Shown here in pieces: positions 1 to 64,000 of a DNA stretch of 64,000 nucleotides (within the stretch, counting starts at the first letter, position 1; every line of letters begins with the position of its first letter). Origin of the DNA: Siphonodentalium dalli (Eukaryota > Mollusca > Scaphopoda > Gadilida > Siphonodentaliidae); NCBI GenBank assembly GCA_032622095.1, contig CP136061.1, positions 9,935,287 to 9,999,286 on the forward strand. Reading direction: 5' to 3'. The translations under genes were made by a program, and so were the position numbers. The notes under the pieces were generated by a model, which was not told the DNA's origin, did no database searches, and saw nothing but the letters and a program-made list of their open reading frames with translations.

Positions 1-2
1 TC

Positions 3-264
3 GCTGACAGGACAATGGTCACAACTACTACTGACACGTGGTCGCGCTTCGTCCAATCACACGACAATCAACATACACATAGAGAACTCCCAGATAAGGA
101 TTTACTTTTATTTATGGAAATTTCTCGACTGAAAACTCGACTGTAAAGTGAGATTTCAGTTGTGAAGAACGCCTGACATTGTTTCCAAGTTCTGTCGCAT
201 GGAAATTGTTACTTACTATAGCTAGTGCATGTATAGTTGTTTTTGTTTACTCAAGTGAAGTTTG
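3..264. repeat. Dispersed repeat, copy 1 (pairs with 10707-10938)
   Basis: This stretch and 10707-10938 match closely in the same orientation: both carry the block with gacacgtggtcgcgcttcg, the segment tttacttttatttatgga and the end ttgtttactcaagtgaag. The copies differ by small indels and substitutions. Neither contains a long ORF or obvious terminal repeats, so the type of element is unknown. It lies in the intron just downstream of the last CCP exon visible. Confidence 0.7.
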
Positions 265-330
265 TAGCAATTTTGATTGTTTCAAACGTACCAAACTTGT
301 TTCTAAAAAATCCACTGATAAAATACTCAC

Positions 331-507
331 TACTACAGACGGGTAGGTTTCCTGACATCTGCTCAGTAAGAAGACACGCCCTTTTAAGATTCCCTGACTT
401 GTGTACGTATCCGTCAATACATGCATACTCAACATAGTCCCCGGTCTTCATATGTGAGATCGTTGTCACTTGTGTCACATTCGCCGGTGGAGTAACCAGG
501 TCGCATG
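331..507 (-). CDS. Exon 17 of mosaic gene: second CCP/sushi domain
   Basis: A complete CCP (sushi, complement control protein) module of 59 codons in one exon. Minus-strand acceptor ttttgtag precedes 507 and donor GTGAGTATT follows 331; both boundaries are phase 1, so the exon is symmetric. The four cysteines fall in CCP order: CDL near the start, YAC before a DGY, RAC, and PVC at the end. The family's usual Trp before the last Cys is absent; the stretch reads TEQMSGNLPVC. CCP modules bind proteins or glycans in secreted and surface proteins. The exon is in frame with the ShKT exon upstream (2110-2247) and its phase-1 end implies at least one more exon beyond the left edge. Domain identity is strong; membership in the single gene is inferred from phase and strand. 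Confidence 0.83.
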
Positions 508-2109
508 CTACAAAAGGAGATGCCCGGAACCAATCATAGTAATTTAGTAATGTATGGGTGTCAGTTGGATACTCCGTGAGATCAGCCAATTAAATTGTGG
601 TACATGCTTATTGATCCTGCCATGAATCGCAAAGTAGAGATCATATTCCACCAGTTCACAACCTTTTGCGTCTTCATGACCACCCCCATCATGCATGCTC
701 GAAAACAAATTGACCCCCCCCCCCTAGAAATCCCTTTATTTTCTTAACCAAATACACTTATTTGTAACATATGAATTCAATTGTCGCGGGAGTTTTGGTA
801 GAGGAGGTACCCATAACATGTGACATATTTTTGTTGACTTCAGAATCTGTCAAATGATTTCTTCGACTTTTAAAATTTGGCAAAAAGCTGGCTGCATAAT
901 TGAACTGGTTTGGTTGCATCTTCATCTTGTTATATACTAAATTGATTCTCCCATACGTTATGGAACATTGTATTGGACTGTCTATTATATATGTACGAGT
1001 AATGTTCAGGAAACAAAAGCAGATGACACATTATACAAGTACAGAAGGATTTCAAATTCTTTTGGGGGAAATGTTCAGATAATAAGTTAAACCAACGGCA
1101 TACGGTCGTTTGTTCAACTTTTCCGCTGAACATTTCATATGGGAACTCCTCAATGAGTATTTAGTGAAGAACTGTTTAATCTGAAGCTGTGATATCTCGC
1201 TTCGCTTTAAAATCGTCTTCACTGGTGAAGTTTCTAAATGAAAATCGTATTACAGGTGTACACGGTATACGTTGCTTGCTTAAATTCCACCCGACTATTT
1301 GTCGACATATCTTAATAAACAGATAATATAAATATAAACGGATGATTTTAATCTACATCTTGCGCAGCCTTGATGAGGTTGAGTTTTTATTCCGGAATCT
1401 TAAAACTGGAATCATAAAACAAAAATAATAAATAGTCCAAATTCTAACCGAGCAAGTTCCACATCGACCCGACATATAAATATAAATTATCATCATTACA
1501 ACATCAAGTCACGCCCAGAAATATTTACAACCATGTAACTTTGGATCCGGAGATTTGTACGGAAATCCCATACAACATTGGTCAATTAACCTCCCCTTTA
1601 ATGAATACGTGACGTGACCAGCTTTGAATGGGCATGTCCATGCAAATCTCCGGGGGAATTTATATCTGACGCAGTTGTCCGGGAGCCAAAGCGGGTATAC
1701 CACGGAACAGTCATAACATTTATCTGGCAGGTCGCGGCAGGTCGCGGGTGTAAATTACAAGATGTTCCTATAAATTTACTTTGGAGCATTTTTCTGGAAT
1801 TACAACAATTGACCTATATTTTTTAATACAATATAACATTTGAAAAATAAATACGCCAATATTCTGATAGAACATGTTTGATGTCAGATACATGTGCATT
1901 GTCTTAAATACTGCATCAACACACACCCAGTACTCAATACTCCATGACGAGTAATTAGTCATTTGGGAATGATCAAATAACAACGTTTGTTGATCTTCTT
2001 ATCTGAAAATTTGCAACCAACGAATATGAATCTGTCATATGCGGTTGCATCTAGCACATTTAACATATACATCGCATCCGAACATATACGTAAAATAATA
2101 TGAACTTAC
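508..2109. other. Intron of the mosaic gene, no gene seen
   Basis: AT-rich intron. The only structure I see is a short repeat at about 1067-1187 (gttcagataataa followed by a palindromic partner) that recurs at about 7620-7715. A short poly-C tract lies at 715-723. Confidence 0.6.
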
Positions 2110-2247
2110 TCTGTGGTGAACCACAAACTGCACACGATTTAGGACACATGCGTTTGGCCCACTCAGTTGACACGGTACACGATCCAGGAGTGTTGGTAAT
2201 CAACTCGGAACATGTCGTTATCTGATCCACGCACGGACCGGAAGCCA
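2110..2247 (-). CDS. Exon 16 of mosaic gene: second ShKT domain
   Basis: A 46-codon exon holding one ShKT (SXC) module. Acceptor tctttccag precedes 2247 and donor GTAAGTTC follows 2110; both ends are phase 1. Six cysteines occur in ShKT order: PCVD, TTC, GSC, RMC, KSC, AVC, with the C-x3-C-x2-C ending (CPKSCAVC) typical of the fold. ShKT modules in animal proteins are small disulphide-rich modules that accompany enzymes, lectins and matrix proteins; the name comes from a sea-anemone peptide but a toxin role is not implied here. The exon has exactly the length of the other ShKT exon (14966-15103), suggesting both descend from one duplicated module, although their sequences are well diverged. 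Confidence 0.85.
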
Positions 2248-2539
2248 CTGGAAAGAAGAACATCATAACACAGGAATACTACTGTTCAAGAACATTTTGT
2301 TCCGAACAATGTTGCCCAATAGTGTAATGCCAATTAGGTTATTAAACCATTGGACAAAATATATGACGGAAAGACGAACAACGTAATCAAGTCAACTTAT
2401 AACCGTAAGTATGTCCACTTCAATGAAATAATATATAACACAAGAGAACATGACACCATTTGAGTCCAGATCTCGGGTACTTGTGCTCGGATAACAGAAA
2501 TTCGGTACCATGGACTCGACCATGGCAGTGACTTATCTT

Positions 2540-3014
2540 ACCGGGCGCACATTGGTAGCTACTATATACCGGCGCACATTGGTAGCTACTATATACCGGG
2601 CGCACATTGGTAGCTACTATATACCGGGCGCACATTGGTAGCTACTATATACCGGACGCACATTGGTAGCTACTATATACCGGGCGCACATTGGTAGCTA
2701 CTATATACCGGGCGCACATTGGTAGCTACTATATACCGGGCGCACATTGGTAGCTACTATATACCGGGCGCACATTGGTAGCTACTATATACCGGGCGCA
2801 CATTGGTAGCTACTATATACCGGGCGCACATTGGTAGCTACTATATACCGGGCGCACATTGGTACTTGTTATATACCGGACGCGCATTGGTACTTACTAA
2901 ATACCGGACGCGCATTGGTACTTGTTATATACCGGACGCACATTGGTACTTACTACATTTATATACCGAACGCATATTTGTACTTAATACAAACCGAACG
3001 CATATTGTTACTTA
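2540..3014. repeat. 28-bp tandem array touching a splice donor
   Basis: About 17 copies of a 28-bp unit (core cgcacattggtagctac). The left and central copies are nearly identical (one is 27 bp). Toward the right the copies decay step by step: tagctac becomes tacttac or tacttgt, and cgcacattgg becomes cgcatatt. The last copy merges into the donor of the lectin exon ending at 3016. Short plus-strand ORFs across the array are artefacts of the period. Confidence 0.92.
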
Positions 3015-3015
3015 C

Positions 3016-3227
3016 TATCTCGAACTTTTCGTTTACATGCGAATTTTGCATAGCTCCTGCAGTATTGGACTCTCCATTTATGATTGTCGTGAATAAATGC
3101 GCAATCATTGCCCTCACTGTTCTGTGGTTGGTTTGTGTCCCAAAATGAGGTGTTCACGGCTATTCCGTCGTCCCATTTCCATGTTCCTTCTTCCTGTGTA
3201 TCTGTCATGCCGATCCAGTAGGCAGTC
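3016..3227 (-). CDS. Exon 15 of mosaic gene: C-terminal half of C-type lectin-like domain
   Basis: Second half of a CTLD. The acceptor at 3228-3230 (ttatag) is phase 2, matching the phase-2 donor of exon 7941-8106; joining them restores codon M in KGM-TAYWIGM. Landmarks in order: the WIG motif, WKWDDG, SFWDTNQPQ, NDCAFI, WRVQYC and FACKRK, giving cysteines 4-6 of a long-form CTLD. The calcium/sugar site is atypical: QPQ replaces the EPN or QPD triplet, and the WND signature reads KWRVQ, so classic calcium-dependent sugar binding is doubtful (inference). The donor is GTAAGTAA, phase 1; if the intron were retained, translation would stop after two further residues (SK). The exon ends exactly where the 28-bp array begins. 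Confidence 0.87.
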
Positions 3228-3986
3228 CTATAATGTTAATACATTAATTCAAAGCACATCCACACAGAGCATATCTCCAGGATACATCGCATGCAGTGGA
3301 TTTTAAAGAGGGCCAAGGCACTCGTTGGTAACTGCAAGCCTATAAATGTGTAAAAACATTCACACTAAGAAGAACATTTACGGACCTAGTATATACACAC
3401 TGTTTTTATTTTTATATTCATTACTAATAGTTCTTCAATACCAGAAGTGTGCGTGTTTAAACAATGTTGTTACGGTGAATTTTCAACAAACATCGCTAAT
3501 CGTGTAGTAAGTGCAAATATTTTAGTCTGAATGACATTGTCAATAGACCCTGGACTACGCTATCCTATTGCATGTTGAAGTGAGTGACCAATATGTATAT
3601 ACTGTTGGTGTAAAAAGTAAGACATACAACACTGATGCCCATGACACTTACACATTTTATATTGTTAATATGTAAGGCAAATCAATAAATAAGGTCGATC
3701 GCGTGCCAGTTCATATTATTAATCAGGTGTACCTTAATATACTTAAACGAATGGAAACGGGTTTCCACTTGCCTACATTAAGACGAAAACGGCGAATATA
3801 ATGTCGATAACAATGCAAACAATATTAAAAATTAACAGTGGAGGACTCAATCTCAGTGTATAACCAAACTTATGTTTGTAACCTACCAATAAATACCAAG
3901 AAGAATCAGGATAAAATTATCCAGCAGGAACCTGTTTGAAAATTGCTTCTCTCTTTACGTTTGAGTAATTTGTCAAATATATAATA
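3228..3986. other. Intron, nothing recognised
   Basis: AT-rich intronic DNA between the two CTLD exons. I see no ORF, repeat or structured RNA here. Confidence 0.5.
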
Positions 3987-4764
3987 CTAGAAGGTGACCC
4001 GACTTTGTCCGGGCTTTGACTTTGAATTGACCATTTTGAAGGTCAAGGTCAGGTGTGGTCAAACACCAACACCCCAAAAATGGTGGAAATCGGCCCAGCG
4101 GATACCGGTAAATCGGTCCAGCGGATACCGAGATACCCTATGCATCAAATTTCGTTCGTAAAAATCCGCCAGTTTAACCCGATTTGATTTCCACTCAAGT
4201 ATATAAACACGCCTCATATACACACGCTCATTAATTATCAAGTTTCAACGTAAAGATAAATTACCATTGGTGCCAGAGATATCGCCAAGACGTCTGAAAC
4301 AATCAAATGCATCGGCCGGTTAAGCGTTAACGTGATCTAACGTTATGACCTCTAACGACGTCATAGAAGTTACGCATTGTTTTTACCCTGATAGAAGATC
4401 GTACCACTTCTTCTTAATAATTGAGGCAGATAACTAAAACGGATACATACATATTATATATCGATGGAAAGAGGAAACACGAAAGATTATCACAGTGTCA
4501 TTATTATGACTGGCATTTTATTATTCGCGCGGTTTCGAATCGATTTGTAAGCACCGAACTCAAATGAAAGTCCCGTCACACAGCGTAAAAACAGATTTGA
4601 CCTCAGCACGTGAAAAGTTGACCTCGGATCTGAAAATCAATAGGCCCATGTTCGTTCCCGGGTCGAATTACGTGTCCGTACCAAGTTTAGTCGAAATCGG
4701 TCCAGCCGTGTTCGAGTCCATCGCGAACACACACACACACAGATCTTCCAAAAATATATAATAG
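3987..4764 (+). mobile_element. CTAG-bounded interspersed repeat, gacccg subfamily
   Basis: Starts actagaaggtgacccgact and ends atatataatagactag. Contains the recurring gaaggtcaaggtcaggt segment, a stretch shared with 15520-16428 and 26990-27750 (reverse orientation there), and a short (AC)n near the 3' end. It has no coding capacity. The general plan (short non-coding element, 3' microsatellite, no TIR) resembles non-autonomous Helitron-type elements of molluscs; the class is inferred. Confidence 0.6.
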
Positions 4765-5475
4765 ACTAGAAGGTGACCCGACTTCGTCCGGGCTATTCAA
4801 AATCCAAATTTCAAGTCGATTGCTCCACCCGTTTTCGAGATCTGGTCTGCGCATGCGCGAAGCTGGCGTCGCGCGGGCTCGGCGACCCGATAAAATTCGT
4901 ATCCGGGGCAAGATACATTCACATACCAAATTTCAAGTCGATAGCTCTACCCGTTTCCGAGATATATAGCCCAATGTCATTTGCGGATACATCGGCCGGT
5001 GATGAGTTAACGCGACATCGGTCTGTTAAGTGTTAACGCGATCACGTCACGATATGTTGATCGCGTAATATATTCACGCAATGATTTTCGATGGGCGAAG
5101 CACGGTCCTGCGTTCTTCCCGATAATTAAGGTAGAAACTTTAAACGTACACAGGCGTGTGATACATCATTGGAAAGATGAAAGGCCACAGATTCTAACCG
5201 TGCAAATTATATGACTGGCAAGTTATTATTCGCGCTATATCGAATCGATTTGTGAGCACCGAACTGAAATATATTAGCGCAAAACGGCGTAAAAACAGAT
5301 TTGACCTCGGCACGTGAAAAGTTGACCTCGGATCTGAAAATTAATAGGCCTGTGTTACTCGTGGCCCGAAAATACCCCCACATACCAAGTTTCATCGAAA
5401 TTGGCTCAGCCGTTTTTGAGTCCATCGATTACACACACACCACACACACACACCCTCACACTCACACACACACAC

Positions 5476-5543
<68 letters not shown>

Positions 5544-5567
5544 CTTTCAAAATATATAATAGACTAG
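4762..5567 (+). mobile_element. CTAG-bounded repeat, second in the chain
   Basis: Begins directly at the CTAG that ends the previous copy (actagaaggtgacccgac) and runs to atatataatagactag. The first part carries one 122-bp core unit (catgcgcgaagctggcgtcg). The 3' part is shared with the 15.5- and 27.0-kb copies (gacctcggcacgtgaaaagt) and ends in a long CA microsatellite. Confidence 0.6.
5431..5540. repeat. (CA)n microsatellite
   Basis: About 110 bases of ca/cac repeats with a few ccctcaca interruptions, at the 3' end of a CTAG-bounded element. Confidence 0.95.
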
Positions 5568-5999
5568 CCGATGAGCCCGACGTTGTCCGGGCTATTCAAA
5601 AACCAAATTTCAAGTCGATAGCTCTACTCAGCTCGAAATTTCAAAGTCGATAGCTCTACCCGTTTCCGAGATCTGGTCTGCGCATGCGCGAAGCTGGCGT
5701 CGCACGTGCTCGGCGACCCGATAAAATTCGTTTCCGGTGCAAGATACATTCACATACCAAATTTCAAGTCGACAGCTCCACCCGTTTCCGAGATCTCGTC
5801 TGCACATGCGCGAAGCGGGCGCCGCACGGGCTCGCCAATACGACAACTTCCATCGCATGGTCAAACTACACACACGTACCAAGTTTCGTCGCGATCGGTC
5901 GAGAATCGTAGATTTGTATAAATGACAAACATACAAACATACAAACATACAAACATACAGACAGACAGACAGAGGTCTTCAAAATATATATGAGACTAG
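5564..5999 (+). mobile_element. CTAG-bounded repeat, gagcccg subfamily
   Basis: Begins actagccgatgagcccgac, contains two core units with catgcgcgaag, then a tail with caaacatacaaacat and acagacagacag tracts, and ends aaaatatatatgagactag. Same layout as 24166-25115. No coding capacity. Confidence 0.62.
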
Positions 6000-7029
6000 C
6001 AGGTTAGCCCGCCACTGGCGTGCTTGGTCAGAAACATGACAGTGTTTTATGTTTTGTTTGTGTTTTTCAATGAGTTAGTATTGGGTTTTTTAATATTTTA
6101 CCCGATTTGACCTTGAATTTATCATTTTCAAGGTCAAGGTCATGTCGGGGTCACAATATATAATTTGTGGGTACCCGTTTGAAGGTTAAGACTGACCCGA
6201 TGAAAAATTCCCCCCGTTCCTAGGAACGACAGACATAAGAATGTTTCACACAATGCGACGTCGACGATCCCCTTGTGTTTTTACACTTATATACGAAATT
6301 TGAGCTCACCTAGGGCGGAAAAACAAACACAACACGCTCATGTCTATACAGGCCCAGACCCAGAAAAGGTATGATTTTTATTAACCTGCCCGTGGCCATT
6401 GAGCAGCCCCTGACAGAGGTTGTCCACCCTTACGAGATGGTCAATAGTCCTCGCAAAGTTAATCCCGTCGTGAACCCCATCCTCGCAAAGAGCGGACAGT
6501 CAATTAATCCCGTCGTGAACGCCATCACCAACGCGACGTACTTTTGTTTGGTATCATGTGTTGCGTTCTAAAAATAGCTAAGCACTTGTTGCCGTTTACG
6601 TTTGCGTAAATACGAAATTGTGAGTGTTGGTTTGTAACCGGGATTTATGAGAAGCAGTATGCCTATAACTACCCCCCTAAGCCCTGACCTAAGTGTCATA
6701 CATACTATAGCAATGATGTTGTAAGAGTACTATGGCATCCAATAAATCTCCCCGCATAGGAAACCACTCAATGTTCCCGTATATCTCTCTGCATATGCTA
6801 ATAACGTTGAATGGTAAACAAACGCTCTTTATAGCGATGCGTCAAAAACAAACGCTCATTAAATAATCACTTGATTAACCCACGCCGGGCCTTTGTGGTG
6901 ATTTGGGAGTGGATAAAGGGTGCTCAGAGCTTCTCCTAAACGCGACAACTACGGTGTTCGTGGGTTTTTACCCTTAGATGGGAAGTACATATATATATAC
7001 GGAAATCTCAAAATATATAGTATAGACTA
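5995..7029 (+). mobile_element. CTAG-bounded repeat, ttagcccg subfamily
   Basis: Begins actagcaggttagcccgcc and ends tatagtatagactag, where a further copy of the same subfamily starts at about 7025. Contains the block ctaggaacgacagacataag that recurs at 7250. A small ORF at 6371-6571 looks fortuitous. Confidence 0.5.
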
Positions 7030-7548
7030 GCAGGTTAGCCCGCCACTGGCGTGGTTGGTCAGAAACGTGACATTTTTAAAGTATTTTTTTTAAATTGATT
7101 TTTTTAATTAAATTTGTTTTTGTTTATGTTTTTATTTTTTTAATTTAAAATTTTTAAATTTTTTTTAAATGATTGTACCCGTCCCTAAAAGAGATATGAT
7201 TTAAGGTACATCGGGCGGAAAAACTGATCCGATGAAAATCTCCCCCGTTACTAGGAACGACAGACATAAGAATCACACAATACGCATTTTGAGTTAATTC
7301 TGCCTTTTTAATCAAGATAAATGCATTCCGCCGTTCCGGTGCGTTTTGCATACGTAGTTTCGTACGCATGGGTGACCGTTTAGCAACGCCGATGACAATA
7401 CATAAGAATCACACAACACGCATTTTCTGTTTTCCAATGAGTTAATTCTGCCTTTTTAATCAAGATAAATGCATTCCGCCGTTCCGGTGCGTTTTGCATC
7501 CGTAGTTTCGTACGCATAGGTGACCGTTTAGCAACGCCGATGACAATA
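7025..7548 (+). mobile_element. CTAG-bounded repeat with internal direct duplication
   Basis: Starts gactagcaggttagcccgcc. Two direct copies of a roughly 140-bp block (gcctttttaatcaagataaa ... gcaacgccgatgacaat) lie at about 7264-7396 and 7393-7548. I do not see a clear right end. Confidence 0.5.
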
Positions 7549-7940
7549 AAGAGCGTTAACTGGTTAACGAACCGAAATAACAGTTATTACAAGAGCAGAA
7601 TAATTCATGTTCATTAATGGGGAGTGTTCAGATAATAATGGTCGTTTGTTGAACTTACTATCTGAACATGTCGTAAGGGAACTACACATCAATGAGTATG
7701 TAGTACAGAAAAGTGTAAACTGTATTTAGATGTGTCTTAATGAAGTCTCCCACATAGACTAATTTCTGTGGATTCAGAAATGTGAGTGCTGACATATACA
7801 TTTCTCACTGAAGATCAGGAAGACTTCTGCACTTGTGTTATATAGTCTGAATAAAAGACCATTCCAATGTACACATTTATATAACTGAATAATATGGGAA
7901 ATATATTTAGTACAAAAAGATGGTTTATGTTCCAACTCAC
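7549..7940. other. Intron, short repeat only
   Basis: Holds the second copy (about 7620-7715) of the short gttcagataata repeat seen at 1067-1187; otherwise nothing recognised. Confidence 0.5.
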
Positions 7941-8106
7941 ATTCCTTTCATTATCGTGAACAACATATCAATTTCACCCTGATCTTTCGCTGTGGATACG
8001 ATGCTGTTGACTGATGCACACGTCGTCTTTGCAGTACTGTATTCCTTCTGCATGTCGTAGAATTTATAGCAAGCGCCATTGTACTTCGTCCATCCATATA
8101 GACACT
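7941..8106 (-). CDS. Exon 14 of mosaic gene: N-terminal half of C-type lectin-like domain
   Basis: First half of the CTLD completed by 3016-3227. Acceptor tcaatcgcag (phase 1) precedes 8106; donor GTGAGTTGG (phase 2) follows 7941. The product reads ECLYGWTKYNGACYKFYD at its start, the standard C-x-x-GW...C-Y-x-F opening of long-form CTLDs, then TAKTTCAS, the alpha-1 helix with the second conserved Cys. Then come a segment corresponding to strand beta-2/helix 2 and MLFTIMKGM leading into TAYWIG of the next exon. The intron to that exon is 4.7 kb and is filled by the CTAG-bounded repeat chain. Confidence 0.85.
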
Positions 8107-8308
8107 CTGCGATTGATAAGATTATATGAACTATATGTGTATACACAGATAGATATACTTGGGTGAGAAAATCTTGAACTCTTTACAGAAATTGTCCCAA
8201 CAGTCAACCTATTTTATGAAAGCACAATGAACACATTTTCCAATAGTTTCATTTTTGATGTGCAATCCCCTGGTCTTGTAATATTATATCACAACATGAC
8301 GACCACTA

Positions 8309-8672
8309 ACCCCCGCGTGACGCTCAGTGCGACTGAAGGGGTCACTATCACAAAAAGGTGCTGAAGGGTACAAATATTTTAATGATGTGCTGAAGGGTAC
8401 ACAAGTTTTTGAAATATCGTTCTAAATGAGGTTTAGTGTTCGTGCCTGCCATGATTTCTGTTAAAGAATAATTGTTTGCGTTTCAATGGAAATTAAAATG
8501 AACATAAAAAAAAAACTATTAATGTGCGCCAGATTTTCGGGAATACAAAAACAGCCTTAGTGACGAGCACAAACCCTGTGCACCCTTCAGCACATTTAAA
8601 AAACCTGTGTATCCTTCGGAACTATTTTGGTGAGAGTGACCCCTTCAGCCTCAGTGCCCAGTGCGGCATGAT
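8309..8672. mobile_element. Foldback/inverted-repeat element
   Basis: The left arm (gaaggggtcactatcac, then two gtgctgaagggta blocks) is matched by an inverted right arm (acccttcagcac, gagtgaccccttcag). The arms are imperfect and about 90 bases long. The 103-codon plus ORF (8524-8835) starts inside it and is probably accidental. Confidence 0.6.
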
Positions 8673-9659
8673 GCGTCGCACGCCTTACCAGATGAGTCAT
8701 GTAGTAACCGGGAAAACATGGACACTGAGTGGCGTCCTTGGTCCGACCAAACATAAATGTACACAAATGGAGGTGACGTTTTTACATGATTTTGACAAGG
8801 GAAGGGGGTTGTATTTGTTTTTTTTATTTTACTAACTACTCAATTCTACAAGTAAATTAAAATATGCAGTCTCGTTTCTTTGTCATGTATGTATAGTATG
8901 TTCAGGTGTATGAGGATAAATCTAATTTATTTTAGTTTTATACGTCTCAAAACATTTCATATCAACATTAAACTGTTGATTGTATTTATTATAATATATC
9001 GCTGTTTCACATCGTCTCATATTTAAGAAATGTGTGTTGATGGAAGAAGAACGATCCACCAGAGCGTTATTTTCACTGTGAAATAACTACACAGAAACCA
9101 CAGACCCATTCTCTCTTTAAGCAACTGACCAAATTGCCCAGATACATGCATCATATTATCCGTCCTAGCTTTGTGTGGATCACACCCACCATGAGTCGAG
9201 CTACCTTCACTATTGGAGTTTTAGCCTGTTTGTTGAACATATATAAGTACATGCATGTTCTTTAAAGCTTTAAACCCACATACCTTCCGAATATATGTAG
9301 CTATTAGTGTTACTTTATGGTCCCATTTCATATACGTCATATGGCAATATAACGCCTATATATGATCTTCATAACTTGAATATGGCGTTGTCTGTAGCTA
9401 AGACTTGTTTAAATATGTTGTCATGTTTAACACATGGGATTTTTAAAGTCTTAATTGAAAAAATGCACGAGTGAGTGAACAACGTATTTTTGGCCATTCT
9501 TGGCACACACTCACCGGTATTATAATTATATCTTGTGTTTAATATATGCACCCCAACCCTGATTGTGGTAAAGTGTGGTAGAGACGCTACGTGAGACTTT
9601 TACATTCTGGCCCAAGCGAACTTGTGTACTATGACCAGGTTCATTAAATATCAACTCAC
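8673..9659. other. Intron, nothing recognised
   Basis: AT-rich intronic DNA between the CCP and CTLD exons, without ORFs, repeats or RNA genes that I can support. Confidence 0.5.
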
Positions 9660-9842
9660 CTTGGCATGCGTAACTGCCCACTGACGCCCATGTTCCATCG
9701 GTAGTGCATTGTGAAGTTAGATTGGTGAGGTTGTCGTCTTTGCAAGCAAAAGTAACGACATCTCCGACATTGTAAGGCGCTTGACCGCTCACCTGTGTAC
9801 CATCAAGCGGGACGACCGGTGGTGCGCATGACATAGAGGCAA
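9660..9842 (-). CDS. Exon 13 of mosaic gene: first CCP/sushi domain
   Basis: A 61-codon symmetric phase-1 exon. Acceptor catccattttag precedes 9842; donor GTGAGTTGA follows 9660. The module reads SCAPPVVPLDGT (Cys1), then a YNVGDVVTFAC strand (Cys2), TSQC (Cys3), GTWASVGSYAC (conserved Trp and Cys4). All hallmark CCP positions are present, unlike the CCP at 331-507, which lacks the Trp. It sits between a ShKT exon and the CTLD. Confidence 0.88.
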
Positions 9843-10221
9843 CTAAAATGGATATGCAGAAATTAAATAAAAAGCACACGCATACATGTATTATACAACA
9901 TTTCCGATGACCACCGCCAACATTGTCCAACAATGACATCCTTACGACAGTGATAATTACGATGACGATGATGATGATGCTGATGACGAAACACCCGATA
10001 CTACCACCACAGTGAGACAGGGATGTGAGTGAAGCGGTGGGGTGCGGGAGTGTCTCACACCAACTGTGCTCAACATGTTCAACACTTGGAACGTTCATGC
10101 CCGGGACGCCATCAGTTGGAATTTCATATTAAAATATGTTATATGATATATATAGTTTTATTTTTCAACTGGAATTTACCGTGCAATGTGTTGGTTGTAT
10201 AGAACTCGGACTATTTACCGA
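9843..10221. other. Intron, simple-sequence patches
   Basis: The minus-strand open frame continuing upstream from the CCP exon (to about 10098) is intronic; it contains a gat-rich stretch at 9961-9990 and no domain. Confidence 0.5.
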
Positions 10222-10540
10222 TGCCGCGGGGGTCTGAAATTTTTTTCAGGCACGTATGCCGATTTTTCCCTTTCCACACTTGTTGGGACCCACCCACCCC
10301 CGCGTCCAATTTTGTTTCCGTTTTCGGCAGTTTTTTCCCCGACCATTTTTGGACACCCACCCTACTTTTAACACTAAAATAGAGAATTGCGTAGGGGAAA
10401 TTCACTGTAAACAGCTGTATTTGAATTTATGTGCATACTATTTGTCATGGATGTTAACATTGACATGTAAATAGGAACGAGTCATTTTGGGGTCATTCGG
10501 CAAAAAAACATGGCTGCCAGCGGCCATCTTGGATTTCAAA
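10222..10540. repeat. Dispersed repeat, inverted partner of 43455-43790
   Basis: Contains the blocks ggcacgtatgccg, cacccacc, aattcactgtaaacagctgt and gccagcggccatcttgga, all found in reverse complement at 43455-43790. The two copies are tens of per cent diverged in the C-rich part and closer elsewhere. Confidence 0.75.
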
Positions 10541-10706
10541 ATTCAATCCATTAGCATGGGCTACTGTATGTTTGATAATCATGAACTTTTTCATTTTGAT
10601 ACTGACATTCTAAGGTGTTTTAAGCCAAACGCATTGCAAAAACAGTCAAAAAGACTTGCAGGAAAACACAATTTGAGTTGGCTATAGTCCGGGTGATAGT
10701 TCGCAG

Positions 10707-10938
10707 GCAGGACAATGGTCACAAAAACTCTGACACGTGGTCGCGCTTCGTCCAATCACAATCAACATACACATAGAGGATTTACTTTTATTTATGGAAA
10801 TTTCTCAACTGCAAACTCGACTGTAAAGTCAGATATAAGTTGTGAAGAACGTCTGACATTGTTTCCAAATTCTGTCGCATGCAAATTGTTATTTACTTAT
10901 ACATGTATAGTTGTTTTTGTTTACTCAAGTGAAGTTTG
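10707..10938. repeat. Dispersed repeat, copy 2 (pairs with 3-264)
   Basis: Direct-orientation match to 3-264, with a deletion of about 20 bases around the acatagagga segment. Immediately to its right (about 10955-11035) is a segment with tttgcgctccaaaataaac that has a diverged inverted counterpart at about 28010-28160. Confidence 0.7.
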
Positions 10939-11214
10939 GAAAGGAAACCACCATGCGATTTGCGCTCCAAAATAAACATAATAGTATCGCTTTTGAATTG
11001 TTCTTGGTATCGAAATAGGTCGATAAATATCTGTCTACGAGCATTATGTAACCCAAAAATACAACTGTGAATATGGTCTTTAGGTCCCAAACACAAAACA
11101 GCTTCTGGCGAAATGTTGAAAACGGCTGAAAAGTGACTTTGGCAAGTAGAAAATTACGTAGAAAAACATTTCGAGGTTCGAATGAGCCATGTCCGTTTAA
11201 CCACAGCCGACGTG

Positions 11215-11312
11215 TTTTAGACTGTAAAGCATGTATTTATTTAGACTGTAAAGCATGTATTTATTTAGACTGTAAAGCATGTATTTATTTAGACTGTAAA
11301 GCATGTATTTAC
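11215..11312. repeat. 24-bp tandem repeat, 4 copies
   Basis: Four perfect copies of ttagactgtaaagcatgtat plus ttat. The unit is a multiple of three, so the plus strand stays open (LDCKACIY repeated), but no gene context supports coding. Confidence 0.93.
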
Positions 11313-11359
11313 TATTATGTCATAATGTAGCGTAGGTAATTTCGAAACCATTTTTTTTA

Positions 11360-11728
11360 CCCTGTGCCAATGCATTCTCTTATATATGCGAGTCGACCAT
11401 AGGTCGCCTCGCATATATAAGAGAATGCATTGGCCTAACAATTTTTATAATTTTGTTTTAAATAAATGTTTCTTACAATTTTTAGGACATAAAATAAAAA
11501 ACATCCATTACCCTGCAGGGAGCCCCACACATATATAGACGCATATAGAAGAGTGTCATCTGCTCATGTTTGTCTGGGGCTCTGTATGGGTGAAATTATA
11601 AAATTGTTAAAGAATACAAGAAAAAAATGTTTAAAATTGAAAAAAATTGTTAGACTAATGCATTCTCTTATATATGCGAGGCGACCTATGGTCGACTCGC
11701 ATATATAAGAGAATGCATTGGCACAGGG
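11360..11728. mobile_element. Double-hairpin MITE, short form
   Basis: Starts ccctgtgccaatgcattctc and ends with its reverse complement. Each end is itself a palindrome of about 68 bases centred on gagtcgaccataggtcgcctc, so the element has four copies of the arm ccaatgcattctcttatata. The middle holds a decayed remnant (gcagggagccccacacatat). Lacks the TTAACCC flanks of the longer copies. Very similar to 34596-34947. Confidence 0.85.
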
Positions 11729-12065
11729 TGAACAAATCCTGATTTACGATTGGATTTTGATATGGCGGGTCACATATATTAAGGTCTGAACGCAAGCCTT
11801 GAACGGACGGTTAATTGTGAAATGTGTCATAATGTTATATTTTACCCCACCCTTACTCGCGCCTTTTGATTGGTCGAGATACATGGTATAGTGTTATGCT
11901 TATTCCAGCACACTACTATACCATACTCGCAGGCAAAAGACAATGAACAGAGGCAACACTCTCGAGAACAGATATACAGACATGTGTTCACCAATTTACC
12001 AATGCGTGTCCAAATGAAATAAAAACATAAACGTGAATATATTTTTCACAGGAACGACGTCAACT

Positions 12066-12606
12066 TGCGAAGTGGTAACATACAGTGGTAACATACAGTG
12101 GTAACATACAGTGGTAACATCCGTGTAATGTATATCAGAGTGGTAACATCCGTGTAATGTATATCAGAGTGGTAACATCCGTGTAATGTATATCAGAGTG
12201 GTAACATCCGTGTAATGTATATCAGAGTGGTAACATCCGTGTAATGTATATCAGAGTGGTAACATCCGTGTAATGTATATCAGAGTGGTAACATCCGTGT
12301 AATGTATATCAGAGTGGTAACATCCGTGTAATGTATATCAGAGTGGTAACATCCGTGTAATGTATATCAGAGTGGTAACATACAGTGGTAACATACAGTG
12401 GTAACATCCGTGTAATGTATATCAGAGTGGTAACATCCGTGTAATGTATATCAGAGTGGTAACATCCGTGTAATGTATATCAGAGTGGTAACATCCGTGT
12501 AATGTATATCAGAGTGGTAACATACAGTTGAATTTAACTTGTGAAGTGGTAACATACAGTTGAATTTAACTTGTGAAGTGGTAACATACAGTTGAATTTA
12601 ACTTGT
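12066..12606. repeat. Composite minisatellite with 14-, 29- and 32-bp units
   Basis: About twenty units that all begin gtggtaacat. Three tails alternate: acagtg (14 bp), ccgtgtaatgtatatcaga (29 bp, about 13 copies in two blocks) and acagttgaatttaacttgtg (32 bp, three copies at the right end). Confidence 0.95.
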
Positions 12607-13200
12607 GGAAAGTTGCGGGCTTTCGTGCATTCAAAAGAAAACCTAAATACTGCGTGTTTTGGTTTATTGAACTAGATTTCAACACATTTTTGCGACGATT
12701 ATGTTTCTCTTAAACTGTGTATCGGTAAGTGGATAATAATACTTGTTCTCAAGAAAACGAGTTGTACACGATACCGTCTTACGAAGGGAATTTCACCAGT
12801 CCAGCAATAATTGGTGTCAGTAGAGTTATGTAGTATGCATGGTGCAAGTTCGATTTTTTTCTGTGAAATATAATAAATAGAGCTTGTCTTCTCGTTGACT
12901 ATATGCGGGTTTTGCGTGGTGCACTATACCCATTCCACTGGGCAATATGCCATCGTTGTCAGCTCTATTTATTAAATATATTCTGGTCACGAATATGTGA
13001 GAATATAGACACATTTATACTGCATATGATTGTAGCGTAAATAATGACCAAATGGACCGACTGATATCGAGGAGTAAAGTATACATGTACATGTAATGTG
13101 CCCACAACAATTTGTACTGATCTCTCAGATATAATGACCGAATGAAATATAGTTATTAACACTTCCATGACTGGAGCTTCCTGAAATTTTGCGAAAACCG
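12607..13200. other. Intron, nothing recognised
   Basis: No supported gene; small ORFs on both strands have no recognisable domain. Confidence 0.5.
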
Positions 13201-13372
13201 TGTGTTAATGCATTCTCTTTTATATGCGAGTCTGCCTATATAGGAAGCCCTGCATATTTGTCTAACAATATTTACCTTCACCTTGTAAGCCAGTGCATTC
13301 TCTTACACATTTATATGCGAGGCTCCCTATTGGAGACTCTCATATACACGAGAAACCACTGGCACAGGATCG
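13201..13372. mobile_element. Diverged relative of the double-hairpin MITE
   Basis: Carries atgcattctctt..atatgcgag arms but with different hairpin centres (gagtctgcctatataggaag and gaggctccctattggagact). Sits directly beside the intact copy 13410-13860. Confidence 0.65.
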
Positions 13373-13409
13373 TTAATGCTGCACAAACGCAGCTCCCGTC
13401 ATGAGATGG

Positions 13410-13860
13410 TTAACCCTTTACCCAACAAACCGGCCAAAAACGCCCAAATAAAGCTTCAACAGCCTAAAATATCTTCGGTCTGTCTCCATAACACCATACA
13501 AATATGGATATCATTGGAACCGGTTTATTGACCACATTGTGGTGGTTACAGTTATGCCCTGTGCCAATGCATTCTCTTATATATGCGAGTCGACCAAAGG
13601 TCGCCTCGCACATATAAGAGAATGCATTGGCCTAAAAAATAGGTTTTTTAAACACTTTTTACCATTTTTTCTTACATTCTTTAACAATTTTATAATTTTT
13701 TCTTACATTATAATATTTTTCTACATTCTTTGACAATTTTATCATTTTTAATATGTGTTAAGCCAATGCATTCTCTTATATATGCGAGGCGACCTATGGT
13801 CGACTCGCATATATACGAGAATGCATTGGCACAGGGCCGTTCTGTTGGATAAAGGGTTAA
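13410..13860. mobile_element. TTAA-flanked double-hairpin MITE (piggyBac-like)
   Basis: Begins TTAACCCTTTACCCAACAAA and ends ttggataaagggttaa. Inside are a gccaaataaagc-type stem segment, then ccctgtgccaatgcattctc and the two opposed 68-base hairpins. TTAA at both outer ends with CCC-starting termini fits a non-autonomous piggyBac-superfamily element: target TTAA and CCC starts are family knowledge, the assignment is inference. Copies: 20141-20537 (reverse), 29404-29803, 62241-62530 (one end only). Confidence 0.78.
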
Positions 13861-14965
13861 TGAAAAGTAAAAACCAGACAACAATTGAGAGTCCACAAAT
13901 GTGCAGTACAAGCTCATCTTGATTGAATCATATACCGCGTCGATGTGAACCGATCAACGACCGCATTCGTGTTGACCATCGCCCGGTATAATCTACCTGG
14001 ACTGCATATATATAAACCCAGCTGGTGAATACGAGATCTCGTGTTTCTCAGCCTATAATAATAGTTGAGTTACCGTTGCTGTTTCGAGACATGACAATTT
14101 TGCTTAGAATTAGGGAGTTTGTTGGTCTTATTGTCAAAAAGCTTGTATGTTAAGAGGGAGGTAAAGTGGTAACATTTGAATGGATAATTCAGTGTTGCAT
14201 TTCGGGAAAAGATTTTTCTCAATATTTCCAAAGCGCCGAAAACCGCTTCGCGTCTTATTTGAAAGTGTGAACATATGTTTATTGACAACGCGAATTGGAT
14301 TTTTTATTTTATTTTGTGACATTTGAATTTCGATGGAAATATTTGTAAACAATCATGTACTGTTGACCTACTTTCTAATAATATCCAAACTGGGTCAAAA
14401 ATCTAAATTCTGATCTACGTTGTCACTGTAAGCATTCAATCTTTCCAGTAAGATATGGTATGGTCAACTACGATTTGTAACGTTATTACACGTTAACAAG
14501 TAACATTATCATGCACGCCTAACCTCATCCACATGATACACACCAATATCTACGAAGTACGCAGTTTCCAGGGATACACACTAAAAATCCCTACACTCCG
14601 CACAAATACTAGAAGCGTAATATCTTTATATGCCAGGTACGATCGTATGTGTAACCTGTGGCGTGTGTTACTATGCTAATGGTATTTAGATGCACATGCC
14701 AGAATACTCATATAATTTTACGACGGGAATGCTACACGTGTATATATATCGGACAACGTCTAGGGAAACATGTAAATAATAGTCGGATGGTGTGAACAAG
14801 TGATAATGCGATCACAATGCGACCAGGGATACGCTTAAATGTCTTCAATCAAATGAAGATGTTACCGCTCAGGCAAATCTATGCCTGTACAGCGTTGGTC
14901 GCTTACTTGGTTATGACATGATACATATGAATATTATTTTGTTATGGATTTGAAGTTACTCTCAC
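13861..14965. other. Intron, nothing recognised
   Basis: AT-rich, no repeat or gene that I can support between the MITE and the ShKT exon. Confidence 0.5.
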
Positions 14966-15103
14966 CTTTAACGTTGTTGGTTGCCACAGCAGCACATATC
15001 CCACACGTCTGGCGACATAACCTTTTTCCGTTTAATGTTTGACAATATTTCGGGTATGCTGCGAAGTCAGCTGCGCACGTTTCGTCGATGTCGTAACATT
15101 CCT
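14966..15103 (-). CDS. Exon 12 of mosaic gene: first ShKT domain
   Basis: Symmetric phase-1 exon of 46 codons. Acceptor ctgttgttgcag precedes 15103; donor GTGAGAGT follows 14966. The product starts EECYDIDETC and ends RLCRQTCGICAA, with YPKYC between: six cysteines in ShKT order, with the conserved Asp after the first Cys and the C-x3-C-x2-C ending. It connects the kringle exon (20797-20915, phase-1 end) to the CCP exon (9660-9842). The second ShKT exon at 2110-2247 has the same length. Confidence 0.87.
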
Positions 15104-15514
15104 CTGCAACAACAGAACAACATTGAACGAGACAACCATACTGTGCTGTCAGGGGCGTGACGACATGGGTGTGGCGGTGTCTAACTTCACCAACTTTTAC
15201 CAAAATCTTTAATAGTTGGAAATTTCACGACTGACACCACACTAGTTGGAAATTTCAGACCATATACAGGTTGAACTGATAGTTAGATTTTACAACCAGT
15301 ATGTAGTGTGAAATATGTAGTTTTTTAGATCAAGAGTCGCATATGTTACCACTTTCGCTAAAATTGTTGGACTAACATGGCTATCATTTGGAAACATTGC
15401 GCCACCAATTGACAAGTTTCAACTGAAGGGGTGCAGATGTAATTTACTGGACATGCATGGACATGTCGGTCTGTTCAAAGTGGGGTGTATATGGATATAC
15501 ATATATATATATAT
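15104..15514. other. Intron, nothing recognised
   Basis: Short intronic stretch with an (AT)n patch near 15497-15515 at the edge of the next repeat. Confidence 0.5.
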
Positions 15515-15516
15515 CT

Positions 15517-16428
15517 ATTATATATTTTGAAAGATCTGTGTGTGTGTCTGTTTGTGTGTAATCGATGGACTCAAATACGGCTCAGCCAATTTCGATGAAA
15601 CTTGGTATTTGGGGGTATTTTCGGGCCACGATGAACATAGGCCTATTAATTTGTTCGTGCGAGGTCAACTTTTCACGTGCCGAGGTCAAATCTGTTTTTA
15701 CGCCGTTTTGCGCTAATATATTTCAGTTCGGTGCTCACAAATCGATTCGATATAGCGCGAATAATAAAATGCCAGTCATATAATTTACACGGTTAGAATC
15801 TGTGGCGTTTCCTCTTTCCAACGATATATAATATGTATGTATCCGTTTTAGTTATCTGCCTCAATTATTAAGAAGAAGTGGCACGATCTTCTATCAGGGT
15901 AAAAACGATGCGTAACTTCTATGACGTCGTTAGAGGTCATAAAGTTAGATCACGTTAACTCATAACCGGCCGATGCATTTGACTGTTTCAGACGTCTTGG
16001 CGATATCTCGGGCACCGATGGTAATTTATCTTTACGTTGAAACTTGATAATTAATGAGCGTGTGTGTATATGATGCGCGTTTATATACTTCAGTGGAAAT
16101 CAAATCGGGTTAAACTGGCGGATTTTTACGGACGAAATTTGATGCATAGGGTATCTCGGTATCCGCTGGGCCGATTTCCCGGTATCCGCTGGGCCGATTT
16201 CCACCATTTTTGGGGTGTGGGACCCCACCTGACCTTGACCTTCAAAATGGTCAATTCAAGGTCAAATCGGGTAAAACCGGATGGATTTCGACGGGTACTT
16301 TTGTCGGGTACTTTTGTTCGGGCACTGTGTTTTGGACGGGTCAAATCGTGACCCCACTTGACCTTGGCCTTCAAAATAGACAATTCAAGGTCAAAGCCCG
16401 GACGAAGTCGGGTCACCTTCTAGTATAT
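15517..16428 (-). mobile_element. CTAG-bounded repeat, gacccg subfamily, reverse orientation
   Basis: Reads in reverse of 3987-4764: begins tatatattttgaaagatctg and ends gaagtcgggtcaccttctag. Its full-length internal part contains segments found in both of the first two chain members at 3987-5567, which suggests it is closer to the ancestral form. No long ORF with a domain. Confidence 0.62.
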
Positions 16429-16429
16429 A

Positions 16430-17543
16430 TATATATGGTGAGTCATAGGTGTATAACGTCAAGAACAGCGTGGTGGTTTCGCAATTGTATTCACTATCTT
16501 AACTAAATTAAACTATTTAGTTTATGGCGTTAGGCGTATTCGCGGTATACATGCAGTCACCAACCTTGCTAAAATAGCAATGAATGACAATTATTCCCAA
16601 TTATACCATAATTATAACAAACTACTAAAGCAATCGAGCCAGGCCATCGCCAGTCAGCAGTCATTGTTCAGAGGATACAGCTTCTAGGACATAGCTTCTA
16701 GTGTCGGAAATACGCTCTCAATGACATTTTACACATATTTTTCCTTTTAATCTACACTTTCCAAATTTATATAGGAACACATACACATCATAAGGTATGA
16801 ACTTTAAACTATTTTGGATTAAAGTGACATATCAGTCAATGTTAGTTTAAACATATTTTATTAGCAAAGATAGCTAATTGGATTGTTTAAACAGTATTAT
16901 TATGTTATTCCATGTAATTTCATTATATATACAATTACAAATATAGGATGAATCAAGATTTCATGGATCGAATCCCACAGCAAGCGTATGTGCTTATATG
17001 AGTCGTTTCCGTGGATGATTTTCCACATCCCACCATGCGGCAGCAGCCAATATCAAAGGATGAGTCTTTAATTGTTATCAGGTGTTGATAACGAGCTCGT
17101 CGAGAAAGAGATTATATTATATGCACGCGTGGTGGGAAGGGGGTGACGATAGGATATTTCAGTTTTCTTGTATTAACGTAGAACTATGGAGGATGGTGGT
17201 GTTAGTATAAACGTAATATTAACTTGAATGTGTTAGTGAGGATACAGAGGAAATGCGATTTGTTTCAGATAGAAAAGAGGTATGAAATCGTATGACGGAT
17301 GTATCAAATTAGATTGTAGATTTTAGGGAGGAAAAGAAAGTATAGCATTTGGAATGGTATGGTTTGCTGTTGATGAGGACAACCCGTGTGGTGTTTTCTT
17401 CTTCGCGGCGTATCAATCATCAGTCACATTTTTTTTGTTTTTTGTTTCGTTTTGTTTTGTTTTTCCAGATAGACTCGTATGTGGGATTGTCAGTTAAGAG
17501 AAACGTTTGGTATTCTTTATGTACGTTTGAACTTCTATGGCGA
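16430..17543. other. Intron, nothing recognised
   Basis: No supported gene. The plus ORF 17349-17549 overlaps the tail of the LINE remnant and looks accidental. Confidence 0.5.
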
Positions 17544-18351
17544 TTATAGAATTGGTATCGTATGAAAGGTCGGATGACCCACGTAGAAGTATTTCTGTTG
17601 TTGGGTCACATTTAACAATGAGGCTCTCTGTATAGAGTATGTTATACAATGCAGTAGAAAATGTTCGCTGTCCTCGAGATCACCGCATACGCAATACGGG
17701 TTGTCAGTTAGGAAGTTCGCGTATTTGTGGTAGTTTAAGTTACTACAATTCAACCGTAGTCTTACGTGTAGAATATGATAATGGCGCGAATGTGAGCAGT
17801 TAAAGTGCTTGGGGGATTTTAGTTCGGTTGGTCTCTAAAGATTTTGTGAACGAAGCTAACGATTCCATATTTACGCTATGGTCGAGGTTGTTCCATAGCT
17901 CTGTTGTCGAGGGGATGAAAGAGCGTATATGGGTTTCTGAGTACAATTCGGGGATTCTGAGAGCGTCTGCTTGTGTGGTTTGTATTCCGGATATTGCAAT
18001 ATTCGTGGGAGGAACATGATTTTGCAGATATGTAGGAGACATGCCATTAATCATTTTGTAGAATAGTTTAAGTTTATATGTATTTCGTCGCGCTTTCAAA
18101 GTTTCCCATCCAGTTTCCTTTAATAACGTGGAATTACTAACCGATCTGGTGGCACCTGTTATGGTTCGCGCGGCTTCGTACTGTATTTTCTCTATTTCGA
18201 TCGTCAGATTAGTACAGCCATCCCAAATAACGCAAGGATACTCTAACACGGGTCTAACCAGGGTAATATAACACTTTTGTAGAGATGATCTATCCAGATT
18301 ATATAGATATTTTCGGAGGTAAGATAATGATTTCCACGCGGAGGTCGTCAT
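17544..18351 (-). pseudogene. Non-LTR retrotransposon remnant, 3' end of RT ORF
   Basis: Minus-strand frame of 183 codons (18351-17800) with the thumb region of LINE reverse transcriptases: YITLVRPVLEYPCVIWDG, then EAARTITGATRS and LKETGWETL. A frame break separates it from a further piece at 17753-17544 with the C-terminal zinc-knuckle-like motif CVCGDLEDSEHFLLHC. The palm with the YADD site is missing, so this is a 5'-truncated, frameshifted copy. It belongs to a family different from the neighbour at 18937-20102, because both contain the same thumb segment with low similarity. Confidence 0.82.
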
Positions 18352-18936
18352 TTAATTGATATGTGCCCCCATGTACCATCTTTACACAGTACAACCCCTG
18401 GTGCTTATGCACTTCAACTTCCTTTATTGGTTGTTCGATAAGGACTGGGTGTACGATAAGTTTCTTTTTTTCTGGTGCATGCTAGGGATTCGGTTTTTGT
18501 ACCGGATTGGATTGGGGCACAAGTTATTGGTAACTTATTGACACTCCTTTCCAACAACAAATTGACAATTAACAACAAGAGTTAGGCTTTCTGTCCGCAA
18601 TACATATAATACAAAGGTACACAAACAACACTTGATTAAAATATGATGATAATGTGGGGGTACACGTTAAGATGTCAAAGTGTATTATTTGCATCAGAAT
18701 GGGGTGTGATTGTGGGCCTTCGATCGATGATGTGATATGTTGTTTCCCAATTTATGTATTTCTATTTCTATTCGCTAGGTTTGGTATATTATTAATCATT
18801 AAATCGTTGTGTTTCTATAATATACTTTTGAGCAACAATGAATAACTTGCAATGTATTTGCTCAGTCTCATCGGTGGAGCCAAAAAGTATATTTCCAATG
18901 GTCAAGTGTAGTATTAGATATACTAGTTTAGATATA
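18352..18936. other. Spacer between two LINE remnants
   Basis: No recognised feature; a few short plus-strand ORFs without domains. Confidence 0.45.
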
Positions 18937-20102
18937 CTATCTAACAGTTTTAATCTTTCGTAAAGTAATGACATTCGAAGAAAAAGTGATATGCTGTTTC
19001 CTCGTGTGCACCACAACATTTCGTTTCCAGCTTGGTTTCGGTTGAACATTTTTTAATTTATGAAATTTTCTTCGTTCTTGCAGTGATTGCCAACCCAGTT
19101 CTGTAAATAATTTATGAATGGCACACGAGCGAGTTAAGCCCGACATAATTCGAGCCGCATCTAAGTGTAATTTGTCTAGCGTATTTAGAAGGGAGTCGGG
19201 AGCACATTCCCAAATAATATCTCCATATTCCATAGGAGGAAGAATGTAAGATATGTACATTAGATTTAAGGATTTATGACTAAGTTTATATTTAATTTTT
19301 CTAAGCATGGATAATCGACCAGAAACCCGAGTTACTATATCATTTATTTGAATGTCCCACCCTAAGTTGGATTGAAAGTTTAAACAGATGTGCCTCGATT
19401 TGGGTGTCACCTAAAAGGATTGGGGGCAATGTTGGGGAGTCTTTTTGGGGAGATACTTGAAATCTTATGAGGGTAGTTTTTGTGGGGTTGAAATTGACAA
19501 GCCACTTTTTGGACCAATTGGTGAGTTTGTCCATGTCATTGTTGACTTTAGTAACAAGAATGGTCTGGTCGGTTTCCGCTGTGGTGATGCACGTATCATC
19601 AGCATATAGTCTAATCAGGGATTCTAAATATTGATGAATAACATTAACATATATGAGGAATAAGAACGTTCCGATTACAGAGCCCTGTGTGACTACAGCT
19701 GAAAGTGGTCTGAAGGGGGGTGCAGTGTTATTCAAAATTACCATTTGCTCTGTCCATTAAATAGCGCTTCAGCCAAGTTAAAAGATCACCGGTAACCCCA
19801 TACTTCCTAAGTTTGAGAAGGAGTCCTCTGTCCCACACTCTCTCGAAGACTTTAGAAACATCACAAAATACAGCACAGGTATGCAAATGTCCTTCGAGAG
19901 ATCGGCATATGTCATGGTGTAACTCTAGTAACGAGAATGTAGTGCTATGTCCAGGAAGGACGCCTGATTGGTGTATATATATCAGCTGATTGGTTTCAAA
20001 CTGTTGAGTTAACGTTTTCAAGACTAATTTTTCAAGAATTTTCCCAACACAACATCGGTCAATGTTAAAATGAGAACAATGAAAATTAGCAACCAAACTC
20101 AA
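18937..20102 (-). pseudogene. Decayed LINE reverse transcriptase with palm and thumb
   Basis: Three minus-strand frames tile one RT. 20102-19728 has GKILEKLVLK, SGVLPGHSTTFSLLELHHDI and FCDVSKVFERVW (motif A). 19744-19340 has TQGSVIGTFLFLIYVN (motif B) and RLYADDTC (motif C, catalytic YADD kept), then the connection region. 19410-18937 has LGWDIQINDIVTRVSGRL and ISYILPPMEYGDIIWE. At least two frameshifts separate the frames, so it is inactive. The endonuclease domain is absent; the copy starts within RT next to the TTAA MITE at 20141. It looks like the Jockey/CR1-type superfamily group; finer placement needs a tree. Confidence 0.88.
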
Positions 20103-20140
20103 ATATTATTTCCAGTTCTGAAACCAACACAAACCGTTAA

Positions 20141-20537
20141 TTAACGCTTTACCCAACAGAAGGGCCCTGTGTCAATGCATTCTCTTATATATGCGAGTCG
20201 ACCATAGGTCGCCTCGCATATATAAGAGAATGCATTGGCTTAACACATTAAAAATTATAAAATTGTTAAAGAATGTAAGAAAAAATGGTAAAAAGTGTTA
20301 ATTTTTTTTTTTTAGGCCAATGAATTCTCTTATATATGCGAGGCGACCTATGGTCGACTCGCATATATAAGAGAATGCATTGGCACAGGGCATAACTGTA
20401 ACTATCATAATGTGGTCAAGGAGCCGGTTCCAATGATATCCATATTGGTATGGTTCTATTGAGACAGACCGAAGATATTTTAGGCTGTTGAAGCTTTGTT
20501 TGGCCGGTTTTGGCCGTTTTGTTGGGTAAAGGGTTAA
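20141..20537. mobile_element. TTAA-flanked double-hairpin MITE, reverse orientation
   Basis: Begins TTAACGCTTTACCCAACAGA and ends ttgggtaaagggttaa. Contains both 68-base hairpins separated by a shorter spacer; the right hairpin has one arm mutation (gccaatgaattctc). Same family as 13410-13860, opposite orientation. Confidence 0.78.
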
Positions 20538-20796
20538 TTACAAATTTGTGTGTGGTGACCCAAACAAAGCTAGGACAAGAAGTGACTGCACTCCACTGAT
20601 ACCGAGCCGAAATTATTAATAAAATAACAACTTTTCATTGTATTTTGCCTCGATGAAAACTCTGCCTATTCATAATATACATACATTATTCATCGTGCTA
20701 ATACAAGAAAACGCGCGAAGGTTATCATTCGTTTCTGTAATGAACAGTCCCTTCCAGTATATGTTGTCATGATTACATATGCATGTATATACGAAC

Positions 20797-20915
20797 CTTT
20801 TCCACACACGTCACAGAAGTCACTCTTGCAATCGGTAACATTGACAAAACACCACGGTCGCAGGCCTTGTCCCGGTCTTCTACATGCATTTCCTTCTAGT
20901 CCGCGGTGTCCATCG
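20797..20915 (-). CDS. Exon 11 of mosaic gene: C-terminal half of kringle domain
   Basis: Acceptor actcgtcttgcag (phase 2) precedes 20915; donor GTTCGT (phase 1) follows 20797. The product reads DGHRGLEGNACRRPGQGL, then RPWCFVNVTDC and KSDFCDVCG: the kringle hallmarks GLxxNxCRxP and PWCF followed by the last cysteines. It completes the half in 28826-28958; the split codon is restored as GGC. Kringles are triple-loop binding modules of secreted proteins. This one has two Cys more than the usual six (NCK in the first half and an additional one in DCKSDFCDVC). The donor has GTTCGT rather than GTRAGT. Confidence 0.8.
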
Positions 20916-23608
20916 CTGCAAGACGAGTGATTGTGAGCAAATCCAGACGTGAAAAGAGTCCTTGACTTTAATTATCTACTTTTTTGAAAATAAGTTTTAA
21001 TGGTGAGATTCTGATATAACGGTGTGACTACAATTCCAAAAGTTCTTCATTTGTTTCCACCACAATTCCAAACGTTCTTGATTTGTTTTCCATTGTACAT
21101 AGGCATAATACTGATCTCTAATATAATGTAGCATTACATTCACTGTGTAGGAACTGTTACATCGGAAATCGTTCTATCGCCGGAAGTGTGATGGTTCTTG
21201 CCTGATTTGTTACGGTTCCTGATAATTGAAAATAATCATTTTTGTGACAAAATCACGCATAATTATAGATATCTTGAATATATTAAACTTTCCTGAATGA
21301 ACAGAGGCTGCAGAAGTGCCGTGTTATCGAAACCTGAACTCTAGACCACAATTAACTCGGTATTAGCGAGTTATCACGTAAATATCAACATGTTACCACT
21401 GAAAATCAAGCCACGTGGACGCAATTTCTTTGTTTTTCATGGCGTATAAAATATGAAACGCATTCTGAAGACAAACACTGACTATAAAGTGTACCCGTGT
21501 TATTCTTTTGTAAAATAGCTGAGAAAGTATCCCGATAGGGGTTGATAATTGGGAGCTGTGACCTCGTAATCAACACGGGTGCGTGTTATGGTTCTATTTC
21601 AAACCGAGCATGGCTGTGACGGTTCTGTCCATGAGATTTATTCGAACGATTTATGCACTTGGGTCCGAAAATCGTCTTGTGTATCTGACATTTTAAACCA
21701 GATAATGACTGTAGCTTATGTAATTTGCATAATAGAACAGGTATATTAAGAAATAACACAATAAATACCTAATACGGGAGATTAAGTGACATTAATAGGC
21801 AGAAATAAAATATTGAAAGTCCCGATGAGTATAGTATCATAATCATGCCCGCCTATATAAATGACCAATGGTAATATAAATCTACTCTCAGGAGAATATG
21901 ATATGTTATATTCATTTACTTAATCTGGGCATTATTGAAAGATCCAGGTGTGACAATATTTCAATGCCAGCGCCATCATATTTCATCCTCTGAAGTCCGC
22001 CTGAGGGACATTTACACATGTTTGTCGCCCAGACATGAATATAACTTATGAAATCACGTTCAACTGAATCACTGATAGGTTATGACGTGATTGGGGTGGT
22101 GGGGGGGGGGGGGGGCTTGGGAGGGGGTGCTTAATTGGTGTCTATCCCCAACTTTGGTCAAAATGTTCAACAGTTACAAATTTCTTATCTTACAATAGAT
22201 TGGTTTGAAATTTAACACCAACAATATGTTGAAATTGTTCTCTTAATTTGATTTGACAACAATTTAATAGTGGGGATTTTGTCGTTTTTAGACTAACATT
22301 TGCATACTTTCCTACACTTTAAACATGTAATCAACCATATTTGACATATACAAATGGACACCTCTTCTTTAGAGTTGATCCAAAACTCATGATGGGTAGA
22401 CATGAAGTAGGGATCAGGTGTGATATAGTTTTCTATATCACATTTACCCCCCCCCCCAATTGGCAAGAAACTGGTTTAATGGACAAATAATCTAATTCCA
22501 TTTAATTAGTATGCTTTGTATTAAATAATGTATGCTCTTTTGCAAAATAAATCATCTCTCTCTCTCTCCATCTGTTGGGAACATTTCCAATCTTGTGGGG
22601 GTGGGGGCGCCAGGTTGGAAACTTCCAACACTTGGGAATCTTGAAGCCAGTCTAGATGTTTTTTGCAATTTTCAGGTTCAGATATCCACATTTTCTCACT
22701 GGGCCCATGTATCCTGAGTTTCTCCCCCGGTTTGCATGGTGGCCAATCAAAGGCTACTGATCAATTCACTTCAGAATGGTATACAATCTAGAGCTATAAT
22801 GTGTCATGCAGTTGGGGAAAACCAAAGCCCAGGCCTTGTGCATGAGTTTGGTCTGTTTCAAGGGGATGGTGCGGTTGGAAATTCCAAGGTGGACGCCCCA
22901 ACATTGGATACACTCCGGCCCAAGTCCCTGCTCACTTGACACGTTAGTATCGAGGAATAATAATGTGCCTTATAATAGCCAGGTTCAGACACCCATAACA
23001 CTAATTTTTAATGATTCATTTGTATGAATGTTTAGCTAATAATTCAAACAATCTGTTACTGCATGTTGAATTTAATAGCTGAGCATTCCTACAAATGAAT
23101 CAATAGGATTCAAGTCGCTGCTCTTTATAGCACATTTAGTCATCAAAGAATTAACATCCATATAATAATATTTGTAACTGTATGATTCTTTTCTCTTTTT
23201 TATATGTTACTGCTTGTTGAACTTAATAGCTAAGAATTCCTACAAATTAATCAATAGGATTCAAGTCAATTCTCATTACAGCGCATTTAGTAACCAAAGG
23301 TTTAATATCCATATAATAATATTTGTAACTGTAGGATTCTTTGCTTTTTTATATCTTCTATTAAAAAATCAGAGATCCCTAGTCAATCTAAAATATGATT
23401 GAATGGAAGATTACCGTGCTTGTATATGGTTTAATAGCTGCATATTCTAGAATTCTAGAATTTAACCTAGATAATCAGCATCCAGCAAGCGGATGCCCGA
23501 CATAAACTTCATAAACTGCGTAATCAGAGCATTGTATGGGTGTCAACTAACTTTTAACGTCTCATTTTTGGCTTTTTGTTGAGTAAAATACGTCTACGAA
23601 AATAGACA
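20916..23608. other. Long intron stretch with one half of an inverted repeat
   Basis: At 21139-21215 is a segment (cactgtgtaggaactgttac ... cggaaatcgttctatcgccg) whose inverted partner lies at about 25700-25775. At 22098-22116 is a poly-G tract of 16 or more, and 22451-22459 is a poly-C tract. Two similar AT-rich blocks at about 23040-23185 and 23205-23345 (tacaaatgaatcaataggat) are a direct duplication. No gene was recognised. Confidence 0.55.
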
Positions 23609-24169
23609 ACACTAGCCGATGTGCCCGGCCCTCTTCGTTTGGGCTATTTAGGGATTTTTTTGTGATCGTCTCCGCCTGGGCAAACTATTGTTCGATCGGC
23701 CCGGAAACATGCCTATATCAGCGAATATGGTCAAGGTCAAGGACATGGTCGCACGTGAAATTGGACCCACCCATATTGTTCCCGGGATCAAAGTAGGCCT
23801 ACATTATACCAAATTTGAGTCGGATTGGTCGAGGTCCAGAAACATGCCTATATGAGCGTATATGAGCGAGGTCAATGTCAAGGACACGGTCGCAAGTGAA
23901 ATTGGACCCGCCCATATTGTTCCCGTGATCAAAGTAGAACCAGCTACCAAATTTGAGTGGGATCGGTCGAGGTCCAGAAACATGCCTATATGAGCGTATT
24001 TGAGCGAGGTCAAGGATACGGACGCACGTGAAATGGACCCGCCCATATTGTTCCCCGGATCAAAGTAGGCCTACACACCAAATTTGAGTCGGATCGGTCG
24101 AGCAGTTTTTCGAGTCTATAACACAAATACATACATACAGACAGAAGTTCCAAAATATATACTAGACTA
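23609..24169 (+). mobile_element. CTAG-bounded repeat, gtgcccg subfamily with internal tandem units
   Basis: Begins actagccgatgtgcccggcc and ends caaaatatatactagactag. Three degenerate internal units of about 120 bp share cccgcccatattgttccc and ggtcgaggtccagaaacat. Ends with an acatacatacagacag tract and joins the next copy at a shared CTAG. Confidence 0.6.
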
Positions 24170-25115
24170 GCCGATGAGCCCGACGTTGTCCAGGCTATTC
24201 AAAAACCGACGAAATTTGTATCCGGGGCAAGATACATTCACATAGCAAATTTCAAGTCGATAGCTCCACCCGTTTCCGAGATCTGGTCTGCGCATGCGCG
24301 AAGCTGGCGTCGCACGGGCTCGGCGACCCGATAAAATTCTTATCCGGGGCAAGATACATTCACATACCAAATTTCAAGTCGATAGCTCCACCAGTTTCCG
24401 AGATCTCGTCTGCGCATGCGCGAAGCTGACGTCGCACGGGCTCGGTGACCCGATAAAATTCTTATCCGGGGCAAGATACATTCACATACCAAATTTCAAG
24501 TCGATAGCTCCACCCGTTTCCGAGATCTCGTCTGCGCATGCGCGAAGCTGACGTCGCACGGGCTCGGTGACCCGATAAACTTAGCCGATGAGCCCGACGT
24601 TGTCCGGGCTATTCAAAATCCGGGCTATTTATCCGGGCTATTCAAAAACCAAATTTCAAGTCGATCGCTCTACCCGTTTCCGAGATCTGGTCTGCGCATG
24701 CGCGAAGCTGGCGTCGCACGGGCTCGGCGACCCGATAAAATTCGTATCCGGGGCAAGATACATTCACATACCAAATTTCAAGTCGATAGCTCCACCCGTT
24801 TCCGAGATCTCGTCTGCGCATGCGCGAAGCTGGTGTCGCACGGGCTCGGCGACCCGATATAATTCGCATCCGGGGCAAGATACATTCACATAGCAAATTT
24901 CAAGTCGATAGCTCCACCCGTTTCCGAGATCTCGTCTGCGCATGCGCGAAGCGGGCGCCGCACGGGCTCGCCAATACGACAACGACGACCGCCTGGTCAA
25001 ACTACACTCACGTACCAAGTTTCGTCCCGATCGGTCAAGAATCGTAGATTTGTATTAATGACAGACAGACAGACAGACAGACATACAGACAGAGGTCTTC
25101 AAAATATATATGAGA
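24166..25115 (+). mobile_element. CTAG-bounded repeat with 122-bp core array
   Basis: Begins actagccgatgagcccgacg. The core unit (ggcaagatacattcacatac ... gcatgcgcgaag ... gacccgataaaatt) repeats with a period of 122 bp at about 24227, 24349, 24471, then after an interruption containing a second element start (24583-24620) at 24753 and 24875. The 3' part has an acagacagacag microsatellite and ends aaaatatatatgagatta. This core-plus-microsatellite layout is the one described for 'pearl'-type non-autonomous Helitrons in bivalves; assignment is inference. Long open frames on both strands here are artefacts of the repeat. Confidence 0.68.
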
Positions 25116-26414
25116 TTAAATACAAGACAGATAACTCTATATATCCCGTCTACGCTCATGCTTTACGAAGTCCAGCGCAATGAAATTTCACTATTGTTAA
25201 CCGGCTGTTGACTCATGGAAATGTCGAGCCTGCAAAACGCGTTATTTTTCAAACAAGCTGGCGACTTTGTGAATTTTGATAGGCGTAACACAGCTTATTG
25301 GATAAGTATAGAAAGGCAGTGTAATTCGTCGAAATTAATGACAAGTGGTGCAAATTTCAACTTAATGCATAGTTTGTTGTGTTTATCTTTGTATACTTTC
25401 ACCAAATTGGCAGTTTGAACCATGTACCATGGCAAATATTAGCAATAGTTTTACCCGTATAGAACGATTAATGGGGATAGAACCGACTCGATCAGGAGAG
25501 AACCCAAACAATAATCAAAATTCGCGGTTCTTGTCGTTGTTATGACTCGCACAATGAATTTTTCGTTATTAACACGCTCATTGGTGCCACAGATTGTTAT
25601 GGGATCGAAAATAACAAATCGAATTATCACCTAGATGCCTCAAAATTGCGTTTTAACTGTCAAAAAGTTGTGAAAATGTATAATTTCGATCAGCAAGAAC
25701 CGTCACAAATCAGGCAAGAACCATCACAAACCGGCGATAGAACGATTTCCGATGTAACAGTTCCTACACAGTGATTACATTGAGACTTATCGAACCTCCG
25801 TGGGCTGCCTGGAGATGATCCTCATAACATTGGAGCAAGTGTGAGGGTTACCAATAGTCATATATATATAGTAAACGTTTGCATTCTTAATAAATAAATA
25901 AATAAATAACAGTTTTGTATAGCGTAATATCCACCGAAGTGCTCTAAAACGCTTGACATGTTAAACATAAAATACAATTGCAAATATAAGACATAATTAT
26001 GGACATCAACAAAAATGTAGAACTAGAAGTGAGACGTTACTAAGAAATACAAAAGCGCATAAAATTACAAATCGAAAAAAATATTAAAAAGTTACTGGTA
26101 AATTGGGGTGATAACATGCTAAAAAATGCTAACAGCGAAAAAGGGGGTAAAATGGCGAACGGGTAACAAGCTAAAAATAACATGAACAGGGGTAAAATGG
26201 GGAAAGATCGGGAAACGAGTAAAATTGAAACGAAAATATTGATGAGACAAAGGTGTTTATTAGTGGTCCAAACAGTATACAGGATAGAATATTATCAACA
26301 AAAAGTATTTGCATTAGTATTTTTTTGTTTTTTTTGTTGGTATTTTAAGATAAAAATAAAAACAGTTATCAAACACATATATACACGAGATAAGTTCAGC
26401 TGGTGTTTTTGCTT
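25116..26414. other. Intron with inverted-repeat arm, no gene
   Basis: Holds the right arm (about 25700-25775, caggcaagaaccatcacaaa and gatttccgatgtaacagttc) of the inverted pair with 21139-21215. (ATAA)n lies near 25891-25908. Nothing coding was recognised. Confidence 0.5.
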
Positions 26415-26613
26415 GGTTGATGCGCATGACGTTAGCTTTCACCTGGTATAGCCTGGAACACCTTAGCTGACCAAGGCTACTCGCTAATTTGCTTATACAG
26501 GACTTCTTCTTCGGTTGTAATTCCAAGTCTTTGGATGCTTCTTGGAATAGGAAAGCGCATGACGTTAGCTTTCACATGGTATAGCCTGGAACACCATAGC
26601 TGACCAAGGCTAC
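26415..26613. repeat. Direct duplication of about 70 bp
   Basis: The segment gcatgacgttagctttcac ... gctgaccaaggctact occurs at about 26424-26492 and 26548-26614 with a few substitutions, separated by a unique linker. Confidence 0.8.
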
Positions 26614-26989
26614 TTGTGTGGAGATTTTTTTTTCTTTTATTGAGGAAGTATATATAAACAAAAATGAAACAGACAGACAAACGTATTGATAAATATTATA
26701 TTCTAGCACTCACTTTTGCACGCTCCCAAGTGAAATTCACTTGGGCTACTTTCTAACTGGCGACATTAATAAAATCATACGTGAATCATACAGTTGTGGT
26801 GTAGTCTTTATGAAGAGATAAATAGATTGTTATTCCGTTGGCGACACAACGTTAGCGCACTAAATGGAGAATGTCATTTATACTGTAAAATAAAGATTTA
26901 GATTTGGCGCAGATAAATTATTGCCGGAGTTTTGATGATCGAGTTAAGAAATGGTTAATGTAATTTGAGAGATAGCTCGGGTTCCAGGC
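26614..26989. other. Intron, nothing recognised
   Basis: AT-rich; contains a short palindrome at 26727-26747 (caagtgaaattcacttg). Confidence 0.45.
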
Positions 26990-27753
26990 CATCTATTATA
27001 TATTTTGGAAGATCTGTTTGTTTGTTTGTTTGTGTGTAATCGATGAACTCGAAAACGGCCGACCCGATTTCGATGAAACTTGGTATGTGGGGGTATTTTC
27101 GGGCCAGGAGTAACATAGGCCTATTGATTTTCAGATCCGAGGTCAACTTTCCACGTGCCGAGGTCAAATCTGTTTTTACGCTGTGTTACGGGACTTTCAT
27201 TTGAGTTCGGTGCTTACAAATCGATTCGAAACAGCGCGAATAATAACATGCCAGTCATAATAATGACACTGTGAGAATCTTTCGTGTTTCCTCTTTCCAA
27301 CGATATATAACATGTATGTATCCGTTTTAGTTATCTGCCTCAATTATTAAGAAGAAGTGGTACGATCTTCTATCAGGGTAAAAACAATGCGTAACTTCTA
27401 TGACGTCGTTAGAGGTCATAAAGTTAGATCACGTTAACTCTTAACAGGCCGATGCATTTGACTGTTTCAGACGTCTTGGCGATATCTCGGGCACCGATGG
27501 TAATTTATCTTTACGTTGAAACTTGATAATTAATGAGCGTGTGTATATGAGGCGCGTTTATATACTTCAGTGGAAATCAAATCGGGTTAAAAGGTCAAAT
27601 CGGATAAAACCATTTCGACGGGTACTTTTGTCGGGTACGTTTGTTCGGGCAGTGTTTTGGACGGGTCAAATCGTGACCCCACTTGACCTTGGCCTTCAAA
27701 ATAGACAATTCAAGGTCAAACCCCGGACGAAGTCGGGTCACCTTCTAGTATGT
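26990..27753 (-). mobile_element. CTAG-bounded repeat, gacccg subfamily, reverse orientation
   Basis: Close relative of 15517-16428 with the same orientation: tatatattttggaagatctg at the left, gaagtcgggtcaccttctag at the right. It has an internal deletion of about 150 bp relative to that copy around 27590. Confidence 0.62.
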
Positions 27754-28065
27754 ATATAATTGTGTTATTCGGGGTATATACATGTTCATGTGTGGAGAAA
27801 TGACTTACTGCCACTATGTCCATGTTTTTTCTGTTTAAATTTTTCCGCACAAAAGTGAAATGGACTAATACGGAACGCTCTTTTCTGTTCCATGCCGTGT
27901 ACATGGCTGTTGTTTGTTTGGGAACCAAACACGGTGTTCAGAGTTTGTATTTTTATGAATTCATTGTGTCTGTCTGGGACATATTATGTTCGTAGAGAAG
28001 TAATTCAAGTAATTAGCGACCTATTTCGATACCGGGAAAAAATAAAAAGCGTATATTATTAGGTG

Positions 28066-28131
28066 TATTTTATTAGGTGTATATTATTAGGTGTATATTA
28101 TTAGGTGTATATTATTAGGTGTATATTATTA
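28066..28131. repeat. 14-bp tandem repeat
   Basis: About five copies of ttaggtgtatatta (one with tttt). Confidence 0.9.
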
Positions 28132-28189
28132 ATATTTTGGAGCGCAGACCATCGTGTGACTTTAAAATATTTGCCTTAGATGGTAACGG

Positions 28190-28620
28190 AATTGTTAGAG
28201 TTCCACGTCGTCTGGGTTTCTCTTCGCCACAACCCCTTTCGGATCCAATCCGTATAGCTTGTGTTTGTCCAAGTTGAATTTTAAGTCTGATAGTTCAGCC
28301 AATATATTTATGACATTAAGTGCCTCATTAACTGATGATTAACCTGGAGGAAGGGAGTCGTGTCTGCAAATTGTGACAAAATGAATTCCGAGTCATTAAT
28401 TTGTATTACGACTTATACTGAGGATCTCCATGGCGATAATAAATTGATAGGGGAAATGGTGTCACATAGCCGCACTCCACTCAAAATGTCAACTTTTTTT
28501 CAGAGAGGTTACTATTGGTGGTTTCGTATGTTTTGATAACACCTTCCACTCCAATGAATCGCAGGTATTTTTTTCAAAATCAAGTAATATCTATATACCA
28601 GATATTTTTTGTTCTTCACA
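28190..28620 (-). pseudogene. Heavily decayed LINE reverse transcriptase fragment
   Basis: Read on the minus strand across several frames this segment shows PFPYQFIIAMEIL (motif B region, as in LSPYLFIIAMEIL) and INDSEFILSQFAD followed by TTPF (motif C region, as in QFADDTTLF, one D lost). It then shows ELSDLKFNLDKHKLYGLDPK and GVVAKRNPDDVEL. In-frame stops and indels interrupt it, so it is dead. It represents a third LINE type in the window and lies just downstream of the first kringle exon. Confidence 0.62.
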
Positions 28621-28825
28621 TTTCTCAAGAATATCGAATATAATTATTGTTGATTCACATACATGTACATCTATGTACCCAATTGAGAGTCTGAAATCAA
28701 CTTAGGTAAATATTTTATATTGGATTTGCTATAGTTGTTGTAAAATTTAGTATAAATCAACATTTAGCAAGCGGGAATACAGGGTTAGAAGTTGCATGTT
28801 GCTTTGTGAATTATAATCAACTTAC

Positions 28826-28958
28826 CCATCAGTAAACGGATTGCGCTTACAATTCTTCGCCTCATACCAAGGCAGACATTGTTCGAAGTCCCAGGTGTAA
28901 TTTACTGAACCTCGATATGAGTCTCCCTTGTCAGCAACTTCGTAGCAGTACTCGTCAG
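28826..28958 (-). CDS. Exon 10 of mosaic gene: N-terminal half of kringle domain
   Basis: Acceptor gtcttgtttcacag (phase 1) precedes 28958; donor GTAAGTTG (phase 2) follows 28826. The product begins DEYCYEVADKGDSYRGSV, matching the kringle opening C-x-x-G-x-x-YRG. Then come FEQCLPWYEAK (the Cys-x-x-Trp step) and NCKRNPFTDG. The intron to the second half (20797-20915) is about 7.9 kb and contains two CTAG-bounded elements. Upstream, the nearest exon is the last CUB exon, 16.7 kb away; phases agree (1 to 1), but a gene break in that interval cannot be excluded. Confidence 0.8.
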
Positions 28959-29403
28959 CTGTGAAACAAGACAGTCAATGACCGTGAAGACGCTCACCAG
29001 ACTGTAAAGACTGAGAAGACTGGGACTCATAAGACCATAAGTTAGTACTTATCAAATTCACTTAAAAACAAGTAGTTCTAAAGAGGGACGTAGCCTAGAG
29101 GGTCTCCGTTGAGCAGTGGGGTGTCCACATTGAAATATGGGCCAGATCCCCTCACCACACATAGTCCATAGTCTGCTCCCTCCCAACTGAAGCAAGCACA
29201 CTCCCAAGTACGTAACATTCCTTTGCGCGTGTTGGAATTTTACAACTGATACCTCAAGCTGTCCTAACTGTGGCAAAGTTGCACCTGACATGCCCCCCCC
29301 CCTTTTTAATGGTGGACCCCATTTAAACAAATTTTTATCCCAACTCTCCATAGGCCATATACACCAAATGTTATTTCTTGATTGGTCAAACCCATATACT
29401 TGG
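28959..29403. other. Intron, nothing recognised
   Basis: Includes a low-complexity ctgagaagactg patch and a poly-C tract at 29294-29302. The minus ORF 29058-29351 has no domain. Confidence 0.45.
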
Positions 29404-29803
29404 TTAACCCTTTACCCAACAAACCGGCCAAAACCGGCCAAATAAAGCTTCAACAGCCTAAAATATCTTGGGTCTGTCTCAATAAAACCATACAAATATG
29501 GATATCATTGGAACCGGCTCATTGACCACATTGTGATGGTTATAGTTATGCCCTGTGCCAATGCATTCTCTTATATATGCGAGTCGACCATAGGTCGCCT
29601 CGCATATATAAGAGAATGCATTGGCCTAAAAAAAATCTTTTTTTAACACTTTTTACCATTTTTTCTTACATTCTTTAACAATTTTATAATTTGTAATGTG
29701 TTAAGCCAATGCATTCTCTTATATATGCGAGGCGACCTATGGTCGACTCGCATATATAAGAGAATGCATTGGCACAGGGCCCTTCTGTTGGGTAAAGGGT
29801 TAA
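29404..29803. mobile_element. TTAA-flanked double-hairpin MITE
   Basis: TTAACCCTTTACCCAACAAA at the left, ctgttgggtaaagggttaa at the right; both 68-base hairpins are intact. Closest in structure to 13410-13860 and, for the left half, to 62241-62530. Confidence 0.8.
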
Positions 29804-29879
29804 CAAATCTGTAACCCAGTCCCAAGTTACACAAGGACCCTCCATACTAGTTAGTACATATAAGCTAAATAGGACTGAT

Positions 29880-31345
29880 GGCTCTTGAGGAGAAGCCATA
29901 TTAAGAATTATTTTGTCCCTGGTCGCATCCCTATTTTACCTGGTGAACCCATTTCAACAAATCTGAATCCCAGTCACCCAAGGACTCTCTATACCAAAAT
30001 GTATGCTAAATATGCCAAATGGTTCTTGAGAAGATGTTTTAAAAATAACTAATGAGGGAAAGAATTATGTCCGTGGCTCTGACCCTATTTGACCCAGTGA
30101 TCCAATTCTGAATCAAATCTGAATCCTTGTCACCCATACCAAATATAAGCTGAATAGGCCTGATGGTTCTTGATAGGACGACATTTTAAGAATTACAATG
30201 GATGGACAAGTTATGTCCCTCCGCCCTGATTTGCCCAGGTAACCTCATTTTAACACATCTGTATCCCTGTCACCCAAGGACCTTCCATACCAATTATAAG
30301 CTAAATAGCTTTAACGATTCTTGAGAAGATGTTTTAAGAATTACTATGAATGGAAAGAGTTAGGTCCCTAACTATGCCACTTTTTTGACCATGTGACCCC
30401 CATTTGAACAGAACTGAATCCCAGCCACCTAGGGACCATCCACACACAATATGTCTCAATTCTTCATTTCAGATAAGCTAAGAAAAATGCCTCTTCTTTC
30501 TCATCCAGTTTCCCATATGTTATTGCCTCAGAAAACAGGTATTTAGTTTTACTGGCCTAACTGTCAGATTCATCATTCACACTTGCCTTGGGAGTTTGTT
30601 ATCATAAGCTATGGGTCATTTATATACAAACTCTTTAACATGCAGAGATGTTTAGGGTATTAATCAAACTAGCTGTCATTCCAATCAGATTTTGTTAACA
30701 CTGCCATTTCATTTATTACTTTATAATCAATGTGACTTCTATATGGTGTTAAGTAAACATTTTGTGATTGCAGACACCTTTCTCATCTCATAGAGCTCTG
30801 AGTATCTGCTAGCTGTTTGAATGGTCTTGATTGTAGACTGATTTAAACCAAATTTGATTGAGTCACCCTGGTGGATGTTATAATGGTGTTATTTTTTTTC
30901 AATTGAGTAGGAAATTAATCTTAATTAAAATAAAAACAATTTGAAACTTTATCTTTTTTTTTTCCAAATCAAATTTTGTTTTGTTTTGTTTTTGTTAAAT
31001 TGAACAAGGAGTTCTATCTATTTTTTTAAGAGCTGTGTCTCTGGCTCTGCCCCTATTTGACACAGTGACCCCATTTGAACAAATATAAGCTAAATCGGCC
31101 CAATGGTTCTTGAGAAGAAGTCATTCTAAGAATTACTATGAAGAAATAGAGTTATGGTCCTGCTTTCGCAACTATTTGACCCAGTGACCTCATTTGAATG
31201 TGAGTCACCTAGGGAATATCCACACCAAAAATGAACCCATTCGGTCTTATGGTTCCGAAGAAGATGTTTAAAGAATTGTTGACGGATGGACGGATGGACG
31301 GACGGCGGACGAGGAGTGATGACTATAGCTCCACCGGAGAATTCG
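29880..31345 (+). repeat. Degenerate tandem element with gaggtgagctaa-type end
   Basis: Diverged units of about 150 bp share ccagtgaccccatttgaac, cacccaaggacc, taagctaaat and ggttcttgagaagatg. Ends with a gacggatggacggatgg tract followed by gtctcaggtgagctaaaaa, a 3' end common in repeats of marine invertebrates. Non-coding; the class is uncertain. Confidence 0.65.
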
Positions 31346-31957
31346 TCTCAGGTGAGCTAAAAAGTGCTCCATGCACGATGTAATGGTTAGAGCACAAGAA
31401 TTGTTCTTTACCAGAATCAATCGAGTCGAAGACGAGATTTATTCTGGTAAAGAATAATTCGCGTGCCCTGACCTACTTATAGCACAATTGATCCCACATA
31501 AAGCAATATACTGGAAATGTGCCGTGAGCTGGACACAATAGCCGGTTAGCCACGCCCAAAAACGTGATTAACACGAACTGATCGCCGTTGAATGTGAATA
31601 GATATGTCCGAAACAACACGGACTGATCCCACTTTGAAGCGCCCATGCGATTTGTCTATTATGAGTTGCGGGTGCTTAACAATGGGATAATCATTGAACT
31701 ATTCCTTCGCCAGCCTTGGGAATCGGTGTACTTAACCAAAAATCAGGGAACGATTGCAACAATAGTATTGTGCTCTAACGAACATTACACATTCCAAAAC
31801 GAGTATAAAATGTAAACACACTGGTTAAAGACACATAATCCGATTTAACACCCCCGAAATTACAATTTCTTCGGCTTCCCGGTAAACAATAGTTTATTTG
31901 AGCCGAGGAACCATTCCTCAAAGATCAGAGTTATCAGATTTAGATTATTGTTAACAG
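31346..31957. other. Intron, short inverted repeat
   Basis: Around 31397-31460 an inverted pair (gttctttaccagaat / attctggtaaagaat) forms a hairpin; the gene-like symmetry ends there. Confidence 0.5.
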
Positions 31958-32407
31958 GTTACACTGGTGTAAATGTTTTCCATAGGCCTCAGTGCTAACG
32001 TTTTAGCGTATAGTGTTGGCAATATAAATGTTGGGTCCAAAATTTTCTTTAAATCTGTAAAATTGACATTTTGGGAAACTTTTTACACAAAACAATCATG
32101 TCTGTCTAGCAGGGAATTCGCCTTTAAATCTTATGTTTTCGTAACTAGTGTCAGAACCGCATAAAAAAATACAGTCATATTTTAGACCACACCAAAAAAT
32201 TCAAACTTCACTACAACGGGTTAATTCCTGTGCCAATGTTTATTTTACCTATGGGAAATCGTAGGGAAGAGGTGTGATGATTTTTTTATGTGAAAAGCAC
32301 ACAAGGCTATTGACCAATCAGGGCCCAGTGTCTATTTTATTCTCTCCTATATATTCCTCCCGCATCCGCTAGATGTCACTCGAAACCTTATTTACACCAG
32401 TGTAACC
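31958..32407. mobile_element. 450-bp TIR element, left unit of a composite
   Basis: Terminal inverted repeats ggttacactggtgtaaat / atttacaccagtgtaacc. Nearly identical (about six differences by eye) to 33309-33759 in the same orientation. The 63-codon ORF shared by both copies has no domain. Confidence 0.85.
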
Positions 32408-33308
32408 TAAAGCGATAGCCCGCTTTTTCGCGGAATAATTGAAACTCCCTACATTTCTTCAGAATTGCCCATCAATGGAAAAAATGTGTTCAAAAACAAT
32501 ATCACTTCTGTGGTTCTTTATTTATCACACACAATTTAACCCCACCCCCTTTAACAAATTATTCATCAAAAAAGCACAATTTTCCACCACCAGTCATGTT
32601 CAGGCCCCATTTTCACTCAGTTTTAGGGTCTGGTGTTGCAAACTTGGATCAGCTATGGAAGACTGTACAATATTCTTTCCATGAGAGAACTTCTGGTGAT
32701 GTGAGGTCATTGAGTCCAGATCTGATCAGCTGAGCATCAAGCGCATGACTTTATCAGCACATTGAAGAATAAAATATGACATTTTCAGGTCTGCAAGGGT
32801 GATCCAAGATAACTGAATGTGGGTGTATATTGAATTAGTTGAATAAAGATATGCTCTCTTTGAATTGCTGAAGCATTTTCTTAAATGTGTCCAAGTTTTA
32901 GTGCTATTAACCTTCAAATGACCATACCCAACAGTGGAAATGACACACTTTTATGATATATATCTGTATATCACTGGCTATAAAATCCAAAATACTTGTT
33001 AGATTAGGTTCTTATAACAATTGATATATGTGTCGTTGACATGCTCATGTTATGGGTCATTTGCATTATCATGTGACTATTACCACCTTGAAAATTTTTG
33101 AAAATACCTTGAAAAATTGGCATTTTTTATGAAAAATCTTACTATTTTTTTGGCTGATGTAAGTGAAAGAAGATATCAGCAGCAAGAATAGCCACACCAA
33201 GCATGAGATATTAATTGGACTGAAAGACCAGACTCTGTAAAATGCATTAAAATGCTTTAAAGTGACTCACAGGAATCAAAAATGATAAAAAGCTATTTTT
33301 TCCCTTTA
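32408..33308. other. Central 900-bp segment between the two TIR units
   Basis: Begins taaag and ends cttta, which lengthens the inner TIRs symmetrically. Small ORFs (32439-32684 plus, 32726-32917 minus) have no recognisable domain. Confidence 0.6.
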
Positions 33309-33759
33309 GGTTACACTGGTGTAAATGTTTTCCATAGGCCTCAGTGCTAACGTTTTAGCGTATAGTGTTGGCAATATAAATGTTGGGTCCAAAATTTTCT
33401 TTAAATCTGAAAAATTGACATTTTGGGAAACTTTTTACAAAAAAAAATCATGTCTGTCTAGCAGGGAATTCGCCTTTAAATCTTATGTTTTCGTAACTAG
33501 TGTCAGAACCGCATAAAAAAATACAGTCATATTTTAGACCACACCAAAAAATTCAAACTTCACTACAACGGGTTAATTCCTGTGCCAATGTTTATTTTAC
33601 CTATGGGAAATCATAGGGAAGAGGTGTGATGATTTTTTTATGTGAAAAGCACACAAGGCTATTGACCAATCAGGGCCCAGTGTCTATTTTATTCTCTCCT
33701 ATATATTCCTCCCGCATCCGCTAGATGTCACTCGGAACCTTATTTACACCAGTGTAACC
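33309..33759. mobile_element. 450-bp TIR element, right unit of a composite
   Basis: Same TIRs as 31958-32407. The base quartet aaca precedes the left unit and follows this unit, whereas the inner flanks of each unit do not match, so the two units plus centre appear to have inserted together. Confidence 0.85.
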
Positions 33760-34595
33760 AACAGTTATCCACCTCGAATATTCGTCAGCCTAGCAAACAT
33801 TCCTCTGGCTGTTTACAGAAATATACAGACATGCGCGGACGCCGTTACGAGAATTCGAGAGGTCACGCGGGGTCACGGTTAGCGGTGGGGATGAGTGGCG
33901 ATCACAAATTATTTTCGGAATATGAGACGACGAGAAGTGTCACCAGCAACAAAAACAAGTATCTTGTGATAGCTGGCGTGCGGGTACATAGAGACTGGTG
34001 TTTTGAGTGGATATCGAAAATTATCTCATGCGTGAGAGAAATAAACATTTGTCTCGATCACGAATGAGATACTGTTTTGTTCCACTCAAAACTACTATAC
34101 TAGATTGTATTTTTATTATAAGCCTTTCCAAACAAATCAATCATTTACAATGGGGTTTTTGATGCGGCACTTAAATTGTGCAAAGCCATCGCGGATGGAT
34201 ATAACTCGAGACTCCTTATGGGCTGGTACTCGTGCCATATCACAACACATAATTTTACACACGCGGGTCGTTCTGTGTATGTATTTCGGATATGCAGAAC
34301 GTGCCCCGCATGGCCGGATGCAAGACAAAATAAAAACAATTTCGATCGCCTCGCACAAAATCTGTGTGCATTGTATAGTAGGGCGCGTTAAATGGTGTGC
34401 TCAGTTGTTACACTATTTAAGAGCCATACCAGTTTCCAAATTTCTAAATATACTTACGTCATACATGTTACACGTTTGACACTCGCTCGTCAAGAAAATA
34501 CGAACGACAAGGTAAATTTTATCTCAAAGCAAAACAGAAACAAAATACCACGACACACATCACGGATAATACGTTTCTCTTGAATACCGTATTTA
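33760..34595. other. Intron with overlapping ORFs of unknown meaning
   Basis: A 124-codon plus ORF (34105-34479) overlaps open frames on the minus strand. I recognise no domain in any of them. The part with cgggtcgttctgtgt resembles the end of the foldback element at 54222-54336, so it may be repeat-derived. Confidence 0.35.
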
Positions 34596-34947
34596 CCCTG
34601 TGCCAATGCATTCTCTTATATATGCGAGTCGACCATAGGTCGCCTCGCATATATAACAGAATGCATTGGCCTAACAATTTTTCTTCATTTTTTAAAATAA
34701 ATTTTAGGACATAAAATAAAAAAACATACATTACCCTGCAGGGAGCCCCACACATATATAGAAGCATATATAAGAGTGTCGTCTGCTCACGTTTGTCTAG
34801 GGCTCTGTATGAGTGAAATTATAAGATTGTTAAAGAATACAAGAAAACATTAAAATTGTAAAAAATTGTTAGGCCAATGCATTCTCTTATATATGCGAGG
34901 CGACCTATGGTCGACTCGCATATATAAGAGAATGCATTGGCACAGGG
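34596..34947. mobile_element. Double-hairpin MITE, short form
   Basis: Begins ccctgtgccaatgcattctc and ends with the reverse complement; flanked by ttta / taaa. Internal decayed block (gcagggagccccacacat) shared with 11360-11728. One arm base differs in the left hairpin (ataacagaatgc). Confidence 0.85.
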
Positions 34948-35259
34948 TAAACTTAGAATCGTTTAAAAAAAACATGTTTAGCCGCACGTAGTTTAGCCGA
35001 TTTAACGTGAACTTGTAGTTCGTAACCTAAGCATGCTTAGCCACGCGTACTCTTAGAATTATTGGTAACCAATTGGTTTTTCGTTGGTTAGCCAGAATAC
35101 CAGTTGGTTCTATACCAACATAGAACCAATTGATTATGTTCGTGGTTCCACATGATGAACCAACTTGTGAAACAGTAGGTTCTGAATACGACTGTTGGTT
35201 ACTTCTGTATAACCTATTTGGGAATCAGATGATTCTTCGCTCGTAACCAAACATTGATC

Positions 35260-35488
35260 TCGAAGATCGTATTTGCACGCTATATGCTCTTCGACAAGAG
35301 TTGGCGATGAATTCCACTACTTGTTTAAGTGTGAACACTTTAATTTTCTTAGAAACCGCATACTGCCGAAAGAATTCACCGAAAGACCAAATGTTAGAGT
35401 CATGAGCGAATTACTAAATACAAAAGACAAACATTTATATCGCCGGCTATGTATATTAATACGACACATTATAAAGGAATTTAATTAG
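35260..35488 (+). pseudogene. LINE 3' terminal fragment with CCHC-like motif
   Basis: Plus-strand frame with GDEFHYLFKCEHFNFLRNRI and a tail LYRRLCILIRHIIKEF ending in a stop at 35488. This is the typical C-terminus of invertebrate LINE RT proteins (the H-x4-C half of a CCHC zinc knuckle). The CxLC half just upstream is broken by a frameshift near 35280 (ICTLY / CSSTRVG). Followed by a 3' UTR-like region ending in attgtattgtattgt at about 35692-35708. Confidence 0.72.
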
Positions 35489-37147
35489 ATTAGGAAGGTG
35501 TATTACCCATTGGTTCAATGATATCATAAATTTGTATATTACAGCGATGTTACATGTATATCTGATCATATGTCTTTTATCCTAGATATATGTGCATGTA
35601 CATGTATTATGCTGATTAGGCAATGAGCTCGATGTAATGTAAAGCGCCGTTGAATATGTACTCATAATATTGAGCGCTATACAAATTAATTATTGTATTG
35701 TATTGTATATAACACTGTTTTGTTCTAGATAAACCATGTTGACCACATGTATATATGTAAATATTTTACACATATAATTATCTCCATACCTTTATTAAGG
35801 GAGTGAGAAATAAATGAATTGAATTGGAACCGATGGTTCTGAAATTGTGTCCCGTAATTTGTAGCCAGTAGGTTTTGAACAAACACGGTTACCACTCCCT
35901 GTATCCGGCTTCCGGTATATTGTGAATACCACAGATTCGGTGCAATAAATATTGCTTGCATATTGACACGTGGTCATTAAATTACCATTTTTCACAAAGA
36001 TATGCCAACTACCGAATCACTCTTTCTGGTCCGTAGATTTAGTTTGTATTCTAATGTCCAGAGATGAATTTATCAATTCAAAAATGTAGCGATTACATTA
36101 TGATATTTCATCACAAACGTTGTCTCATCCTAATTTGTTAGGGATTTTGTCGGTAATTTAGGATTCGCAGCTTCATTCTTGTACATAATTCCCAAAAGTA
36201 GCGCTGCATTCATAGAATGTTATATTCCCCAGACCAATTTTCTTCGACACAATGTTTATAAAAGCTTTACAAGTACAATTGTTTTGGCCTTGTAGAGTGG
36301 TGCTGGTGCGTGTAGTGGGTATGGTGAGCGCGGGAGCTACAACGTGTTATTGGTACTACGTCTTCAGTGTAGTGACTCCCGTTACTTCTAATATAGGAAC
36401 ATTTATTTTAAAATCCCCTCACAGCGAGAAGTGAACGTGAAAAATGACACGTTATATGCCCACGCAAATTTTACTTGCTATCATTATCATCACCATGGTT
36501 TCGTTGGGGTTCTCACATAACATTTAGAAAATTGTGAGGATGTTTGATGCTGATTGAAGACATCCCGTTATCATGGCGTACCTTACACGAAATTTCAATT
36601 TCCTGTATACTGCACCGTTATAGTAGTAGTTCGAGTTATACAATGTATGTCGCTGCAATTAAGCCGATAATTGATGATGCCACCCTCAGACCGAAGTTCA
36701 GCACGAAACTGGCGATATGCCCTACATGTACATCTTTAAGTAGAAACATGACTAGAAATCATGGTTAACACGGACACGGACCTGATGTTATATTAATAGT
36801 AATTGAAGCGGGTTTAAATGTTTAGTCTCGTGATGCGAAATCGGTTGTCCAGAGAGAACGTACAAGTGCAGTCTTGTCTGGATTCTGGGCCGCAAAGACA
36901 AATGATATGTTGACGTCATGACACATGTCATGACGTCGTAACTGGTTTTCGTTAAGCAAACAAACGGAATTGATCTTATATGAACTTATTTATGTATAAT
37001 AACTGTTTATTAATAAATAGACACTTCAACTGTTCATTATCAGATTTCGGAAATTGTGAAGCTGCAATTTTTTTTCTTTTCACCGCTTTTGTTCAATGCT
37101 GATTCCGAGTTTTTATACAACCACTGCCGGAAGTCATGTGATGTGTT
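35489..37147. other. Intron, no supported gene
   Basis: Includes the 3' tail of the LINE fragment. Small ORFs at 36252-36434 (plus) and 36636-36749 (minus) encode hydrophobic peptides but lack family resemblance or splice support. Confidence 0.4.
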
Positions 37148-37149
37148 TC

Positions 37150-37192
37150 CTTCACGGTAGGTAAGCGTGAGAAGGAACCCCAACCGGGAAGG
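37150..37192 (+). repeat. 40-bp inverted-repeat partner of 45298-45345
   Basis: ggtaagcgtgagaaggaacc followed by ccaaccgggaaggtc; the reverse complement occurs at 45298-45345 with two or three differences. Confidence 0.7.
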
Positions 37193-38480
37193 TCCGATTC
37201 ACGCATGCGCACAAATCTAACAGGATGGTCTTTCGTCGCATGATATCCAGCACTAACGGTGCGCGGATATCAACAAAGTTTTGAAGATGCCGATTTGAAC
37301 TTGAAAAGCTGAATACTGAAATAACTGAATGTTCAATAACATTAACAATCGGTTATAAATCACGATCTATTTAGAGCTGATGTATTCGACCAACCAGGAA
37401 TAAATAAAATAAAGGTGATACTTGTATTAATTTGACATATAATAATTTATTGCGAATTTCAGTCGATGAGTGACCTTGGGGAGGGTTTTTAATTTAAGAC
37501 TTCTCTTCACTTCACGGCCTTTGAAGTGGGTGGGGTGGGGTGGGGATGGGGTGTGACACTGTTGGCTGACTGTCTAATCCCCAAATTTGGTAAAAATTGT
37601 CAACAATTGGAAATTTGTACCTGGCACAATTAGGCCTATACCTTCGGAAATTTCAGACCAAAAACAGATTGAAAGTAGTTGAAACTGTTGTGAATCTGAA
37701 ACTGATAGTTTGAATTTCCAAACAGTATTTAGTGTGAAATTTGTTGTTTTAAAGATGCATAATCCGAATTAACGCTCCCAAATGATTATTACGTGCGCTC
37801 GGGAAACAGTATGACGATCAGTCAGATTCGTAGGTTGGTGTCACCCTACCGATTTCACTCCATGGCGTCATGACGTACATGCCGGCGACGTTACGGAGTA
37901 GATTATAGAGTTGACGCCCTTGGCACTGACTTCCGTTACTCTATAGCTCGTTGCTATATAAACAAACCAGCGATGTGTCTTTTGTCGAAAATTGACAGTC
38001 AGTACATTCGCCCTGTATACATGTACTTTCAGAAAATAAATAAAAACGTTATACCCCACCAATGTCAGTGTCTCGATATCATTTGACAAAATTTCTTGAC
38101 ATGAAACCGCGACAGACACTGCGTGAAATACATCGCATTGAGTAAACAATTTCCCATTGTTTCAATTCAACTTCAAGATCGCGGTAAAATCAAAACCGCA
38201 ATTTGTAAGTGGTAAACATCTGAAAAAGACATCAGGTACATGCAGAAACTAATTGTTGTGCATATTTATTTCTATTTGAGGTGGCAATTTTTCATGTTTA
38301 TCAGTATTTTTAACGATAAGAGCGATGGTAATTGGGGGACTATATTTTTATCTAGTGCATTAAATTTAAAATAAAAAGTCGTGAATCGGCTGAGTGTTTT
38401 CTATGGCCGCAAATTTCGTTGATAATTACGAGCCATTTGTTTGTCTAAATAACATTTTTAAGTTCGAAGAGGATTAGAAT
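37193..38480. other. Intron, nothing recognised
   Basis: The 93-codon minus ORF (37868-38149) shows no domain. A G-rich stretch (ggtgggtggggtggggtggg-like) lies at 37525-37550. Confidence 0.45.
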
Positions 38481-38648
38481 GGGGATAACAGTGTGGTGTT
38501 TTGTGATTTCGGAAAGGTACGTGGCGAATATACTGTGGCAAATACCCATTAATGGGCTCCGGCTCCGCCGTCGCCCATTAACTAAATTTGCCACAGTATA
38601 TTCCCCATGTACCTTTCCGAAATCACAAAACACCACACTGTTATCCCC
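38481..38648. mobile_element. Foldback (hairpin) element
   Basis: Near-perfect palindrome: left arm ggggataacagtgtggtgtt ... ggaaaggtac, right arm its reverse complement, loop around 38552-38570 (ggctccggctccgccg). Arms are about 75 bases with one small indel. Confidence 0.9.
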
Positions 38649-39450
38649 TAAATAAAATTATTGAAGATTGTAATTGTCTTATTTTGCTAACATTAAATTA
38701 AATTAAATTAAATAAATTAAGTAAAATACAGTGAAATTATTTTTTAAATTATTTTTTATTACATTTTTGCGCACGTTGGCATCTCTCTGAGTGCATTCTA
38801 GTTTCTTTGGCTTTGGGGGTAAAATTTTTGTTCTTCGAGTCGACACCCACCCATCAACGCTCAGAGTGATCAGATATCGATTTTTGAAATTTGTTATTTC
38901 TCGAAATGTGTAATTATTTGTGGCCCAGAAAAGAGTCGTCAAACTGATAGTCTTGGACAAAATTGCGGATGAAGAAGAATAACTCTAAAATCAAGTGGTA
39001 ATATGGCCATATTTTGTTGAACAACATGTTGATATTTATAAAATAACACATTTTTAAAAATGTTATACCATAGTTGACAGCCGTCAGCATTATTGTGTTG
39101 TAATTAATCGATTCTGATAACAAAAGTGCATTTGAAGAAGTGATGTAACTTGTTGATATGGGGTCATGGGGACTGCCTGATCTGATTGTGTACCTTTAAG
39201 ATTAAGACAAAAAGTATGAAAATGTTTAGGTACCATTTGTAAAATGTCTACCAAAGTGTGCAGGGGGTGGGTTGCAAATAAAGACCCTCTATCTACAGCT
39301 ACATCCCTATACTGGAGTCACTGAATGTAAACCATTTGAAAATAAATGGTGGCGTGGGGGATGGAGGGGTTACGGTGTAATGGCAATAAGTAATTCAGAC
39401 ATGTGTTAGCGTAAGAGTAATACTTCAACAGTAGCATTTATGGGATGCCT

Positions 39451-39481
<31 letters not shown>

Positions 39482-39694
39482 CCTCATTTGGGCTTCATTG
39501 CACTGTTCAGGCTAAAAAAAAAATACTAATGATTTTGGTAACCCACCGCTACTAATTTAGACCCTGAATGTACTAATCACCAAGCTCAAACCTTAACCAA
39601 GTTTTGGCGAATTGAGTGTAAATTGATACACAGAAAAGTACCTAGGATATATGGTAACTTGGGACCAATCATATAAAAACAATAACTACAATCT
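38649..39694. other. Intron with a relative of the 52.6-kb TIR element
   Basis: The segment 38800-39005 (tttctttggctttgggggta, cgagtcgacacccaccca, gatatcgatttttgaaa) matches part of 52677-52900. (TA)n lies at 39456-39482. Confidence 0.6.
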
Positions 39695-40996
39695 CACCTC
39701 TGGTTAATGGTTAAGTAGTCCTGCTAATTTGCTATCATGCTGGTGGGTCCTGCTGAATTGCTATCATGCTGGTATGGCAAACTAATGATGTCAAGATTTG
39801 AAAAAGTACTGTTTAATACATTCAACTTGTCTTGTTGTTATTTTCATGATCTTTGGTTTATCTGAACAAATCGAGGAAAGCCATTATATGTATAAAACAT
39901 TCAAAACATGTGCCGGTACCATATATTGTAATATATGTTATTAAAGGCTATGTTATTTGTAACAAACCGACCATATGAGATATCTATTCCTGTTATTTTG
40001 TAAGCACCAGCAGAGCCATTATTAAAATATTTAAAAATTGTCATGTTCTTGGATGTTTTATACAAACTCTGTCTTTTTTTTCAAATCGCTCTAGCCCAAC
40101 ACTGTGGAAATTACAACTTTAGAAAACACTAGCTGGGGTTTGAACTGATAATAAACACTCTTCGTTGATCATCTACACGTATGTTAATATAATTTATTAG
40201 TCCCTGATTATGTCATCTGAGGTCAAAGGTTCCTATCTCATGATATTCCCCTGGTCAGGTGACCCATGTGTACCAATTTTCCTACATATCATCTAAGCTG
40301 AGAAGAGACATCCTTTATTGCTCATAATTATATGATAATTAGTAAAACTTTTAAGTTACCCTTTATGGTCAACAGCAGTGTTACAGCACCGTCGGCACCT
40401 ATCCAATGGTACTCCATGAGTCAACTTACCCCTGCATACCAATTTCCAGTGACCATGGTCCAATCAATCTATCTAGTTAAATTAATTATTAGTGCCTTTT
40501 TAAAACATCTGATGCCAATGGCACCTATACCACGACACTCCCTGGCTTCCATTGACCTCCGTGTACAAATGTTCTAAGCTGATTAAATCCATGTCACCTG
40601 ACAATCATAGGCACCTATCGCATGATCCCCCTTTAATTTGTCTGAGGTCAAAGGCACCTATCACATGACATTCCTCTGGTCAATTTAAACCTGTGTAACA
40701 ATTTTCAGCTCCATGGTTCAACCATTTTAGGTACCGGTATGTAGTTAATTAGTTAATTAAATTTAATCATGAATAATTAGTGCCATTTTAAGACATCTGA
40801 TCATTCTGTGATTCTGATGTCAATGGCAAATATTCTGATTTAATTGACAAACAAACAAACATAATTGGGTGGTATTAGTATAGATAACTGTATCACTTTT
40901 TATTAACATCATCAGTTTGCCCTACCTGCATCGTATCAATTCAGCAGGACCCACCAGCAGCATAGCAAATTAGCAGGACCACTTAACCAGGGGTGA
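39695..40996. mobile_element. TIR element with degenerate internal repeats
   Basis: The left end cacctctggttaatggttaa ... gtcctgctaatttgctat is inverted at 40942-40996 (atagcaaattagcaggac ... cttaaccaggggtga). Internally, units with gaggtcaaaggcacctatc and catgacattcc repeat three to four times. A related internal unit occurs at 46680-47000. ORFs are short. Confidence 0.75.
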
Positions 40997-42572
40997 ATAC
41001 TCCATCTGTCGAGAAACATACACAGCGTGTGTTTATCCCAGACATTCTCAGCAGTGTCTGTGCCACACAGTGACATATAAAGGCATAAAACATACCTTTG
41101 TTTCCGATAACCCTCCCTCCCACTCGCCAGACCCCCCGTAAATTATTTTTTCCAAAGTTCCCAATTTACAGTCTGAAAATTACCAATCTCATTCTCCCAA
41201 CTTAACTTTATTCTTCCATTTTCTATTAGTTTAAGTTGCTGGTTTCAATTCAATGAGTCATTAGCCTAATGAACTTGCAAAATCGCACTCACAAAACACA
41301 CCAAACCAGGGATAGTGGGCTAACAAACATCCAAAAACATGATTCCTCGAAAATAGGCAACTTTAACCCAAAGTCTTTTAGACTGATGGGTATGGAATAT
41401 GTTTATTAACTCAATTTGAAATGTTTGGGGGTGTTGAATAATAGAAATGAAATGGCTTTGGACATATATGACAATTGATTGTTTCATACAAATTCTCAAC
41501 AATCTGTTGTTAAATTTTCTGATAGTTAGGCACTGAAGCATGTAACCCCAGTATGAAAATTGGATGAAACATTGATAATTTGTGGGAAGGTGGGAATTTT
41601 TGTACCAGGTCAATATTGTTCACATACAGGGAACTCATGCTTTAACGCAACATGTTGTTATGGAATAACTACTTAATTCTACATGCATGTACTAAATTAT
41701 ACCAAGAATCATTCATATATAATAGTCCTGACTATAATTTGTAAATAATAATTTAAACTAACTAGAATAAAGTCTATATCAGTTTCATAGAGGTATTGAC
41801 TTAATATTATTGTGTCCAGTGTGGGGAAGGTAGTGGTGTGTTGAAAGCTTCCCTAAGACAAAAGATTCAAGACAGCCACTCCTATATGCGAGATTTGTAC
41901 AAAGAGCAGTCTGACTCCTGTTATTGCCAGGCCATATGATAAATACAAACTTATATAAAAGAATTTAAAATAAAGTGCCTTGCAAGTTCATTACAATAGT
42001 ATATCTAGATAGACTGTATACATTATTACATAGTATATCTGTATCTACAATACATTAAGGGCAACCCCCATTCATTTGAAGAGGAATAACAATGGGCATT
42101 AGTTGAATCTTGCCTACAAATTTATGAAAATGTTTAATCTAATGTTATGGAATTTATTCTTATTTATAGTCACACATACTCACATGGTGTGTGAGCTTTT
42201 AAGTTTTTACATACTGCATTATAACCCCCAAAACTTGAAAACTACTACATGTATTTTCTTTACTTGCTTTGCAATCAAGTTACCCCATAGCCAATTAGGT
42301 AAAATAAATAAAATAAAAGGGTTCTTAAACTATCAGGGTGTATACAGATGTAAGTCAGGAGAAAGAAATCTGCTAATTTTGAAATGATTGGCACCTAATT
42401 TAACAGAGATAAAATAATGTGACAAGAAATTAGAGCTGAGCTGAGTACAATTTTATATATTTGGGGGGGGGGAGCAATACAATTAGTAGTGGTGGATATC
42501 TGAATATAAATAGGGGCTGGTGGGTTACCGTAAACAAAGGCCTTATTATTATATATACAATTTTTTTTAAAC
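40997..42572. other. Intron, nothing recognised
   Basis: AT-rich; minus ORF 41320-41613 and plus ORF 42103-42387 have no domain. A poly-G run lies at 42461-42471. Confidence 0.45.
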
Positions 42573-43172
42573 TTAAAGGGGTACTGTACCCAAGATGTTG
42601 TTGTTGGTTTCTATAATCCCCGAGTCGGAGAATAAGGTAACAACTTTTCCATTTTTTGAAAGTCTGTTGAGTACGAAGTATTGTTACGGATGGCAAATTT
42701 ACCGGAATGCAAAAATACAAATTGTCGTTGTCGAGTAATTTTTGTACAGTTTTCAACCAAATGAATCAAATAAACATTATATTATATGCTTAGCAGTCCC
42801 ATATACTCATTTAAGTTAGTGTATGGTCACTAGTCAATGAGTAGCTTGGGTTTTCTCCCCGTATAAGCATAATGTTTCAAACGATCGTGTGTGCAATTGT
42901 TTTATTAATCCAGTATCCCTCAATTATAATTTGATTACGTTTTGTACACGGAAATTCCAATTTTAAGAGACGCCATTTTATGGCTGGAGCCATAAAATCA
43001 ATTTATATTAAATTATTAACTTTTAAATTATTAAATTTTAAGATAGCCTATTAACCTGAGCGTTTACAGAATACATCTTCGACTCAAATTACTTATATTT
43101 CTATATAGTATCGATAATAGATCGTTGTTATCACCGGGAATTTATTGAAAATGGCGTACAGTACCCCTTTAA
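42573..43172. mobile_element. 600-bp TIR element with TTAA ends
   Basis: Left ttaaaggggtactgtacc, right gtacagtacccctttaa. Ends in TTAA on both sides, consistent with a TTAA target. No transposase ORF, so non-autonomous. Confidence 0.75.
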
Positions 43173-43880
43173 TTAAAAATGAAAATATTCAAAGAAAATG
43201 ACAAAATTGTATATATATTATACATCTGTATCAGGGGGGGGGGGGGGGGTGAAAAAAAATATTTCCGGCACGTATGCCGGGGTGGGTGGGTGGTCAAAGC
43301 CACCAACAAGCAATTTTTTCCGCAACTAAAAAAAAAAATTCCTGCTTGTTTTTTAGTGTTTTGGCAATGAGTTGGGCTTCAAACCCACTTTGAATGAGAG
43401 AAATAATGTAATTCTAACTGTAAACTGACTGCAGGCAGTTATCGTGTTGTATTTTGTTGCAAATTTTGAAATCCAAGATGGCCGCTGGCAGCCATGTTTT
43501 TTTGGCCGAATGACCTCAAAATGACTCATTCCTATTTACATGTCCATGTTAACATCCATGATAAATAGTATGCACATAAATTCATATACAGCTGTTTACA
43601 GTGAATTTCCCCCCGCAAATCTCTGTTTTAGTGTTAAAAGGGGGGGTGGGTGTCAAAAAATGGTCGGAAAAAACTGCCGAAAACGGAAAAAAATTTGGCG
43701 GTGGGGGTGGGTGGGTACAAAAAATGATCGAAAGGGAAAAAATGCCATACGTGCCTGAATTTTTTTTCCGACCCCCCTGTCTGTATTACAATTTACATTA
43801 TTTGATCTTAGCATTTCTGATTGTGACAATTATCGCCATGATTGACAATTCAATGTTCCAGGAAACGCACAAATCAATAG
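43173..43880. repeat. Dispersed repeat with poly-G, inverted partner of 10222-10540
   Basis: 43455-43790 is the reverse complement of 10222-10540 (tccaagatggccgctggc, cagctgtttacagtgaattt). A poly-G run of more than ten lies at 43234-43247, beside ggcacgtatgccggggtg. Confidence 0.7.
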
Positions 43881-45031
43881 AAGCTCGGATCACATAATAT
43901 TTTAGAGACCGATAGTATTACACATTTGGGTATTCCCCTCAGTAAACACAATTTCAGTGCATCTTTCGTTGATAAAATATGTTCTAAACTGAGGAGTACT
44001 TATTTTGCTCTGTCAAACATTGGTATTTACGCGGGTGGAATAACACCAATGAGCTCTCTAAAAATTTATAATTCGGTGATTATACCTAAAGGTCTATATG
44101 GCAGCGAACTGCTATTTGGCTTAAATGAGACAGAATGTGAACGCCCTGAACGTGCACATCGCTTATGTCTGAAGCACATTCAAGGTCTTCACGTTAGAAC
44201 GCGAACTGATATGGTTCTTGGTTTGTTGGGTACTCCACCACTGGTGCATTACATATATCGGCGTAAACTATCTCTGTTATGCTCATTATGTAACCTCTCG
44301 CTTGAGAAGACCACTAAGAAATGTTTTATTGCCAGGTTGACACAGTTCGTTCACAACGAACCTTATCACACATAAATACATGTACATTTTTCAGTGATTT
44401 GAAGCAGATTCTACAACAGTTTGGTTTGGATCGATATCTGCTTGAGTATGCGTCAACCGCCACATTCACTACAAAGACTAATTGGAAGCTCTTAGTTAAA
44501 CGTGGATCCTTGTTCTGGAAGCAAGAATGGATAGAAAGGGTTTATAACGATTTGTCGTTTCAGAGATTTCGACTAGTACATGCTAGGCCAGATATGTCAT
44601 ACTTATGGTATGTTTGTAGGAAATATCCCGACGACAAAGAGGACTTTCATTTGGCTGTGTGGTTGTTGTGTACTCATGCATCTACCAATCCAAACAAATG
44701 TTGTGCATGTAACACTATGTATACTGATGTCGCTCGACACTTTTTAATAGATTGTCCTACCCTCGCAGAATCACGAAATAAATTTTGGTACTTATTCATT
44801 GACAGGTTTCCAGTTGTTGCTTATCAGTACATTGACAATCTTCCCATAGATCAGCAAATTACCTTGTTTCTTGGCCACATGCCACATCAACTTCTAGACT
44901 TAATTCCTATACGGAGTATTCACTTGTTGCGCTTTTTCATTAAAGCCACTAAATGTCTTTGGTACGAGTGGAATTCCTATATGGACTCTCCACCAAAATT
45001 GTTTTTTTATCATTGTAATGAACAGTGCTAA
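43881..45031 (+). pseudogene. LINE RT C-terminal region, nearly intact
   Basis: Two long plus-strand frames (43926-44375, 149 codons; 44321-45031, 236 codons) form one protein tail with a single frame break near 44350-44375. The first part holds the connection/thumb segment (THLGIPLSKHNFSASF, YNSVIIPKGLYGSELL), the second a zinc-knuckle-like CCACNTMYTDVARHFLIDC and a conserved C-terminus. The palm and endonuclease are missing, so this is a 5'-truncated insertion. Only one frameshift over 1.1 kb makes it the least decayed LINE here. It lies in the CUB-kringle intron, antisense to the mosaic gene. Confidence 0.8.
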
Positions 45032-45705
45032 AATAGACTCAACGAAACAATCGCAAATTTCACTGCAAAATGTTCATTTAATCTAAATCTACGGCGACTT
45101 ACGGTAGCATATATAATCCATGTAACGACATATTCACTGGTCCGTGTTGCAGTTAGATCCTATTATATAATTATTTAATTATATAGACTAATTCGTATGT
45201 TTTAATCGCTCGTTTTCGTCATGTTTTAAACTTGAAATGACAGCGCACTCAATCACATTGAATGTGACGTCACAAATTATTCGGTCAAGGTCATAAAACC
45301 AGACCTTCCCGGTTGGGGTTCCTTCTCGCGTTTACCTTCAGGGTAGATTATGTGTGACTGTGACGACACAAGTACATACGCCCACCAGTTACCTATACAT
45401 GCACGACAGAGCACAGCGCTTGCGCGCCAAGCGGGGTCGTTATCACTTAAATCACAATAAAGTTACATGTAGCTATAGTATCAATGAGGGTCATGATCAT
45501 TAATTGGAACTTATCCGGCACATTGTGTATAATAAATACAGAACATACATTTCATAATAATCTAGGATATTGTATACGGCGCATAGTTGCATTTTGCTCG
45601 AGCTATATTTGCTAGCTCTCACGGAATATATCCTTGCGCCATTTGCAACTCATTCTATAAAATATTATCGATTAAGATGCGTATTGTGTTCTGTCTATAT
45701 CTCAC
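45032..45705. other. Intron stretch with inverted 40-mer
   Basis: 45298-45345 carries gaccttcccggttggggttc cttctcgcg..tacc, the inverted partner of 37150-37192. Nothing coding was recognised. Confidence 0.55.
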
Positions 45706-45827
45706 CTGGTAGTATTTCCGCTGTGGCGTTGAATCCTTTACCCAAACCGATACCATCGGTCCTCAAACTTAACATCAACGTCTCGAAATTTGTGATAATA
45801 GATCCATTCAGTGAGTTGCCGCAGTAC
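45706..45827 (-). CDS. Exon 9 of mosaic gene: C-terminal part of CUB domain
   Basis: Acceptor tgtcatatttcag (phase 2) precedes 45827; donor GTGAGATAT (phase 1) follows 45706. The joined codon AGG gives RYCGNSLNGSIITNF, the CUB segment with the fourth cysteine (YCG). The conserved hydrophobic strands follow: FETLMLSLRTDG and KGFNATAEI, corresponding to the usual LxIxFxSD...GFxAxY. The exon therefore closes the CUB begun at 49577-49677 and 48798-48919. CUB modules mediate protein and glycan binding in complement-type and developmental proteins. No ORF longer than the exon marks it, so simple ORF searches miss it. Confidence 0.87.
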
Positions 45828-45895
45828 CTGAAATATGACAATGCACTCTAGATAATTAGGAAATTAATATTGCAATACGAGTAACGAGTTAAGGC

Positions 45896-46217
45896 TACTA
45901 CTTATTTATGTGGGCAGTAGCCTCTATACGGGCGCCTGTGGCGCATAAGATACTATGGGTGGCGGGATGGGGGGGGGGGGGTGGGTGGGCTCACATCATA
46001 CTACTTATTTATGTGGGCAGTAGCCTCTATACGGGCGCCTGTGGCGCATAAGATACTATGGGTGGCGGGATAGGGGGGTGGGTGGGCTCACATCATACTA
46101 CTTATTTATGTGGGCAGTAGCCTCTATACGGGCGCCTGTTGCGCATAAGATACTATGGGTGGCGGGATGGGGGGGGGGGGGTGGGCTCACATCATACTAC
46201 TTATTTATGTGGGCAGT
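45896..46217. repeat. Tandem repeat of about 100 bp with poly-G runs, 3.3 copies
   Basis: Units start ctacttatttatgtgggcag and include cgggcgcctgt(g/t)gcgcat and a variable poly-G run (6 to 14). Periods are about 103, 97 and 99 bp; most length variation is in the G run. Confidence 0.93.
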
Positions 46218-46423
46218 ATATTGGAATGGTTTACCCTACATATCAATGGTTAAAAGTAACCAAACTGTTTAATATATGTCTTCTATATATCGGTTAATAC
46301 ATATGCATAAGGATTTGGCTGAATAGCTGTGTATTCATTATCAATGCCAAAGAATAGTCCATACCCCTAACTTTTATGTGAACCGACTCCCACATCGGAC
46401 TCAGATAGTGTCACTTGGGCATG

Positions 46424-46555
46424 TTTAACCCTTTCATAACGGGAACTGCGCTGGTGCAGCATTAAATACCATGTGTCAGTGTACTCTCGTATGAATGTAT
46501 ATATGCGAGTCTCCCATATGGAGCCTCGCATATATAAGAGAATGCTTACACGGTA
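46424..46555. mobile_element. Diverged hairpin-MITE relative
   Basis: Starts ttaaccctttcataacggga; contains one palindrome tatatgcgagtctcccatat ggagcctcgcatatataaga. Its centre sequence differs from the main family but is still self-complementary. Right end missing. Confidence 0.65.
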
Positions 46556-46669
46556 AAGGTAACTAGTATTAGGCCAGTAGCAACAAAGAGCATGTATTAT
46601 CAACGTCATGCAATAGGTGCTGTTTACCCGATATGACTAATGGTAGTTTTAAATGACTTGAAGAGCCAC

Positions 46670-47060
46670 TAATAATTTGTACAGCTGGGTCACCTGACCA
46701 GGGGAGTATCATATGATAGGCGCCTTTGACATCCTGTTACTTAAAGGGGGGTAATAAATTGTATGACCAATAAGGGCGATTATTTTCAGTTCATATCAGA
46801 AGCTATGTGGGAATGACGCGGTGAATGTCACGGGATAGGTGCTGTTAACCTCAACATTATTTAAATGGCACTAATAGTTAGAATATTGAGAGTGTTTAGT
46901 ATCAACCGAACAGTTAGATGTAACTGTATCCGGAGAGTGTTGCAATAGGTGCTGTTTACCCCAGATACCTACCATATTTGTTTTAAATGACTTGAAGGGC
47001 ATTAATAAATTACGCATTCTTCATCCGAGCAACGCCGGGTACCCCAGCTAGTAGTTGATA
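46670..47060. repeat. Degenerate repeat related to 39695-40996
   Basis: Three diverged units with gataggcgcctttgac / gataggtgctgttaac and ggcactaatag, in reverse orientation to the units inside 39695-40996; ends gagcaacgccgggtacccca gctag. Confidence 0.6.
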
Positions 47061-47327
47061 ATTCTTCCAGCTGCGATCACACGTTGTAAATCTTGTTGGA
47101 TTTGGCCCAAATGGCAATGTTTTTTAAATTATATTTAGGATCAAAATTTAACTTTGGGATTATTGAGAATGTGCACTCATTTATGCTATTGTTGTATGTG
47201 TTTTCAGATATGCCATATATTATGGTTAACGTCATCTGTTTAATTACAAGACATTTTGTATCAGAAAGTTTATTCATCAAGCAGTAATTGCTGTGTACAC
47301 ATTGACTTAATGATATATGTTATCTCA

Positions 47328-47397
47328 TAGTTAATAACTCATAGTTAATAACTCATAGTTAATCACTCATAGTTAATCACTCATAGCGTGTCACTCT
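47328..47397. repeat. 13-bp tandem repeat
   Basis: About five copies of ctcatagttaata with drift to ctcatagttaatc. Confidence 0.9.
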
Positions 47398-48797
47398 TTC
47401 ACTCACCCCACTGTTGGCCAAAATAATAGAAATAGTTGGAAATGTTATTCGGACTTATTCTTGCACGACATACGATTTGGATTCGTCTTAAATTTCAAAC
47501 CAAAAATAAGAGTCGAAAAATATATGTAGGCCGCTCCACAAATAGACCTCTAGCCACAACCCTGCTTTGTTTGATTGGTAGTTTATCGTCGCTTCCGTCT
47601 CTATGACATATCACGATGTTCTCAGGTTTAATGGTTGGGGTAGATATAACAGAGGGTTAATTTCAAAGGGAAATAATCCAACTGCACATTGAAAACACCG
47701 GCTCTCGAAAGTAACTGCCGAATTTTCCATTATTAACAAATCGGGTGATTTTCCTTTCGCCATTGACCACTGTTGTGGACGGCTTTATATGCCTTTTCCG
47801 ATTTGACAACATGCATAAAACCAGCATCCGTACGCTGTATGTACCAAAATAAATTAATTGGACCCGTAGCCCATTAATGGGAATTATAGGATGCCAGATA
47901 ACAGCTTTATATAGAGGGGGTTATAACATGTTTTCAATGCTTGTTAGCCTATATATAGCAAATGATCGCCTCGTATAAAGAGCGTCCATGATTCTGTCAC
48001 CAAAATGCGATAGATAATAAATAGCATTCTCGTGTATGAGCTTTTATGGTTCAATTTCTTTAGTCTGGTAAGCGGAACATTGCCTCGGGAGATTATTCTT
48101 TATTTGGCGCCAAGTTAGGGTTCGAGCTTTCATATGTCAAATTGGCTAATGGCCATTTAGTTTTTCGATGATGGAAAAAACTATATTCTTTTACCTAAAA
48201 ATCGCAAATCTAATTCAAACACCCAAATTGATTTTGTAACGGGGGTGACATGAGAATCAAATTTATAGTATGATCATCATTGGCCGTGCTTTATCAGCAA
48301 TGGGTCACCAAATGCAATAAAACAGTAAATATGATTAACACCAATGAATCATGGGTCTGTCACAAGGCTGATGATAGATGGTGGGCAGTGGTATATTGTC
48401 AAGTAACAATGTTGAAATTAAAGAAGCTTATAGCAATGGTGTTTGAAGGTATGGAAATGGTTATATAGAATGTTAGAGGTTAAATAAAACAAAGATATTC
48501 ATCAATTGTAAGACCATAAAATGAGGATTTAATTTGGCCAAAGTGTTTTTAATTTGGCAAAAAAAAAATCAGAATTGGCAAAACAAAATAGCCAAAATAT
48601 TGTTCTGCTCAGCGTGAACACTGAACCGTCAACCAGACAGTGGATCTATAATACTCATGTATGGTTATCTAATGTGTCATGCGCGCGGCGATGAGCCCCA
48701 CAAACAGAGTCACCGGTGCTCCCTCGTGTCCTTTCCTCACTGATGTAAGTCAAACTGGTCATATGTCGAAACATTGGTGTGATGATTGGTAACGAAC
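47398..48797. other. Intron, nothing recognised
   Basis: AT-rich intron inside the CUB coding region; the plus ORF 48280-48468 has no domain. Confidence 0.45.
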
Positions 48798-48919
48798 CTC
48801 TGCCCTCCTTGTCCTATGTAACTATCTCTAACTTCTACTGTGTCATAGCATCCTCCTGATGGGGCGGTCTCGATATCAAAATCTTGGAACACCAGTTTGA
48901 TTTTCGAGCCAGTTGGAAC
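48798..48919 (-). CDS. Exon 8 of mosaic gene: middle part of CUB domain
   Basis: Acceptor ttcacatttgcag (phase 0) precedes 48919; donor GTTCGT (phase 2) follows 48798. The product begins VPTGSKIKLVFQDFDIE, a textbook CUB strand (PxGxxIxLxFxDFDIE), followed by GGCYDTVEVRDSY with the third cysteine and the D-x-V-E-V-R-D signature. Acidic residues at these positions often form a calcium site in CUB domains; whether that applies here is not established. The donor GTTCGT is unusual, as in the kringle exon. Confidence 0.86.
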
Positions 48920-49576
48920 CTGCAAATGTGAAGCGTGAAGGCTGAAAGTTTGTACACTGTCAATTCTGATCGAGAAATCTAAACGGGAACTAATAATACA
49001 TTGCCTGAAGTTAAAGTGACGTGAAACACTCCGCTGATGTATTCCGAACGCAATAAGACATAGTCATGTCCAGAATAAGTTATTTTCACATACCTAGTAT
49101 TCAAAATTGCCAGAAAACAAGGAATTATACGCAGTGACTATTATAGGCGCAGTCATTGCTGTAATGTTTCTACCGAATATAGCGTCCCGAATAAAGTAGT
49201 AAATATATACATTTGTGCGCAGTTCAACGCGTTGTGATCTCTGAAATGTTATAGTCGATGCGATTGGAACTCTCGACAATATTAGTTCATTGCTGTATTC
49301 TTCAAATTGGGATAGCGTTTGGATACTACTGATTGGTTTTATTCAATGATACAGGTACATAATATGTCATTAGTGAATGCTGACTTTGTGTGGTTCGCTG
49401 GGAAAGCCTTTAATTGATATTACAGCAAAGGTTTGATCGCGTCTGCTGTGTGAACTGGTCACCGGCGAATGGGCCCATGTATTCGCACTAGTAATGCAGA
49501 TGGACAAAGGTTGCTCTGTTGTATGTCTATAATGAATTATGAACTAGTTGTTTCATACGGACAGGTGTACGTTTAC
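48920..49576. other. Intron within the CUB domain
   Basis: Contains a minus-strand open frame (49279-49094) with acceptor-like and donor-like signals but an in-frame stop at its end; not adopted as an exon. Confidence 0.5.
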
Positions 49577-49677
49577 CTTTACAAACCAGTGACATGTCTG
49601 AAAGTTAGAAGGGTTGTTCGGAGACTGCAAAGTAACAATTCTTTTTGTCTTGCTGAGCTCGAATCTGCCACCACAAC
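49577..49677 (-). CDS. Exon 7 of mosaic gene: N-terminal part of CUB domain
   Basis: Found by phase logic: the gene needed a phase 1-to-0 exon before 48919. Acceptor cttcattttgttcaag precedes 49677 and donor GTAAACG follows 49577; length 101 fits exactly. The product reads CGGRFELSKTKRIVTLQS then PNNPSNFQTCHWFVK, i.e. the CUB opening CGG, the SPNxPxNY-like turn and the C-x-W step, running straight into VPTGSKI of the next exon. It supplies cysteines 1 and 2, so the CUB has the full set of four. Too short to show as an ORF. Confidence 0.85.
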
Positions 49678-50045
49678 CTTGAACAAAATGAAGACAACCG
49701 GGTTACTATGATTGGGCAGCTGGTTTAAAATCTGGGAACTTCAAAATTAAGTTCCCTGTGTCGCTCGCCCAACAGTATTTTATACAATAAATTGCCGTCA
49801 CAAAGTACACTCAAACTTGTTGCCCATTGACAGAAAGCACCAGCACATTTGTTTTGCATATTTATCACATAATTTGCCCATAAAAGCAGTTTCATAATTA
49901 TCGACAAGAGACACGTTTAATATCAGCGCGTGCGATGACGTCACATCGTTCTTCAAATGACTTGCGATCGCTGCGGTTTTTATCGTTGTTTTCGATGGAT
50001 ATTTCGAATTGCTTCGCGTTTATTTGATCACGCGTGATAAAAAGT

Positions 50046-50186
50046 ATCTCACACTCGTCCTATTTTATACGTAATTTATCAACCTCGTCCACTAAATTCT
50101 ATTTGAGCCTCGGTAAACCTCGGCTCAAATCGAATTTAGTGAACTCGGTTGATAAATTCCGTATAAAATAGAAACTCATGTGAGAT
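50046..50186. mobile_element. Foldback element
   Basis: Left arm atctcacactcgtcctatttt, right arm aaaatagaaactcatgtgagat, with the centre tgagcctcggtaaacctcggctca palindromic as well. Arms are about 65 bases and imperfect. Confidence 0.85.
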
Positions 50187-50429
50187 CCTCTATAAATTGT
50201 ACACGTCTACAGTCGATTATCATCACAATACATACAAATGCTGAGTGAACGAATACTGCCTTCACTATTATATAAATGTTTATTTCAGATAAAGTCCATA
50301 TAATTATGAATATATAAGTTCTCCAACGAGTTACGTTGCGAGTTGGTCGAGATTTCTTGGCCAAATAGGAAAATTAAACTTGACTAATGATTTAATTTTC
50401 ACCATATTCGACCAAACGATTGAACCGAT

Positions 50430-51078
50430 CGATGTATTGTAGTGAAATCTGGTCTATGGAAATGGTGCATGGTTTATGGTGAAATTGGAAGATATCCACT
50501 GAGCATTAAATGCAAGTTACGCATGTTGACCTACTGGAAGCGGATTCTAGATGGTAAATGCTCTAAAGTCGTTCAAAGATTCTATACGTTTTCGCTACAA
50601 ATGGCTAATTCTGGTAACACAAACAAATGCACACTTGGCTATCCTGCACAAGGGACTAATAGATTCTTCCGGGCATAATCACATTTGGAATGAGCAGAAC
50701 ATTTCTAGTCATGACATTACGAATATTGAGAATACTTTCAGAGACCAATTTATCCAGAAATTTTGGTACGACTTAGATAACTCATCACGTGGTCATTTTT
50801 ATCTGATCTTTAAAATAAAGTTATGCCATGAGACTTACTTTTTTAATTTACATCGTGATCTATCTCATAATATTATGCGATTGAGAACTGCCAATCATAG
50901 ACTAGGTGTTGACACTAGTAGATGGGGCAATTCAGGCAAACGTAGCAATGAATGCACTATATGTAGACAGGTCGATGCGAGTGATAAATATCACCTTGTA
51001 TCCATTAGTAAATCATTGGAGGGGCGATGCACAATAAATGTGTCATTTGCTGAAATGTTACAATATTGTATAGGATGA
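50430..51078 (+). pseudogene. LINE 3' fragment with zinc-knuckle-like end
   Basis: The 175-codon plus frame (50551-51078) shows FKIKLCHETYFFNLHRDL, then RLRTANHRLGVDTSRW and the start of a zinc-knuckle-like motif (ECTICRQVDASDKYH). This matches the tails of invertebrate LINE RT proteins; an upstream frame at 50442-50678 overlaps. The normal last Cys of the CCHC motif is not in place, so it is decayed. It lies antisense to the mosaic gene and ends just before ApeC exon 6. Confidence 0.7.
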
Positions 51079-51151
51079 TAGTGACGCACTCTGACTGTGG
51101 ACTCTGATATTTCTGAAGTTGGTGTTATATCCGTCGGTGCTACGTACTTAC

Positions 51152-51289
51152 CATAAGTGATAGGGTGATAGTAACACGTGCTGAGGGTGACTGTGGAACC
51201 GCCTATCCACATCGGGGCTATGCCCGTCGAAACAATAGTTGATGGATCAGAGTTCACGAATCGAAAATACTGATTCTCGAAGAGCATAT
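51152..51289 (-). CDS. Exon 6 of mosaic gene: C-terminal part of ApeC domain
   Basis: Acceptor tttcttctacgcag (phase 1) precedes 51289; donor GTAAGTACG (phase 1) follows 51152. The product reads DMLFENQYFRFVNSD ... GIAPMWIGGS, then TLSTCYYHPIT. This fits the last part of ApeC, where a short strand follows the CQxVxGM motif and a final C-Y-Y closes the domain. The Asp at the start is formed by the split codon G|AT. It supplies the last ApeC cysteine. Next exon in the gene is the CUB opening at 49577-49677. Confidence 0.82.
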
Positions 51290-52216
51290 CTGCGTAGAAG
51301 AAATTACACTTTAACAGAAATAGCAGGTTCTGATGGCTTATCTAGATAAAATGTATAGTATCACCGATTTGGTTGTTTATTGTTATTTTAGTGGTTAAGC
51401 AAATTCACGATGTTGTTATTACTATTGCAGTGGAAGTTCGCTCAAATGGTTAAGTTGACTATTAGTCTGGTCTAACAATATGTGGAATCCACCGACCCCG
51501 ATTAGCAATAGGCATTTTGTCTAGATAAACTAGGGTGACTCACACATACCGGTGTACCCAACAAAGCGATGTACTTTCTTTAGAAATTGAAACAATACCG
51601 TCATAGCGAGGTACCGCGTTATTTCGTAAAAATATCCAAACTAGGAGGGTACCTTTAACGAAATAACGGCAATTTTTGTAACGCATGCGTAGTATCATTT
51701 CCGCTTAGTGCGGACGAAAAAATTTCAGAAATTTAAAAAAATACAAATTTCCGTCGCCTTAAGAGAAAAAATTGTTAAAATAGTGAGGTACTTTTGGTTA
51801 CTATATAAAGTACCTCGGAATGTAAGGTAAACCAACGCGATAACTACTAGCATTGTTTTTTTTTGTCTGGTGCGGCGTATACATGGGTCTCCACTCTCCG
51901 ACTTACTTTTTCAGTTAGTTCATATAATAGCAGAGTATGTCGGCCGACATTACACCGACATTACACCGACATTACATTAGTTGTACAAATATGTAATATG
52001 TTTGAGAATATAATCAATTCATTCAATCCAAAAGTGTGTTCTAGTGTGAAAACTGAATAATAAATTTTAGGGATTCCGTTAGAGAAACATATATCCACAT
52101 TGATCCAACGGCGAGCACATTGCTATATTGCGGACACGACAAGGTGATCAGGATTTCCGTAAACCCGTGGAAGTTTTCCTTATAGGATCATGCATATACG
52201 ATTATCTGCAACAAAC
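51290..52216. other. Intron within ApeC
   Basis: Contains an imperfect inverted pair (gcgttatttcgt ... acgaaataacgg) at about 51617-51675. No gene was recognised. Confidence 0.5.
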
Positions 52217-52432
52217 CTTTAATCGTTTGACAACCAGGAATTCCGTATATGGGTGCCTTATATAAAATAAATGGCGAAGATGTTGGGAACAATACAGGGT
52301 CCTCGTCGGCGCTGTCTTGACGACAACAATATCTTAACACCGTGGTTGTCGCGGTGATGTCCGCATCCGGTGCCGCGCCACTTGTAACAGCGCCATAATT
52401 GTCCGTGAACTTGATACTGCCATCATCAAAAC
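52217..52432 (-). CDS. Exon 5 of mosaic gene: central part of ApeC domain
   Basis: Acceptor gcttttaccacag (phase 1) precedes 52432; donor GTTTGT (phase 1) follows 52217. The split codon G|GT makes CPEGFDDGSIKFTD across the junction, the ApeC signature CPxGFxxGxIxxxD. Then follow LRYCCRQDSADEDPVLFP, TSSPFILYK and GCQTIK, corresponding to the CCR-DG...PI-LPTxxPFxL...CQxV core. ApeC (apextrin C-terminal) domains occur in invertebrate proteins; some amphioxus members bind bacterial peptidoglycan, which is known for the family and not shown here. Confidence 0.9.
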
Positions 52433-52594
52433 CTGTGGTAAAAGCACCCAAATATAGATGTACATGAATTCGAATCCGTGTTCTTAGCTGTTTGCGAATG
52501 GCGGATTACCAAGACTAACAACAGGACTAACAACAGGACTAACAACAGGACTGTTTTGCAAATTGTGAGGTCATTGCTGTGTTAGTTCTGACAA

Positions 52595-53083
52595 TTAAAG
52601 GTACTCAACCCGTAAAGAGGGTCCCCATCTCAACAGATTCCAACAACAACAATCCGATCAGAGGGTCCTATATTACTATTTCTTTGGCTTTGGGGGTAAA
52701 CAATATTTGATTCGAGTCGAGGAACCCATCAAACAAAGCTCAGAGTTATTAGATATTGATTTTTGAAAATTCTTATGTTCTCGAGATGAGTACTTATAAC
52801 TGCCGTCAATTTGGTAACCTGCTCGAGATATTACGCCAAAATTCTATTCAAACAGACAAGGATGGATAACTCTATAATCAAGTGGGTAATAATAACGAAT
52901 TTTTGACTATCTTCTGGGCCAGAAAGAATTCCCGATAATGAAAAATAATAGATTTCTAAAATCGATATCTAACAAATCTGAGCTTTGATGGGTGACTTCC
53001 TCGACTCGAATCAAATATTTTTGACCCCCGAAGCCATTGAAATAGTAATTGAGAGGAGTTTTATCGGGTTGAGTACCTTTAAC
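52595..53083. mobile_element. 489-bp TIR element with TTAA ends
   Basis: Left ttaaaggtactcaacccg, right cgggttgagtacctttaa. The arms extend imperfectly inward (tttctttggctttgggggta / gacccccgaagccattgaaa; gattcgagtcgaggaaccca and its partner), so most of it can fold back. TTAA at both ends suggests the same target preference as 42573-43172. A partial relative lies at 38800-39005. Confidence 0.8.
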
Positions 53084-54221
53084 TACATTGTTGGTTGCGT
53101 ACGGCGATGCAGTTACGAAAAAGTAACGCTATTGATATCACATTATATTCGCCGTCCGGTCATTGGTAAATCCGCACGATTCGTGTGGAGGTAACCAGCA
53201 GTTAACATACAAGAACACCATAGTCAGAAATGGTAACGCGCTCAAGATCATATATTATATACCCATGAGTGTAATTATAGAATATAAAATATATTGTTTC
53301 ACGAATGACCAACTCATGGAATTAATCGCCTTGCACTTCTTGACATCCGAATAACAATTGAAATTGAAATTCCCAACTACACCTTTTACCGGACTCGGCA
53401 CCCGGGTCGCAGTTTGACTTTTAATCCGTCCAAACATTCCCATTCTACAAACAAAACGCCCATGCACCCACTGTAATTAAGAAACAGCGAAACATTATAC
53501 ACGCGGAGCGCGGAATAAATACAGATATATGTCTGAAAATGGTTTAACTATATCCAACAGATATTTCTAATTCAATTCTAGATATTGTATTTCGAAATAT
53601 AAGAACGGGTTGAAAGACCTGCTGCACTCATCAGGGTAAAATCACAAGTACGTACACCGTACATTGAATTTGTTTTGGGCGAAAGCGATAAAGAAACTAT
53701 TATCAGGGCAAACCGCGTTGTATCAAAAGATCACTCGGTTATATAGAGAATGATGGTTTTGTGCCACTAAGAAAATCACTGGTCAGTCCAGTCTTGGACT
53801 GTCTTGGAATTAACGGCTGACCAAACATGTCAGAGTATTGGGAATCCAATGGAGAGCCACATAACTTATTCCGAAAATATGACAGTTATCATACAAGGCA
53901 AGGCTTCTAACTGATACTGTTATCATACAAGGCTTCTAACTGATACACTGTTATCCATAGTTTACCATAGACAGCTGGTATGAAACTTAATAGAAACTTA
54001 CAGAAGCATTCGGGAATATTCAACATCGATGTTAGTGCATGAGTTTTTTAAAGAAAGAACAAAACAGACTACGAGAGGGCATCAGTATAAAATTCAAACA
54101 AATCGATGAAACGTGTTCCTAACATGTGCTGTTGTATGACTTGATCGAGTTTGCAGTTGAAGCTGATGACATCAGAATTTTCAAAGAGCAATTAGACGCA
54201 TAACTTTGTGATATCATATAT
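53084..54221. other. Intron, nothing recognised
   Basis: A short direct duplication (ctgatactgttatcatacaaggc) occurs at about 53885-53945; no ORF with a domain. Confidence 0.5.
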
Positions 54222-54336
54222 ACACAGAACGACACGATGTGTAAATGGGTTTGTCGATGCGCCTAGAGTTCTATCCTTCCGCGACAGCACGAGTGCCGTA
54301 TCGACAAACCCATTTACACATCGTGTCGTTCTGTGT
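54222..54336. mobile_element. Perfect-arm foldback element
   Basis: Arms of about 38 bases are exact inverted copies: acacagaacgacacgatgtg ... gggtttgtcgat on the left and its reverse complement at 54299-54336. Loop of about 40 bases. Confidence 0.92.
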
Positions 54337-54735
54337 TCATTACACGCTTCGCGTCCTAGAATCCGTGCATTAAAAATACAGGCTTAGAAGGTTTATTTAG
54401 GCACATAGCGGGCGCGTTTTGTCATGTGCGATGACGGCTTTTATTTTATAGTTCCTGTTTCATGGTTGAGGCGAACGTCATGTACGTCATTTTACGTCAA
54501 CGAGATGCGTATGGAACGTACGTTCCATACGTATTTGTAAGTATGGAAACAAGCGTGTAATAAACCAAGTTGATGAGCGAGTCCAACACAGACGCACAGT
54601 CCAGCACAAAATAACTGTTAACGCATGCACTTATAACTCTATATAGCCAGCCAAACGTCATGGTGACTACAGGCCAGGAGAAGTTTAGTTATGGTATGTT
54701 ATGAAAGCCTCTTGAATCTCAACTAGTGATATTAC
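54337..54735. other. Intron, short palindrome
   Basis: A palindrome atacgtatggaacgtacgtt ccatacgtat lies at about 54508-54536. Nothing coding was recognised. Confidence 0.5.
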
Positions 54736-55005
54736 CTTCGGGACAATCTCCTCCCATTCGCTGTATGCAATACGCCCCGCGTGGCCACGTGACCCCTGTA
54801 TCTGCACCATTGGTTTGTGTGCAGTACTCCATCGTTATATTGCCATCCATACTGGTAACCGCCACATTGAAATGACCACTCGTTATTAGGTCAGCGTCTG
54901 CCCCTTGTTTGATTGACCCGGTTTGCATCCCAGGTGGACACGTCGGTCCGGTTTTAGGAAACGCGAAACTACCACCGGGCCAGGCTCGCTGTTTAAGACT
55001 GTCAT
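54736..55005 (-). CDS. Exon 4 of mosaic gene: N-terminal part of ApeC domain
   Basis: Acceptor gttcccgttgcag (phase 1) precedes 55005; donor GTAATATC (phase 1) follows 54736; 90 codons. The product reads RAWPGGSFAFPKTGPTCP, MQTGSIKQGADADL, then MEYCTQTNG and WPRGAYCIQRMGGDCPEG, i.e. the ApeC opening WPxGxYxxPxxxxGCPxxxxxGxxxQDxED and the WPxGxYCIxxxxxCPxG step. Cysteines 1-4 of the domain are here. Together with 52217-52432 and 51152-51289 this gives a complete ApeC of about 208 residues with eight cysteines. The minus ORF continues upstream to 55129 only as intron. Confidence 0.9.
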
Positions 55006-56705
55006 CTGCAACGGGAACAAAACTCAACATGCATTGTCTGGTGCTTTTGTTGGATAGCCACGATAAAACATGTCGTTTGCGCAATTTAAGGGCAGACCCA
55101 CGTTTTGCCAAAATGGAATGGTGTTTCAAAATAGGATTTCCTCAAAATATGTCAGGAATTTCTTTTTGAAATATGGTACAAGCGATTATTTGTAACACAA
55201 TACTAAAAAACCGCCAACACGTTAGAAATTATAGTACCATACCCCCATTTGCTATACTTTTATACATATATTAAGAACTTCTGCAATATAGATTTTCTCA
55301 AAAGTGTACTTCATATAATTATCAATGATATCTTATCTGAAGATCACTGAGAGACAACTACTTTTTCCTTTAGTATGTCAACTGCCCATCATTAATTTCC
55401 TATTGTAGATAATTTGCACATGAGGCCTGTTTACCAATTGACAATTGGGCTGAGATAAGTTCACGATATATGTCATGGATTATAACCAATTTCAAGCTGA
55501 CAATCTTATCTCTTACCCATGATATATTTCCAGTTGTTGTGTCCTCCTTGAGTGCCATGCTGCCTATGTACACTTGTTACCATTGGGATGGTCTATTTGT
55601 TGCTGTTTATTCTTTAGTGTCATATATTGGGGTATAATGTAATATCATGGCATTGAATATTTAATTGGTCATTACGACACAACTACAGCCCAGTCTCATA
55701 GAGCCAAGATAATAAGTTATTCGGTTATTGTTGTGTTGTATGCAGTTACTAATTGTTCTAGTAGTTTTTGAAATCTAAAAGACCAATAAAGAAAATGTTG
55801 ATTTAAATATCTCAAATGTACTAAACAAATTATTCTAACAGTTCTTGAAATCTAAAAGAACAAAAACAAACTAATTTAAATTTCTCAAATGTATTGAAAC
55901 AATTGCTCAAGTTGTTCTTGGTACCTAAATTTAGAATAAAGACAAATATACTTTCGAAGCCTCAAATGCACAAAAATGCATTGTTTTCGGTCTTCTCTTG
56001 GTACTATGTCAGATTCATAATAAAGATTATATATCTTAAATTCAACATTTTGCGCCGAATATAAACAGATACTATTTGTGTTGAAACTGTCTTGCAAATT
56101 TGCCTAGATTTGTGACGTTGTAGAAAAGCGACATGGCACTCGAAATAAGGAATTTTGAGACAATGTGTTCCAACAATCTAAGGGAATGCCTGGCTATTAC
56201 GTAGTGACATAACGAGAAACAATGACTATGTGCATACTTTCAGAATGGAGCAAACACTGTGACAATCCAATCTAATGACAAGAACGACAATCCACAAAGA
56301 GCCGTTGTTCAGCTATCAGCAAAGTGACCTAACCTACCTGCCAAGATCACCTGATCGTCACACCATGACATACTGCCTTGAGATGGTACATAATTATAAG
56401 CAGCCGACGGCCTGGAGTCAACACCTTTTTAAACTTCCGACTTGCGAAATCAGAACTGTTTTATATGGACCGGACGTCCAGGATCCTCATACATATAGGG
56501 TATTACAATGTGGGATTCCACATGTTAGAAATTTTAGGATGAAATAGTTTGAAAGAAAATGCAGAGTGGTGTATTTCCTTGTTATGTTATAGAGAAGGCC
56601 AGAGTGATGTATGCTATGTTTGCACTATTATTTTCTTAACTAAAATACATTAGTTTAAGTTAATCGTTATTGTGATTGAAGCTGCCCAAACGGATACACA
56701 ACGCG
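55006..56705. other. Intron between EGF and ApeC, no supported gene
   Basis: Around 55740-56050 there are diverged tandem blocks with gttcttgaaatctaaaagaa. A 90-codon plus ORF (56275-56547) has no recognisable domain. Confidence 0.45.
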
Positions 56706-56961
56706 AAATCCCCTGTAGGGCCCCAACCATTCAATAGAAATCCCCTGTAGGGCCCCAACCATTCAATAGAAATCCCCCGTAGGGCCCCAACCATTCAATA
56801 GAAATCCCCTGTAGGGCCCCAACCATTCAATAGAAATCCCCCGTAGGGCCCCAACCATTCAATAGAAATCCCCTGTAGGGCCCCAACCATACAATAGAAA
56901 TCCCCCGTAGGGCCCCAACCATTCAATAGAAATCCCCCGTAGGGCCCCAACCATTCAATAG
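56706..56961. repeat. 32-bp tandem repeat, 8 copies
   Basis: Unit aaatcccctgtagggcccca accattcaatag. The only regular variable site is cccct/ccccc, reading T,T,C,T,C,T,C,C from left to right; one copy has accatacaat. Minus-strand open frames (NGWGPTG) are artefacts. Confidence 0.95.
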
Positions 56962-57557
56962 ATGTTCGTAAAATAAACACGATCCCTTTCATTCGTGACA
57001 AACAACCAACTCATCCACTTTATGAGTTCCAGATATATATATCTTTATTTATCCTCCATATATAATGAAGATATAAGTATATAAATACATAACACAAGTA
57101 ATGCAAATACATATAAGAAACATCAAGGAACATATTTACAAGGGTTAACGGAAGTATTTACTCTCTGGAGTCCAGGCCCGTTTATGGGGAAGAACATTGG
57201 ACACAAACGTACACAACCCTGGATATATACCTCCAGTACTTTTGTGTAGTCAATCATGACCTCCAGCTACCCAGACTCAAAGTCCTATGTAATTTTAGTA
57301 GCATGTGTGAGACAGTGGGGACCATATATACGGGCGTGGTCTCCAGAGAGGAAGAACTTCCCAAAATGGACACAAAACGCTACATTGTGTTACAATCGAA
57401 ACGGTAATTCAGTAAATGTCGTATATAATATATTTTATGTTTATATTTTACCTATAGTTATATTTGTGTGTCATAATATTTCGTGCTGTGTCGCGTGTAA
57501 GATTTTAATTTTAGGAGAGGTCGGAGTTTCAGAAGCATATCTAAATAAATTCCTCAC
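56962..57557. other. Intron, nothing recognised
   Basis: The plus ORF 57256-57702 runs antisense through the EGF exon and has no domain. Confidence 0.45.
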
Positions 57558-57692
57558 CTCCATTATACACCTCTGTACAATTGCTCGCAGGATCGAGTCC
57601 AGTTGGACAGACACATTGACATACTCCGTCATAAGGGGTGATATACCCGTCGTTGACACAAGTCACGCCATCCATATCGGAACAAGAAATGG
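57558..57692 (-). CDS. Exon 3 of mosaic gene: EGF-like module
   Basis: Acceptor tgtgtatcatccatag (phase 1) precedes 57692; donor GTGAGGAAT (phase 1) follows 57558; 45 codons. The product starts AISCSDMDGVTCVNDGY and continues VCQCVCPTGLDP then SNCTEVYNG. Six cysteines with the C-x-C-x-C-P-x-G step resemble an EGF-like module; the first loop is short and the spacing (VCQCVC) is not that of a classical EGF, so a related small disulphide module is possible. It feeds in frame into ApeC exon 54736-55005. Confidence 0.7.
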
Positions 57693-60284
57693 CTATGGAT
57701 GATACACATAAATAACGTTACATACTAAATAATATTTATGTTACTTGTGTGGAACACAAAGTGACATTCTGCTACCAGATCGAATGAAAACACTCCCTTG
57801 TTTTGTTCGGCATCGTGGCCTCTTTCATAACATGTTACATTTTTCAGATACAATACAATATATTGGAGGCGGGAGAGTCCGTACGCATGACATGTCACTG
57901 ATTTGTTTGTAATTCTTCAGAAATAGGACCCCTTTGGTCCGTGACTTATACCTGACTTCATAGAGGATATGAACCAATGTAACTTCAAAATTAATAGACA
58001 CATAGTGCATTCATTTTTTCAATATATAATCGTGTTTTGTACAATTTGTACAATATCATATAAATTCTCCTGAATGTCACTGGTATAACATGTCCCAAAC
58101 AAGTTTTTAGAAGAAACCAGCTAATATGTTCCTGACTTGCCATTGCCTTTCAATAAATTCATACGTTGCATGACGAAGGAGTCCTGTTCTTTCCTAAATT
58201 CCCTTAAATCAGAAGAAAAAATAATATGAACACAGTCCGAACTCAAACAGATGAGCAGTTACATATATTTTTGTCATCCAATCAGCTCATGTGGTGGAAT
58301 TGATGTTTTAGGTTTATTCAATGTCACTGGTGTAACAAGATATTTAGTCAATATAAGGTGTCAGCGATATGTTACATTGTGTGTTTCTTGCTCTTTGGAC
58401 ATACTCCATAAATCGAACATAGGCCTTATACTGTGACTGACAGATCCGGTAATAAATCAATAAGTGTTCCCTATTTTGTCACTGGTATAACTTCACGGGT
58501 GTAACATGGGCGTTATCTGAGCGTTAACAAAGTGACAGTTGCTAGTACCACTACTAGTCACATGCCTGCCAACAATATTATGATACATTCACAATTATTT
58601 GAAGTTCTTCTTCAAAATAAGAACAAGTAATTAGTATGTTATCCACACTGGCTGCCTTATATAAGCGATTCACAATTGAATATATCTTAATGTATCTCAA
58701 TATATGTGGTGACTTTTGCTACATGTGGTGTTTTTATGATGTGACATTTACAATATTTGTAAACTATGTCATAGACATAAATATATGTTGTGGTACATTC
58801 TATTCATTCAGCTAATTACGTTTACTCACAGATAATACATTACGTGTACATGCACTCTGAAACTAAGCCAAATTCACCCTGTCTTTTGTGTACCTTCGGA
58901 CACTTAAAAACCAGAAATTTTCATTTGGTCCCTCCAATGTTCCACCAAATTACTAAACAATCGTTACGCGTCTTCGTACAATAATATATGTGTTCTCTGC
59001 AACTGTCCTCACATCACCGCATGCACACATTGATGTCATCATCCGTCCTATAAATCTAACATCCCATCGTTATTCAAGATAATGAACCAGTTGTTCATAG
59101 TTCATCAAAAACATTCTCAACCTAACTCTAACTCAGCACTGTAAGTACAGCCCAGTTTCAAACCAAGAGTTTTCAAGCACATTTACATGGGGGATTGTGT
59201 TACGATTTATGATACGTAATGACATTTTGTAGCACGACATCATTTAGTGTCACTGGTTAAAGGCACAGTTGGCCTTCATTGTCGAAAATATTCATATTTG
59301 TTCCAAACACCGTAGACAGCAAAAACATTAAAACGTTACAGTTTCGTCCATATATACCATGACCATCGCGTAAACAGCATGTTATCATAAAGACCTACTA
59401 TATTTTACCTAAACGAGAGCCTGATTGTGTTACAGAAAACAGCACAATGCTACTGGCTAATCACACACAAATGACATAAACGCTCTTTATTAGCTCCCTT
59501 CCCTATCAAGAATTTACCAACAAAGAACGATCTTTATGTTTACCATCATAATAGAAACAAACGCCAGAAAAGTAACTTGTTATGCTTTTGTTTACATAAC
59601 AATGGTCAAACATATGACAATAACATACTGTTTATGCAATATTTCTTATTTGTATACGGACAAAGTCTGTCTACATTTTGATGTTCTTTCTGTTTGTGGC
59701 GGTTTTTGACGGGTGGAAATATTTTCACAGGATACCCACCGCCAAGGCCAACCGTACCTTTAACAATAATTGGATCTGGCGTCTTTGCATCCATAAATTA
59801 CATAATGGTGAGATTTGTGGTGATTTCGGTAGGAAAATTAAACAAGTTGCGATTTTATACCATAATTAACCACATATATGATACTGAGACACATATTGAA
59901 GTGCTTAAATAATACATGAACCGAGTACCCTACTGGTGTATTCATGTGGATAGTTTGTCGTCCACACTAGTGACTTAACAGAGAGTAGTTACCTAATTCG
60001 CAGCCTACATTTACCATGAACATTCACAAATAGTGCAATGTCGTAATTTGTCTGTGCTTGGTTCGTATGTAGTTATTCAAAATGTAGCTGAACATATCAC
60101 TGAATCAGATATTTATTTTCTCATTGCATGTGTACCGACCAACAAAGGAGTGATTTCATAACAAGACATAACAATTGGATGAATTTAAATGATACAAAAT
60201 TTAAGAGAGGGGAGTTAATATACACGTAAATGTGAGAATGTGTTGAAATAATTATCCACATTTCATCAATACCAAATAGGTTCA
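57693..60284. other. Intron, scattered short repeat only
   Basis: A motif tgtcactggtrtaac recurs four or five times between 58075 and 59265 (for example 58075, 58322, 58477), otherwise nothing coding was recognised. Confidence 0.45.
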
Positions 60285-60840
60285 CGTTCAATGAAATGCA
60301 TGGATCACATAAATAATATAACAACATCAATAACAAGCATGATATATCATTCTCATTGTGTATCAACAACAACAACAACAACAACAATAACAAGCATGAT
60401 ATATCATTCTCATTGTGTATCAACAACAACAACAACAACAATAACAAGCATGATATATCATTCTCATTGTGTATCAACAACAACAACAACAACAACAATA
60501 ACAAGCATGATATATCATTCTCATTGTGTAACAACAACAACAACAACAACAACAACAATAACAAGCATTATATATCATTCTCATTGTGTATCCAAATTCA
60601 ACGGAATCCATGGATCACGTAAATCTATCATTCTCATTGTGTATCCAAATTCAACGGAATCCATGGATCACGTAAATCTATCATTCTCATTGTGTATCCA
60701 AATTCAACGGAATCCATGGATCACGTAAATCTATCATTCTCATTGTGTATCCAAATTCAACGGAATCCATGGATCACGTAAATCTATCATTCTCATTGTG
60801 TATCCAAATTCAACGGAATCCATGGATCACGTAAATATAT
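60285..60840. repeat. Two linked minisatellites sharing one core
   Basis: Left block: five units of about 60-66 bp made of ataacaagcatgatatatca ttctcattgtgtatc plus a variable (aac)5-9. Right block: about five copies of a 53-bp unit (aaattcaacggaatccatgg atcacgtaaatc) that keeps tcattctcattgtgtatc. Long ORFs on both strands are triplet-repeat artefacts. Confidence 0.95.
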
Positions 60841-62240
60841 CAATGATCGCCTATATGCCCCTGTAACTTAGACATTGAAGACGCCAATCACTATTTTCAT
60901 GTTTGCCCTTTATTTGTAGATCAGAGAATGGACTTTTACCGAAATTTAAGTATTAATGGCTTTCAATCATTAGAAGCAAATCATTTCTTATATGGGGTAA
61001 AAGGTATATCAAATCAAAAGAACACTACTCTTTTCCGCATTACTCAATCTTTTATAGCTAAAACAGAGCGTTTTGAACAAACCCATGTATGGTAAATTTC
61101 GCTATTCATCTTTCAACTCACTGAGTTCTAGCGTTTTCTTCATAACCGAGATTGGAATACAGATGGAAACCCGACATCCGCAGCACACACACTCTGCACT
61201 CTTCTTTATAAACAGTTTTCTATATCTGCTATGCATTTTTATGTATGTTCCATGATTGTATTAGGAGAGGGGAAAGTTTGTAAGTTTTGTAACTTGTGCC
61301 CTGATCCCTATGTATATTTTTTCTAAAATATGTTTAAAGTAAATCTATCAATGATATTCGGAATTCTGACACGTTCATGTTGATTCAGTGGTGTGGCTAA
61401 TTACTCAACAAGTTTTAGCCACACGTATATCAGTCGACGTAAACATCTCCGTAATAATTATAATATTACGTCGACACGAATTCATGTAAAAACCCATTTC
61501 CAGAACAATGGGCTTCCCCTAATATTGTGACGTCATACTGATGTCGCAGACATTCCAAATAAGGAATAATTTATGCGCGACCTGTTTACGAATATTGCCG
61601 ACAACACTTGAAATTGTTCAGATTTCAACTCTGAAATAACTGTCTCGTTCAAGATAGACGAAACACACTTCAATAACACATCGTTTCGGTCTTTGTCCAC
61701 TGTACATAACACTCATTTTCCAGTTGTGATGAGATTATTAAAAGCGTCGAAATCGAGTTTTACCGATGAATAAATGTCTTTCTTTTAAAAAATATTTTAA
61801 ACAGGAAGCTTATTTGTCAATGTGTGCGCATGATCAAATTAAAATATCGCGTCTCTTTGCTCCGCCCAGTATTTAAATTTAGATCAATATATCGGTTAGC
61901 CAATCGGGGTTAGCGGTTTCTGGTACCGCTTCCAATCAAAACAAGGAATTTCCTGGTATATCCCCAAGTCTGGAAATAGCTTTCCGGCCAGTCCTGTTCG
62001 ACTCAGATGAATTTATATGATATACTGAGTCGAAATTTATGACTGTTTTCGATTGTGATATTAACAACGTGCTCCACGTATTCCGTTCAACTTGAATACT
62101 TAATGTTAATGCTATAGAATCCTATTTGGTATTTATTTAATTATGTAATTGTAAGTTATATATTCGGATATAAACGTATTGACTCAGTGGGCGTGGCTAC
62201 CATAGCGCCAGCATAAAGCGGAGATGATATAGTATTACCA
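60841..62240. other. Intron or upstream region, small palindromes
   Basis: Two short inverted pairs occur at about 61392-61420 (gtgtggctaa / ttagccacac) and 61433-61475 (gtcgacgtaa / ttacgtcgac). Nothing coding was recognised. Confidence 0.45.
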
Positions 62241-62530
62241 TTAACCCTTTACCCAACAAACCGGCCAAAAACGGCCAAATAAAGCTGCAACAGCCTAAAT
62301 TATCTTGGGTCTGTCTCAATAAAACCATACAAATATGGATATCATTGGAACCGGCCCATTGACCACATTGTGATGGTTACAGTTATGCCCTGTGCCAATG
62401 CATTCTCTTATATATGCGAGTCGACCATAGGTCGCCTCGCATATATAAGAGAATGCATTGGCCTAAAAAAATCTTTTTTTAACACTTTTTACCATTTTTT
62501 CTTACATTCTTTAACAATTTTATAATTATA
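62241..62530. mobile_element. Half of a TTAA double-hairpin MITE
   Basis: Begins TTAACCCTTTACCCAACAAA and runs through the first 68-base hairpin and the cttacattctttaacaattt spacer, then stops at about 62530. The second hairpin and right terminus are missing, so this copy is truncated. Confidence 0.75.
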
Positions 62531-63011
62531 TTATATTGAAAACGCACTTGCTTTATAAAACCATTCAAGTATAAAAATAAATCGGGTAAGTTGCGTGTAC
62601 ACGTGTGCCTGTGCGCGTTGGTGCGTGCGTCCCATTCGGTTGGGATCAGTTGGCGAGTAGGATGACAATCCAATGCTTCGGTATATCCTGCGCGTCCGGG
62701 TGCACGTGTGTGCGTTTGGCATACACCAATGTATGCCGTTGTGGCTGCGCCCCTATGTGTGAGTACCATACGGCAACGAAATGGCGTTCGGATGCATTAC
62801 TACCGCGTGTAGTCATGCCGAACAGTACGTGACGGTACATGTACGTAGGCGCACAGACCCAACTCCATGCATAATATATTTGTATATACTTTTGATAGTT
62901 CATATGCTTATGTATAAGCGTTTGTATCATGTTCTTTATTTGCCATTTGTTCATATATAATCTTCAGTAATGGAGGATAATTAAAGATATATATATTCAT
63001 TTATAACTTGC
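62531..63011. other. Stretch with a GC-richer, two-strand open segment
   Basis: 62590-62830 is less AT-rich than its surroundings and open on both strands; the plus frame is Cys-rich (CFGISCASGCTC) but has no ATG-led family match that I recognise. Confidence 0.35.
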
Positions 63012-63114
63012 CTTGACAGTTATGCTCGTTTGAGATAAGTCTGAACATGTAGAAGTATTCCTCGTTCACCCCCAGCAGATAACGAATGTTGTATCCGATA
63101 GGCTGCATCAATGG
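63012..63114 (-). CDS. Candidate exon 2 of mosaic gene, unassigned
   Basis: Acceptor tttatttttaacag (phase 0) precedes 63114; a GC donor, AAG|GCAAGT, with otherwise perfect consensus, follows 63012 (phase 1). The phase-0 frame is fully open: PLMQPIGYNIRYLLGVNE then EYFYMFRLISNEHNCQ. It joins the EGF exon in frame (split codon G|CC). I recognise no domain. A competing frame of the same bases belongs to a 162-codon ORF (63508-63020), so the exon is plausible and not secure. Confidence 0.42.
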
Positions 63115-63237
63115 CTGTTAAAAATAAACAGTTAAATTTGGAGTTAGTCAGTCTATATAGACCATTCTTCATGCCAAGCGATGAAATAACGTACCTGTAA
63201 CTGTTATCATGTGTTACCAGTGGCAATGGAGGCTTAC

Positions 63238-63289
63238 ATTGTGGCCGTTTCTTCGCGGATCGCGGTAAATTCCACCGTAACGGCCGCGT
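63238..63289 (-). CDS. Candidate exon 1, short and unassigned
   Basis: Between acceptor caaaatttccag (phase 2) and donor GTAAGCC (phase 0) the frame reads RGRYGGIYRDPRRNGHN, which would join 63012-63114 without a frame break. The evidence is splice signals and phase only; the pyrimidine tract is weak. Confidence 0.25.
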
Positions 63290-63780
63290 CTGGAAATTTT
63301 GACAACTTTCACTTTCAACTTCTTCCCGTAACAATGACAGGATTATCTGAGAGTGTAAGCCTCTGAAAATTGTTTTTGACGAATAATAAAACAATTTAAT
63401 CTTTTGGATAGCCGCAATTAATCTATTGACCAATTTGACTTGCGTATATAGTAGAAACAACATGCACAAGTTCATTAATAATGTCCAGTGTATTATACAC
63501 GTATACATATGAGTGGGCTGAAGCCTGTCAAAAATATAATGTCAAGCGGGACGAACTGATAATTCAGGGAGGATTGAATAATGCGCTTTTCGACAGCTGT
63601 CAATAAAATAATAATAATTATTATTAGTGTTTATCTCAGTGTATCTTAAGAAAATATATATTATATGCGACGAAATGCTGGAAGTCCGTGTATTCTTCAC
63701 ACGCGTGTAAACACCAAATATAATCATACAGAAACAGGCTCACTTTGTCGTGTCGTGGTTAACCGTGACCTGCTACATTG
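63290..63780. other. Upstream flank, nothing secure
   Basis: Contains most of the 162-codon minus ORF (63508-63020), hydrophobic at its start but without a recognised domain and overlapping the better exon model. Confidence 0.35.
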
Positions 63781-63781
63781 T

Positions 63782-63978
63782 GTTAATCACACTATACAGT
63801 GGTTGTTAGATTGACAATGACATTAGTGGTGTTAATCATATTATACTGTGGTTGTTAGATTGCCAATGACATTAGTTGTGTTAATCATAGTATACAGTGG
63901 TTGTTAGATTGACAATGACATTAGTGGTGTTAATCATATTATACTGTGGTTGTTAGATTGACAATGATATTAGTGGGG
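63782..63978. repeat. 49-bp tandem repeat, 4 copies
   Basis: Unit gttaatcatattatactgtg gttgttagattgacaatgac attagtggt. Copies 1 and 3 have atacagtgg, 2 and 4 have atactgtgg, so the array looks built from a 98-bp dimer. Confidence 0.93.
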
Positions 63979-64000
63979 TTTTTGTTGGGTCGGTTCGATG

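Follow-up and report, generated by a model that had tools for sequence, protein, structure and literature searches.

Astacins of the BMP1/tolloid type carry an astacin core followed by EGF and CUB domains, and we know of no tolloid with ApeC, kringle, CTLD, sushi or ShKT modules. The ShKT-astacins combine an astacin domain with ShKT and other modules, including in molluscs, and barrier epithelia or the digestive tract are the main sites of their expression; neither ApeC nor apextrin occurs in the excerpted main text describing them (PMC9848320). ApeC proteins (ACPs) are defined by an ApeC of some 200 residues with eight conserved cysteines, and for mollusc ACP groups 8 and 9 the excerpted text has no occurrence of kringle, CUB or CCP (PMC9585378). 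As described in excerpts, amphioxus ACP5 joins ApeC with CUB (PMC8361754), and one amphioxus clade brings together fucolectin, two C-type lectin domains, CUB and ApeC (PMC12373286).

The closest described protein is P-vulgata_14 from the limpet Patella vulgata (Kang et al. 2020), for which peptidase_M12A, ApeC, CUB, kringle, two sushi, C-type lectin-like and ShKT domains are listed (PMC7333891, Table 2). It is a translated transcript of 1113 aa with a stop codon and without a start, is predicted to be secreted, contains about 54-55 cysteines (from the printed 4.9%), and was identified by mass spectrometry in the bulk primary adhesive mucus of the limpet foot (PMC7333891).

Here we analysed a stretch of 64,000 nucleotides from the scaphopod Siphonodentalium dalli (the window), and compared it with P-vulgata_14 by published domain list rather than by sequence. 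The entire P-vulgata_14 module set is recognised at this locus, on one strand and with fitting phases, as a gene model: M12A, ApeC, CUB, kringle, CTLD, two sushi and ShKT on one predicted chain. The order of modules is also the same, if the limpet list runs from N- to C-terminus and the first ShKT went undetected there. Two differences are seen: one ShKT is listed for the limpet and two are found here, the first identified solely from its cysteine pattern, and a tandem duplication here supplies a further sushi-CTLD block, whose use is putative. The multi-module array is thus real and unusual, but has already been reported from limpet foot mucus; because P-vulgata_14 lists the same parts, the suggestion of the initial annotation that this combination was unknown elsewhere fails, and its premise that ApeC proteins have mostly simple architectures is not supported. 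The locus resembles the tolloids in having EGF and CUB behind an astacin core, though with a single CUB. It shares with the amphioxus proteins the joining of ApeC with CUB and with lectin domains, but there the CUB lies ahead of ApeC, and protease, kringle and ShKT go unmentioned in the excerpts.

Gene model and module identity

The minus-strand model, rebuilt from splice sites and frames, comprises 15 exons and 790 codons with no stops, running from base 57692 to base 331, and is identical to that first proposed. Acceptors are AG and donors GT in 15 of 15 cases. All eight module-joining introns are in phase 1, as had been stated, so exon shuffling can explain the architecture; the phases of the six introns inside modules also match (ApeC, 1 and 1; CUB, 0 and 2; kringle, 2; CTLD, 2). 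Exons have a GC content of 47.6% vs 38.2% for the window, 14 of the 15 are free of overlap with DNA repeated in the window, and the model holds 52 cysteines in 789 residues. Neither end of it is closed: there is no start codon, no signal peptide and no stop; a first exon with a signal peptide had no candidate in 57.7-64 kb, and a terminal exon with a stop was not located. The window very probably covers the middle and the 3' portion of a single animal gene, whose product would be a secreted protein of many modules.

Table 1. Exons and other features of the locus, in window coordinates.
Feature	Position	Strand	Phase and other details
Astacin exon 1	79223-79160 (outside window)	-	phase 2-0
Astacin exon 2	74758-74674 (outside window)	-	phase 0-1; zinc signature
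Astacin exon 3	66567-66491 (outside window)	-	phase 1-0; Met-turn
EGF-like exon	57558..57692	-	phase 1-1; six Cys (spacing 7-12-1-1-9); no Pfam match
ApeC exon a	54736..55005	-	phase 1-1; single ORF, Pfam ApeC E 2.4e-10
ApeC exon b	52217..52432	-	phase 1-1; single ORF, Pfam ApeC E 7e-8
ApeC exon c	51152..51289	-	phase 1-1; ApeC complete here (8 Cys)
CUB exon a	49577..49677	-	phase 1-0
CUB exon b	48798..48919	-	phase 0-2; ORF, Pfam CUB E 6.2e-5
CUB exon c	45706..45827	-	phase 2-1; CUB complete here
Kringle exon a	28826..28958	-	phase 1-2; ORF, Pfam Kringle E 0.0023, under cut-off
Kringle exon b	20797..20915	-	phase 2-1; kringle complete here (8 Cys)
ShKT module 1	14966..15103	-	phase 1-1; Cys spacing 6-10-8-3-2; no Pfam match
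Sushi/CCP module 1	9660..9842	-	phase 1-1; ORF, Pfam Sushi E 9.3e-5
CTLD exon a	7941..8106	-	phase 1-2
CTLD exon b	3016..3227	-	phase 2-1; CTLD complete here
ShKT module 2	2110..2247	-	phase 1-1; Cys spacing 6-10-10-3-2; ORF, Pfam ShK E 6.7e-4
Sushi/CCP module 2	331..507	-	phase 1-1; ORF, Pfam Sushi E 1.1e-5; last exon recognised within window
Tandem duplicate end	1..264	.	spacing about 10.8 kb; source about 2661-10938; extends below window

The modules are well above chance level. When the joined 790-codon protein was compared with Pfam, the proposed ApeC (full length, profile positions 1-208 of 208, E 8.8e-25), Lectin_C (CTLD, E 5.5e-17), CUB (positions 1-109 of 110, E 6e-15), Kringle (E 2.4e-9, and E 5.7e-12 for the kringle piece alone) and Sushi (two stretches, E 5.2e-9) were all matched, while no ShK entry was listed. 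The ORF of ShKT module 2 scores 20.6 bits against the ShK cut-off of 20.9, just below it, and neither ShKT module 1 nor the EGF-like exon has a Pfam match, as ORFs or in the joined protein. The assignment of ShKT module 1 therefore rests on its six-cysteine pattern, which was composed after both exons had been seen and occurs twice in the six frames of the window, in the two ShKT exons, and in none of 15 shuffles. The module list of the initial annotation is thereby confirmed; the model is not the whole gene, and an EGF-like exon also precedes ApeC.

Astacin exons and the extent of the gene

Three same-strand exons 5' of the model, chosen by eye out of candidate lists, encode in one frame an astacin (M12A) metalloprotease core. 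Two of these exons score 21.8 bits against Pfam Astacin, under the cut-off of 22.5, and all three score 29.5 bits (E 7.1e-7), above it; the match covers profile positions 57-121 of 189, and positions 1-56 and about 125-189 were looked for and not located. The zinc signature HExxHxxGxxHE is present in the second exon (HELGHAVGLDHE), occurring once when both strands of 57.7-100 kb are searched, and in none of 60 shuffles. The third exon carries a Met-turn with tyrosine (SxMHY), YDMTSDMHYG. Among PDB entries, the two-exon piece matches Tolloid-like 1 best (E 0.0088), with the zinc signatures in register; the Met-turn aligns to RYDFDSIMHYA of Tolloid-like 1, in a stretch not significant by itself. 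The exon or exons between the Met-turn exon and the EGF-like exon are missing from the model. Given the astacin-core exons 5' of it, the array running from ApeC to sushi most likely forms the tail of a protease. In the 3' flank, a tandem copy carries further sushi and CTLD exons with intact splice sites and frame, the duplicated CTLD exon b being identical at 212 of 212 bases. The array as first delimited stands, but its limits missed both the astacin exons and the duplicated sushi-CTLD block.

We consider the locus to be probably one large gene, encoding a multi-module metalloprotease of the astacin family (M12A) that would be secreted and most likely act as a targeted mucus or matrix protease. 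It is predicted to extend over about 86 kb from first to last recognised exon, with the order M12A - EGF-like - ApeC - CUB - kringle - ShKT - sushi - CTLD - ShKT - sushi, perhaps followed at the C-terminal side by sushi - CTLD from the internal tandem duplication. From this model we infer a single transcript in S. dalli, secretion, protease activity and ligands.

The predicted joint between CUB and kringle is the longest intron (16747 bases), which would suit a division into two neighbouring genes, one with astacin-EGF-ApeC-CUB (57.7-45.7 kb plus upstream DNA) and one with kringle-ShKT-sushi-CTLD (29-0.3 kb plus downstream DNA); phase-1 modules fit anywhere, and phases cannot separate fusion from neighbourhood. 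We regard such a division as unlikely, since the limpet transcript has both halves on one chain (PMC7333891) and a related kringle exon follows ApeC at two other loci of this genome. Within the gap itself, a filter of uncertain power found no signal-peptide first exon on this strand and two on the other (shuffle mean 0.1, n=20), and a scan that recovered one of the two known exons there found no new module among 120 ORFs.

These other loci come from a search of the 2.23 Gb genome (nine contigs). At 54.7 Mb of contig C8, ApeC is followed on the same strand by a match to kringle exon b 41-45 kb off; at 51.2 Mb of C8 a similar match, under the cut-off, lies 12-14 kb off; and at 260.1 Mb of C1, ApeC exon c is followed by CUB exons a and b. 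An EGF-like exon, 64-68% identical, lies just 5' of ApeC at three of the eight ApeC loci examined. The limpet transcript and this partial order support the earlier proposal of one gene assembled by phase-1 exon shuffling, as far as such comparison can indicate. Genome-wide, there are at least 10 kringle matches, this gene's own split kringle having been missed, and 62 astacin matches, none closer than 10 Mb to an ApeC exon match, of which there are 68, so that no second astacin-ApeC pair was seen; the astacin search missed this gene's own exons and is thus insensitive to split ones. Some of the 68 ApeC matches have internal stops and the locus is in part tandemly duplicated, as might be expected of a decayed or unexpressed copy from a larger family; we think this highly improbable, given that no stop interrupts any of the 15 exons, that their phases agree and that the duplicated exons retain frame and splice sites, to the point of identity in CTLD exon b.

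Key residues and predicted function

The tail is predicted to dock the enzyme on its substrate, where the astacin domain would then cut. Its kringle has PGQGLRPW in alignment with PDADKGPW of plasminogen kringle 4, and thus lacks the two aspartates that we take to be the lysine site. Calcium-dependent sugar-binding CTLDs are marked by EPN or QPD together with WND; the CTLD here has QPQ and WRV instead, and among PDB chains it scores best against the yolk sac IgY receptor, PLA2R and LY75. Kringle, CTLD and sushi would be protein-contact modules rather than classical lysine- or sugar-binding ones. When the CUB is aligned with that of TSG-6, the E of DIE, the D of CYDTVEV and the D of RTDG fall on the conserved Glu, Asp and Asp; these are presumably calcium-binding residues, and the module is predicted to be of the calcium-binding type. 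By our presumed numbering, the two ShKT modules have GK and EW at the places of the Lys-Tyr dyad of ShK toxin. The limpet study likewise finds ShKT without this dyad (PMC7333891).

ApeC is the best candidate in the tail for contact with bacterial peptidoglycan. Its stretch has eight cysteines by count, without alignment to other ACPs, and no exact copy of DxED; ACPs have three DXED motifs, termed relatively conserved in the excerpted source (PMC8361754), and in BgACP1 all three are altered, with binding reported all the same (PMC9585378, excerpts). These excerpts describe six ApeC proteins of the short form (amphioxus ACP1, 2, 3 and 5, oyster CgACP1 and snail BgACP1), all of which bind peptidoglycan or bacteria (PMC9585378, PMC8361754). 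Microbe recognition, the role first proposed, is plausible for the predicted protein from its domain families. The product of a single gene could instead work in adhesion, as in foot glue, or in building extracellular matrix, with ApeC binding glycans or proteins generically: the limpet protein came from adhesive foot mucus, CUB, sushi and kringle are matrix and protease-regulation modules (PMC7333891), and the CTLD and kringle lack their usual ligand residues. We hold this to be possible but doubtful, as the short-form proteins bind peptidoglycan or bacteria and the limpet authors themselves prefer an antibacterial role in mucus (PMC7333891).

A more speculative reading, which we consider rather unlikely, is a one-chain complement-like defence enzyme, in which ApeC and CTLD would act as sensor, CUB, kringle and sushi would provide assembly, and peptidoglycan binding would activate or position the astacin metalloprotease in mucus, the family growing in the genome by gene copies and internal sushi-CTLD duplication. 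If it were true, the contrast would be with vertebrates, which use a lectin and a separate CUB-sushi protease.

No known principle is overturned by these results. They extend what was a domain list for one limpet mucus protein to a second species, where exon boundaries are now modelled as well; the locus illustrates mosaic growth through exon shuffling and tandem duplication, and the predicted protein raises the testable claim of a peptidoglycan-guided metalloprotease in mucus.

Exon structure and module content

The gene was modelled from minus-strand pieces bounded by AG and GT, which were joined where their phases matched (see table). The model rebuilt from splice sites and phases is identical to that of the initial annotation, with 15 exons spanning 57692-331 and 2370 coding bases that give 790 codons (the split first codon counted) and no stops. 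All eight module-joining introns are in phase 1, as had been claimed, and the partners of the six intra-module introns all fit (phases 1 and 1 in ApeC, 0 and 2 in CUB, 2 in the kringle and 2 in the CTLD). Both ends of the model are open, the first exon beginning and the last finishing in phase 1, and no start, signal peptide or stop was found for the 15 exons. Mean exon GC is 47.6% compared with 38.2% for the window. DNA that recurs inside the window makes up about 16.7 kb of it; 14 of the 15 exons lie outside this repeated DNA, and CTLD exon b overlaps a repeat interval by 3 bases, beside a tandem array.

Coordinates of the modelled exons, in window positions (values above 64000 lie outside the window on the gene's upstream side, negative values outside it on the downstream side)
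Feature	Position	Strand	Evidence or detail
Astacin exon	79223-79160	-	phase 2-0
Astacin zinc-signature exon	74758-74674	-	phase 0-1; holds HELGHAVGLDHEEHSPLRDDW
Astacin Met-turn exon	66567-66491	-	phase 1-0; holds YDMTSDMHYG
EGF-like exon	57692-57558	-	AG/GT and phase; first exon of 15-exon model
ApeC exon a	55005-54736	-	AG/GT and phase
ApeC exon b	52432-52217	-	AG/GT and phase
ApeC exon c	51289-51152	-	AG/GT and phase
CUB exon a	49677-49577	-	AG/GT and phase
CUB exon b	48919-48798	-	AG/GT and phase
CUB exon c	45827-45706	-	AG/GT and phase
Kringle exon a	28958-28826	-	AG/GT and phase
Kringle exon b	20915-20797	-	AG/GT and phase
ShKT module 1	15103-14966	-	138-base phase 1-1 exon
Sushi module 1	9842-9660	-	AG/GT and phase
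CTLD exon a	8106-7941	-	AG/GT and phase
CTLD exon b	3227-3016	-	AG/GT and phase
ShKT module 2	2247-2110	-	138-base phase 1-1 exon
Sushi module 2	507-331	-	AG/GT and phase; last exon of model in window
Duplicate sushi exon	from -928	-	92% identical; frame and splice sites intact
Duplicate CTLD exon a	-2689 to -2854	-	98.8% identical; frame and splice sites intact
Duplicate CTLD exon b	-6956 to -7167	-	212/212 bases identical; frame and splice sites intact

A Pfam search of the joined protein gave ApeC in full length (E 8.8e-25), Lectin_C (5.5e-17), CUB (6e-15), Kringle (2.4e-9) and Sushi in two stretches (5.2e-9). The kringle improves from E 0.0023 for exon a alone to 5.7e-12 when joined, and the joints inside split modules are supported because joined scores lie well above single-exon scores. 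Both ShKT modules have the six-cysteine spacing (6-10-8-3-2 in ShKT1 and 6-10-10-3-2 in ShKT2). In Pfam, ShKT2 as a single ORF falls narrowly below the cut-off, and ShKT1 has no match. The cysteine pattern, which was written from both exons, occurs at two places in the six frames of the window, namely the two ShKT exons, and is absent from 15/15 shuffles. Pfam gives no match to the EGF-like exon, whose best PDB match is at E 0.73; the best PDB match of ApeC is E 0.098, and the search of bacterial genomes for ApeC relatives returned 49 pattern matches, none of them confirmed. Rfam gave no match. The ORF at 1754-1512, with eight cysteines, was rejected as a further module, having no Pfam match at E 10 and no usable exon among the candidates.

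Probable extension of the gene beyond the window

The flanks were examined over 100 kb on the gene's upstream side and 60 kb on its downstream side. Three upstream exons splice in one frame on the same strand as the 15-exon model and carry part of an astacin domain; the initial annotation was accurate in its 15 exons, and the gene is larger than it had stated. Two of these exons score 21.8 bits against Pfam Astacin, narrowly below the 22.5 cut-off, and addition of the third raises the match to 29.5 bits (E 7.1e-7, profile positions 57-121). The best PDB match of the two-exon piece is Tolloid-like protein 1 (E 0.0088), with both motifs aligned, the alignment of the Met-turn motif alone being not significant. 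Over 42 kb, with both strands counted, the zinc signature is present once, and it is absent from all 60 shuffles. These exons were chosen by eye from candidate lists, which entails some selection, but their phases and order are consistent with one another and with the rising score. A matrixin identity for the zinc exon was rejected, the Pfam E value being 7.1e-7 for Astacin versus 0.0027 for matrixin, and an astacin-type Met-turn exon follows. Exons for the first 56 profile positions and the last third were not found among the upstream candidates, nor were any that would connect the Met-turn exon with the EGF-like one, and the astacin domain is incomplete as modelled.

Downstream, the block at window ~2661-10938 recurs at ~-7532 to 264 in pieces that are 77-96% identical, the three longest 90-96%. 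Because the duplicate exons keep their frames and splice sites, the gene may continue as sushi-CTLD past the last window exon; an assembly artefact is a possible source of the duplicate. None of the six downstream candidates listed was recognised as a terminal exon. The tandem array near CTLD exon b (2539-2955) consists of ~15 copies of a 28-base unit, and a similar array lies in the downstream duplicate.

Related loci and the one-gene model

The nine contigs of the genome (2.23 Gb), in which the window occupies C1:9935287-9999286, were searched, and 68 ApeC exon matches were listed, many of them on contigs C8, C4, C7 and C2 and some with internal stops; the ApeC family of this genome is large. 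An EGF-like exon, 64-68% identical, lies immediately 5' of ApeC at 3/8 loci examined (L001-L008, two of which overlap, with ~1.5 kb per side of the match). In a further 8 kb at one of the three, C1:260.1 Mb, ApeC exon c is followed by CUB exons a and b, as in the window. Kringle matches number at least 10, the window's own kringle not among them, and two of those listed share a strand with ApeC exons and sit 3' of them. The first, at C8:54.75 Mb, is above the cut-off, lies 3' of a second of these three EGF-ApeC loci, and is 49% identical to window kringle exon b over 41 residues; the second, at C8:51.17 Mb, is below the cut-off and 34% identical over 67 residues in an alignment that crosses the exon end and contains stops. 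EGF, ApeC, CUB and kringle were not found together at any one other locus among those examined. In this comparison, built on single-family searches, the other loci together suggest a small family sharing the plan of the gene. The genome-wide astacin search listed 62 matches, none of which has one of the 68 listed ApeC matches within 10 Mb; the search is blind to split domains and did not recover the astacin exons of this gene itself. Absence from the astacin and kringle lists says little, since both miss the split domains of the gene itself. At C1:260109337-260109631 (locus L055), CUB exon a is followed by three extra pieces resembling the exon's own end (NYNDNQHCHWFFKV twice and NYNNNQHCHWFFKV once), perhaps a local repeat of that end.

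The longest stretch without a modelled exon is the CUB-kringle intron. Three-frame translations of 57.6-64, 37.3-45.8 and 28.8-37.4 kb gave no Pfam families, although they cover CUB exon c and kringle exon a, both of which went undetected; the EGF-like exon, likewise covered, has no Pfam match in any case. When the ORFs of 28.8-45.9 kb (120, each ≥36 aa) were scanned one by one, kringle exon a was found at its single-exon E of 0.0023 and CUB exon c was missed; seven further families (E 0.027-0.082, one ORF each) are taken as chance. Division at this intron into two neighbouring genes, one astacin-EGF-ApeC-CUB and the other kringle-ShKT-sushi-CTLD, draws on the genome kringle list being a lower bound that misses the gene's own kringle, and on no second astacin-ApeC pair having been seen among the matches listed; the same two points slightly lower the weight of the one-gene reading. 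We consider the division improbable and retain a single gene as the probable reading.

Modules from both sides of this intron occur together in P-vulgata_14, a foot-mucus protein of the limpet Patella vulgata. The main text of PMC7333891 describes a 1113-residue translated transcript, with a stop and lacking a start, that carries peptidase_M12A, ApeC, CUB, kringle, two sushi, C-type lectin-like and ShKT modules (its Table 2). The window gene with its upstream exons, as modelled, has M12A, ApeC, CUB, kringle, sushi, CTLD and ShKT in common with it. Because this set is already in print, the headline novelty of the initial annotation, which was not aware of such a combination, fails; its view that ApeC proteins have mostly simple architectures is not right for molluscs. 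According to the same text, bulk primary adhesive mucus of the foot is the sole source in which P-vulgata_14 was found, under a rule that counted a protein for a mucus type only if it appeared in all three limpets; specific in situ signal is given for P-vulgata_1, 3, 4, 7 and 11 and not for P-vulgata_14; and the authors propose an antibacterial role in mucus and report that the ShKT dyad is absent (PMC7333891). No paper pairing "ApeC domain" with "astacin" was found by those terms, and the available parts of PMC12321717 and PMC4581086 do not join the apextrin and kringle domains.

The CUB-kringle intron holds a 452-base direct repeat pair (31956-32407 and 33308-33759, 98.9% identical, 1.35 kb apart), and the intron that separates kringle exon b from ShKT1 holds minus-strand reverse transcriptase pieces at 17803-20105 (Pfam RVT_1, E 5e-11 at 19343-19756 and 3.4e-7 at 19731-20105), the adjoining long frames having no Pfam match. 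A repeat several hundred bases long is interspersed at 11350-11736, 13262-13864, 20137-20538, 29401-30450, 34592-34952 and 62240-62527; it is partly self-complementary (11352-11736 is 76% identical to its own reverse complement) and is perhaps a short mobile element. On C1, ~45.6-48.6 kb below the window (locus L023), zinc-knuckle-like CWTCLGNHFARDC motifs lie in open frames that adjoin a long frame, an arrangement that we take to resemble LTR-type retroelements.

Residues and predicted role

The kringle has PGQGLRPW at the place aligned with PDADKGPW of plasminogen kringle 4, and because of this replacement lysine binding is unlikely, as judged from the alignment. Its cysteines number eight, where a kringle usually has six. 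At the places where calcium-dependent sugar-binding CTLDs have EPN or QPD, and WND, the CTLD has QPQ and WRV; the PDB chains that score best against it belong to receptors such as the IgY receptor, PLA2R and LY75. Three acidic residues of the CUB module align with the TSG-6 CUB row, where we presume a calcium role, and both ShKT modules are without the toxin dyad at places that follow a residue numbering we assume. ApeC keeps eight cysteines and has no exact DxED motif; in BgACP1 all three DxED motifs are changed, yet binding of bacteria and peptidoglycan is reported (PMC9585378).

The protease activity, ligands and tissue of the gene product are inferred. The product is probably best accounted for as a secreted astacin protease whose tail modules would anchor the enzyme in mucus or matrix, where the ApeC of the tail may contact bacterial peptidoglycan. 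The chief alternative to this account is a product whose role is adhesive or structural alone. The points of interest in this gene are its probable coupling of a protease to ApeC and its internal duplication.
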